The notes beneath the pieces are model-generated. The model made no database searches. It worked only from the letters and a program-made list of their open reading frames with translations, and was not told the origin of the DNA. A stretch of DNA of 64,000 nt, taken from Muscardinus avellanarius (lineage: Eukaryota > Chordata > Mammalia > Rodentia > Gliridae). The stretch lies in contig OY726576.1 in assembly GCA_963383645.1 (NCBI GenBank), positions 15,549,486 through 15,613,485 on the forward strand, in the 5' to 3' direction. Made by a program: the position numbers and the translations under genes. Positions 1 through 64,000 of the stretch are shown here, piece by piece. Every line of letters starts with the position of its first letter. The stretch's first letter is position 1.

Positions 1-296
1 TTCAAGAGGCAAAGGCAGAGGTGCCACCTGAGCCGGGCAGTCAGGAGCCCAGGAGTCCTCCCTTTCCCCAGCAGGCAGTCCTCCTGTGCAGCCAGGATCA
101 CAGGACACAGAGCAAGAACAAAAGGTGTTCAGAGAAGTCACTGGGAATCTTCCAGGGCCAACATGGCGGCACCTCCTCCTCCTTAAGGCACCAGGGAGGG
201 ACCTGCCACAGAAGACAAGGACAGGCTGCGAGCGGCTTCCTAGGCGCAGAGCTGGGATGTGGTCTATGAGCTGAGCCTGCCAGCGGCAGCAGTGGA

Positions 297-472
297 GTTC
301 ACGTGTAATCCCAGCATCTCAGGAGGCTGAGGAAGAAGGATTGCAACCTTGAGGCCAGCCAGGAAACTTAGCGAGACCCTGTTTCAAAATTTAAAAAGAT
401 AAAAAAAAAAATAAACATCTGGGGTGAAACTTAGTTGCAGAGCATTCCTAAATTCATCCCCAGAACCACAAG
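297..472 (+). repeat. B1-dID (MEN-type) composite SINE
   Basis: The B1-like part (TGTAATCCCAGCATCTCAGG) is followed by an A-rich linker and an ID-like right part ending CCCCAGAACCACAAG. It is shared with copies at about 20430-20600 and 40938-41105, so it predates the duplication. Confidence 0.75.
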
Positions 473-1326
473 AAAAAAAGAAGAAAGGGAGGAAGGCAAG
501 CAAGGAGGGAGGTATGGAGCCTCCTCTGACACGCTGTCAACACTGAGCATGAAGCCTTCCTCTGCTACTGAAGATGAAAGGAAAGACGTGCTGAGCTCGT
601 ACTACACAGAGACTGTTCCAGACACCGCGTCACGCCTCATCTGTCTTTACAACAGCCCCATCAAGAAGCCGTGTTACCACTTCACAGACGACAACACTGA
701 GGCACAGTGAGATCAGTCCCTCGCCCCTGGTGACAAATTATAAAGCGACAAGCTGCAGAGATCTGGCTGTGGAGACGAGGCTCTTCAAGGCTGTTGGAGT
801 CTGTGAGATGAGTCAGGCTGGTCACGAGGCTCTTCAGTGTGGATTCTGCGTGACAAGTCTGGGGAGGGCCACCTGCTTCTGGGCACCTGCCGTTTCTCAT
901 TGTAAAACATAAAAATGGAACATAAAATCCTGTGTGTTTGGTGGCCAACGCCAGCCCCCTGGACCTTGCAAGACTTGCCAAAGGAGCCCCAGCTCGACCG
1001 CCTCCTCCAAGGCCAAACCCAGGGATGGTCAGACAGATTGATACCTAGATCGTGCCACCGTGGCCACCCCATGCCCAGTCAAAACCACGCTTGTCCAGTT
1101 AAGCCACGTGCCCTGCGCCCTGCCTTAGAAAGGCAGGATTGAAACCAAGGGGTCTTTCTATTCCGGGTTCTTTTCCAGTGGATATCGACGAACTCTGAGG
1201 ACTAGGAAGAGTACAGAAATATGAAAGCTTCTTTGAGGTTAGGGAAAGATAAGGCAACAGAACAGATAAGAGCAAAGACAGAGTACAAAGGGGGGTCCTG
1301 AAAATAGTGATCCCGACACCCTTGGG

Positions 1327-1461
1327 AAGCAGGGTGTGTGTGTGTTACTGGAGAGGGAACCCGCGGCATTCTACCTCGTGCTAAATCCCCAGCCCTAGTT
1401 TTCATTCTTCTTTTGAAACAGGGTACAAGTGGGCTTTTTAACATACCTGAGGGTTTCTATC

Positions 1462-1495
<34 letters not shown>

Positions 1496-1692
1496 GTGGT
1501 ACTGTGGGAGGAACCCAGGGCCTTTTCTACCTCCGGGCTATACTCCCAGACCTATTTTATACTTTATGTAGAAACAGGGTCTAAGTTGCTGGGAGCCTCA
1601 CTCAGTAGCTGAGGCTGCCTTCAACCTGTGCCATCCTCCTGTCTCAGCCTCCCAAGCGCGGGGAGTACAAGCGTGCACCGCCACGCCGGCTT
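1327..1692 (-). repeat. Two adjacent minus-strand B1-dID SINEs
   Basis: A right-part fragment (about 1327-1435) is followed by an oligo-T tract and a fuller element (about 1465-1690) ending in the reverse complement of the B1 head. The T tract length differs in the duplicates at 21600 and 42100. Confidence 0.7.
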
Positions 1693-2329
1693 CTATCTGC
1701 TTTTTTATGATTAGTCAGAATTGGGTTGGGGGACCGCGGCTTGTGCAGTGTCAGCCCTTCACCTGAACAACCTGGGGGCGCTGGGGCCTGGTTCCGTGGC
1801 CTCGCACTCTCACCCTCTGCTCACCTCGCCAAGCTCACTGGGGATGCAGATGGCCACTTTAAAGCTTTCTGTTCCTGGCCCTCGGCCCTGCCTCCGATCA
1901 GGCCTGACCACCACCAGCTCGGAAGCCAACGAACCACCGGACCTGGCGCCAGGGACAGTCCCGTCGCCTGCGATCTCAGACCCCTACCACCCCACGCCCC
2001 AAGCCCCCGACCCTGCAGCCCTACGGCATGAGCGACCCCGTCGCCATGTCGGATTTCACCCCAGGCCGAGTCTCTCCGCCACGAGAACCCTAGGACAGAG
2101 GCCCGGGCCGCGCACTCACCTCCCACCGCTCGCAGCTCACTGCAAGTTACTTCTCCAGAGGCAGCGCTGCCACGGGCTCCGCCACCCACGGGCCGGCTCG
2201 TCCGCACCGTGCTGCGGGCTCTCCTCCACGCAGAAAAGGGCAGGGCGAGCGAGGGGCTCCGGGCCTCACTCACCACCGCCGGGAGGAACAAGGGGTGGAG
2301 CAGGCCCCTTAGCGCGGGCTCTCCCCAAA

Positions 2330-2660
2330 TAGTTTGCCTGGACTACAACTCCCAGGATCCTCTGCGTGTTGGGCGTCTCCTCCCAGGATGCTCCGTGGCT
2401 GCCAATGGCTCGCTGGGTGTGTCTTTGGGTGACGCAATCGGGCCAACTGGAGATGGCGGCCTCTTTAACTTAAAATCACACTCTTTAGTCATGAAGAGAC
2501 TCTTACATGATGCTCTGCCTTGCTGAGTACCTGCTCTGCGCTTCGCATAGACTACAAGTCCCAGTGAACCCGGCAGGGACTTCCGCATCCGGGCTCTCCC
2601 CCTTGGCAAGCGGAAGTGCCCACCATGCGGCGCTTTGGGGCTTTTAGTGGAGCGGAAGTT
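2330..2660. promoter_or_regulatory. CpG-rich, probably bidirectional KRAB-ZNF promoter, copy 1
   Basis: Two ZNF143/THAP11-type motifs (ACTACAAcTCCCAG at 2342 and ACTACAAgTCCCAG at 2551) flank a YY1-like AGATGGCGGC at 2451. CpG density is high from about 2050. On the minus strand, GGGAGGTGAGTGCGCGG near 2120 and GGTGGTGAGTGAGG near 2275 look like splice donors of a 5' untranslated exon. I infer a housekeeping-type promoter firing leftward into the KRAB gene and possibly rightward toward the + strand finger exon. Confidence 0.5.
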
Positions 2661-2795
2661 CACAGCGGTCTTTTTACCTGGACTTGGGCAGGTCCTAGGG
2701 CCTTGTACTCCCCATTGAGCGCTATACAGCTGGAAATCTGTGCCCATATTCCGGGGTCTCGGGCAGGTGTATCCCTATCCAGCTTGTTTACAATT

Positions 2796-3115
2796 GAGGA
2801 GGTGGCCCCGGGGACTGAACCCGTGGTTGCCTGAGGCTTGTCTGGAACTTCAAACCTTCAGTCTCAACTCCAAGTCCTGAGATTACAGGTGTGCACCATC
2901 ACCGTGCTTGTCCTTATATAGTTTTCCCCTTTTTTGCAGTACTGGAGATTGAACCCAAGGGCATTCTACCTATGAGCTACTATCTTTTATTTTTGTTAAT
3001 ACTTTCTTTTTAAACAGGCCTCACTAAGTAGCTGAGGCTGGCTGCTAACCTGTGATTACTCCTGTCTCAACCTCACAAGGACTTGAATTTCAGGCCTGTG
3101 CCACATGCTCAGCTA
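2796..3115 (-). repeat. Two old minus-strand SINE fragments
   Basis: The first runs from about 2796 to 2912 and the second from about 2930 to 3115. The second has the typical right part (CAGTACTGGAGATTGAACCC) and then a B1 part. Both recur at 22905-23225 and 43410-43735. Confidence 0.6.
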
Positions 3116-3224
3116 ACAGAATAAAAGAGACAAAATGTAAGCAATTACAAGAGAATATAATTTCATTTTTAAAATATGAGACAGAATACACTGACAAAAG
3201 AATAGAATTGAAATAAGAATTTGA

Positions 3225-3512
3225 TAGCCGGACTTGGTTGCCTACGCTTGTAATCCCAGCATTCAGGAGGCTGAGACTGGAGGATGGCGGTTAGCGGACA
3301 GCCTCAGCCAGTTAGCGAGGCCCCTTGCACCTTAGTGAGACCCTGTTTCCAAATAAAGTATAAAATATGTCAGGGAGTATAGCCCAGAAGTACAAAAGCC
3401 CCTGGGTTCCACCCCAGTACCGCAAAAATAAAATAAAAAGGCAATAAATAGGGCAGAGGGGATAGCTCGGAGGCAGAATGCCACTGGGTTCCATCTCCAA
3501 TAATACCAAAAA
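3225..3512 (+). repeat. Trimeric SINE: B1 part plus two ID-like parts
   Basis: One B1-like head is followed by two successive ID-like right parts (about 3385-3425 and 3448-3508). The same trimer is kept at 23336-23620 and 43850-44130. Confidence 0.7.
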
Positions 3513-3688
3513 AATTGATAATCAAATTATTGTTTAAATATCTATATTATAATTGATTGATAATTTCACTGAAGGCATGGGGAATAGAGGTTATGGCCCA
3601 AATAACGTTAAATATTTAGCTTAGGAAATTTAGAATACCTTTTAAATTTAAAATTTAGAAACTAGATTTTAGAAATTTCACTTTAGAG

Positions 3689-3837
3689 CCGGACGTGTTG
3701 GCACACACTTGTAATCCTAGTACTTGGGAAGCCGAGACAGGCGGATCTGGGTTCACAGGCAGCCTCAGCTACTTAGTGAGGCCCTTGGGAGGTACAATGC
3801 CCTGGGTTTAATCCCTAGCACCACAAGTGCGCACGTG

Positions 3838-3881
<44 letters not shown>

Positions 3882-4000
3882 AGGCTCATAGTTCAGAGGC
3901 CAGCAAGACCCTGTTACAAAATAAAAAATCAAAAGGCCTGGGGAGTGATTTGGGGTGTAGAATGCCCCTGAGTTTAATCTCTACTACAAAAAAATTAACT
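3689..4000 (+). repeat. B1-dID SINE split by a (CA)n microsatellite
   Basis: The B1 part (about 3689-3835) runs into a (CA)n tract at 3843-3877 and then a further right-part-like segment. The tract is longer in the duplicates (23950-23991 and 44455-44498). Confidence 0.65.
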
Positions 4001-4051
4001 TTAGTATTGACCTTTATTAAACTTATATATAAAATTAATATTAGAAATTTA

Positions 4052-4668
4052 GCCGGGCGTGGTGGCGCATGCTTTAATCCCAGCATTCGGGAGGCTGAAA
4101 CTGGAGAATTGCGGTTCGTGGACGGCCTCAGCTACTTAGGCCCTATGCAACTTAGTGAGACCCTTTTTCAAAATAAAGAATAAAAAATAGGGCAGGGGGT
4201 ATAGCTCAGAGGTCAAATGCCCCTGTGTTCCATCCCCACACCTGTTCGCTGGTTAGCTAGATCTCAGTGAGAAAAAAGAACACAAGTTTCAGGCATGGTT
4301 TCTGTGTGTGTTGCTGTGCGTTGGAAGGTTATCGTAGTGAGAATCGTGTAGACTGTCGAAATTGTCCCTATTTATACACCCAAAAGTGCCTGTGATGCCT
4401 TTGCTGTCCCCTGTCTGTTGAGCTGTACTGTTGGGCTGGGAAGTTGGTCATATACAGTACCTCTTGGAGCCGGGCGTGGTGGTGCACGCTTGTAATCCCA
4501 GCATCTGGGAGGCTGAGACCTGAGGATTGTGGTTCGCAGACAGCCTGAGCTACTTAGTGAGGTCCTCTGCAACTCAGTGAGACACTGTTTCAAAATAACA
4601 AGAATAAAAAATTGGGCAGGGTGTGTAGCTTGGAGGTCAAATCCTCTGTGTTCCATCCCCAGACCCAC

Positions 4669-4707
<39 letters not shown>

Positions 4708-4708
4708 A
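4052..4708 (+). repeat. Two B1-dID SINEs and a (TAAA)n tract
   Basis: Elements lie at about 4052-4245 and 4470-4672. The second ends in a (TAAA)n tail to 4708. The unique sequence between them recurs in all duplicon A copies and, inverted, at 37020-37200. Confidence 0.75.
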
Positions 4709-4813
4709 GTACCTCTTGGTCAGTAACATTTGCTATTAAGGATTTTGAAAAATGTGGTCAAGTCTCACCATCAAATGAGTTCCATCTGACTTGGGCTTTT
4801 CTCTTTCTGGCAG

Positions 4814-6500
<1,687 letters not shown>

Positions 6501-6532
6501 AGCGAAGTTTTAACCAGAAGTTCCACTTTCTG

Positions 6533-6840
6533 CCACCTCTGATTCCTCTTCCACCTCTGATTCCTCTTCCTAGGCATTTGTGTGCGTGAAAGATTCACGC
6601 GCAAAAAATTGGCTGGCTTAAGCAAGATCGGGATCGGAGCCTGCCTTGAGACAAGGCCGGTGCTGGGGCCTCCAAGGCCGGGATTGGAGCCAGCTGAGGG
6701 GTTAGGCCAGTGTCGGGGCAAACCAGACCAGAATCGGGTCCTCCCATGAGGCAAGGCCGCTGCTTGAGCCAGCGAGGTCTGGATCAGTCCACCGGGTAGC
6801 CAGGCCACAACTGGATCCGTCAAGGGTGGGATCGGTATTT
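6533..6840. repeat. GC-rich degenerate minisatellite after the finger exon
   Basis: Two copies of an 18-bp CACCTCTGATTCCTCTTC unit (6533-6570) are followed by imperfect repeats built on GGCCGGTGCTGGGGCC and GGATCGGAGCC. The homologous block at 50100-50650 has four 18-bp units and more of the GC-rich repeats. Confidence 0.6.
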
Positions 6841-7029
6841 GTAACGTGGCATGCACAAAGAAATATTGCAGAAAATTAAAACCAGATGTTTCCCCTAATC
6901 AGCAATAACTAGGAGGATAGGGGCAAGAGGAAGTGGTCGAGCTATAGAAAGGGCCCTATAGTGAAGCAATTAAGGTGACCAATCAGAGGGTATGGAATAG
7001 GGGAGGATGGAGCCTCTTTAAAAAGCAGG

Positions 7030-7212
7030 AGGAACATAAACATATGTATCAAAGTTAATCACCAAACAAGCATGGGATCGAGGGAGGGGGAGGGAATGGG
7101 ATGGGGACTGGATGAGGGCTAATTGGATGATGTGTGCTTGTATATCCTCTCAAGTCTTGTATTCCAATGTGATGTATGATTACAATGCACCAATAAAAAT
7201 AATTTTTAAAAA
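7030..7212 (+). mobile_element. LINE-1 3' end-like fragment
   Basis: A G-rich polypurine stretch (GGGAGGGGGAGGGAATGGGA) is followed by a terminus near CAATGCACCAATAAAAATAA. This is the layout of a rodent L1 3' UTR and tail. It recurs inverted at 34300-34500 and directly at 50870-51020, where the last bases before the tail are lost. Confidence 0.5.
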
Positions 7213-7214
7213 AT

Positions 7215-7970
7215 TTGGCTGGCTTGAAGAAAGCAGAGCCCCGAGGAAAAGTGTTGTCTCTGGCCAAAGTACTCCCCCACTCCTTGATATTCTTTCATAA
7301 CTATTATTCTTTAGGTAATGAGTCTTTTAACTTTCCACACGAATTGCTCCGGTGATATAAGATCAGGACTGTGAGAGAAACTGAGTCTGTGGAAAATAAA
7401 TTTTCTAATAATTTGTCTAAGCCTCTAAACACCCTCGGCTTTGCTCAAAGACGTAATTCTAGTCAGAATTCAGATCCTGTGGAAGCATTCCTGCTACAGC
7501 AATTACAAATGCAGAATTCCTCCCTATCTGTGACCTTCATTCTAATCATTACAATAGAGTAGAGAGCTAGGAGGAATCTTGACCTTTGCACCTGGTAATA
7601 GCACTGCCTGGAGACAGGGCGACACCACCTGGTTAAAATAGTTATGACAGAACAAAAGACAGATATAATAAAAACTTCATGCTGTTTTTTGGGCCCTGTC
7701 TACTAAAATATATTTTAAGTGTTTAATAGGGTGAAGCGTTCAGACAGCAGATGGTATTGCAGACAAAATCCAACAGACATTCATCGAACTCCTCTAAATC
7801 GTCATAAATGTACACGATTTCCCTACGCCAACTACATGTATGAAAGCTGGAATCTCCAACTTCATCCCTATGCAGCTCAAAGGAGGTTGCTAGATAGAGA
7901 AGGACTTTGGACTAAGCCCTAGGAATAAAAGGTTCCGAAAGGGTTAAAGAAAACTCTTAAAAACTGAATT
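7215..7970. other. Unclassified spacer segment B-alpha, copy 1
   Basis: No domain was recognised. A short open stretch (about 7371-7560) is conserved between copies at 33960-34184 (-), 46288-46431 (+) and 51175-51399 (+), but its stop positions differ, so coding is unlikely. It may be an old transposon or LTR that I cannot classify. Confidence 0.4.
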
Positions 7971-7974
7971 TTTA

Positions 7975-8190
7975 GCCGGGCATGGTGGCGCATGCTTGTA
8001 ATCCCAGCTTTCGGGAGGCTGAGACCTGGAGGATTGCGGTTCGAGGACAGCCTCAGCTACTTAGTGAGGCCCTCTGCAACTCAGTGAGACCCGGTTTCAA
8101 AATAAAGAATAAAAAATAGGGCAAGAGATGTAGCTTAGAGGTCGAATGCCCCTGAGTTCCATCCCCAGACCTGCAAAAAAAACAAACAAA
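7975..8190 (+). repeat. B1-dID SINE
   Basis: A full-length element begins GCCGGGCATGGTGGCGCATG and ends CCCCAGACCTG followed by an A-rich tail. It is also present at 46811-47015 but absent from the homologous positions near 51775 and 33595. It is therefore either an insertion after some duplication steps or was lost from those copies. Confidence 0.8.
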
Positions 8191-8214
8191 CCAAAAAAAA
8201 AAAAAAAAAAAACT

Positions 8215-8700
8215 GAATTCTTCAAGTGATTTTGGGTGTGACTTTTGTTCTTCTGGAATTTGCCCACTAAAAGCCTCTGCAGCTGCAAGGCCAAGGCAAG
8301 GCCAAAGGGGCTGACTGAAAGCACAAGACCCACCTGCAGGGTCATGGGACTGATTTCAATCACAAAGACCTGGGATGTCACAGGCCTTCTTTTGTCTTGT
8401 TCAGGGTTGGTGATTTACATGTATATCTCACTATTGTTTTTTGGGTGTTTGCACTTTACTACTAGGGATTCACGGGGAAATAGGGAAGCACAAAAAATCT
8501 TGTGCCTAGAATAAAGTGTCAATTGCACAAGAGGCATTTGTCCATGTCAATCGTTTCAGATTTTTTTTTTTTCCGGGGAGGAATCTCCACTTTTAGCGTC
8601 GTGAACAGGAACTTAAAGGAGTTTATTTCATTAAAAAAAAAAAAAGGGAAAAATCGCTGCAGAGAAGTGGCTGCAGAACTATAACCGAAACCTTTGCCCA
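8215..8700. other. Unclassified spacer segment B-beta, copy 1
   Basis: There is no coding potential beyond short frames. Homologues are at 33120-33595 (inverted), 47040-47500 and 51775-52235. A more diverged inverted relative is at 61950-62361, where the provirus at 62362 has inserted. Confidence 0.4.
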
Positions 8701-8759
8701 CCTTTCTGAGAAACTCTGTCCCGAACGGACTCAGTGCCCATATTCAGTGCCCAGCTGAG

Positions 8760-8975
8760 CCAGTCTGCCGCAACTTCCCACCCATGTGAAGACGCACTTG
8801 TCGAGAAGCCATATGTGCCTCGAGTGTGGCAGGTGAGTCTTTAGGCGGAAGTCCCACTTCATCGTCCACGAGAAAAAGCACTGCAGAGAGAAGCCGGACG
8901 TGTGCCACGAGTGCAGCAAAGGCTTCAGCCAGGAGTCCATCTCTGTTGGACACTAGTGGACACACTTGAAGGAAT
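8760..8975 (+). pseudogene. ZNF133: Degenerate two-finger C2H2 remnant, copy 1
   Basis: Fragments such as EKPDVCHECSKGFSQES match the ZNF133-like fingers, but in-frame TGA near 8836 and TAG near 8953 break it. It sits immediately before the 68-bp minisatellite. The same arrangement recurs at 32850-33060 (-), 47577-47790 and 52307-52525. Confidence 0.7.
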
Positions 8976-8980
8976 AGCCG

Positions 8981-9836
8981 TAGTGGAGGTCACTGTTTAG
9001 CATTTACTTTTCTTTGGGGATCATCTCAGCGAGAGCGAGACTGACCTCTAGTGGAGGTTAATGTATTGAATTATACTTTTCTTTTGGGATCATCTCAGCG
9101 AGTTTAGACTCCACTGTAGTGGAGGTTAATGTATTGCATTTTACTTTTCTTTGGGGATCATCTCAGCGAGAGCGAGACTGCCCTCTAGTGGAGCTTACTG
9201 TTTTTCATTTTACTTTTCTTTGGGGATCATTTCAGGGACAACACTGCCCTCTAGTGGAGGTTAATGTATTGCATTATACTTTTCTTTGGGGATCTTCTCA
9301 GTGAGAATGAGACGGCCCTCTAGTGGAGGTTAATGTTTTGCATTATACTTTTCTTTGGGGATCATTTCAGCGACGAGACTGCCCTCTAGTGGACGTCTAT
9401 GTATTGCATTTTACTTTTCTTTGGGGATCATTTCAGCGACGAGACTATCCTCTACTGGAGGTTAATGTATTGCCTTATACTTTTCTTTGGAGATACTTTC
9501 AGTGAGAACGAGACTGCCCTCTACTGGAGGTCAATGTATTGAATTACACTTTGGGGATCATCTCAGCAAGAACAATACTGCCCTCTAGTGGAAGGTAATG
9601 TTTTGCATTATACTTTTCTTTGGGGATCTTCTCAGCGAGAACGAGACTGCCCTCTATTGGAGGTCAATGTATTGCATTTTACTTTCTTTGGGGATCATCT
9701 CAGCGCCTGCGAGACTGCCCTCTAGTGGATGTTACTGTATTGCATTATACTTTTCTTTAGGAATCATCACAGCCAGAATGAGACTGCCCAGGAGTGGAGC
9801 TTAATGTACTGCATTATACTTTTCTTTGGGGATTAT
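8981..9836 (-). repeat. 68-bp minisatellite with CTCF-like cores, array 1
   Basis: There are about 12 imperfect units, each running from CTCAGCGAGAACGAGACTGC through CCTCTAGTGGAGGTTAATGT to TTTTCTTTGGGGATCAT. Five units contain exact TGCCCTCTAGTGG (near 9179, 9246, 9381, 9574 and 9716). Its reverse complement CCACTAGAGGGCA is the core of the mammalian CTCF motif, so the motif direction is minus. Flanks of the extended motif match only partly. The first units (TGACCTCTAGTGG, CCACTGTAGTGG) and the last (GCCCAGGAGTGG) are diverged. CTCF occupancy is inference; the repeat itself is plain. Confidence 0.85.
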
Positions 9837-9862
9837 TTTTTGATTGATCAAAATTTATTGCA

Positions 9863-10290
9863 GCCGGGCGTGGTGGTGCACGTTTGTAATCCCTGCGCTT
9901 GGGAGACCGAGACAGGAGGATCACGCAGGTTCGAAGCCAGCCTAGCTGGCTTAAGAGACCCTGTTTCAAAAAAAAAAAAGTATAAAATAGGTCTGGGAAT
10001 TTAGCCCGGAGGTAGAAGGGTTTCCAGGAACCCCAGTACCCCCCAAAAAAAAACCCTTTGCAACAATGCACCAATAAAAAAATTAAAAACAAGCTGAGTG
10101 TGGTGGCGCACACTTGTAATCCCCGCACTTGGGAGGCTGAGACAGGAGGATCATGCAGGTTCGAAGCCAGCACGGTGGCTTAAGAGACCCTGTTTCCAAA
10201 TTTAAAAAAAAATATATAAAATAGGTCTGGGAGGTGGAAGGGCTTCCAGGAACCCCAGTACCACCAAAAAAAAAAAAAGTCTGGGACTAT
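9863..10290 (+). repeat. Two subfamily-B B1-dID SINEs
   Basis: Elements at about 9863-10050 and 10092-10285 belong to a distinct subfamily. It carries TTCGAAGCCAGC...GCTGGCTTAAGAGACC in the left part and GGTCTGGGA...GGGCTTCCAGGAACCCCAGT in the right part. Between them lies a short CAATGCACCAATAAAAA stretch like the L1 tail. Confidence 0.75.
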
Positions 10291-10339
10291 AGTCCTGAGG
10301 TATAGTCCTGTGTTCCTCCCCCAGTACCACACACAAGCA

Positions 10340-11256
10340 CACACAATCAAAATTGCCATCCTCCTGTCCCAGCCTCCTAAGTGCTAGGAATATGAGTGTG
10401 TGCCACCACACCTGTCTTGAATTTTTCATTTTGAAGCAGAGTCTCACTAAGTTACGGAGCCCTTGCTAAGTTGCTGAGGCTGGCCTTGAACCTGTGATTC
10501 TCCTGTCTCAGCCTCCCGGAACTAGGGTTTTCTTGAATCATGGCTGGATTTGGTGCAAAAGCCCAATAATGGCAGCTTAAACAAGGAGACTGTTTCTTCT
10601 AAAGAAACAGCGCTGTGAGATCAGAACGTAGCGTTTTCCACAGTACCGATACTCATACCACCTTCTACCTTGCTGATTTGTTCAACACGCCCTTGCTTCT
10701 TCTTCCTCCTCCTCCTCCTCCTCCTCCTCTTCTTCTTCCTCTTCCTCTTCTTTTGTGGTACTGGGGATGGAATCTAGGGGCATTCGACCTCCAAGTGACA
10801 TCCCCAGCCCTATTTTTTATTCTTTATTTCTTTTTGGTGGTACTGGGGCTGGAACCCAGAGGCTTTCTACCTCCAGGCTATACTCACAGACCTATTTTAT
10901 ATTTTATTTGGAAACAGGGTCTCACTAAGTTGCTGAGAGCCTCACTAAGTAGCTGAGGCTGGCTTCAAACCCGTGCGATCCTCCTGTCTCAGCCTCCCAA
11001 GCGATGGGATTACAAGCATGCACCACCATGCTCAGTTTGCACAACCCTTTTTGTTTTGTTTTGTTTTTTTGGTGGTCCTGGGGTTCCTGGAAGCCCTTCG
11101 ACCTTGGGACTACACTCCCAGACCTATTTTATATTTTATATTTTATTTGGAAACAGGATCTCTTACGCCAGCTTGGCTGGCTTCAAACCTGCGCGATCCT
11201 CCTGTCTTCGCCTCCCAAGCGCGGGGATGACAAGCATGCGCCACCACTCCCGGCTT
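10340..11256 (-). repeat. Cluster of minus-strand SINEs with a (CTT/CCT)n tract
   Basis: B1-part fragments lie at about 10340-10398 and 10398-10515. After a unique stretch there is a CTT/CCT microsatellite (10690-10755), then a trimeric SINE (10755-11040) and a subfamily-B SINE (11065-11256). The order is conserved at 54475-55412. The homologous pyrimidine tract at 49680 is a recombination breakpoint. Confidence 0.7.
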
Positions 11257-11259
11257 GCA

Positions 11260-11702
11260 GGACCCTTTCTGAGGATCACCTTGGAGAGTGGCCTGCTAGG
11301 ATTGCTGCCCCTACCCCGGTCATCACATACACATTTCTGCTTATAGGATGAAAGAAGAGAAGGGCAAGATACCCAACTTAAGGACACACAATTTTTTGCT
11401 TTTATCCTGCAAGCAAGAAAACACTTAGTCGCGTCTAACTGGGAAAGCGAGTATTCTGAACAGTTATGTATCTATGTAAAAACGAAGAGGAAAAGACAGC
11501 AACCGGGCATGGTGGGATGCGTTCGCAGTCCCGGTACGGATTGGATTCGGTGCGAGAGCCCAGTACTGGTAGCTTCAACCAGGAGAATGTTTCTCCTAAA
11601 AGATCAGAGCTGCGAGATCCGAGCGTGGACTGGGAGGCTGAGCCAGGAGGGGCGCGGGTTCGAGGCCAGCCTCCGCCTGCACTCTTTCTGATGGACACCT
11701 GG
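11260..11702. other. Sequence 3' of the SETMAR exon 2 copy
   Basis: No gene was recognised. It is about 98% alike by eye to 55415-55859 and would be the 3' UTR and flank of SETMAR on the minus strand. It includes an old B1-like stretch near 11505-11680. Confidence 0.45.
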
Positions 11703-12468
11703 CTAAGGGCAGTACAGTGAACCATCAAAAGGCAAGAACCCGGCACACGCTGCGGCCCCGCAGGAGCAGGGTTTCCGCAGCTGCCCGCCCTGGGGCCTCT
11801 CTTCTTCGCCCCCCTTCCACGGGGGCGAACCTTCCCGAATAGTCATAAGAGAGCTCTTCTCCCGGGCCGATGGCCGTGGCTGCGAAGAGGGCCAGTTTAG
11901 GTACCATCGAGTCGACTCGGACGGGGACCATGACCATGTTGGGCTGGCAGGAGTGGTTCAGGAACCGGCCGGCGTTCCCGATGGACGTGGGGTCCACGAA
12001 GGTCTCCAGGACCGGCCCGCCATATATGTGCTCCCTGACGGCGATGATGTAGTTGGGGTCCTGCCTCTTCTGCGAGTGAGTTCTCCTCCGCGCTTCCGAG
12101 GCGCCCAGGACCTCGCCGGCGTATTCACAGACGAATCTCCCTTTGGGTATCAACTCCAGGGTCCGCAGCCCCCAGCCCTTTCTGTCTGTCTTGAACACCT
12201 GCAGGCGGAACTGCAGCCCCCTCTGGACCACTCTGTTTGTGCAATGGTCCGCACACTGGCACAGGGCGTTGCATTCAAAGACGGGCCTGGAGTACTTGGC
12301 TCCCGGGCCTAGCACCCTGAGGCACAAGTGCTCGTCATAGTTCTCGTCCTGGCGGAGGCAGGGGCAAGAGCCGGGGAGGCAGGGGGCGGCGCCGCACCTG
12401 CAGCCGGGAAAGGTTATCTGAGTGGGGTCCATGGCGGCTCCAGGTCCCATGACGTGATCCGGGGTGTA
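11703..12468 (-). pseudogene. SETMAR: SETMAR exon 2 copy, frameshifted and without exon 1
   Basis: This is the homologue of SETMAR exon 2, starting after the acceptor ...GTTGACAG (12469 and up). It carries the pre-SET cysteines (CRCGAAPC, CQCADHC), the SET motifs GWGLRTLE, RFLNHSC and ELSYDYSG. Compared with the intact copy at 55860-56627, indels near 11815-11830 shift the frame after SYDYSGRF, so the post-SET cysteines CxC...C are lost. It also has changes such as HIYGGP for HVCGGP. The 1.1-kb segment that holds promoter and exon 1 in the other copy (57906-59036) is missing here, with the junction near 13750. The copy is therefore dead as SETMAR. Confidence 0.85.
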
Positions 12469-12527
12469 CTGTCAACATAGAAACGGTGCAAGTCAGCGTG
12501 AGACACGCCAGCAAAAGTACAAATAGA

Positions 12528-12740
12528 GGTGGGTGTGGCGGCGCACGCTTGTCATCCCAGCATTCGGAAGGCCGAGACAGGAGGATCACGGTTCTCAGAC
12601 AGCCTCAGCTACTTAGCGAGGCCCTTTGCAACTCAGTGAGACCCTGTTTCAAAATAAAGAATAAAAAAAAGTAGGGTTGGGAGTGTCGTTCGGAGGTAGA
12701 ATGCCCCTTGGTTCCAATCTCGGTACTGCAAAAAAAAAAA

Positions 12741-12793
<53 letters not shown>

Positions 12794-13700
12794 ATAGACA
12801 AATATTTTCATTATTATTAGTTTTATTATTGGTGGTACTGGGGTTCCTGGAAACCCTTCTACCTCCGGGCTGCACTCTCAGACATATTTTATATATATAT
12901 TTTTGGAAACAGGGTCTCTTAAGGCAGCACAGCTGGCTTTGAACCAGCTTGATCCTCCTGTCTTCGCCTCCCAAGAGCAAGGATTACAGGTGTGCGCCAC
13001 CACGCCCGGCAACAAGTATTATTTTCATGTGCATTTTGGAAAGTCTAACTAGTGCAGCAAAACACATGGCTTTATGGACAGTAATGATTATGATGATTCT
13101 AAAGAGAATAGTTATATAAATTAATTTATTATTATTATTACTATTTTGGTGGTACTGGGGTTCCTGGAAGCCCTTCTACCTCCGGGCTACACTCCCAGAC
13201 CTATTTTTATATTTTTATTTGGAAACAGGGTCTCTTTAGCCAGCAAGGCCGAACCAGCGCGATCCTCCTGTCTCCGCCACCCAAGTGCGGGGATTACCAG
13301 CGTGTGCCACCACGCCTGGCGTTTATTCTTAAATGAGTTAATTTCATCCTTAAAATAAAGTGAGTTCTTTTATTTCATTTGCGGGTCTGGGGATGGAACC
13401 GAGGGGCATTCTACCTCCGAGCTACACCCCTAGCCATATTTTTTATTCTCTATTTGGAAACAAGGTCTCACCATGTTACAGAGGATCTTACTAAGTAGCC
13501 CAGGCTGTCTGCTGCGATCCTCCTGGATCTCAGCCTCCTAAGTGCTGGAATTACAAGCATGTGCCACCACGCCCAGCCATTTTTAGTTTTTTGGGCTGGG
13601 AGATGGGGGTCTGGCTGTGTTGCTGAGACTGGCCTCAATCTCATGAAACTCCTGCCTACTTCCTGAGTAGCCAGAATTAGAGGCCTAGAACGCGGTGTCC
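12528..13700. repeat. SINE cluster in the former SETMAR intron, copy 1
   Basis: A + strand B1-dID SINE (12528-12735) is followed by a (TA)n tract (12742-12792), subfamily-B minus-strand SINEs (12828-13010 and 13143-13322), a standard minus-strand SINE (13378-13580) and a B1 fragment (about 13600-13700). All recur in order at 56687-57840 inside the intact SETMAR intron. Confidence 0.75.
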
Positions 13701-13867
13701 AGTTTAAAGTGAGTTAACTTCAATACATACATCAGGCCAATAGTTCTCCAAACTGCCGCATCAGAGGCCTGAGGGGGCGTGGGCTGACTGCACTTGTTTG
13801 GAGGGCACAGTCATCTGCACTGGGTAGAGGGCCCGTGTAGAGGGCTGCTCAAAAAGTGGTTACGAGC

Positions 13868-14500
13868 TAAGCACTGTGGCACACACCTGCAATCCCGGTT
13901 CTAGAGGCTCTGTGTCAAAATAAGGGATGAAAAATAGGGCTGGGGGTGTAGCTCGGAGGTCAAATGCCCCTGGGTTCCATCCCCACACCTGAAAAAAAAA
14001 AAAGAAAAAAAAGAAATTTAAGAAGTCTTTTCTCAAAAAAAAAAAGTTGTTTCTCATTGAGGTATATTTTGACAATTCTCAAACCCAAATACATGAACAC
14101 CTGCACTGGACAATTAAGTAAGTGGACAGCAGGAGGTAGGAGTCAGATTTCTCACCATTGAAGCACATCATAGAATTAACTTTTTTTTCTTTTTTGATAG
14201 TACTGGGGATGGAACCCAGGGGCATTCGACCTCCAAGCTACTCACCAGTCCTATTTTTGTTTTGAAACAGGGTCTCACTGACTTGCAGAGGGCCTCACCA
14301 AGTAGCTGAGGCTGACCATGAACTAAGATCCTCCTGTCTCAGCCTCCTGAATGCTGAGATTACTACCGGGAACCACCTTTGTTTTTTTTTGAAATGAGGT
14401 CTAAGTTACTGAGGGTCTTACGAGGTTGATGAACCTGTGATCCTCTGGTCTGAGCCCCCTAGGTACTGAGATTACAGGTATGTGTCACCACGCCCAGTTC
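13868..14500. repeat. Three SINE fragments
   Basis: A short + strand element lies at 13868-13990, with the B1 part internally deleted. Minus-strand elements lie at 14180-14375 and 14380-14500. Homologues are at 59155-59780 (same orientation) and 30690-31310 (inverted). Confidence 0.65.
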
Positions 14501-14559
14501 AGAATACATTTGTGTACAGACAAATTTGATCTTTTTTTTTTATTATGATTTAAGACTGA

Positions 14560-14900
14560 CTCCCGCTTACAAAAGTCAATTCTCTATGTTGTGTTACAGA
14601 CAGCCCCACAATTCAGAACTCAAAGCAGAAATTCAAGTATCATCCTCACTCCCAGTTCTACAAGTTGACTCGGCTCGGCTGAATGGTCCTCATTGCAGCT
14701 CCCATGAGGCTGCAGTCGTCGGCTGGGATCCCGTCCTGTGAAGCCCCGGCAGGACAGAGCATCCACGCGGCTCGCTCGCTGCCCGGCGTCCACGAGGCCG
14801 CTCCGTGGCTGGAGTTCTCAAGCTCAGCAACAGGGTTTGAAGAGGAGAGTTTCAGGCCTCTCATGAACTGAGCGCAGGGGCCCCTTAATATCACTTCTGC
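14560..14900 (-). other. Conserved GC-rich segment ending in an A-rich tail, copy 1 (possible retrocopy)
   Basis: Read on the minus strand, a frame of about 78 codons (14894-14658) is followed by about 100 bp of non-coding sequence and AATCATAATAAAAAAAAA. This resembles the 3' end of a processed transcript. Copies are at 30298-30640 (+, frame open for 88 codons) and 59820-60190 (-, frame shifted). I do not recognise the protein. It may be a retropseudogene fragment or an untranslated exon. Confidence 0.35.
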
Positions 14901-14909
14901 TATGTGAGG

Positions 14910-15275
14910 GGAGGGGCCAAGGGTGGGATTGGGACTGAAGCCAGAGGCAGTCTATCTCCCAGCCACACCCCAGGCTTTTTTATTTTGAAATGGGCCTTGC
15001 TAGGTCGCTGAGGTTTGCACTCAGTTGCTGAGGCTGGCCTCACATCTGCAATCCTCCTGGCTCAGCCTCCCTCAGGGGTAGGATTGTAGGTGTGCGCCAA
15101 CACACCTTTGGTTCTACTTTTTGTTGTTGTGGCGGTGGTGGTGGTTTGTTTTGTGGTACTGGGGATTGAGCTCAGGGGCATTCTACTTCAGAGCTGCATG
15201 CCAAGGCGCTTTTATTTTTTGGTTTGAAACAGGGTCTTCCTAGTTTGCTGCAAGTCTCACTAAGTGCGTGCTAGG
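14910..15275 (-). repeat. Two minus-strand SINEs with a (GTT/GGT)n patch
   Basis: Elements are at about 14910-15115 and 15150-15275. Duplicates lie at 60210-60550 and inverted at 29930-30275. Confidence 0.65.
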
Positions 15276-15507
15276 CTCTGCTCTATGCTTGATCAGGCAA
15301 GTTGACAAGGCTGTCCCAGATCCACAAGGAAGGAAACAAGACTTTCTCTCATTGTACTCAAATAGGGAAGGAATCGAGGATGTCTGTCTCAGAGAGTACA
15401 CAGTCCGCCCTCTCAACACTAAATTTCATCGGCATCCTAGTGAAATGTATATTCATGCCTCTTGCTAATATACGCTAGATTTTTTGCAGAACTGGGGATG
15501 GAACCTA
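15276..15507. other. Unique spacer up to a duplication breakpoint
   Basis: Homologous to 60551-60790 and, inverted, to 29800-29930. At about 15507 the sequence leaves the SINE that continues at 60790 and jumps into finger-exon sequence. This marks a rearrangement junction. Confidence 0.6.
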
Positions 15508-15697
15508 GGATCTATCGTCCGAGGCTCGCTGCTCCTTCTGGTCCTCCGCGTGTGGGTCCCCAGGTGCAACAAGTCTTTCTGCACATAAGCATCTGAAGAT
15601 CCAGGGGCAGTGGCCCACAGCATGTTTTTTTCCAGAGATTTCTGGTTGGAGAAATCAGGAGGGCAGAGAGTAATGGAGTGCTGGGGCGGGTTTGGTC
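15508..15697 (-). pseudogene. ZNF133: Truncated 5' end of a ZNF133-like finger exon
   Basis: Only the first 190 bp of the finger exon survive, from just after the minus-strand acceptor CCGGCAG to the breakpoint at 15508. It covers the LCPPDF... spacer region and no finger. It would be the terminal exon of the KRAB gene whose A and B exons are at 19200-19326 and 17987-18082. Small changes near 15622-15632 also disturb the frame. The homologous intact exon starts at 36607. Confidence 0.8.
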
Positions 15698-15802
15698 CTG
15701 CCGGAGAGAGAAATGCCCAAGTCAGATAGAACTCATTTGATGGTGAGACTTGACCACATTCTTCAAATCCTTAATAGCAAATGTTACTGACCAAGAGGTA
15801 CT

Positions 15803-15841
<39 letters not shown>

Positions 15842-16060
15842 TGTATTTGGTCTCGGGTTGGAACACTGAGGCATTTGACCTCCAAGCTACACAACCTGCC
15901 CAATTTTTTATTCTTGTTATTTTGAAACAGGGTCTCACTGAGTTGCAGACGACCTCACTAAGTAGCTCAGGCTGTCTGCGAACCACAATCCTCAGGTCTC
16001 AGCCTCCCAGATGCTGGGATTAAAAGCGTGCACCACCACGCCCAGCTCCAAGAGGTACTG
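15803..16060 (-). repeat. (ATTT)n tract and minus-strand B1-dID SINE
   Basis: The ATTT tract (15803-15844) is the tail of the SINE at about 15850-16050. The allelic-like copy at 36711-36980 has a longer tract. The same element is on the + strand in duplicon A (4470-4708). Confidence 0.8.
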
Positions 16061-16359
16061 TATATGACCAACTTCCCAGCTTAACGGTACGGCTTAACAG
16101 ACAGGGGACAGCAAAGGCATCACAGGCACCTTTGGGTGTATAAATAGGGACAACATCTACAGTTTACATGATTCTCACTACGATAACCTTCCAACGCACA
16201 GCAACACACACAGAAACAACACCTGAAACTTGTGTTCTTTTTTATCACTGAGAGCTAGCTAACCAGTGAACTGTGCTCGTCTCATCAAGAGATAGGTAGA
16301 GGGCACAGTCATCTGCACTGGGTAGAGGGCCCGTGTAGAGGGCTGCTCAAAAAGTGGTT

Positions 16360-16578
16360 AAGAGCTAAGCACTGTGGCACACACCTGCAATCCTGGTTCT
16401 AGAGACTCTGTGTCAAAATAAGGGATGAAAAATAGGGCTGGGGGTGTAGCTCAGAGGTAGAATGCGCCTGAGTTCCATCCCCAATACTGCAAAAAGAAAA
16501 AGAATAAAAAACAGGGCTGGGAGTACAGCTTGGAGGTAGAATGTCCCGAGGGTCAATATCCAGTACCACAATAAATGA

Positions 16579-16609
<31 letters not shown>

Positions 16610-17545
16610 CATACATACATAACATCTAAGCTGGGTGTGGTGGCTCATGCTTGTAATCCCCGTGCTTGGGAGGTGGAGACAGGAGAATCGCTCTGGTTCG
16701 AAGCCAGCCGTGCTGGCTTAAGAGATCCTATTTCCAAATAAAAAATATAAAATAGGTCTGGGAGTGTAGCTCAGAGGTAGAAGGGCTTCCAGGAACCCCA
16801 GTACCACAAAATACAATAAATTAAAATAAATAAAATAAAAGAAATAAATATAAAAAATGAAAAAATAAAAAATAACACCTTAAATAAAAATTCATGGTCT
16901 AAGTTGGGCATGGTGGTGCATGCTTGGAATTTTAGTATTTGGGCGCAGCGACAGGAGGATTGCGGTTCATGGACAGCCTCTGCGACTTGGTGAGGCCTTC
17001 ACAACTTAGTGAGACCCTGTTTGACTAAGAGCAGGGCAGGGGTGTTGCTCAGAGGTAGAATGAACCTAGGTTCAATCTTCATGACCACAAAAACTTAAAA
17101 ATGCAAAGGACAATTAGACAAGAGTCACTGATACCTTAGAACTGCTGCGTTCTTAGGTTTTACATCAAGTAGTACTTGATGAAGAAGAATATGGAAAGTT
17201 AAGGATGTATATAATACTTGGAACAGGGGTTAGTCAACTTTTTCTTAATGAAACTAAATAGTTTTAAGGGCTAAAAGACAAAATGAAGGACGTTATATTT
17301 ATTTTTACATCATATTTTTTTTTTGAAGTCCTAGTGATGAAACTCAGGGACACTGTACCCCAGATCCACACCGCTACCTGTACTTTTTAAGTCTTTTCAT
17401 TTATTTATTTATTTATTTATTAACAGGGTCTCACTGAGTTGCGAAGGGCCTCGCTAAGTAGCTGGAGCTGTCAGTGAACCGTGATCCTCTCATCTCAGCC
17501 CCCCCAAGACTGGGATTACAAGCGTGCTCCACCATGCCTGGCAAT
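16360..17545. repeat. SINE cluster between KRAB-B and the finger exon, copy 1
   Basis: A short + strand SINE with two right parts (16360-16570) is followed by a (CATA)n tract (16583-16622), a subfamily-B SINE (16628-16820), a + strand SINE (16895-17092) and a minus-strand SINE with (TTTA)n (17325-17545). The order is the same at 37290-38490. Confidence 0.75.
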
Positions 17546-17986
17546 TTACATAACCATGTAAAAATGTAAAAACCACTCTAAGCTTACATTTGCTTTGAGC
17601 ACTCCAATTAAATTTCTCAACTGACTTTTGAGCTTTATGTCTCCCACTGGGCTTTTTTTTTCTTTATATCATTCACTTTCTGCTCTATTCTTCTTGATCT
17701 TTTCTAAAAAGATGTTAACAAAAGAGAAAAAAACACACAAACATGTTCAAGAGTTACCCCGGGAAGGCCAGGGCTTCCTGGAGGAGGAAGGCGACAGGAG
17801 ACCCAGGGAAGCCCTCAGGGGATGAGGATGAGGTCGGGAAGGGAGGCCGAGCCAGGCAATGTGAACGCAGGCCGAGAGCTCCAGAGGCAGCTCCCTGCAC
17901 TCGGGCTCGGCGCCGCCTCCCTCCGGCCTCTCGGCTGCTCACACCCTGCGTCCTGGAGCTCACTGGCCCAGTTTCCTGCCACTCAC

Positions 17987-18082
17987 CCGCACGGGAGGCT
18001 GGCGCGCATCTGCTCTCTTCTCTCCACGCCTCTTTCCCTTGCTCCAGCTGGACGATCAGCTTTGGCTTAGAAAACGGGATTC
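17987..18082 (-). pseudogene. ZNF133: KRAB-B exon, copy 1
   Basis: This is a 96-nt exon, the standard KRAB-B length, bounded by the acceptor TCCTGTGTGCAG and the donor GTGAGTGG. It encodes FSKPKLIVQLEQGKEAWREE, matching the KRAB-B box of ZNF133 (FSKP.LI.QLEQGKE.WREE). The exon itself is intact. The gene is classed as a pseudogene because the KRAB-A donor is mutated and the finger exon is truncated at 15508. Confidence 0.85.
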
Positions 18083-18348
18083 CTGCACACAGGAAAGGAT
18101 GAAAAGATGACCTTACGTCGTGGGTCAAGGGCCAGGGAAGAATTCAGAGGCAAGCCAGGTGAGGAGCTTGAAAGGGTGCGGCAAGGACCTGAACGAGTGG
18201 GGCCGATCCACTCACGGAGGCGCTGATTCTGTTCCAAGCCAGGTGGATGAACACCGCCGTCACCCATCACGGAAAATAAGTTACTAAGAGAGCCCAGCTC
18301 AGAGGAAAAGGCCCAGAAATGCAGAGTATCAGCCAGAGCGCTTGTGCG

Positions 18349-18352
<4 letters not shown>

Positions 18353-18379
<27 letters not shown>

Positions 18380-19115
18380 TTTCTTTTTTTTTTTTTTTGG
18401 TAGTATTCGGGTTCTTGGAAACCCTTTACCTCCAAGCTACACTCCCAGGCCTATTTTTTATATTTTTATTTGGAAATTGGTTCTCCAAAGCCAGAGCGAC
18501 TGGCTTCGAACCTGCGCGATCGTCCTGTCTCCGCCTCCCAAGCGCGGGGATAACAAGCGTGCGCCACCACCCAGCGCCACATACACACTTTCAACTCTAC
18601 AAATCTGACCTTCTTTGTGACACAGAAAACTACATGTTTTTCCTTTTGAGTGCAACCCGAAAGCTAATTTAAAAAAAAAGATTTGTAGCCATACGTGCTG
18701 GTGCACACTCATAATCCCAGTACCTGGGAGACGGAGACAGGAGAATCGCATGTTTACAGCCAGCCACAGTAACATAGTGAGGCCTTTCAAAACTTAGTTC
18801 ACAATAAAAAATAAAAATTACACAATAAAGAATAAAAAATAGGGTGAGGGTGTAGGTCAGTGGTAGAATGACCCTGGGTTCAATCTCCAACACCCCCCCC
18901 CCAAAAAAAAAGTTGGTTTGTAGTGGCACACATTTGCAATCTCAGCCTTTGGGAGAGAGAGAGACTGGAGGTTCGTGGTTTGAGGACAGCCTCAGCTACT
19001 TACGTCCTTTGCAACTCAGGGAGACCTTGTTTAAAAATAAATAATAAAAAATAGAACTGGGGGGAGTAGCTCAGAGGTAGAATGTGCCTGGGTTTCATCT
19101 TCAGTACCAAAAAAA
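18353..19115. repeat. (CA)n tract and three SINEs between KRAB-A and KRAB-B
   Basis: The (CA)n tract (18353-18380) is followed by a subfamily-B minus-strand SINE (18395-18580) and + strand SINEs (18686-18905 and 18915-19115). The copy-2 intron keeps the CA tract (39300-39341) but lacks the subfamily-B SINE and has only one + strand SINE (39430-39600). The extra elements here are either later insertions or were lost there. Confidence 0.7.
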
Positions 19116-19143
19116 AAAAAAACAAATAAAAAAAATTGCATCA

Positions 19144-22439
<3,296 letters not shown>

Positions 22440-22760
22440 GAAGTTTGCCTGGACTACAACTCCCAGGATCCTCTGCGCTGTGGGCCTCTCCTCCCAGAAT
22501 GCTTCGGGGCTGCCATTGGCTGTGCTAGGTTTCTCTGGGTGACGCGATAGGGCCAGCAGGAGATGGTGGCCTCTTTAACTTAAAATCACACTTGTTAGTC
22601 ATGAAGAGCCTCTCTGAGGACGCTCCACCTTGCTGAGTACCTGCTCGGCGCTTCTCTAGACTACAAGTCCCAGCGAGCCCTGCAGGGACTTCCGCATCCG
22701 GGCTCTCCCCCTTGACAAGTGGAAGTGCCCGACCAGGGGGCGCTCTGGCACTTTTAGTGG
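22440..22760. promoter_or_regulatory. CpG-rich promoter-like block, copy 2
   Basis: ZNF143/THAP11-type motifs lie at 22452 and 22660. The YY1-like site seen in copies 1 and 3 is changed to AGATGGTGGC (22561). On the minus strand the block leads to the KRAB-A exon at 19326; on the + strand it leads to the finger exon at 24926. Confidence 0.5.
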
Positions 22761-22904
22761 AGCGGAAGTTCACCAGAGGTCTTTTTACCTGGACTTGGGC
22801 AGGTCCTAGGGCCTTGTTCTCCCCATCCAGCGCTATGCAGTTGGAAATCAGTGCCCATATTCCGGGGTCGCGGGCAGGTGGATCCCTATCCAGCTTGTTT
22901 ACAA

Positions 22905-23943
22905 TTGAGGAGGTGGCCCTGGGGATTGAACCCATGGTTGCCGGAGACTTGCCTGGAACTTCAAACCTTAAGTCTCAACTCCAAGTCCTGAGATTACAGG
23001 TGTGCACCATTGCCGCGCCTGTCCTTATATACTTTTCCCCTTTTTTGCAGTACTGGAGATTGAACCCAGGGGCATTCTACCTCTGAGCTACTATCCCTTA
23101 TTTTTTTTAATCCTTATTTTTAAACAGGCCTCACTAAGTAGCTGAGGCTGGCTGCTAACCTGTGATTACTCCTGTCTCAACCTCCCAAGGACTTGAAATT
23201 CAGGCCTGTGCCACATGCTCAGCTAACAGAATAAAATAAACAAAATGTAAGCAATCACAAGAGAATATAATTTCATTTTTAAAATATGAGACAGAATACA
23301 CTGACAATAGAATAGAATTAAAATAAGAATTTGATAGCCGGACTTGGTTGCCTACGCTTGTAATCCCAGCATTCAGGAGGCTGAGACTGGAGGATGGTGG
23401 TTAGCGGACAGCCTCAGCCAGTTAGCGAGGCCCCTTGCACCTTAGTGAGACCCTGTTTCCAAATAAAGTATAAAATATGTCAGGGAGTATAGCCCAGAGG
23501 TACAAAGCTCCTGGGTTCCACCTCAGTACCACAAAAATAAAATAAAAAGGCAAAAAATAGGGCAGAGGGAATAGATCAGAGGCAGAATGCTCCTTGGGTT
23601 CCATCTCCAGTACTAGCAAAAAAAATTGATAATCAAATTATTGTTAAAATATCTATATTACAATTGATTGATAATTTCACTGAAGGCATGGGGAATAGAG
23701 GTTATGGCCCAAATAACATTAAATATTTAGCTTAGGAAATCTAGAATACCTTTTAAATTTAAAATTTAGAAACTAGATTTTAGAAATTTCACTTTAGAGC
23801 CGGACGTGTTGGCACACACTTGTAATCCTAGTACTTGGGAAGTTGAGACAGGAGGATCTGGGTTCACAGGCAGCCTCAGCTACTTAGTGAGGCCCTTGGG
23901 AGATACAATGCCCCTGGGTTTAATCCCTAGCACAGCTAGTGTG

Positions 23944-23996
<53 letters not shown>

Positions 23997-24820
23997 CTCA
24001 TAGTTCAGAGGCCAGCAAGACCCTGTTACAAAATAAAAAATCAAAAGGCCTGGGGAGTGATTTGGGGTGTAGAATGCCCCTGAGTTTAATCTCTACTACA
24101 AAAAAATTAACTTTAGTATTGACCTTTATTAAACTTATATTTAAAATTAATATTAGAAATTTAGAATAGATGTTCTAGCCGGGCGTGGTGGCGCACGCTT
24201 GTAATCCCAGCATTCAGGAGGCTGAGACTGGAGGATTGCGGTTCGTGGATGGCCTCAGCTACTTAGGCCCTATGCAACTCAGTGAGACCCTTTTTCAAAA
24301 TAAAGAATAAAAAATAGGGCAGGGGGTGTAGAAAAGAGGTAAAATGCCCCTGTGTTCCATCCCCACACCTGTTCACTGGTTAGCTAGCTCTCAGTGAGAA
24401 AAAAGAACACAAGTTTCAGGCGTGGTTTCTGTGTGTGTTGCTGTGCGTTGGAAGGTTATCGTAGTGAGAATCATGTAGACTGTCGATGTTGTCCCTATTT
24501 ATACACCCAAGAGTGCCTGTGATGCCTGTGCTGTCCCCTGTCTGTTGAGCTGTACTGTTGGGCTGGGAAGTTGGTCATATACAGTAACTCTTGGAGCCGG
24601 GAGTGGTGGCGCACGCTTGTAATCCCAGCATCTGGGAGGCTGAGACCTGAGGATTGCAGTTCGCGGACAGCCTGAGCTACTTAGTGAGGTCGTCTGCAAC
24701 TCAGTGAGACCCTGTTTCAAAATAACAAGAATAAAAAATTGGGCAGGGTGTGTAGCTTGGAGGTCAAATGCCTCTGTGTTCCATCCCTAGACCCACTAAA
24801 TAAATAAATAAATAAATAAA
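22905..24820. repeat. SINE series upstream of finger exon copy 2
   Basis: Elements lie at 22905-23020 (-), 23045-23225 (-), 23336-23620 (+, trimer), 23799-24110 (+, split by (CA)n 23950-23991), 24177-24370 (+) and 24596-24800 (+) with a short (TAAA)n tail. All are shared with copies 1 and 3. Confidence 0.75.
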
Positions 24821-24925
24821 GTACCTCTTGGTCAGTAACATTTGCTATTAAGGATTTTGAAGAATGTGGTCAAGTCTCACCATCAAATGAGTTCCATCTG
24901 ACTTGGGCTTCTCTTTCTCTGGCAG

Positions 24926-25860
24926 GACCAAACCCGCCCCTGCACTCCATTACTCTCTGCCCTCCTGATTTCTCCAACCAGAAATCTCTGGAGCAAAACG
25001 TGCTTTGTGGCCACTGTCCCTGCGTCTTCACATGCTTATGTGCAGAAAGACTTGTTGCACCTGGGGACCCACACGCGGAGGACCAGAAGGAGCAGCGAGC
25101 CTCGGACGATAGATCCTGGAGCGACAGAGCAGAAGATCAAGACAGAGAAGGCTCCAAGTCTCGTTTTGGTAGGCCCAAGAAAAGTACTTTTGGAGAATTT
25201 CCCAGGCCACCCCAGAGGCTACCAGGTAGCTCCCAGCATCACATCAGAGCACTGGGGATGGAGGAGAGCCCGGCTCAGACGAGGACCCCCAAAGACTCCG
25301 ACAAGGTGCTGAGGAGGGCAGAAGGTCTAGGTCTTGGAGCAGTTGCCTGTGGCCAGCGCAGACTGCGTTCCAGCAAGATGACCGGCCTGCTCAGTCACCA
25401 GAGGACACACTCGGTGGAGAAGCCATACGTGTGCGGTGTGTGTGAGAAGGGCTTCAGTCTGAAGACGTGCCTGACCAGGCACCAGAAGCTGCACTCGTGG
25501 AAGAAGCCCTTTGTGTGTGGCGAGTGCGGGCGACGCTTCACACGGAAGGCCTCCCTCATCATCCACCAGAGGACGCACTCAGGCGAGAAGCCGTATGTGT
25601 GCCAAGAGTGCGGGCGAGGCTTCAGGCTGAAGTTTATTCTCACCATCCACCAGAGGACGCACTTGGGCGGGAAGCCGTTTGTGTGCCGAGACTGCGGCAA
25701 AGGCTTTACTCTGAAGTCGACCTTGGTTAGACACCAGATTACCCACTCAGGCGAGAAGCCCTACGTGTGCCATGAATGCGGGCGAGGCTTTAACCGTAAG
25801 TCCAACCTCATCATCCACCAGAGGACACACTCAGGCGAGAAGCCATATGTGTGCAGTTAG
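24926..25860 (+). pseudogene. ZNF133: ZNF133-like finger exon, copy 2, part before the internal stop
   Basis: The exon opens after the acceptor CTCTTTCTCTGGCAG and reads through the ZNF133-type spacer (IFTCLCAE near the start). It then has one degenerate finger (first cysteine pair damaged) and five good C2H2 fingers, the first [20 protein letters not shown]. It stops at TAG 25858-25860, where PYVCSEC became PYVCS-stop by a single G to T change (GAG to TAG). The same frame stays open for another 672 codons. No KRAB exon is seen upstream on this strand. If transcribed, the product would be a KRAB-less protein of about 310 aa. Confidence 0.75.
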
Positions 25861-27876
25861 TGTGGCAAAGGCTTCAGCGAGAAGTGCAAGCTCACCAGAC
25901 ACCAGAGGACACACTCTGGTGAGAAGCTGTACCTGTGCAGTGATTGTGGCAAAGCCTTCAGCCAGAATTACCACCTCATCAACCACCAGAGGACACACTC
26001 GGGCGAGAAGCCATATGTGTGCAGTGAGTGTGGCAAAGGCTTCAGCGAGAAGTGCAAGCTCACCAGACACCAGAGGATACACTCGGGCGAGAAGCTGTAC
26101 CTGTGCAGTGATTGTGGCAAAGCCTTCAGCCTGAAGTCCTACCTCATCATCCACCAGAGGACACATTCGGGTGAGAAGCCCTACGTGTGCGGTGAGTGTG
26201 GCAAAGGCTTCAGCCAGAAGTCCCACCTCACCATCCACCAGAGGACACACTCAGGCGAGAAGCCCTACGTGTGCAGCGAGTGTGGCAAAGGCTTCAGAAT
26301 GAAGTTTACCCTCACCATCCACCAGAGGATGCACTCAGGAGAGAAGCCGTACGTGTGCAGCGAGTGTGGCAAAGGCTTCAGCGAGAAGTCCTACCTCATC
26401 ATCCACCAGAGGACACACTCAGACGAGCAGCGATATGTGTGCCACGAGTGTGGGCGAGGCTGTATACACAAGTCCCACCTCATCATCCACCAGAGGACAC
26501 ACTCAGGCGAGAAGCCATATGTATGCAGTGAGTGTGGCAAACGCTTCAACCAAAAGTCCCACCTCATCATCCACCAGAGGATACACTCAGGCCAGAAGCC
26601 ATATGTGTGCAGCGAGTGTGGCAAAGGCTTCAACCAAAAGTCCCACCTCATCATCCACCAGAGGACACACTCAGACGAGAAGCCATATGTGTGCCACGAG
26701 TGTGGGCGAATTTGTAAACACAAGTCCCACCTCATCATCCACCAGAGGACACACTCAGGCCAGAAGCCATATGTGTGCAGTGAGTGTGGCAAATGCTTCA
26801 GCCAAAAGTCCCACCTCATCATCCACCAGAGGACACACTCAGGCCAGAAGCCATATGTGTGCAGCGAGTGTGGCAAAGGCTTCAGGGAGAAGTCCACACT
26901 CACCAGACACCAGAGGACACACTCGGGCGAGAAGCCCTACATGTGCAGTGAGTGTGGCAAAGGCTTCAGCAAGAAGTCCACACTCACCAGACACCAGAGG
27001 ACACATACGGGTGAGAAGCCATATGTGTGCAGTGAGTGTGGCAAAGGCTTCAGCCAGCATTCCTACCTCTTCTATCACCAGAGGATACACTCAGACGAGA
27101 AGGCATATGTGTGCAGTGAGTGTGGCAAAGGCTTCAGCCAGAAGTCCACACTCACCAGACACCAGAGGACACACTCGGGCGAGAAGCCGTATGTGTGCAG
27201 CGAGTGTGGAAAAGGCTTCAGCCAGAAGTCCTACCTCATCATCCACCAGAGGACACACTCGGGCGAGAAGCCATACGTGTGCAGTGAGTGTGGCAAAGGC
27301 TTCAGCCAGAAGTCCTATCTCATCATCCACCAGAGGACACACTCGGGCAAGAAGCCATATGTGTGCAGTGAGTGTGGCAAAGGATTCAGCCTGAAGTCCA
27401 CACTCACCAGACACCAGAAGAGGACACACTCGGGCGAGAAGCCATACGTGTGCAGCGAGTGTGGCAAAGGCTTCAGCGAGAAGTCCTACCTCATCATCCA
27501 CCAGAGGACACACTCGGGCAAGAAGCCATACGTGTGCAGCGAGTGTGGCAAAGGCTTCAGCAAGAAGTCCTACCTCATCATCCACTATAGGACACACTCG
27601 GGCAAGAAGCCATACATGTGCAGTGAGTGTGGCAAAGGCTTCAGCAAGAAGTCCACACTCACCAGACACCAGAGGACACATACGGGTGAGAAGCCATATG
27701 TGTGCAGTGAGTGTGGCAAAGGCTTCAGCCAGAAGTCCTACCTCATCATCCAACAGAGGACACACTCAGGCAAGAAGCCATACATGTGCAGTGAGTGCGG
27801 CAAAGGCTTCATCCGGAAGTCCCAACTCATCACCACCAGAGGACACACTCAGCGAGGAGCCCTACGTGTGCAGTGA
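25861..27876 (+). CDS. ZNF133: Long in-frame C2H2 finger array, copy 2, after the internal stop
   Basis: About 21 complete tandem fingers of 84 bp follow in the frame of the upstream part, most reading [12 protein letters not shown](Q/E/K)KS and joined by TH(S/T)GEKP-type linkers. The first internal methionine-frame start is far inside the array. Three late fingers carry defects: HQKRTH spacing near 27420, a Tyr next to the first His at 27589, and Gln for His near 27752. A frameshift near 27825 ends the frame at 27876. Base-contact positions are strongly homogenised (position 2 nearly always Ser, position 6 Ile or Arg). It is probably not translated on its own; I list it because one stop codon is all that separates it from a 27-finger protein. 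Confidence 0.55.
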
Positions 27877-28860
27877 GTGCAGCAAAGGCTTCAGCGATAA
27901 GTCCCTCACCAGACACCAGAGGACACTCACCGCGAGAAGCCGTACCTGTGCAGTGAGTGTGGCAAAGGCTTCAGCCAGAAGTTCCAAGTCACCAGAGCAC
28001 ACACTCAGTGAGAAGCCATACGTGTGCCACGAGTGTGGCCGAGGCTATAACCACAAGTCCCAATTCATCATCCACTAGAGGACATACTCGGTGAGAAGCC
28101 TTACTTGTGCAGTGAGTGCAGCAAAGGCTTCAGTGATAAGTCCACACTCACCAGACACCAGAGGACACATACGGGTGAGAAGCCATACGTGAGCAGCGAG
28201 TGTGAAAAAGGCTTGATCCACGAGTCCTACTTCATCATCCACCAGAGGACACACTCGGTGAGAAGCCATATGTGTGCAGCGAGTGTGGCAAAGGCTTCAG
28301 CGAGAAGACCAACTCACCAGAGGATACACTCGGGTGAGAAGCCGTACGTGTGCAGCGAGTGTGGCAAAGGCTTCAGCCAGGAGTCCATCTTTGTTAGACA
28401 CTAGTGTACACACTCTAAGGAAAAGCCATACGTGTGCCAGGAGTGTGGCCGAGGCTTCAGCCACCAGGCAGGACTCATCAGCACCGGAGGAAGCACTCGC
28501 GGGAGAGGCCGTACACGTGCCGGCAGTGCCGCCTGGGCAGCAGCCAGTCAGCCTCACTCACACACAAGTGGGTACACTTGGTAAGAGAGGCCGTGTGTGT
28601 GCAGAGAGTGTGGCCGAGGCTTTAGCCACAGGTCACACCTGGCCTTGCATCAGGTGCCACAGCGGGGGGAGGAGCCTCGTGCGTGCAGGAGCTGTGGGCA
28701 GGGCTGGGGCCAGAAGGCTCCCTCAGCAGACCTAGGAGGATGCAGCGCGCACACCACAAGCCGCCACTCCAGCTCCACTCAGAGGCCTGTCTGGGGCAGT
28801 CTTCGGGCCCCTTGTGTTCTCTTTGAAAGTGAGGGTGGAGGAGAGGACCAGTAGTCAATC
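27877..28860 (+). pseudogene. ZNF133: Degenerate C-terminal fingers of the ZNF133-like exon, copy 2
   Basis: Finger sequence continues to about 28730 with repeated small deletions and stops. The last blocks (ECGRGFSHQAGLI, RPYTCRQCRLGSS, CRECGRGFSHRSHLALHQ) correspond to the C-terminal fingers of ZNF133 as I recall them. This copy therefore keeps the original 3' end of the exon, which the other copies in the window have lost. Confidence 0.7.
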
Positions 28861-28882
28861 TCTTTACGATTCCACGAAATGT

Positions 28883-28888
28883 AATAAA
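28883..28888 (+). terminator. Polyadenylation signal AATAAA
   Basis: AATAAA lies about 150 bp after the last recognisable finger and is followed by a GT-rich stretch (TGTCTTTGTGTTTTGTGG). This fits the ancestral 3' end of the zinc-finger transcript. Confidence 0.55.
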
Positions 28889-29026
28889 AAGCACCTTCCA
28901 TCAGTGGTCTCAGAATGTCTTTGTGTTTTGTGGCCTTTATTTTAATTTTGCTTCATTACAGATCTGGAACCTTGACATGTTTATAAGAAATAAGAAATGA
29001 TAACACATATTTTGAAATCTTAGGTG

Positions 29027-29440
29027 CACTATTGCGGGAGCCAGCCGGCAAAAGTACAGGTTCTGAAGAGAGGCGTGAGGATGAACAAGCATGGGAGGGT
29101 CGCCAGCAAACTCCTGGGCCGATATCTCTGCTGGCCGACAACCAGGTTTCTTTCTCTCCTGGTATTTATACAATTTCCAGCTTTGGGTTGCACAGGAATG
29201 CAATCATGAAAATCCAAAGCACATATATCACTTTGCGAGTCACACGGGAGCCTGGTACTACATAAACCTAATCTTAACTAGCAGACAGAACAGTTAGCAT
29301 CAGTCATTCTGAGGGGTCTTATTTACTTAGACTCCATGACTCCAGACCTTGGTGACTCTGGGAAGGACAGTCAGAAGTGCACTTTTGAGTAAGGCTGAGA
29401 CAAGATAAGGTAAAAGCCTTAATGGCTCCCCACACACTAT
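29027..29440 (-). mobile_element. Solo LTR of an endogenous retrovirus, with 6-bp target duplication
   Basis: A 402-bp LTR (29434-29033 on the minus strand) begins TGTGGGGAGCC and ends GGCTCCCGCA. It is flanked on both sides by CACTAT (29027-29032 and 29435-29440; ATAGTG on the element strand). A TATA-like TATAAATACC lies inside. A 6-bp duplication is usual for class II (ERV2/ERVK-like) elements. The same LTR at 61418-61819 still has its primer-binding site. Confidence 0.8.
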
Positions 29441-30297
29441 TATGCAAGATTAAGTCCTTAGAAGGCGTAAGGATCGAGTCACTCATAGATCATAAAGTCT
29501 GCTTTTGTGTGGAGAGAGACTCTAGGAACTATATCGAGAGATTTCAAGTGAGGAGGAATCTCCAGGAAGAATGGCTTCCTCCTAACAAGTCCCACCTCAG
29601 CTGCCTCTTCTCTTGCGTTCTGAGATGTTCCCTTTCTTGCTTTACTCTTAGCTCTCAAATATCTGTGTCGTCCTGTCTCAGACTCCCAAATACTGGAATT
29701 ACAGCATGATCCGCTTTTTAATAAAGCTTGTATTGTAGTTATCCTATCTCTGTAATAACACTGTAGTCAGATGTGCATTTTTATTTCAATGTTCTTAAAA
29801 CATCTCTGCACGGAGACTTGACGGAGATAACAAGGTACAATGAGAGAAAGTCTTTTTTCCTTCCTTGTGAATCTGGGACAGGCTTGTCAACTTGCCTGAT
29901 CAAGCATAGAGCAGAGCCTAGCACGCACTTAGTGAGACTTGCAGCAACCTAGGAAAACCCTGTTTCAAACCAAAAAATAAAAGCGCCTTGGCATGCAGCT
30001 CTGAAGTAGAATGCCCCTGAGCTCAATCCCCAGTACCACAAAACAAACCACCACCACCGCCACAACAACAAAAAGTAGAACCAAAGGTGTGTTGGCGCAC
30101 ACCTACAATCCTACCCCTGAGGGAGGCTGAGCCAGGAGGATTGCGGGTGTGAGGCCAGCCTCAGCAACTGAGTGCAAACCTCAGCGACCTAGCAAGGCCC
30201 ATTTCAAAATAAAAAAGCCTGGGGTGTGGCTGGGAGATAGACTGCCTCTGGCTTCAGTCCCAATCCCACCCTTGGCCCCTCCCCTCACATAACAGAA
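29441..30297. other. Inverted spacer with two SINEs
   Basis: This is the inverse of 60210-61410, and its right part is also the inverse of 14900-15360. SINEs are at about 29930-30045 and 30085-30275 (+). No gene is seen. Confidence 0.55.
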
Positions 30298-30640
30298 GTG
30301 ATATTAAGGGGCCCCTGCGCTCGGTTCAGGAGAGGCCTTAAACTCTCCTCTTCAAACCCTGTTGCTGAGCTTGAGAACTCCAGCCACGGAGCGGCCTCAT
30401 GGACGCCGGGCAGCGAGCGAGCTGCGTGGACGCTCTGTCCTGCCAGAGCTTCACAGTACGGGATCCCAGACGACGACTGCAACTTCATGGGAGCTGCAAT
30501 GAGGACCATTCAGCCGAGCCGAGTCAACCTGGGAGTGAGGATGATGCTTGAATTTCTGCTTTGAGTTCTGAATTGCAGGGCCGTCTGTAACACAACATAG
30601 AGAATTGACTTTTGTAAGCGGGAGTCAGTCTTAAATCATA
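30298..30640 (+). other. Conserved GC-rich segment, copy 2 (possible retrocopy)
   Basis: Inverse of 14560-14900. Here the frame is open for 88 codons (30298-30564) and is followed by a non-coding stretch and an A-rich end. The product is unknown. Confidence 0.35.
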
Positions 30641-30689
30641 ATTTAAAAAAAGATCAAATTTGTCTGTACACAAATGAATTCTGAACTGG

Positions 30690-31310
30690 GCGTGGTGACA
30701 CATACCTGTAATCTCAGAACCTGGGAGGCTCAGACCAGAGGATTACAGGTTCATCAACCTAGTAAGGCCCTCAGCAACTTAGACCTCATTTCAAAAAAAA
30801 TAAAGGTGGTGCCCAGTAGTAATCTCAGCATTCAGGAGGCTGAGACAGGAGGATCTTAGTTCATGGTCAGCCTCAGCTGCTTGGTGAGGCCCTCTGCAAC
30901 TCAGTGAGACCCTGTTTCAAAACAAAAATAGGACTGGTGTGTAGCTTGGAGGTCGAATGCCCCTGGGTTTCATCCCCAGTACTGCCAAAAAAGAAAAAAA
31001 AAAGTTAATTCTATGATGTGCTTCATAGTGAGAAATCTGACCCCTACCTCCTGCTGTCCACTTAATTAATTGTCCAGTGCTGGTGTTCATGTATTTGGGT
31101 TTGAGCATTGTCAAAATATACCTCAATGAGAAACAACTTTTTTTTTTTGAGAAAAGACTTCTTAAATTTCTTTTTTGTTTTTCAGGTGTGGGGATGGAAC
31201 CCAGGGGCATTCTACCTCCGAGCTACACCCCCAGCCCTATTTTTCATCCCTTATTTTGACACAGAGTCTCTAGAACCGGGATTGCAGGTGTGTGCCACAG
31301 TGCTTAGCTC
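30690..31310. repeat. SINEs in the inverted block
   Basis: Elements are at about 30690-30800 (+), 30810-30990 (+) and 31150-31310 (-), inverse to 13868-14500. Confidence 0.65.
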
Positions 31311-31419
31311 GTAACCACTTTTTGAGCAGCCCTCTACACAGGCCCTCTACCCAGTGCAGATGACTGCCCTCCAAACAAGTGCAGTCAGCCCACGCCCCTC
31401 AGGCCTCTGCTGCGGCCAT

Positions 31420-31562
31420 GCAAACTACAACTCCCGTGAGGCAGCGCGGCCGCGACTACAGTTCCCAGCATCCTCCGCGAGGTGCCCCCCTGTCAGGGAA
31501 GGAGGCTTGGCACCGGGCGGCCGGGTGTCGCGGAAGTTAAAGACAGGAAGTGACCTTCTGGG
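31420..31562 (+). promoter_or_regulatory. SETMAR: SETMAR promoter copy with paired ZNF143/THAP11 motifs
   Basis: ACTACAACTCCCGTGAGG (31424) and ACTACAGTTCCCAGCATCC (31455) lie 31 bp apart in a CpG-rich stretch just upstream of the exon 1 ATG. The same pair is at 58983-59029 in front of the intact SETMAR. Confidence 0.55.
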
Positions 31563-31679
31563 ATGGCAGCCTCTGAAGGGACACCTGCGGCTCAAATAGA
31601 TCAGCTGGATATAGCAGGAGGCCTGGAGAACTTGCCCGTGAGCGTGTGGCCGCCGGGGGCGGGGCCAGCGCCCTTCCAG
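31563..31679 (+). pseudogene. SETMAR: SETMAR exon 1 copy without exon 2
   Basis: This is a 117-nt coding exon (39 codons) including LENLPVSVWPPGAGPAPFQ, which aligns with the human SETMAR start region (QENLPVGAWPPGAAPAPFQ). The donor CAG|GTAAGG is intact. Only about 20 bp downstream the sequence jumps to the flank of the minisatellite (ATTTTGATCAATC), so exon 2 has been deleted. The promoter is intact, so a non-SETMAR transcript may still start here. Confidence 0.85.
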
Positions 31680-31726
31680 GTAAGGGTGGCTGCAATGAAT
31701 TTTGATCAATCAAAAAATAATCCCCA

Positions 31727-31920
31727 CGCCGGGCGTGGTGGCGCACGATTGTAATCCCCGCGCTTGGGAGGCAGAGACAGGAGGATCGCGCAGGATCGAA
31801 GCCAGCCGCGCGCGCTGGCTTAGGAGACCCTGTTTCCAAATAAAAAATGTAAAAAAGGTCTGGGAGTGTAACTCGGAGGTTGAAGGGCTTCCAGCAACCC
31901 CAGTACCACCAAAAAAAAAA
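31727..31920 (+). repeat. Subfamily-B B1-dID SINE
   Basis: It begins GCCGGGCGTGGTGGCGCACG and has the GCCAGC...GCTGGC left-part signature. Relative to the minisatellite it lies where other arrays have a SINE on the opposite side of the GATTGATCAAAA motif, a sign of rearrangement at the deletion site. Confidence 0.7.
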
Positions 31921-31921
31921 A

Positions 31922-32850
31922 AAATCCCCAAAGAAAAGTATAATGCAGTACATTAAGCTCCACTCCTGGGCAGTCTCGTTCTCGCTGTGATGATTCCTAA
32001 AGAAAAGTATAATGCAATACAGTAACATCCACTAGAGGGCAGTCTCACAGTTGCTGAGATGATCCCCAAAGAAAGTAAAATGCAATACATTAACCTCCAG
32101 TAGAGGGCAGTCTCGTTCTCGCTGAAATTATCCCCAAAGAAAAGTAAAATGCAATACATTGACCTCCAGTAGAGGGCAGTCTCGTCGCTGAAATGATCCC
32201 CAAGGGAAAGTATAATGCAAAACATTAACTTCCACTAGAGGGCCGTCTCACTCTCACTGAGAAGATCCCCAAAGAAAAGTATAATGCAAAACATTACCTT
32301 CCATTAGAGGGCAGTGTTGTTCTTGCTGAGATGATCCCCAAAGAGTAATTCAGTACATTAACCTCCACTAGAGGGCAGTCTCGTCGCTGAAATGATCCCC
32401 AAAGAAAAGTACAATGCAATACATTGACCTCCACTAGAAGGCAGTCTCGCAGTCACTGAAATGATCCCCAAAGAAAAGTTTAATGCAAAATACTAACCTC
32501 CACTCGAGGGCCGTCTCATTCTCACTGAGAAGATCCCCAAAGAAAAGTATAATGCAAAACATTAACTTCCAATAGAGGGCAGTGTTTTCTCCCTGAAATG
32601 ATCCCCAAAGAAAAGTAAAATGAAAGACAGTAAGCTCCACTAGAGGGCAGTCTCGCTCTCGCTGAGATGATCCCCAAAGAAAAGTAAAATGCAATACATT
32701 AACCTCCACTACAGTGGAGTCTAAACTCGCTGAGATGATCCCCAAAGAAAAGTATAATTCAATACATTAACCGCCACTAGAGGTCAGTCTCGCTCTCGCT
32801 GAGATGATCCCCAAAGAAAAGTAAATGCTAAACAGTGACCTCCACTATGG
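31922..32850 (+). repeat. 68-bp minisatellite with CTCF-like cores, array 2 (inverted)
   Basis: There are about 13 units, inverted relative to arrays 1, 3 and 4. Exact CCACTAGAGGGCAG occurs near 32028, 32363 and 32636, and CCAGTAGAGGGCAG near 32097 and 32163. The remaining units differ by one or a few bases (for example CCATTAGAGGGCAG). The motif direction is forward on the + strand, opposite to the other three arrays. Confidence 0.85.
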
Positions 32851-33060
32851 CTATTCCTTCGAGTGTGTCCACTAGTGTCCAACAGAGATGGACTCCTGGC
32901 TGAAGCCTTTGCTGTACTCGTGGCACACGTCCGGCTTCTTTCTGCAGTGCTTCTTCTCGTGGACGATAAAGTGGGACTTCCACCTAAAGCCTCACCTGCC
33001 GCAGCCGAGTGCGTCTTCACATGGGTGGGAAGTTGCGGCAGACTGGCTCAGCTGGGCACT
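32850..33060 (-). pseudogene. ZNF133: Degenerate two-finger C2H2 remnant, copy 2
   Basis: Inverse homologue of 8760-8975, also directly abutting the minisatellite. It lacks part of the first finger (the sequence around AGAAGCCATATGTGCC is shortened). Confidence 0.65.
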
Positions 33061-33074
33061 GAATATGGGCACTG

Positions 33075-34690
33075 AGTCCGTTCGGAACGGAGTTTCTCAG
33101 AAAGGTGGACAAAGGTTTCGGTTATAGTTCTGCAGCCACTTCTCTGCAGCGATTTTTTCCCTATTTTTTTTATGAAATAAACTCCTTTAAGTTCCTGTTC
33201 ACGACGCTAAAAGTGGAGATTCCTCTCCAGGAAAAAAAAATCTGAAACGATTGACACGGACAAATGCCTCTTGTGCAATTGACACTGTATTCTAGGCACA
33301 AGATTTTTTTGTACTTCCCTATTTCCCCGTGATTCCCTAGTAGTAAAGTGCAAACACCCAAAAAACAATAGTGAGATATACATGTAAATCACCAACCCTG
33401 AACAAGACAAAAGCAAGGCCTGTGACAGCCCAGGTCTTTGTGATTGAAATCAGTCCCATGACCCTGCAGGTGGGTCTTGTGCTTTAAGTCAGCCCCTTTG
33501 GCCTTGCCTTGGCCTTGCAGCTGCAGAGGCTTTTAGTGGGCAAACTCCAGAGGAACAAAAGTCACACCCAAAATCCCTTGAAGAATTCAGCTTTTAAGAG
33601 TTTTCTTTAACCCTTTTGAAACCTTTTATTCCTAGGGCTTAGTCCAAAGTCCTTCTCTATCTAGCAACCTCCTTTGAACTGAATGGGGACGAAGTCGGAG
33701 ATTCCAGCTTTCATACGTGTAGTTGGCGTAGGGAAATCCGTGTACATTTATGATGATTTAGAGGCTTTCGATGAATGTCTGTTGGATTTTGTCTACAATA
33801 CCATCTGCTGTCTGAACGCTTCACCCTATTAAACACTGAAAATATATTTTAGTAGACAGGGCCCAAAAAACAACATGAAGTTTTTATTATATCTGTCTTT
33901 TGTTCTGTCATAAATATTTTAACCAGGTGGTGTCGCCCTGTCTGCAGGCAGTGCTATTATTAGGTGCAAAGGTCAAGATTCCTCCTAGCTCTCTGCTCTA
34001 TTGTAATGATTAGAATGAAGGTCACAGATAGGGAGGAATTCTGCATTTGTAATTGCTGTAGCAGGAATGCTTCCACAGGATCTGAATTCTGACTAGAATT
34101 ACGTCTTTGAGCAAAGCCGAGGGTGTTTAGAGGCTTAGACAAATTACTAGAAAATTTATTTTCCACAGACTCAGTTTCTCTCACAGTCCTGATCTTATAT
34201 CACCGGAGCAATTCGTGTGGAAAGTTAAAAGAATCATTACCAAAAGAATAATAGTTATGAAAGAATATCTAGGAGTGGGGGAGTACTTTGGCCAGAGACA
34301 ACACTTTCCCTCGGGGCTCTGCTTTCTTTAAGCCAGCCAAATTTTTTAAAAATTATTTTTATTGGTGCATTGTAATCATACATCACATTGGAATACAAGA
34401 CTTGAGAGGATATACAAGCACACATCATCCAATTAGCCCTCATCCAGTCCCCATCGCATTCCCTCCCCCTCCCTCGATCCCATGCTTGTTTGGTGATTAA
34501 CTTTGATACATATGTTTATGTTCCTCCTGCTTTTTAAAGAGGCTCCATCCTCTCCTATTCCATACCCTCTGATTGGTCACCTTAATTGCTTCACTATAGG
34601 GCCCTTTCTATAGCTCGACCACTTCCTCTTGCCCCTATCCTCCTAGTTATTGCTGATTAGGGGAAGCATCTGGGTTTAATTATCTGCAAT
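33075..34690. other. Inverted spacer: B-beta, B-alpha and L1 fragment
   Basis: This is the inverse of 6846-8740, without the SINE that lies at 7975-8190. The L1 3' end-like piece is at about 34300-34500 on the minus strand. No gene is seen. Confidence 0.5.
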
Positions 34691-34699
34691 ATTTCTTTG

Positions 34700-35327
34700 T
34701 GCATGCCGTGTTGCAAATACCGATCCCACTCTTGATGTCCCCATTTGTGGCCTGGCACACATATGTCTTCTTGCCCGAGTGTGTCCTCTGGTGGATGATG
34801 AGGCGGAACTTCCGGCTAAAGCCTCTGTCACACTCACTGCACACATATGGCTTCTCGCCTGAGAGTGTCCTCTGGTGGATGATGAGCTGCAACTTCCGGC
34901 TGAAACTTTTTCCACACTCACTGCATACATACGGCTTCTCATCTTAGTGTGTCCTCTGGTGTCTGGTGAGTATGGACTTCAGGCTTAAGCCGTTGCCACA
35001 CTCACTGCACACGTATGGGTTCTCGTCCGAGTGTGTCCTCTGGTCAATGATGAGGTGGGACTTACGTTTACAGCCTTGCCCACACTCGTGGCACAGGTAT
35101 GGCTTCTCACCTGAGAGTACCCTCTGGTGGTAGATGAGTTTGGACTTCTGGCTGCGTCCTTTGCCGCAGTCCTGGCACACGTACAGCTTCTCGCCTGAGT
35201 GCGTCATCTGGTGGATAATGAGGGGGGACTTTTGGTTGAAGCCTTTGCCACACTCACTGCACACATATGGCTTCTCACCAGAGTGTGTCCTCTGGTGGAT
35301 GATGAGGTGGGACTTACGGTTAAAGCC
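34700..35327 (-). pseudogene. ZNF133: Downstream fingers of the KRAB-ZNF, beyond its stop
   Basis: In the same frame as the upstream 401 codons, fingers continue (for example [20 protein letters not shown]) to a second stop, TAA near 34944-34946. They then resume in frame to about 34740 before leaving finger sequence. Several fingers here have damaged zinc ligands (IDQRTH, CGKGRSQ). This is either decayed former coding sequence or a readthrough extension. Confidence 0.65.
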
Positions 35328-39921
<4,594 letters not shown>

Positions 39922-39969
39922 CTAGATCCTGCCTTGACTGCACCGCTGCTGCCATGGGTGCTGACACCT

Positions 39970-42959
39970 TTAAACCCTGTCCCTATCCAGCCAGCTGCAC
40001 TTGTGAACACACACATTCAACGTCCTGGGTGGCCTGCTTGGGGTGTACATGAAAATGAAAAATCCCTAAGTTTTGAGAACTTTAGCTCTAGGCAGAAGAG
40101 CAAACAATATAAAAAAAATTAAACGCTAGTCAAGTACAATAGACTAAATTTTAAATATTTAAAAGGACAGTGATCGTATTGGTGCTGGGGGATCTAAGGA
40201 ACTGAACTCATACAGTTCCACAATGGCAAAGACTAAACCACAGCCCAGCCTTTTCTGATTCCCACAGACCGCGGCCTGCTCTGGTTGAGCTCATGAGAAG
40301 TGGCCACGTATGTACAGCACAGTGTCTGAGGGGGAGGCCTCCTCCCCACCAGTGAAGGCCACCATTCTCTTCCACTATGCAGTGTGAGGGCCATGGAAAC
40401 CCACGACTGAATGTTGTTCAAAGCAGCACACAGCCAGGCAGGAGAACCGACAGCTGCCGAGAGAGGAATGCGGGACTATGGGTGGAGGAGCAGTGAGGGG
40501 ACCACTGAGCTCTGTGCTCCCTGGAGAAGCTCTCATCGTTAGAGCCTCTTTTCCTGGAGGAACCAGCTGGAGCTCCGATCCGTGGAGAGAACACTGCGGG
40601 AAACGCTAATATTGAACGCAGAAAACCTGCACATGGTTCAAGAGGCAAAGGCAGAGGCCCTCACCTGAGCTGGGCAGTCAGGAGCCCAGGAGTCCTCCCT
40701 CTCCCCAGCAGGCAGTCCTCCTGGGCAGCCAGGGTCACAGGACACAGAGCAAGAACAAAAAGTGTTCAGCGAAGTCACTGGGAATCCTCCAGGGCCAACA
40801 TAGCGGCACCTCCTCCTCCTTAAGCACCAGGGAGGGACCTGCCACAGAAGACAAGGACAGGCTGCGAGCGGCTTCCTAGGCGCAGAGCTGGGATGTGGTC
40901 TAGGAGCTGAGCCTGCCAGCGGCGGCAGTGGAGTTCACGTGTAATCCCAGCATCTCAGGAGGCTGAGGCAGAAGGATTGCAACCTTGAGGCCAGCCAGGA
41001 AACTTAGTGAGACCCTGTTTCAAAATTTAAAAAGATAAAAAAAAACAAACATCTGGGGTGCAACTCAGTGGCAGAGCATTCCTAAATTCATCCCCAGAAC
41101 CACAAGAAGGAAAGAAAGAGAGGATGGCAAGCAAGGAGGGAGGTATGGAGCCTCTTCTGACACGCTGTCAACACTGAGCACGAAGCCTTCCTCTGCTACT
41201 GAAGATGAAAGGAAAGACGTGCTGAGCTCGTACTACACAGAGACTGTTCCAGACACCGCGTCGCGCCTCATCTGTCCTTACAACAGCCCCATCAAGAAGC
41301 CGTGGTACCACTTCACAGACGAGAACACTGAGGCACAGTGAGATCAGTCTCTCGCCCCTGGTGACAAATTATAAAGCGACAAGCTGCAGAGATCTGGCTG
41401 TGGAGACGAGGCTCTTCAAGGCTGTTGGAGTCTGTGAGATGAGTCAGGCTGGTCACGAGGCTCTTCAGTGTGGATTCTGCGTGACAAGTCTGGGGAGGGC
41501 CACCTGCTTCTGGGCACCTGCCGTTTCTCATTGTAAAACATGAAAATGGGACATAAAATCCTGTGGGTTTTGTGGCCAACGCCAGCCCCCTGGACCTTGC
41601 AAGACTTGCCAAAGAAGCCCCAGCTCGACCGCCTCCTCCAAGGCCAAACCCAGGGACGGTCAGACAGATTGATACCCTAGATCGTGCCACCATGGCCACC
41701 CCATGCCCAGTCAAAACCACGCTTGTCCGCTTAAGCCACGTGCCCTGCGCCCTGCCTTAGAAAGGCAGGATTGAAACCAAGGGGTCTTTCTATTCCGGGT
41801 TCTTTTCCAGTGGATATCGACGAACTCTGAGGACTAGGAAGAGTACAGAAATATGAAAGCTTCTTTTAGGTTAGGGAAAGATAAGGCAACAGAACAGATA
41901 AGAGCAAAGACAGAGTACAAAGGGGGGTCCTGAAAATAGTGATCCCGACACCCTTGGGAAGTAGAGTGTGTGTGTGTTACTGGAGAGGGAACCCGCGGCA
42001 TTCTACCTTCGTGCTAAATCCCCAGCCCTAGTTTTCATTCTTCATTTTGAAACAGGGTACAAGAGGGCTTTTTAACATACCTGAGGGTTTCTATCAGCTT
42101 TTTTTTTTTTTTTTTTGGTGGTACTGGGGGTGGAACCCAGGGCCTTTTCTACCTCCGGGCTATACTCCCAGACCTATTTTATACTTTATGTAGAAACAGG
42201 GTCTAAGTTGCTGGGAGCCTCACTCAGTGGCTGAGGCTGCCTTCAACCTGTGCCATCCTCCTGTCTCAGCCTCCCAAGCGCGGGGAGTACAAGCGTGCAC
42301 CGCCACGCCGGCTTCTATCTGCTTTTTTATGATTAGTCAGAATTGGGTTGGGGGACCGCGGCTTCTGCAGTGTCAGCCCTTCACCTGAACCACCTGGGGG
42401 CCGCTGGGGCCTGGTTCCGTGGCCTCGCACTCTCACCCTCTGCTCACCTCGCCAAGCTCACTGGGGACGCAGATGGCCACTTTAAAGCTTTCTGTTCCTG
42501 GCCCTCGGCCCTGCCTCTGATCAGGCCTGACCACCACCAGCTCGGAAGCCAACGAACCACCGGACCTGGCGCCAGGGACAGTCCCGTCGCCTGCGATCTC
42601 AGACCCCTACCACCCCACGCCCCAAGCCCCCGACCCTGCAGCCCTACGGCATGAGCAACCCCGTCGCCATGTCGGATTTCACCCCAGGCCGAGTCTCTCC
42701 GCCACGAGAACCCTAGGACAGAGGCCCGGCCGCGCACTCACCTCCCACCACTCGCAGCTCACTGCAAGTTACTTCTCCAGAGGCAGCGCTGCCACGGGCT
42801 CCGCCACCCACGCGCCGGCTCGTCCGCACGGCGCTGCGGGCTCTCCTCCAAGCAGAAAAGGGCAGGGCTAGCGAGGGGCTCCGGCCTCCGGCCTCACTCA
42901 CCACCGCCGGGAGGAACGAGGGGTGGTCTGCCCCTTAGCGCGGGCTCTCCACAAGAAGT
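39970..42959. other. Inferred intron 1 of the KRAB-ZNF; duplicon A copy 3 starts at 40637
   Basis: No coding exon is seen. SINEs are at about 40938-41105 (+), 41975-42070 (-) and 42100-42315 (-). Minus-strand donor-like GGGAGGTGAGTGCGCGG near 42737 may end the 5' untranslated exon. Confidence 0.55.
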
Positions 42960-43270
42960 TTGCCTGGACTACAACTCCCAGGATCCTCTGCGCGGCGGAC
43001 CTCACCTCCCAAGATGCTCCGCGGCTGCCATTGGGTCGCTGGGTGTGTCTCTGGGTGACGAGATAGGGCCAGCTGGAGATGGCGGCCTCTTTAATTTAAA
43101 ATCACACTCATTAGTCATGAAGAGACTCTCAGATGATGCTCCGCCTTGCTGAGTAAATGCTCTGTGCTTCTCATAGACTACAAGTCCCAGCGAGCCCTGC
43201 AGGGACTTCCACATTCGGCCGCGCCCCTTGGCAAGCTGAAGTGCCCAACCAGGCGGCGCTTTGGCGCTTT
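42960..43270. promoter_or_regulatory. ZNF133: CpG-rich promoter-like block, copy 3 (likely promoter of the intact KRAB-ZNF)
   Basis: ZNF143/THAP11-type motifs lie at 42968 and 43177, with the YY1-like AGATGGCGGC at 43077. A minus-strand donor GGTGGTGAGTGAGG is near 42898. It sits 3.1 kb upstream of the KRAB-A exon on the minus strand and 2.2 kb upstream of finger exon copy 3 on the + strand. Confidence 0.55.
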
Positions 43271-43409
43271 TAGTGGAGCAGAAGTTCACAGCGGTCTTTT
43301 ACCTGGACTTGGGCAGGTCCTAGGGCCTTGTTCTCCCATCCAGCGCTATGCAGTTGGAAATCAGTGCCCATACTCCGGGGTCGCGGGCAGGTGGATCCCT
43401 ATCCAGCTT

Positions 43410-44451
43410 GTTTACAATTGAGGAGGTGGCCCTGGGGACTGAACCCGTGGTTGCTGGAGGCTTGCCTGGAACTTCAAACCTTCAGTCTCAACTCCAAGTC
43501 CTGAGATTACAGGTGTGCACCATCGCCGCGCCTGTCCTTATATACTTTTCCCTTTTTTGCAGTACTGGATATTGAACCCAGGGGCATTCTACCTCTGAGC
43601 TACTATCTTGTTTTTTAATCCTTTATTTTTAAGCAGGCCTCACTAAGTAGCTGAGGCTGGCTGCTAACTTGTGATTACTCCTGTCTCAACCTCCCAAGGA
43701 CTTGAATTTCAGGCCTGTGCCACATGCTCAGCTAACAGAATAAAAGAGACAAAATATAAGCAATTACAAGAGAATATAATTTCATTTTTAAAATATGAGA
43801 CAGAATACACTGACAAAAGAATATAATTGAAATAAGAATTTGATAGCCAGACTTGGTTGCCTACGCTTGTAATCCCAGCATTCAGGAGGCTGAGACTGGA
43901 GGATGGCGGTTAGCGGACAGCCTCAGCCAGTTAGCGAGGCCCCTTGCACCTTAGTGAGACCCTGTTTCCAAATAAAGTATAAAATATGTCAGGGAGTATA
44001 GCCCAGAGGTACAAAAGCCCCTGGGTTCCACCCCAGTACCACAAAAATAAAATAAAAAAGTAATAAATAGGGCAGAGATGATAGCTCGGAGGCAGAATGC
44101 CCCTGGGTTCCATCTCCAATACTACCAAAAAAAATTGATAATCAAATTATTGTTAAAATATCTATATTATAATTGATTGATAATTTCACTGAAGGCCTGG
44201 GGAATAGAGGTTATGGCCCAAATAACATTAAATATTTAGCTTAGGAAATTTAGAATACCTTTTAAATTTATAATTTAGAAACTAGATTTTAGAAATTTCA
44301 CTTTAGAGCCGGACGTGTTGGCATACACTTGTAATCCTAGTACTTGGGAAGCTGAGACAGGCGAATGTGGGTTCACAGGCAGCCTCAGCTATTTAGTGAG
44401 GCCGTTGGGAGGTACAGTGCCCTGGGTTTAATCCCTAGCACAGCAAGCGTG

Positions 44452-44502
<51 letters not shown>

Positions 44503-45357
44503 CTCACAGTTCAGAGGCCAGCAAGACCCTGTTACAAAATAAAAAATCAAAAGTCCTGGGGAGTGGTTTGGGGTGTAGAATGCACCTGAGTTTAATCTCT
44601 ACAACAAAAAAAATTTAACTTTACTATTTAGCTTTATTAAACTTATATTTAAAATTAATATTAGAAATTTAGAATAGATGTTCTAGCCAGGCGTGGTGGC
44701 GCATGCTTTAATCCCAGCATTCAGGAGGCTGAAACTGGAGAATTGCGGTTCGTGGATGGCCTCAGGTACTTAGGTCCTATGCAACTCAGTGAGACCCTTT
44801 TTCAAAATAAAGAATAAAAAATAGGGGAGGGGGTGTAGCTCAGAGGTCAAATGCCCCTGGGTTCTATCCCCATACCTGTTCACTGGTTAGCTAGCTCTCA
44901 GTGAGAAAAAAGAACACAAGTTTCAGGCGTGGTTTCTGTGTGTGTTGCTGTGCATTGGAAGGTTCTCGTAGTGAGAATCATGTAGACTGTCGATGTTGTC
45001 CCTATTTATTCACCCAAAAGTGCCTGTGATGCCTTTGCTGTCCCCTGTCTGTTAAGCTGTACTGTTGGGCTGGGAAATTGGTCATATACAGTACCTCTTG
45101 GAGCCCGGCATGGTGGCGCATGCTTGTAATCCCAGCATTTGGGAGGCTGAGACCTGAGGATTGTGGTTCGCAGACAGCCTGAGCTACTTAGTGAGGTTAT
45201 CTGCAACTCAGTGAGACCCTGTTTCAAAATAACAAGAATAAAAAATTGGGCAGGGGGTGTAACTTTGAGGTGAAATGCCTCTGTGTTCCATCCCCAGACC
45301 CACTAAATAAGTAAATAAATAAATAAGTAAATAAATAAATAAATAAATAAATAAATG
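43410..45357. repeat. SINE series upstream of finger exon copy 3
   Basis: Elements are at 43410-43535 (-), 43555-43735 (-), 43850-44130 (+, trimer), 44308-44450 (+), (CA)n 44455-44498, 44685-44870 (+) and 45103-45300 (+) with a long (TAAA)n tail to 45357. Confidence 0.75.
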
Positions 45358-45463
45358 AAGTACCTCTTGGTCAGTAACATTTGCAATTAAGGATTTGAAG
45401 AATGTGGTCAAGTCTCACCATCAATTGAGTTCCATCTGACTTGGGCTTCTCTTTCTCCGGCAG

Positions 45464-46287
45464 GACCAAACCCACCCCAGCACTCCAATACTCTCTGCCC
45501 TCCTGATTTCTCCAACCAGAAATCTCTGGAGCAAAAGGTGCTGTGTGGCCACTGCCCCTGCGTCTTCACATGCTTATGTGCAGAAAGACTTGTTGCACCT
45601 GGGGACCCACACGCGGAGGACCAGAAGGAGCAGCGAGCCTCGGACGATAGATCCTGGAGCAACAGAGCAGAAGATCAAGACAGAGAAGGCTCCAAGTCTC
45701 GGTTTGGTAGGCCCAAGAAAAGTACTTTTGGAGAATTTCCCAGGCCACCCCAGAGGCCACCAGTTAGCTCCCAGTATGATATCAGAGCATTAGGGATGGA
45801 GGAGAGCCCGGCTCAGACGAGGACCCCCAAAGACTCCGACAAAGTGCTGAGGAGGGCAGAAGGCCTAGGTCTTGGAGCAGTTGCCTGTGGCCAGCGCAGA
45901 CTGCGTTCCAGCAAGATGACCGGCCTGCTCAGTCACCAGAGTACACACTCGGTGGAGAAGCCATACGTGTGCGGTGTGTGTGAGAAGGGCTTCAGTCTGA
46001 AGACGTGCCTGACCAGGCACCAGAAGCTGCACTCGTGGAAAAAGCCCTTTGTGTGTGGCGAGTGCGGGCGACGCTTTACATAGAAGGCCTCCCTCACCAT
46101 CCACCAGAGGACGCACTCAGGCGAGAAGCCCTATGTGTGCCAAGAATATGGGTGAGGCTTCAGGCTGAAGTTTATCCTCACCATTCACCAGAGGACGCAC
46201 TTGGGCGAGAAGGTATACGTGTGTGAGTGCCGCAAAGGCTTCACTCAGAAGTCGACCTTCGTTAGACACCAGATTACCCACTCAGGA
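45464..46287 (+). pseudogene. ZNF133: ZNF133-like finger exon, copy 3, truncated
   Basis: It starts after the acceptor CTTTCTCCGGCAG. The spacer and first fingers are open to TAG 46081-46083, where a glutamine or arginine codon became a stop in the third finger. A second break follows near 46154 (GGGTGAGGC). At 46287 the finger sequence (ATTACCCACTCAG) is fused to spacer B-alpha (GACGTAATTCTAGTCAG), so all later fingers are missing. Confidence 0.8.
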
Positions 46288-47540
46288 CGTAATTCTAGTC
46301 AGAATTCAGATCCTGTGGAAGCATTCCTGCTACAGCAATTACAAATGCAGGATTCCTCCCTATCTGTGACCTTCATTCTAATCATTACAATAGAGCAGAG
46401 AGCTAGGAGGAATCTTGACCTTTGCACCTAGTGATAGCACTGCCTGGAGACAGGGCGACACCACCTCGTTAAAATAGTTATGACAGAACAAAAGACAGAT
46501 ATAATAAAAACTTCATGCTGTTTTTTGGGCCCTGTCTACTAAAATATATTTTAAGTGTTTAATAGGGTGAAGCATTAAGACAGCAGATGGTATTGCAGAC
46601 AAAATCCAACAGACATTCATCGAAATCCTCTAAATCGTCATAAATGTACACGATTTCCCTACGCCAACTACATGTATGAAAGCTGGAATCTCCAACTTCG
46701 TCCCTATGCAGCTCAAAGGAGGTTGCTAGATAGAGAAGGACTTTGGACTAAGCCCTAGGAATAAAAGGTTCCGAAAGGGTTAAAGAAAACTCTTAAAAAC
46801 TGAATTCTTAGCCGGGCGTGGTGGCGCATGCTTGTAATCCCAGCATTCAGGAGGCTGAGACCTGGAGGATTGCGGTTCGCGGACAGCCTCAGCTACTTAG
46901 TGAGGCCCTCTGCAACTCAGTGAGACCCGGTTTCAAAATAAAGAATAAAAAATAGGGCAAGAGATGTAGCTTGGAGGTCGAATGCCCCTGAGTTCCATCC
47001 CCAGACCTGCAAAAAACAAACAAACAAACAAAAAACCTGAATTCTTCAAGTGATTTTGGGTTTGACTTTTATTCTTCTGGAATTTGCCCACTAAAAGCCT
47101 CTGCAGCTGCAAGGCCAAGGCAAGGCCAAAGGGGCTGACTTGAAGCACAAGACCCACCTGCAGGGTCATGGGACTGATTTCAATCACAAAGACCTGGGAT
47201 GTCACAGGCCTTCTTTTGTCTTGTTCAGGGTTGGTGATTTACATGTATATCTCACTATTGTTTTTTGGGTGTTTGCACTTTACTACTAGGGAATCACCGG
47301 GAAATAGGGAAGTACAAAAAATCTTTTGCCTAGAATAACGTGTCAATTGCACAAGAGGCATTTGTCTGTGTCAATCGTTTCAGATTTTTTTTCCCCCCGG
47401 GGAGGATTCTCCACTTTTAGTGATGTGAACAGGAACTTAAAGGAGTTTATTTCATAAAAAAAGGAAAAAATCGCTGCAGAGAAGTGGCTGCAGAACTATA
47501 ACCGAAACCTTTGCCCACCTTTCTGAGAAACTCGGTCCCG
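46288..47540. other. Spacer B-alpha/B-beta, copy 3
   Basis: Homologous to 7449-8720. The SINE at about 46811-47015 (+) is shared with copy 1. No gene is seen, although a chimeric reading frame (46201-46431) runs from fingers into the spacer. Confidence 0.5.
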
Positions 47541-47576
47541 AACGGACTCAGTGCCCATATTCAGTGCCCAGCTGAG

Positions 47577-47795
47577 CCAGTCTGCTGCAACTTCCCACCC
47601 ATGTGAAGACGCACTCGGGGAGAAGCCATATGTGCCTCGAGTGCGGCAGGTGAGGCTTTAGGCGGAAGTCCCACTTCATCGTCCACGAGAAAAAGCACTG
47701 TAGAGAGAAGCCGGACGTGTGCCACGAGTGCAGCAAAGGCTTCAGCCAGGAGTCCATCTTTGTTGGACACTAGTGGACACACTCGAAGGAATAGC
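47577..47795 (+). pseudogene. ZNF133: Degenerate two-finger C2H2 remnant, copy 3
   Basis: Homologous to 8760-8975, with TGA near 47651 and TAG near 47771. It directly precedes array 3. Confidence 0.65.
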
Positions 47796-47797
47796 CG

Positions 47798-48792
47798 TAG
47801 TGGAAGTCACTGTTTAGCATTTACTTTTCTTTGGGGATCATCTCAGCGAGAGTGAGACTGACCTCTAGTGGAGGTTAATGTATTGAATTATACTTTTCTT
47901 TGGGGATCATCTCAGCGAGTTTAGACTCCACTGTAGTGGAGGTTAATGTATTGCATTTTACTTTGCTTTGGGGATCATCTCAGTGAGAGCGAGACTGACC
48001 TCTAGTGGAAGTTAATGTATTGAATTATACTTTTCTTTGGGGATCATCTCAGCAAGTTTAGACTCCACTGTAGTGGAGGTTAATGTATTGCATTTTACTT
48101 TTCTTTGGGGATCATCTCAGCGAGAGCGAGACTGACCTCTAGTGGAGCTTACTGTCTTTCATTTTACTTTTCTTTGGGGATCATCTCAGTGAGAACAACA
48201 CTGCCCTCTATTTGAAGTTAATGTTTTGCATTATACTTTTCTTTGGGGATAATTTCAGTGAGAACGAGACTGCCCTCTAGTGGAGGTTAATGTATTGAAT
48301 TACTCTTTGGGGATCATCTCAGCAAGAACAACACTGCCCTCTAGTGGATAGTAATGTTTTGCATTTTACTTTCTTTGGGGATCTTCTCAGTGAGAGTGAG
48401 ACGGCCCTCTAGTGGAAGTTAATGTTTTGCTTTATACTTTTCTTTGGGGATCATTTCAGTGACTGCGAGGCTGCCCTCTACTGGAGGTCAATGTATTGCA
48501 TTGTACTTTTCCTTGGGGATCATTTCAGCGACGAGACTGCCCTCTACTGGACGTCAATGTATTGCATTGTACTTTTCTTTGGGGATCATTTCAGCGACGA
48601 GACTGCCCTCTAGTGGAGGTTAATGTATTGCATTGTACTTTTCCTTGGGGATCATCTCAGTGACTGTTAGACTGCCCTCTAGTGGATGTTACTGTATTGC
48701 ATTATACTTTTCTTTAGGAATCATCACAGCCAGAACGAGACTGCCCAGGAGTGGAGCTTAATGTACTGCATTATACTTTTCTTTGGGGATTA
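47798..48792 (-). repeat. 68-bp minisatellite with CTCF-like cores, array 3
   Basis: There are about 14 units. Exact TGCCCTCTAGTGG occurs near 48268, 48333, 48600 and 48668, and TGCCCTCTACTGG near 48470 and 48537. The first two diverged units (TGACCTCTAGTGG, CCACTGTAGTGG) are locally duplicated here (47858/47927 and 47993/48060). The motif direction is minus. Confidence 0.85.
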
Positions 48793-48814
48793 TTTTTTGA
48801 TTGATCAAAATTCA

Positions 48815-49284
48815 TTGCAGCCGGGCGTGGTGGTGCACGTTTGTAATCCCTGCGCTTGGGAGACCGAGACGGGAGGATCACGCAGGTTTGAAGCCAGCCT
48901 AGCTGGCTTAAGGGACTCTGTTTAAAAAAAAAAAGTATAACATAGTTCTGGGAATTTAGCCCGGAGGTAGAAGGGTTTCCAGGAACCCCAGTACCCCCCC
49001 CAAAAAAACCCTCTGCAACAATACACCAATAAAAAAATTAAAAACAAGCTGAGCGTGGTGGCGTACGCTTGTAATCCCCGCGCTTGGGAGGCTGAGACAG
49101 GAGGATCACGCAGGTTCAAAGCCAGCCACGCTGGCTTAAGAGATCCTGTTTCCGAATTTTAAAAAAATATAAAATAGGTCTGGGAGGTGGAAGGGCTTCC
49201 AGGAACCCCAGTACCACCAAAAAAAAAAAAAAAGTCTGGGAGTATAGCCCAGAGGTAGAAAGCCCCTAGCTTCCTCCCCCAGTA

Positions 49285-49330
<46 letters not shown>

Positions 49331-49510
49331 AAAATTGCCATCCTCCTGTCCCAGCCTCCTAAGTGCTAGGATTATGAGTGTGTGCCACCACACCTGTCTT
49401 GAATTTTTCATTTTGAAGCAGAGTCTCACTAAGTTACGGAGCCCTTGCTAAGTTGCTGAGGCTGGCCTTGAACCTGTGATTGTCCGGTCTCAGCCTCCCG
49501 GAACTAGGGT
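48815..49510. repeat. Subfamily-B SINEs, (CA)n and minus-strand SINE fragments
   Basis: Elements are at 48815-49000 (+) and 49045-49220 (+), (CA)n at 49287-49327, then minus-strand pieces at 49335-49395 and 49398-49510. Homologous to 9863-10515. Confidence 0.7.
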
Positions 49511-49682
49511 TTTCTTTAATCATGGCTGGATTTGGTGCAAAAGCCCAATAATGGCAGCTTAAACAAGGAGACTGTTTCTTCTAAAGAAACAGCGCTGTGA
49601 GATCAGAACGTAGCGTTTTCCACAGTACCGAATTTCATACCAACTTCTACCTTGCTGATTTGTTCAACGCACCCTTGCTTCT

Positions 49683-50130
49683 TCTTCCCACCTCATCATC
49701 CACCAGAGGACACACTCAGGCGAGAAGCGATATGTGTGCAGTGAGTGTGACAGAGGCTTTAGCCGGAAGTTCTGCCTCATCATCCACCAGAGGACACACT
49801 CAGGTGAAAAGCCGTATGTGTGTAGTGAGTGTGACAAAGGCTTCAGCGAGGAGGCCAGACTCACCATCCACCAGAGGACACACTATGGGAGAAGCCGTAA
49901 GTGTGCAGCGAGTGTGACAAAGGCTTCAGCCAGAAGTCCTACCTCACCATCCACCTGTGGACACACTCGGGCGAGAAGCTGTGCGTGTGCAAGGAGTGCG
50001 GCAAAGGATTCAGTTAGAAGATCTACCTCATCATCCACCAGAGGACACACTCGGGTTAGAAGCACTACATGTGCCATGATGTGAGCGAAGTTTTAACCAG
50101 AAGTTCCACTTTCTGCCACCTCTGATTCCT
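49683..50130 (+). pseudogene. ZNF133: C2H2 finger fragment fused to a pyrimidine tract
   Basis: About five fingers' worth of sequence, beginning mid-finger (CACCTCATCATCCACCAG), follow directly after CTTGCTTCTTCTTCC. In copies 1 and 4 that stretch continues as a CTT/CCT microsatellite. Frameshift near 49890 and TAG near 50015 break it. It matches 6085-6520 of copy 1, so this is the start of an internal tandem duplication. Confidence 0.8.
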
Positions 50131-50650
50131 CTTCCACCTCTGATTCCTCTTCCACCTCTGATTCCTCTTCCACCTCTGATTCCTCTTCCTAGGCATTTGC
50201 GTGCCTGAAAGATTCATGCGCAAAAAATTGGCTGGCTTTAGCAAGGCCGGGATCGGAGCCTGCCGTGAGGCAAGGCTGGTGCTGGGGCTTCCAAGGCTGG
50301 GATCAGAGCCTCCTGAGGGGTTAGGCTGATGCCGGGGCCAGTGGCTGGCATCAGAGCCTTCCATGAGGCAAGGCCGTTATTGAGGCCTCTGAGGCCAGGA
50401 TCGGAGCCTGCCGAGGGGTTAAGCCGGTGCTGGAGCTAGCGAGGCCGGCATTGGAGCCTGCCTTGAGACAAGGCCGGTGCTGGGGCCTCTGAGGCCGGGA
50501 TTGGAGCCAGCTGAGGGGTTAGGCCAGTGTCGGGGCCAGCGAGACCAGAATCGGGGCCTCCCACGAGACAAGGCCGCTGCTTGAGCCAGCGAGGTCTGGA
50601 TCAGTCCACCGGGTAGCCAGGCCACAACTGGGGCCATCAAGAGTGGGATC
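50100..50650. repeat. Expanded GC-rich minisatellite
   Basis: Four CACCTCTGATTCCTCTTC units (50119-50190) precede about six or more imperfect units of GGCCGGGATCGGAGCCTGCC type. The homologous block at 6533-6840 is roughly half as long. Confidence 0.65.
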
Positions 50651-50689
50651 GGTATTTGTAATGCAGCATGCACAAAGAAATATTGCAGA

Positions 50690-52300
50690 AAATTAAAACC
50701 AGATGCTTCCCCTAATCAGCAATAACTAGGAGGAAAGGGGCAACGGGAAGTGGTCGAGCTATAGAAAGGGCCCTATAGTGAAGCAATTAAGGTGACCAAT
50801 CAGAGGGTATGGAATAGGGGAGGATGGAGCCTCTTTAAAAAGCAGGAGGAACATAAACAAATGTATCAAAGTTAATCACCAAACAAGCATGGGATCGAGG
50901 GAGGGGGAGGGAATGGGATGGGGGCTGGATGAGGGCTAATTGGATGATGTGTGCTTGTATATCCTCTCAAGTCTTGTATTCCAATGTGATGTATGATTTA
51001 AAATAATTTTTAAAAAATTTGGCTGGCTTAAAGAAAACAGAGCCCCGAGTGAAAGTGTTGTCTCTGGCCAAAGTACTCCCCCACTCCTAGATATTCTTTC
51101 ATAACTATTATTCTTTAGGTAATGATTCTTTTAACTTTCCACATGAATTGCTCCGGTGATATAAGATCAGGACTGTGAGAGAAACTGAGTCTGTGGAAAA
51201 TAAATTTTCTAGTAATTTGTCTAAGCCTCTAAACACCCTCGGCTTTGCTCAAAGACGTAATTCTAGTCAGAATTCAGATCCTGTGGAAGCATTCCTGCTA
51301 CAGCAATTACAAATGCAGAATTCCTCCCTATCTGTGACCTTCATTCTAATAATTACAATAGAGCAGAGAGCTAGGAGGAATCTTGACCTTTGCACCTAGT
51401 GATAGCACTGCCTGGAGACGGGGCGACACCACCTGGGTAAAGTAGTTATGACAGAACAAACGACAGATATAATAAAAACTTCATGTTGTTTTTTGGGCCC
51501 TGTCTACTAAAATATATTTTAAGTGTTTAATAGGGTGAAGCGTTCAGACAGCAGATGGTATTGCAGACAAAATCCAACAGACATTCATCGAAATCCTCTA
51601 AATTGTCATAAATGTACATGGATTTCCCTACACCAACTACACGTATGAAAGCTGGAATCTCGGACTTCATCCCCATTCAGTTCAAAGGAGTTTGCTAGAT
51701 AGAGAAGGACTTTGGACTAAGCCCTAGGAATAAAAGGTTTCAAAAGGGTTAAAGAAAACTCTTAAAAACTGAATTCTTCAAGGGATTTTGGGTGTGACTT
51801 TTGTTCTTCTGGAATTTGCCCACTAAAAGCCTCTGCAGCTGCAAGGCCAAGGCAAGGCCAAAGGGGCTGACTTAAAGCACAAACCCACCTGCAGGGTCAT
51901 GGGACTGATTTCAATCACAAAGACCTGGGATGTCACAGGCCTCGCTTTTGTCTTGTTCAGGGTTGGTGATTTACATGTACATCTCACTATTGTTTTTTGG
52001 GTGTTTGCACTTTACTACTAGGGAATCACGGGGAAATAGGGAAGTACAACAAAATCTTGTGTCTAGAATAAAGTGTCAATTGCACAAGAGGCATTTGTCC
52101 GTGTCAATCGTTTCAGATTTTTTTTTCCCGGAGAGGTATCTCCACTTTTAGCGCCGTGAACCGGAACTTAAAGGAGTTTATTTCATAAAAAAGGGAAAAA
52201 ATCGCTGCAGAGAAGTGGCTGCAGAACTATAACCGAAACCTTTGCCCACCTTTCTGAGAAACTCAGTCCCGAACAGACTCAGTGCCCATATTCAGTGCCC
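50690..52300. other. L1 fragment and spacer B-alpha/B-beta, copy 4
   Basis: The L1 3' end-like piece is at about 50870-51020, followed by B-alpha (51040-51775) and B-beta (51775-52235). The SINE seen in copies 1 and 3 is absent at 51775. No gene is seen. Confidence 0.5.
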
Positions 52301-52306
52301 AGCTGA

Positions 52307-52525
52307 GCCAGTCTGCCGCAACTTCCCACCCATGTGAAGACGCACTTGGCGAGAAGCCATATGTGCCTCGAGTGCGGCAGGTGAGGCTTTAGGCGGAAGT
52401 CCCACTTCATCGTCCACGAGAAAAAGCACTGCAGAGAGAAGCCAGACGTGTGCCACGAGTGCAGCAAAGGCTTCAGCCAGGAGTCCATCTCTGTTGGACA
52501 CTAGTGGACACACTCGAAGGAACAG
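52307..52525 (+). pseudogene. ZNF133: Degenerate two-finger C2H2 remnant, copy 4
   Basis: Homologous to 8760-8975, with the same stops at equivalent places, so these stops predate the duplications. Confidence 0.65.
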
Positions 52526-53945
52526 CCGTAGTGGAGGTCACTGTTTAGCATTTACTTTTCTTTCGGTATCATCTCAGCGAGAGCGAGACTGACCTCTAGT
52601 GGAGGTTAATGTATTGAATTATACTTTTCTTTGGGGATCATCTCAGCGAGTTTAGACTCCACTGTAGTGGAGGTTAATGTATTGCATTTTACTTTGCTTT
52701 GGGGATCATCTCAGCGAGAGCGAGACTGCCCTCTAGTGGAGCTTACTGTCTTTCATTTTACTTTTCTTTGGGGATCATCTCAATGAGAACGAGACTGCCC
52801 TCTAGTGAAGGTTAATGTGTTGCATTATACTTTTCTTTGGGGATCTTCTCAGCAAGGAGACTGCCTCTTAGTGGAGGTTAATGTATTGAATTACACTTTT
52901 CTTTGGGGATCAAATCAGCGAGAACAACACTGCCCTCTAGTGGAAGTTAATGTTTTGCATTATACTTTTCTTTGGGGAATCGTGTCAGAGAGAACAAGAC
53001 TGCAGTGCAATGAGGTTAATGTACTGCACTTTACTTTTCTTTGGGGATCATCTCAAAGAGAATGAGATGGCCCTCTACTGGAGGTTAATGTATTGCCTTA
53101 TACGTTTCTTTGGGGATCATTTCAGTGACTGCGAGACTGCCCTCTAGTGGAGGTTAATGTATTGAATTACACTTTTTTGGGGGGATGATCTCAGCAAAAT
53201 CAACACTGCCCTCTAGTGGAAGGTAAAGTTTTGCATTATACTTTTCTTTGGGGATGATTTCAGTGAGAATGAGACTGCCCTCTAGTGGAGGTCAATGTAT
53301 TGCATTGTACTTTTCTTTGGGGATCATTTCTGCGACGTGACTGCCCTCTAGTGGAGGTTATTATATTGCATTATACATTTCTTTGGGGCTCATTTCAGTG
53401 AGAACAACACAGCCCTCTAGTGGAGGTCACTGTATTGCATTTTACTTTTCTTTGGGGATCATCTCAGCAGCGAGAACGAGACTACCCTCTAGTGGTTAAT
53501 GTATTTCAATACACTTTTTTGGGGGGATCATCTCAGTGAGAACAACACTGCCCTCTATTGGAAGTTAATGTTTTGCATTATACTTTTCTTTGGGGATCTT
53601 CTCAGCGAGAATGAGACGGCCCTCTAGGGGAGGTCAATGTATTGCATTTTACTTTTCTTTGGGGAATCATGTCAGGGAGAACAAGACTGCACTGCAGTGA
53701 GGTTAATGTATTGCCTTATACTTTCCTTTGGGGATAATTTCAGCGAGAACGAGACTGCCCTCTACTGGATGTTAATGTATTGCATTTTACTTTCTTTGGG
53801 GATCATCTCAGCGACTGCGAGACTGCCCTCTAGTGGATGTTACTGTATTGCATTATACTTTTCTTTGGGAATCATCACAGCGAGAACAAGACTGCCCAGG
53901 AGTGGAGCTAAATGTACTGCATTATACTTTTCTTTGGGGATTATT
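52525..53945 (-). repeat. 68-bp minisatellite with CTCF-like cores, array 4 (longest)
   Basis: There are about 20 units. Exact TGCCCTCTAGTGG occurs near 52724, 52927, 53132, 53203, 53272, 53337 and 53818, and TGCCCTCTACTGG near 53755. Two units with a shared odd core (GACTGCAGTGCAATGAGG near 52997 and GACTGCACTGCAGTGAGG near 53683) suggest block duplication inside the array. The motif direction is minus. Confidence 0.85.
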
Positions 53946-53969
53946 TTTTGATTGATCAAAATTCATTGC

Positions 53970-54434
53970 AGCCGGGCATGGTGGCGCACGTTTGTAATCC
54001 CTGCGCTTGGGAGACCGAGACAGGAGGATCACGCAGGTTCGAAGCCAGCCTAGCTGGCTTAAGAGACCCTGTTTCAAAAAAAAAAAGTATAAAATCGGTC
54101 TGGGAATTTAGCCCGGAGGTAGAAGGGTTTCCAGGAACCCCAGTAACCCCCCCAAAAAAAACCCTTTGCAACAATGCACCAATAAAAAAATTTAAACAAG
54201 CTGAGCATGGTGGCGTACGCTTGTAATCCCCGCACTTGGGAGGCTGAGACAGGAGGATCACGCAGGTTCGAAGCCAGCCACGCTGGCTTAAGAGACCCTG
54301 TTTCCAAAGTTTAAAAATATAAAATAAGTCTGGGAGGTGGAAGGGCTTCCAGGAACCCCAGTACCACCAAAAAAAAAAAAAAAGTCTGGGACTTTAGTCC
54401 AGAGGTAGAAAGCCCCTGGGTTCCTCCCCCAGTA

Positions 54435-54472
<38 letters not shown>

Positions 54473-55412
54473 AAAATTGCCATCCTCCTGTCCCAGCCTC
54501 CTAAGTGCTAGGATTAGGAGTGTGTGCCACCACACCTGTCTTGAATTTTTCATTTTGAAGCAGAGTATCACTAAGTTACGGAGCCCTTGCTAAGTTGCTG
54601 AGGCTGGCCTTGAACCTGTGATTCTCCTGTCTCAGCCTCCCGGAACTAGGGTTTTCTTGAATCATGGCTGGATTTGGTGCAAAAGCCCAATAATGGCAGC
54701 TTAAACAAGGAGACTGTTTCTTCTAAAGAAACAGCGCTGTGAGATCAGAACGTAGCGTTTTCCACAGTACCGATACTCATACCACCTTCTACCTTGCTGA
54801 TTTGTTCAACACGCCCTTGCTTCCTCCTCCTCCTCCTCCTCCTCCTCCTCCTCCTCCTCCTCTTCCTCTTCTTTTGTGGCACTGGGGATGGAATCTAGGG
54901 GCATTCGACCTCCAAGTGACATCCCCAGCCCTATTTTTTATTCTTTATTTCTTTTTGGTGGTACTGGGGGTGGAACCCAGAGGCTTTCTACCTCCGGGCT
55001 ATACTCACAGACCTATTTTATATTTTATTTGGAAACAGGGTCTCACTAAGTTGCTGAGAGCCTCACTAAGTAGCTGAGGCTGGCTTTGAACCCGTGCGAT
55101 CCTCCTGTCTCAGCCTCCCAAGCGCTGGGATTACAAGCATGCACCACCATGCTCAGTTTGCATGATCCTTTTTGTTTTGTGTTTTTTTTGGGGTTTTTTT
55201 TTTTTTATTTTTTATTTTTTATTTTTTGGTGGTCCTCGGGCTCCTGGAAGCCCTTCTACCTCCGGACTACACTCCCAGACCTATTTTATATTTTATATTT
55301 CATTTGGAAACAGGATCTCTTACGCCAACTCGGCTGGCTTCGAAACTGCGCGATCCTCCTGTCTTCGCCTCCCAAGCGTGGGGATTACAAGTGTGCGCCA
55401 CCACGCCCGGCT
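53970..55412. repeat. SINE and microsatellite cluster between array 4 and SETMAR
   Basis: Subfamily-B SINEs are at 53970-54165 and 54195-54380 (+), (CA)n at 54437-54470, minus-strand pieces at 54475-54660, (CCT)n at 54820-54872, a trimeric minus-strand SINE at 54876-55158, a T-rich stretch and a subfamily-B minus-strand SINE at 55225-55412. Confidence 0.7.
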
Positions 55413-55859
55413 TGCAGGACCCTTTCTGAGGATCACCTTGGAGTGTGGCCTGCTAGGATTGCTGCCCCTACCCCGGTCATCACATACACATTTCTGCTTA
55501 TAGGATGAAAGAAAATAAGGGCAAGATACCCAACTTAAGGACACACAATTTTTTGCTTTTATCCTACAAGCAAGAAAACACTTAGTCGCGTCTAACTGGG
55601 AAAGCGAGTATTCTGAACAGTTATGTATCTATGTAAAAACGAAGAGGAAAAGAAAGCAACCGGGCATGGTGGGATGCGTTCGCAGTCCCGGTACGGATTG
55701 GATTCGGTGCGAGAGCCCAATACTGGTAGCTTCAACCAGGAGACTGTTTCTCCTAAAAGATCAGAGCTGCGAGATCCGAGCATGGACTGGGAGGCTGAGC
55801 CAGGAGGGGCGCGGGTTCAAGGCCAGCCTCCGCCTGCACTCTTCCTGATGGACGCCCGG

Positions 55860-56896
55860 CTAAGGGCAGTACAGTGAACCATCAAAAGGCAAGAACCCGG
55901 CACACGCTGCGGCCCCGCAGGAGCAGGGTTTCCGCAGCTGCCCGCCCTGGGGCCTCTCTTCTTCGCCCCCTTCCACGGGGTTGAGGAACCTTCCCGAATA
56001 GTCGTAAGAGAGCTCTTCTCCCGGGCCGATGGCCGTGGCTGCGAAGAGGGCCAGTTTAGGTACCATCGAGTCGACTCGGACGGGGACCATGACCAGGTTG
56101 GGCTGGCAGGAGTGGTTCAGGAACCGGCCGGCGTTGCCGATGGACGTGGGGTCCACGAAGGTCTCCAGGACCGGCCCGCCACACACGTGCTCCCTGACGG
56201 CGATGATGTAGTTGGGGTCCTGCCTCTTCTGCGAGTGAGTTCTCCTCCGCGCTTCCGAGGCGCCCAGGACCTCGCCGGCGTATTCACAGACGAATCTCCC
56301 TTTGGGTATCAACTCCAGGGTCCGCAGCCCCCAGCCCTTTCCGTCTGTCTTGAACACCTGCAGGCGGAACTGCAGCCCCCTCTGGACCACTCTGTTTGTG
56401 CAATGGTCCGCACACTGGCACAGGGCGTTGCATTCAAAGACGGGCCTGGAGTACTTGGCTCCCGGGCCTAGCACCCTGAGGCACAAGTGCTCGTCATAGT
56501 TCTCGTCCTGGCGGAGGCAGGGGCAAGAGCCGGGGAGGCAGGGGGCGGCGCCGCACCTGCAGCCGGGAAAGGTTATCTGAGTGGGGTCCATGGCGGCTCC
56601 AGGTCCCATGACGTGATCCGGGGTGTACTGTCAACGTAGAAACGGTGCAAGTCAGCGTGAGACACGCCAGCAAAAGTACAAATAGAGCCGGGCGTGGCGG
56701 CGCACGCTTGTCATCCCAGCATTCGGAAGGCCGAGACAGGAAGATCACGGTTCTCAGACAGCCTCAGCTACTTAGCGAGGCCCTTTGCAACTCAGTGAGA
56801 CCCTGTTTCAAAATAAAAAATAAAAAAAAGTAGGGTTGGGAGTGTCGTTCGGAGGTAGAATGCCCCTTGGTTCCATCTCGGTACAGAAAAAAAAAG

Positions 56897-56944
<48 letters not shown>

Positions 56945-58889
56945 ATAGACAAATATTTTCATTATTATTAGTTTTATTATTGGTGGTACTGGGGTTCCTG
57001 GAAACCCTTCTACCTCCGGGCTGCACTCTCAGACATATTTTATATATATATTTTTGGAAACAGGGTCTCTTAAGGCAGCACAGCTGGCTTTGAACCAGCT
57101 TGATCCTCCTGTCTTCGCCTCCCAAGAGCAAGGATTACAGGTGTGCGCCACCACGCCCGGCAAAAAGTATTATTTTCATGTGCATTTTAGAATGTCTAAC
57201 TAGTGCAGCAAAACACATGGCTTTATGGACAGTAATGATTATGATGATTCTAAAGAGAAGAGTTATATAAATTAATTTATTATTATTATTATATTTTGGT
57301 GGTACTGGGGTTCCTGGAAGCCCTTCTACCTCCGGGCTACACTCCCAGACCTATTTTTATATTTTTATTTGGAAACAGGGTCTCTTTAGCCAGCAAGGCC
57401 GAACCAGCGCGATCCTCCTGTCTTCGCCTCCCAAGCGCGGGGATTACCAGTGTGTGCCACCACGCCTGGCGTTTATTCTTAAATGAGTTAATTTCATCCT
57501 TAAAATAAAGTGAGTTCTTTTATTTCATTTGCGGGTCTGGGGATGGAACCGAGGGGCATTCTACCTCCGAGCTACACCCCTAGCCATATTTTTTATTCTC
57601 TATTTGGAAACAGGGTCTCACCATGTTACAGAGGACCTTACTAAGTAGCCGAGGCTGTCTGCTGTGATCCTCCTGGATCTCAGCCTCCTAAGTGCTGGAA
57701 TTACAAGCATGTGCCACCACGCCCAGCCATTTTTAGTTTTTTGGGCTGGGAGATTGGGGTCTGGCTGTGTTGCTGAGACTGGCCTCAATCTCAAGAAACT
57801 CCTGCCTAATTCCTGAGTAGCCAGAATTAGAGGCCTAGACCGCGGTGTCCAGTTTAAAGTGAGTTAACTTCAATACATACATCAGGCCAATAGTTCTCCA
57901 AACTGCAGGTGTGAAGAGAGCTGCTATGATTTAAACTGTACCCTGGAGGGTTTGAAGGCTTTGCAGAAGCTAATTTATATTTGCCCAAGAATTCCAAGCA
58001 AGAGGAAGGCATCAGCCTCGGCCAGGTGTGACTTCTTAGAGCCGTTATTGATTTATTTTTTAACATCAGGCAGACTCATTAATAGGTCTTAACCCTTATT
58101 CTACATATAAGACTTTGGAGAACAGAGAGGTAAATGATTTTCTCTGGATGCTTCACCGTGTTGTCAACAAAAAGTTGGACAAAAAGGGATCCTTGACGTC
58201 AAGGAATCAGCAGTCTACAGACTGCAGAGGGCAAGATCCTTGCGAAGGTCTGACGACAGGTTCATAGACAAAGACCTAAGCCTGTGCCTCTTAAGAACTT
58301 TGCACGTGCCAACAGCTCTGAAACTGGATAAGGAAAAGGTGGGGAGGAATTTTAAAATGCCACCTGTGGACACCTCACCCCTACCAGAGCAGCCGCCGAG
58401 CCCCGCCCTGCAGCCTAGCCCCGCCCCCGGGGCAGGGCGCGGCTCTCGGGCACATAGCCACGCCCCTACGCGTCTAGCCCCGCCTCTACCCAGAAGGATG
58501 CCAGCCCCGCCCTGTGGGGGGTTGCTTGCCACTCTCATGTATTTAGCCTTGCCCCTCACTGGATAGCCACTCCCCTCCCTGGGAGGGCAGCACGCAGGTG
58601 TCTTGGGCGCCTGGCCCCGCCCCCTGGTTACCCCCGCCCCCGAGGGGAGGGCAGCACGAGGCTGTCTCGGGCATCTAGCCCCGCCCCCTGGCTAACCACG
58701 CCCCTACCCGGGAGAGTGGCACGCAGATTGGCGGGGCAACTAGTCCCGCCCCCTGACTAGACACCCCCTTACCTGGAAAGACGCTGGCCCCGCCCCCGGC
58801 GGCCACACGCTCACGGGCAAGTTCTCCAGGCCTCCCGCTATATCCAGATGATCTATTTGAGCCGCAGGTGTCCCTTCAGAGGCTGCCAT
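55860..58889 (-). CDS. SETMAR: SETMAR (Metnase SET-domain part), intact two-exon copy
   Basis: Exon 1 coding is 58889-58773 (117 nt; donor CAG|GTAAGG). Exon 2 is 56627-55860 (acceptor GTTGACAG; stop TAG 55860-55862). The joined frame gives 294 aa. Exon 2 starts YTPDHVMGPGAAMDPTQITF and carries the pre-SET zinc cysteines, the SET core GWGLRTLE...CEYAGEVLG, the cofactor-site motif RFLNHSC, the catalytic-region ELSYDYSG, and the post-SET cysteines CSCGAAAC. Human SETMAR is a histone lysine methyltransferase (H3K36 reported) fused to a mariner transposase in anthropoids. Here the chain stops at SLYCP, no transposase follows, and this is the pre-fusion form. The intron is 2.1 kb with several SINEs, so this is not a retrocopy. 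Confidence 0.85.
56687..57840. repeat. SINE cluster inside the SETMAR intron
   Basis: Elements are at 56687-56890 (+), (TA)n 56900-56945, 56980-57163 (-, subfamily B), 57293-57475 (-, subfamily B), 57535-57730 (-) and a B1 fragment at 57750-57840. Confidence 0.75.
58380..58770. repeat. GC-box-rich minisatellite in SETMAR intron 1
   Basis: About five or six imperfect units are built on CCCCGCCCCCTGGCTA and GGGAGGGCAGCACGCAGG. They hold many CCGCCCC (Sp1/KLF-type) boxes and end right at the exon 1 donor. The block is absent from copy 1 and, apart from exon 1, from the inverted copy. Confidence 0.65.
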
Positions 58890-59045
58890 CCCAGAAGGTC
58901 ACTTCCTCTCTTTAACTTCCGGGACACATGGCCGCCCGGTGCCGAGCCTCCTTCCCTGACAGGCGGGCGCCTCGCGGAGGATGCTGGGACCTGTAGTCCA
59001 GGGCCGTGCGGCCTCACGGGAGTTGTAGTTTGCACTGCCTCAGCA
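58890..59045 (-). promoter_or_regulatory. SETMAR: SETMAR promoter with paired ZNF143/THAP11 motifs
   Basis: On the minus strand, ACTACAACTCCCGTGAGG (ending near 59029) and ACTACAGGTCCCAGCATCC (near 58983-58998) precede the ATG at 58889 in a CpG-rich stretch. The second motif has one change relative to the inverted copy. Confidence 0.6.
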
Positions 59046-59154
59046 GAGGCCTGAGGGGGCGTGGGCTCGCTGCACTTGTTTGGAGGGCACAGTCATCTGC
59101 ACTGGGTAGAGGGCCCATGTAGAGGGCTGCTCAAAAAGTGGTTACGAGCTAAGC

Positions 59155-59780
59155 ACTGTGGCACACACCTGCAATCCCGGTTCTAGAGGCTCTGTGTCAA
59201 AATAAGGGATGAAAAATAGGGCTGGGGGTGTAGCTCGGAGGTCAAATGCCCCTGGGTTCCATCCCCACACCTGAAAAAAAAAAGAAAAAAAAGAAATTTA
59301 AGAAGTCTTTTCTCAAAAAAAAAAAAAAGTTGTTTCTCATTGAGGTATATTTTGACAATTCTCAAACCCAAATACATGAACACCTGCACTGGACAATTAA
59401 GTAAGTGGACAGCAGGAGGTAGGAGTCAGTTTTCTCACCATTGAAGCACATCATAGAATTAACTTTTTTTTCTTTTTCGATAGTACTGGGGATGGAACCC
59501 AGGGACATTCGACCTCCAAGCTACTCACCAGTCCTATTTTTGTTTTGAAACAGGGTCTCACTGACTTGCAGAGGGCCTCACCAAGTAGCTGAGGCTGACC
59601 ATGAACTAAGATCCTCCTGTCTCAGCCTTCTGAATGCTGAGATTACTACCGGGAACCACCTTTTTTTTTTTTTGAAATGAGGTCTAAGTTACAGAGGGCC
59701 TTACGAGGTTGATGAACCTGTGATCCTCTGGTCTGAGCCTCCCAGGTACTGAGATTACAGGTATGTGTCACCACGCCCAG
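59155..59780. repeat. Three SINE fragments upstream of SETMAR
   Basis: Elements are at 59155-59273 (+), 59478-59665 (-) and 59665-59780 (-), homologous to 13868-14500. Confidence 0.65.
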
Positions 59781-59819
59781 TTCAGAATACATTTGTGTAC
59801 AGACAAATTTGATCTTTTT

Positions 59820-60190
59820 TTTTTATTATGATTTTAAGACTGACTCCCGCTTACAAAAGTCAATTCTCTATGTTGTGTTACAGACGGCCCTACAATTCAG
59901 AACTCAAAGCAGAAATTCAAGTATCATCCTAACTCCCAGTTCTACAGGTTGACTCGGCTCGGCTGAATGGTCCTCATTGGGCTCCCATGAGGCTGCAGTC
60001 GTCGGCTGGGATCCCGTCCTGTGAAGCTCCGGCAGGACAGAGCATCCACGCGGCTCGCTCGCTGCCCGGCGTCCACGAGGCCACTCTGTGGCTGGAGTTC
60101 TCAAGCTCAGCAACAGGGTTTGAAGAGGAGAGTTTAAGGCCTCTCCTGAACCGAGCTCAGGGGCCCCTTAATATCACTTCTGCTATGTGA
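59820..60190 (-). other. Conserved GC-rich segment, copy 3 (possible retrocopy)
   Basis: Homologous to 14560-14900. A one-base loss near 59980 breaks the frame that is open in the other two copies, which argues against a conserved protein. Confidence 0.35.
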
Positions 60191-60209
60191 GGGGAGGGGC
60201 CAAGGGTGG

Positions 60210-60970
60210 GATTGGGACTGAAGCCAGAGGCAGTCTATCTCCCAGCCACACCCCAGGCTTTTTTATTTTGAAATGGGCCTTGCTAGGTCGCTGAGGTTTG
60301 CACTCAGTTGCTGAGGCTGGCCTCACACCCGCAATCCTCCTGGCTCAGCCTCCCTCAGGGGTAGGATTGTAGGTATGCGCCAACACACCTTTGGTTCTAC
60401 TTTTTGTTGTTGTGACGGTGGTGGTGGTTTGTTTTGTGGTACTGGGGATTGAGCTCAGGGGCATTCTACTTCAGAGCTGCATGCCAAGGCGCTTTTATTT
60501 TTTGGTTTGAAACAGGGTCTTCCTAGGTTGCTGCAAGTCTCACTAAGTGCGTGCTAGGCTCTGCTCTACGCTTGATCAGGCAAGTTGACAAGGCTGTCCC
60601 AGATCCACAAGGAAGGAAACAAGACTTTATCTCATTGTACTCAAATAGGGAAGGAAGGAATTGAGGATGTCTGTCTCAGAGAGTACACAGTCCGCCCTCT
60701 CAACACTAAATTTCATCGGCATCCTAGTGAAATGTATATTCATGCCTCTTGCTAATATGCGCTAGATTTTTTGCAGTACTGGGGATGGAAGCCAGGGGCA
60801 TTCTACCTCTGAGATACACCCCCAGTTCTATTTTTTATTCTTTATTTTGAAACAGGGTCTCACTGATTTGCAGAGGGCCTAAGTAGCTGAGGCTGGCTGC
60901 GAACCGCGTTCCTCCTGTCTCAGCCTCCTAAATGCTGGGATTACAAGCGTGCACCACTACGCCTGGCTTA
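60210..60970 (-). repeat. Three minus-strand SINEs
   Basis: Elements are at 60210-60400, 60435-60550 and 60770-60968. The last is the element that is cut off at the 15507 breakpoint in copy 1. Confidence 0.7.
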
Positions 60971-60999
60971 AGATGCTCTATTTAATTCTACTATTGTGT

Positions 61000-61417
61000 T
61001 GCCTCAAAATTCAGGACCTTATTATCTCCGTCAAGTCTCCGTGCAGAGATGTTTTAAGAACATTGATATAAAAATGCACATCTAACTACAGTGTTATTAC
61101 AGAGATAGGATAACTACAATACATGCTTTATTAAAAAGCGGATCATGCTGTAATTGCAGTATTTGGGAGTCTGAGACAGGACGACACAGATATTTGAGAG
61201 CTAAGAGTAAAGCAAGAAAGGGAACATCACAGAACGCAAGAGAAGAGGCAGCTGAGGTGGGACTTGTTAGGAGGAAGCCGTTCTTCCTGGAGATTCCTCC
61301 TCACTTGAAATCTCTCGATATAGTTCCTAGAGTCTCTCTCCACATAGAAGCAGACTTTATGATCTATGAGTGACTCGATCCTTACGCCTTCCAATGACTT
61401 AATCTTGCATAATAGTG
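61000..61417. other. Spacer homologous to 29441-29810 (inverted)
   Basis: No gene is seen. A short SINE remnant lies at about 61140-61190. It ends at the target site ATAGTG (61412-61417) of the adjacent LTR. Confidence 0.5.
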
Positions 61418-61940
61418 TGTGGGGAGCCATTAAGGCTTTTACCTTATCTTGTCTCACCCTAACTCAAAAGTGCACTTCTGACTGTGCTTCCCAGAGTCAC
61501 CAATGTCTGGAGTCATGGAGTCTAAGTAAATAAGACCCCTCAGAATGACTGATGCTAACTGTTCTGTCTGCTAGTTAAGATTAGGTTTATGTAGTACCAG
61601 GCTCCCGTGTGACTCGCAAAGTGATATATGTGCTTTGGATTTTCATTATTGCATTTCTGTGCAACCCAAAGCTGGAAATTGTATAAATACCAGGAGAGAA
61701 AGAAACCTGGTTGTCGGCCAGCAGAGATATCGGCCCAGGAGTTTGCTGGCGACCCTCCCATGCTTGTTCATCCTCACGCCTCTCTTCAGAACCTGTACTT
61801 TTGCCGGATGGCTCCGGCAGGTGGTGGCCCATATGGGGAGATTCTGAAACTGAGGATCCCGTGAAGGACACTGCTTGTCGCAGACTTGCTCAGTCCAAAT
61901 GGGGCGCGATTCCACTCGCGATTGAATCGATCTCAGAAAA
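61418..61940 (+). mobile_element. Endogenous retrovirus LTR with primer-binding site and short leader
   Basis: The LTR (61418-61819, 402 bp, TGTGGGGAGCC...GGCTCCGGCA) contains a TATA-like TATAAATACC. After two bases comes a primer-binding-site-like TGGTGGCCCATATGGGGA (61822-61839) and about 100 bp of leader. It then breaks off into spacer B-beta homologous sequence. It is the same insertion as the solo LTR at 29033-29434: same left flank, same ATAGTG. Confidence 0.7.
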
Positions 61941-61949
61941 CATGGGGGA

Positions 61950-62361
61950 GGATAGGGTGCCGTACTGCAGCCGCTTATCTGCAGCGATTATTTTTCTTGT
62001 AGGAAATAAATTTCTTTAAGTTCCTATTTATGGCGCTTCTGGAAAGAATCTGACATGGATCAATGCTTCTTGTGCAATCAAACACTTTATTCTAGACACA
62101 AGATTTTTTATATTTTCCCCATTTCCCCATGATTCTCTAGAAGAAAAGTGCAAACACCCAATATAATAGTGAGATATACATGCAAATCACCAACCCTGAA
62201 CAAGACAAAAGTGAGGCCTGTGACATCACAGGTCTTTGTGATTGAAATCAGTCCCATGAGCCCAGATGGTCTTGTGCTTTAAGTCAGCCCCTCTGGCCTT
62301 GCCTTGGCCTTGCAGCTGCAGAGGCTTTTAGTGGGCAAACTCCAGAGGAACAAAAGTCACA
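61950..62361. other. Diverged spacer B-beta, truncated by a provirus
   Basis: Homologous to 33130-33570 in the same orientation but clearly more diverged than the other copies. It ends in GTCACA, the presumed target site of the next element. Confidence 0.5.
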
Positions 62362-62890
62362 TGTTGGGGCCCACTCGGCAGGACCGAGGTGGCACCCAGG
62401 CTTGTTGCCAGCATGGACTCAAGATGGCGCCTGGGCTTGCAGCCAAGTCACGAGGCTCACGAGGCTGGCGGTGCCCTGAGCCTGCGCAGTGAGCCCTATC
62501 AGGCGCCTTACGGATAATTAGCGACGCAACGCCTCGTGCTACCACCTGCCCGCCCAGGAGAAGGTTAAAAAGCGCGCATGCCCTAAAAGGAGAAGGAGCT
62601 AAGAGGGTTGGTGGACAGGAAGAGCAGTTTCTTGGCGGACTGCTCTGGGCTCCGAGCTGGGACGGACATGTTCACAAAGCCACCACTGTGACCGGTGTGT
62701 GCTGCAGCAGAGACGTAGAGTGCCACGGAAGAGGGTTGGTGGAGTGATGAGGGAGAGGATAGAAGACTGATGTTGTTTTTACCTGAGAGGGCGTTGAGAG
62801 AGCATTAAAGAGGAATGGTAACTGTACAAGAACCTGGGGTAATAAAACTGCTTGAGGAAGATCGTGTAAGAGTCGTCACTGCGCGCGACA
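62362..62890 (+). mobile_element. 5' LTR of a second endogenous retrovirus
   Basis: An LTR of about 529 bp runs from TGTTGGGGCC to GCGCGACA, with TTAAAAAG as a possible promoter element (62565 region) and AATAAA near 62841. The flanking GTCACA (62356-62361) is the expected 5' target duplication; the 3' LTR is outside the window. Confidence 0.65.
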
Positions 62891-62892
62891 AA

Positions 62893-62910
62893 TGGTGGCC
62901 CGTACGGGGA
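62893..62910 (+). other. Primer-binding-site-like sequence
   Basis: TGGTGGCCCGTACGGGGA lies two bases after the LTR end. It is nearly the same as the site at 61822-61839, although the two LTRs differ, so the two elements are probably related lineages. I cannot assign the tRNA with confidence. Confidence 0.5.
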
Positions 62911-63100
62911 CCTTCGCTTCGATCAGAACCTCGGCAGTCCAGGGCAGCTGGCTGGTAACTGTACAAGAACCTGGGGTAATAAAACTGCTTGAGGAAGATC
63001 GTGTCTTTGATCAGAACCTCGGCAGTCCAGGGCAGCTGGCTGGTAAGTACTCCTTTGACTCCGAAAAGGGAGGAGGAGGCTCCATTTACGGAGGGTTATT

Positions 63101-63320
63101 TTCCCCGATCAAAGGGGGCTCCATTAAGGAGGATATTTTTTAGTGTAAGCAAGTTACCCCGATCAAAGGGGGCTCCATTAAGGAGGATATTTTTTAGTGT
63201 AAGCAAGTTATTTCCCCGATCAAAGGGGGCTCCATTAAGGAGGATATTTTTTAGTGTAAGCAAGTTACCCCGATCAAAGGGGGCTCCATTAAGGAGGATA
63301 TTTTTTAGTGTAAGCAAGTT
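63101..63320 (+). repeat. Four 54-57 bp direct repeats in the proviral leader
   Basis: Units start at CGATCAAAGGGGGCTCCATT (63106, 63160, 63217, 63271), each followed by AAGGAGGATATTTTTTAGTG. They are nearly identical, so expansion is recent. One unit has three extra bases. Confidence 0.85.
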
Positions 63321-64000
63321 AGAGAATCGGGCTGGTCCTGATTCGACAAGATAGGAGTAAATAAGGCTCGCGGATAAGCGAGGCTCGCGGATAAGCGAGG
63401 GACAGCGTTGTGAAGGTTCGCAGGTGTTGCGACGAAAAGGTCTAAGGTTGCTAAAGTGAAAGCAGCCATTTTAGAAAATTTGAAAGCGAAAGAGATTTCT
63501 AAGAAGGAAGAAGCTCTGTTAGAATTCATAGAAAAAATGAAACGCCCTAAACCTTCCGCTCCTCCCCCTCCCTCTCCTAATCCGCCACCATAGATGGAAG
63601 ACACCTGAGGTTAGTTGGAAAAGGCGCCTAATGTGTAAAGGATAGGTCAGAAGATTAGTTCCTAACGTAAGAGTTGTAAACTGCTGCTCGGTACCGTAGA
63701 GATGAGTTGTTTTCTTTAAGATCTTTGGGGAATTATTTCTACTTTCCCTCTTCCTTTACCTTGGTTAATGATAGTTTAGGTTGTTTTATTGATACCTGTT
63801 TTCTGACTTTCTGCTATGCTTCTATGCATCCTTGGAGACTTTGGAATTTCTGCTTTTATTGCTGTAATTGTGGCCTCTGTGGCCGTGGCAGTTATTGCAG
63901 CCACTATGAATGCTCTATCCTCACATGTGGCTGCTGGCATGGCTCAGCAAGCTCAATTATCTGGACTATATGTATAACGTATGTGCAGTATCAGAATTTC

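Follow-up and report, generated by a model that had tools for sequence, protein, structure and literature searches.

DXZ4-type macrosatellites carry CTCF sites in tandem, in units that are kilobases long. Primate beta satellite has its neighbourhood in common with the locus described here, since it is found in zinc-finger clusters, where its monomer measures 68-69 bp. Repeats can also spread CTCF motifs by retrotransposition, and the main text of Schmidt et al. (2012; PMC3368268), which contains neither the word 'satellite' nor the word 'squirrel', describes CTCF sites carried by SINE B2 in mouse and rat. In the window studied here (the whole stretch of 64,000 nucleotides that was analysed) there are four arrays that resemble DXZ4-type macrosatellites in being tandem arrays of a unit with a CTCF-like site. 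They differ in having a unit of 69 bp instead of kilobases, in being four in number, in lying within a zinc-finger/SETMAR duplicon and in being known from sequence alone. With SINE B2, as that article presents it, they have in common that repeats have multiplied a CTCF motif in mammals, although the process is retrotransposition there and tandem plus segmental duplication here. The likeness to beta satellite lies in unit length and zinc-finger neighbourhood, but sequence similarity to a reconstructed monomer was not above that of shuffles (P 0.61 in local, 0.46 in circular and 0.058 in GATC-anchored comparison), and kinship was rejected. Our main reading, to which we give about an even chance (0.5), is that of an old minisatellite, segmentally duplicated, whose unit is by chance a directional CTCF site and for which partial CTCF binding is predicted.

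Tandem Repeats Finder recovers all four arrays where the sequence-only reading had placed them, with a period of 69 (8981-9833, 31924-32847, 47798-48790 and 52529-53941). The CTCF-like core lies on the minus strand in A1 (8981-9836; 12 full units and partial edges), A3 (47798-48792; 14 full units and partial edges) and A4 (52525-53945; 20 full units and partial edges) and on the plus strand in the inverted copy A2 (31922-32850; 13 full units and one partial edge), with a total array length of 4201 bp in the matrix scan. Wraparound alignment gave 59 full units (12+13+14+20 in A1-A4), 56 of them distinct. The unit is closer to 69 bp than to the 68 bp given earlier. The earlier counts of a 13-mer were both exact: TGCCCTCTAGTGG occurs 19 times in the window (16 + 3 by strand) and its G/C variant six times. 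Searching the window with the unit profile yielded no convincing single copies outside the arrays, and no Rfam family matched the window at its gathering score. One 30-letter pattern from the unit had, as expected, 0 exact matches in viral contigs and 0 in prokaryote contigs.

The setting had been described as a KRAB-ZNF/SETMAR duplicon, and C2H2 exons, KRAB-A matches and SETMAR frames are all present. The zinc-finger exons comprise copy 1 (5236-6467, plus strand), with 10 finger matches in a broken reading frame; an inverted copy with 13 finger matches (34755-36137, minus strand), which in gene direction precedes A2; a truncated copy (45970-46116, plus strand; 2 finger matches) upstream of A3; and a fragment (49686-50063, plus strand; 4 finger matches) upstream of A4. 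Copy 2 (25371-28640, plus strand) is the longest, and no array was found downstream of it in the same orientation within the window. A short finger remnant precedes A1 by 15 bp (C2H2 finger match at 8903-8965, plus strand, read across a stop codon). Similar matches stand in the same way before A3 (47720-47782) and A4 (52451-52513), and at A2 the homologous stretch is inverted and contains no full C2H2 pattern match. An origin of the core from a zinc-finger linker was considered and rejected, as the matches of the unit profile in coding finger sequence were no better than E 0.23. On the side of A1 opposite to the remnant (6500-15600 searched), the array is adjoined by a 7SL-derived (B1/Alu-like) SINE (9863-9969, plus strand; a Metazoa_SRP match of 33.3 bits, where the gathering score is 70). 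An approximate KRAB-A pattern matches, with three substitutions, at 39769-39825 (minus strand), with a second copy at 19264-19320 (minus strand). Two SET/Pre-SET open frames lie on the minus strand at 11725-12471 and 55860-56630; the closest solved structure to the latter is SETMAR 3bo5 (430 bits), and the former is assigned to SETMAR by homology to it.

A self-comparison that kept matches of at least 600 bp revealed several duplicated blocks and paired, among others, positions 1-5636 with 40637-46286 (94.2%), 1-6526 with 20134-26646 (92.1%), 8981-13756 with 53076-57906 (93.3%) and 13752-15509 with 59034-60796 (97.2%). The first two complete units, the last three and the last partial unit correspond in order across A1-A4, and 52 of the 59 units lack any nearest relative in their own array. 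Since the nearest relatives are mostly in other arrays and the edges share their order, amplification preceded duplication. Between copies, the array-edge units diverge by 2.1-3.6% and the adjoining flanks of 742-766 bp by 3.0-4.6%. Internal gains or losses of units can also be seen; for example, A3 contains a repeated doublet, and A4 has additional units. The correspondence among units gives good support to an array whose main unit types predate the duplication of the locus and whose later changes were internal. The minisatellite would have arisen just behind the finger remnant of a KRAB zinc-finger duplicon; after its amplification to about a dozen units, segmental duplication would have produced the four arrays, with adjoining flanks 3-5% diverged. 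This order of events is well supported.

The constant placement of the arrays could also be seen as the mark of an insulator, amplified and kept by selection as tandem CTCF sites that isolate the neighbouring zinc-finger genes. Four out of four arrays are located behind a zinc-finger exon copy in the same relative orientation, and each has retained at least nine sites of at least 13 bits. However, position and orientation were inherited from one duplication unit and have to be counted once, the zinc-finger frames near the arrays are broken or interrupted, and the longest exon copy is the one for which no array was found. We consider a selected insulator improbable, and the substitution data discussed below bear on it as well.

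That the unit carries a CTCF core was borne out by 30 exact matches to the IUPAC core in the window, all of them inside the arrays, compared with 0.26 expected by chance and no more than 2 in any of 100 shuffles. The scan against shuffled sequence that had been proposed as a check was run with a reconstructed MA0139.1 matrix, for which 13.3 bits corresponds to a p of about 1e-5. Within the arrays, 41, 35 and 24 sites reached at least 13.3, 15 and 16.7 bits, against means of 0.02, 0.03 and 0 (at most 1) in 100 dinucleotide shuffles of the arrays; when the whole window was shuffled 20 times, the means were 2.05, 0.55 and 0.2. In the 52609 bp outside the arrays and a hand-drawn zinc-finger mask there were no sites of at least 13.3 bits (best 12.8). 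The figure of about 59 candidate sites was too high, and about 41 good (13.3 bits) and 24 strong (16.7 bits) sites are a better estimate; still, with 41 matches at 13.3 bits for 59 units, it is not the case that most units fall under the usual threshold. Scored unit by unit, leaving out five units with an alignment gap inside the 19-mer, 40/59 reached at least 13.3 bits and 22/59 at least 16.7, and the core is clearly broken in nine units, each scoring -0.2 bits. The consensus 19-mer of the unit, which is also that at the tree root, scores 18.43 bits.

Matches of at least 9 bits were present in 47 of the 59 units, and at this level each array uses a single strand (minus in A1, A3 and A4, plus in A2), so that the one motif orientation per array typical of DXZ4-type repeats is found here, as is the motif in most, not all, of the tandem units. 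Same-facing sites of at least 13 bits number 9 to 13 per array. Adjacent sites are spaced 64-72 bp apart, and broken units leave gaps in the row. At the level of sequence, then, the arrays are dense, same-strand and high-scoring CTCF matches. The core had been described as free of CpG, and this holds for the consensus 19-mer, where methylation should therefore affect predicted binding little; a few units do carry a CpG inside the 19-mer, and the unit consensus has two CpGs within 9 bp 3' of it.

The zinc-finger exons provide an internal warning. The 7190 bp of masked zinc-finger sequence contain 36, 6 and 1 matches at 13.3, 15 and 16.7 bits (best 17.5), a consequence of the likeness of finger-linker codons to the CTCF core. 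The threshold of 13.3 bits alone is therefore weak: matrix matches at 13-15 bits do not equal binding. This coding DNA lends some weight to a rival reading in which the minisatellite is neutral, its CTCF-like core arose by chance and it has no meaningful occupancy in vivo; the founder 19-mer would have been a lucky one, and the 59 units would amount to one event. A score of 18.4 bits has a p of about 3e-7, and a random 69-bp unit would hold such a site at about 4e-5 (69 positions, two strands). A mammalian genome has ten thousand or more minisatellites, and across them a case or so is expected by chance. The core, moreover, shows no constraint (see below). Against neutrality without occupancy stand the 24 array sites of at least 16.7 bits, scores at which CTCF usually occupies its sites, and a weak excess of surviving sites in a tree-based null. 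We regard it as a possible reading, if a somewhat doubtful one.

The sequence-only reading had also taken the core as the part of the unit that varies least, and this did not hold. By divergence, 24 of the 69 circular 12-column windows are more constant than the core; at equal width, 37 of 69 windows are less divergent than the 19-mer, and 29 of 69 than the earlier 13-mer. Mean divergence from consensus is 0.092 for the core 12-mer, 0.104 for the 19-mer and 0.109 for the whole unit. In a tree built from the 56 distinct units, 27 of the 173 changes counted fall in the core and 32/69 windows have fewer (P 0.41 by column permutation; P 0.71 without CpG and indel columns). Constancy above the rest of the unit was equally absent after duplication, within clusters of near-identical units drawn at distance thresholds of 3, 4 and 5 (34, 40 and 44 of the 59 units): odds ratios were 0.67, 0.88 and 0.87 for the core (P 0.32, 0.46 and 0.42) and 1.21, 1.10 and 1.15 for the 19-mer, and, without CpG and indel columns, 0.98, 1.20 and 1.16 for the core and 2.12, 1.67 and 1.67 for the 19-mer. 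The orthologous edge units point the other way: summed over six pairs that are non-independent, differences are seen at 9/624 positions of the 19-mer and at 53/1686 of the rest. The rate of change in the core and in the 19-mer is close to that elsewhere in the unit, and this unreduced rate is a further argument against a selected insulator.

The effect of the changes on the matrix score was also considered. The mean matrix change was -2.29, where -2.76 was expected (P 0.097; with a flat null, 0.047), and for distinct change types P was 0.25. In the tree-based null (1000 runs, with gaps filled by parsimony), 42 of the 59 units stayed at or above 13.3 bits against 29.9 +/- 6.1 (P 0.035, uncorrected for the number of tests), a result that speaks for the main reading and also for an insulator. 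For units of at least 16.7 bits the comparison was 24 with 16.0 +/- 4.8 (P 0.071), and for the mean unit score 13.1 with 12.8 (P 0.39). There is no clear selection on the sites, and one of the three tree-null measures is a weak hint of excess survival.

The lowest divergence (about 0.05) and the fewest changes of all windows are found in ATGATCCCCAAAGAAAAGT. Another DNA-binding protein, for instance a KRAB zinc-finger protein, might read this block, with the CTCF core as a passenger. The scan of the block gave P 0.024 at 16 columns, but P 0.22 at 12 and 0.078 at 19, a marginal result, and no candidate protein could be named from the analysis; we find this very improbable.

CTCF sites may have a second element, M2, with the 9-bp consensus TGCARTNCC, and in example two-part sites it is separated by a spacer of 5 or 6 bp from the 19-mer that follows. 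In the arrays, the 9-mer located 4 bp before the 19-mer agrees with this consensus at 8/9 positions in 27 units, 7/9 in 26 and 6/9 in 6 (n=59), and the mean agreement at 5 and 6 bp is 3.1 and 1.1 positions. The unit would therefore be one base short. The main text of PMC3368268 gives a total of 33/34 bp for the two-part site, without stating this register of M1 and M2. A bolder view would be that near-complete two-part sites (M1 and an M2-like element), 64-72 bp apart, form convergent CTCF fences (A2 versus A3/A4) around zinc-finger genes and were multiplied with those genes, giving a short-unit, DXZ4-like boundary by tandem duplication. We think this unlikely.

Returning to the old, duplicated minisatellite, its unit happens to hold a good directional site, and most probably CTCF would bind some of the stronger units and, once bound, would stall cohesin from one side. 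By the convergent rule A2 would be a partner of A3 or A4, the convergent arrays forming a putative loop pair. In KRAB zinc-finger clusters H3K9me3 heterochromatin is common; it could prevent CTCF from reaching the arrays and counts against this reading.

If the arrays are unbound, they would be a caution against equating dense motif matches in minisatellites or zinc-finger exons with binding. If they are bound, they would offer a natural series of 12-20-unit arrays with graded CTCF site strength within one duplication family, in which the effect of site number and orientation on boundary strength could be tested directly, and tandem duplication would be, besides the spread of SINEs, a way in which CTCF sites are multiplied.

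The array unit of about 69 bp that is repeated in A1-A4, and which carries a CTCF-like core, reaches its greatest constancy outside this core, in columns 67-69 and 1-16 of the circular unit (ATGATCCCCAAAGAAAAGT). The scan statistics for this block were marginal.

Besides these four arrays, second minisatellites lie where zinc-finger copy 4 ends (50112-50602): an 18-bp unit present in 4.3 copies is followed by a GC-rich 50/100-bp unit. At zinc-finger copy 1, this 18-bp unit has only 2.3 copies (6529-6570). Near the end of the window there is a near-perfect tandem repeat (63095-63321) of a 54/111-bp unit containing CCCCGATCAAAGGGGGC. The surrounding genes are otherwise broken, but both SET-domain frames of the SETMAR type, on the minus strand, are still open (248 aa, 11725-12471; 256 aa, 55860-56630).

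The CTCF matrix (MA0139.1) also matches coding DNA, dozens of times at about 14.4 bits, at the linker codons CACCAGAGGACACAC of the zinc fingers (exons at 5236-6467, 25371-28640 and 34755-36137), and these matches are a source of false positives.
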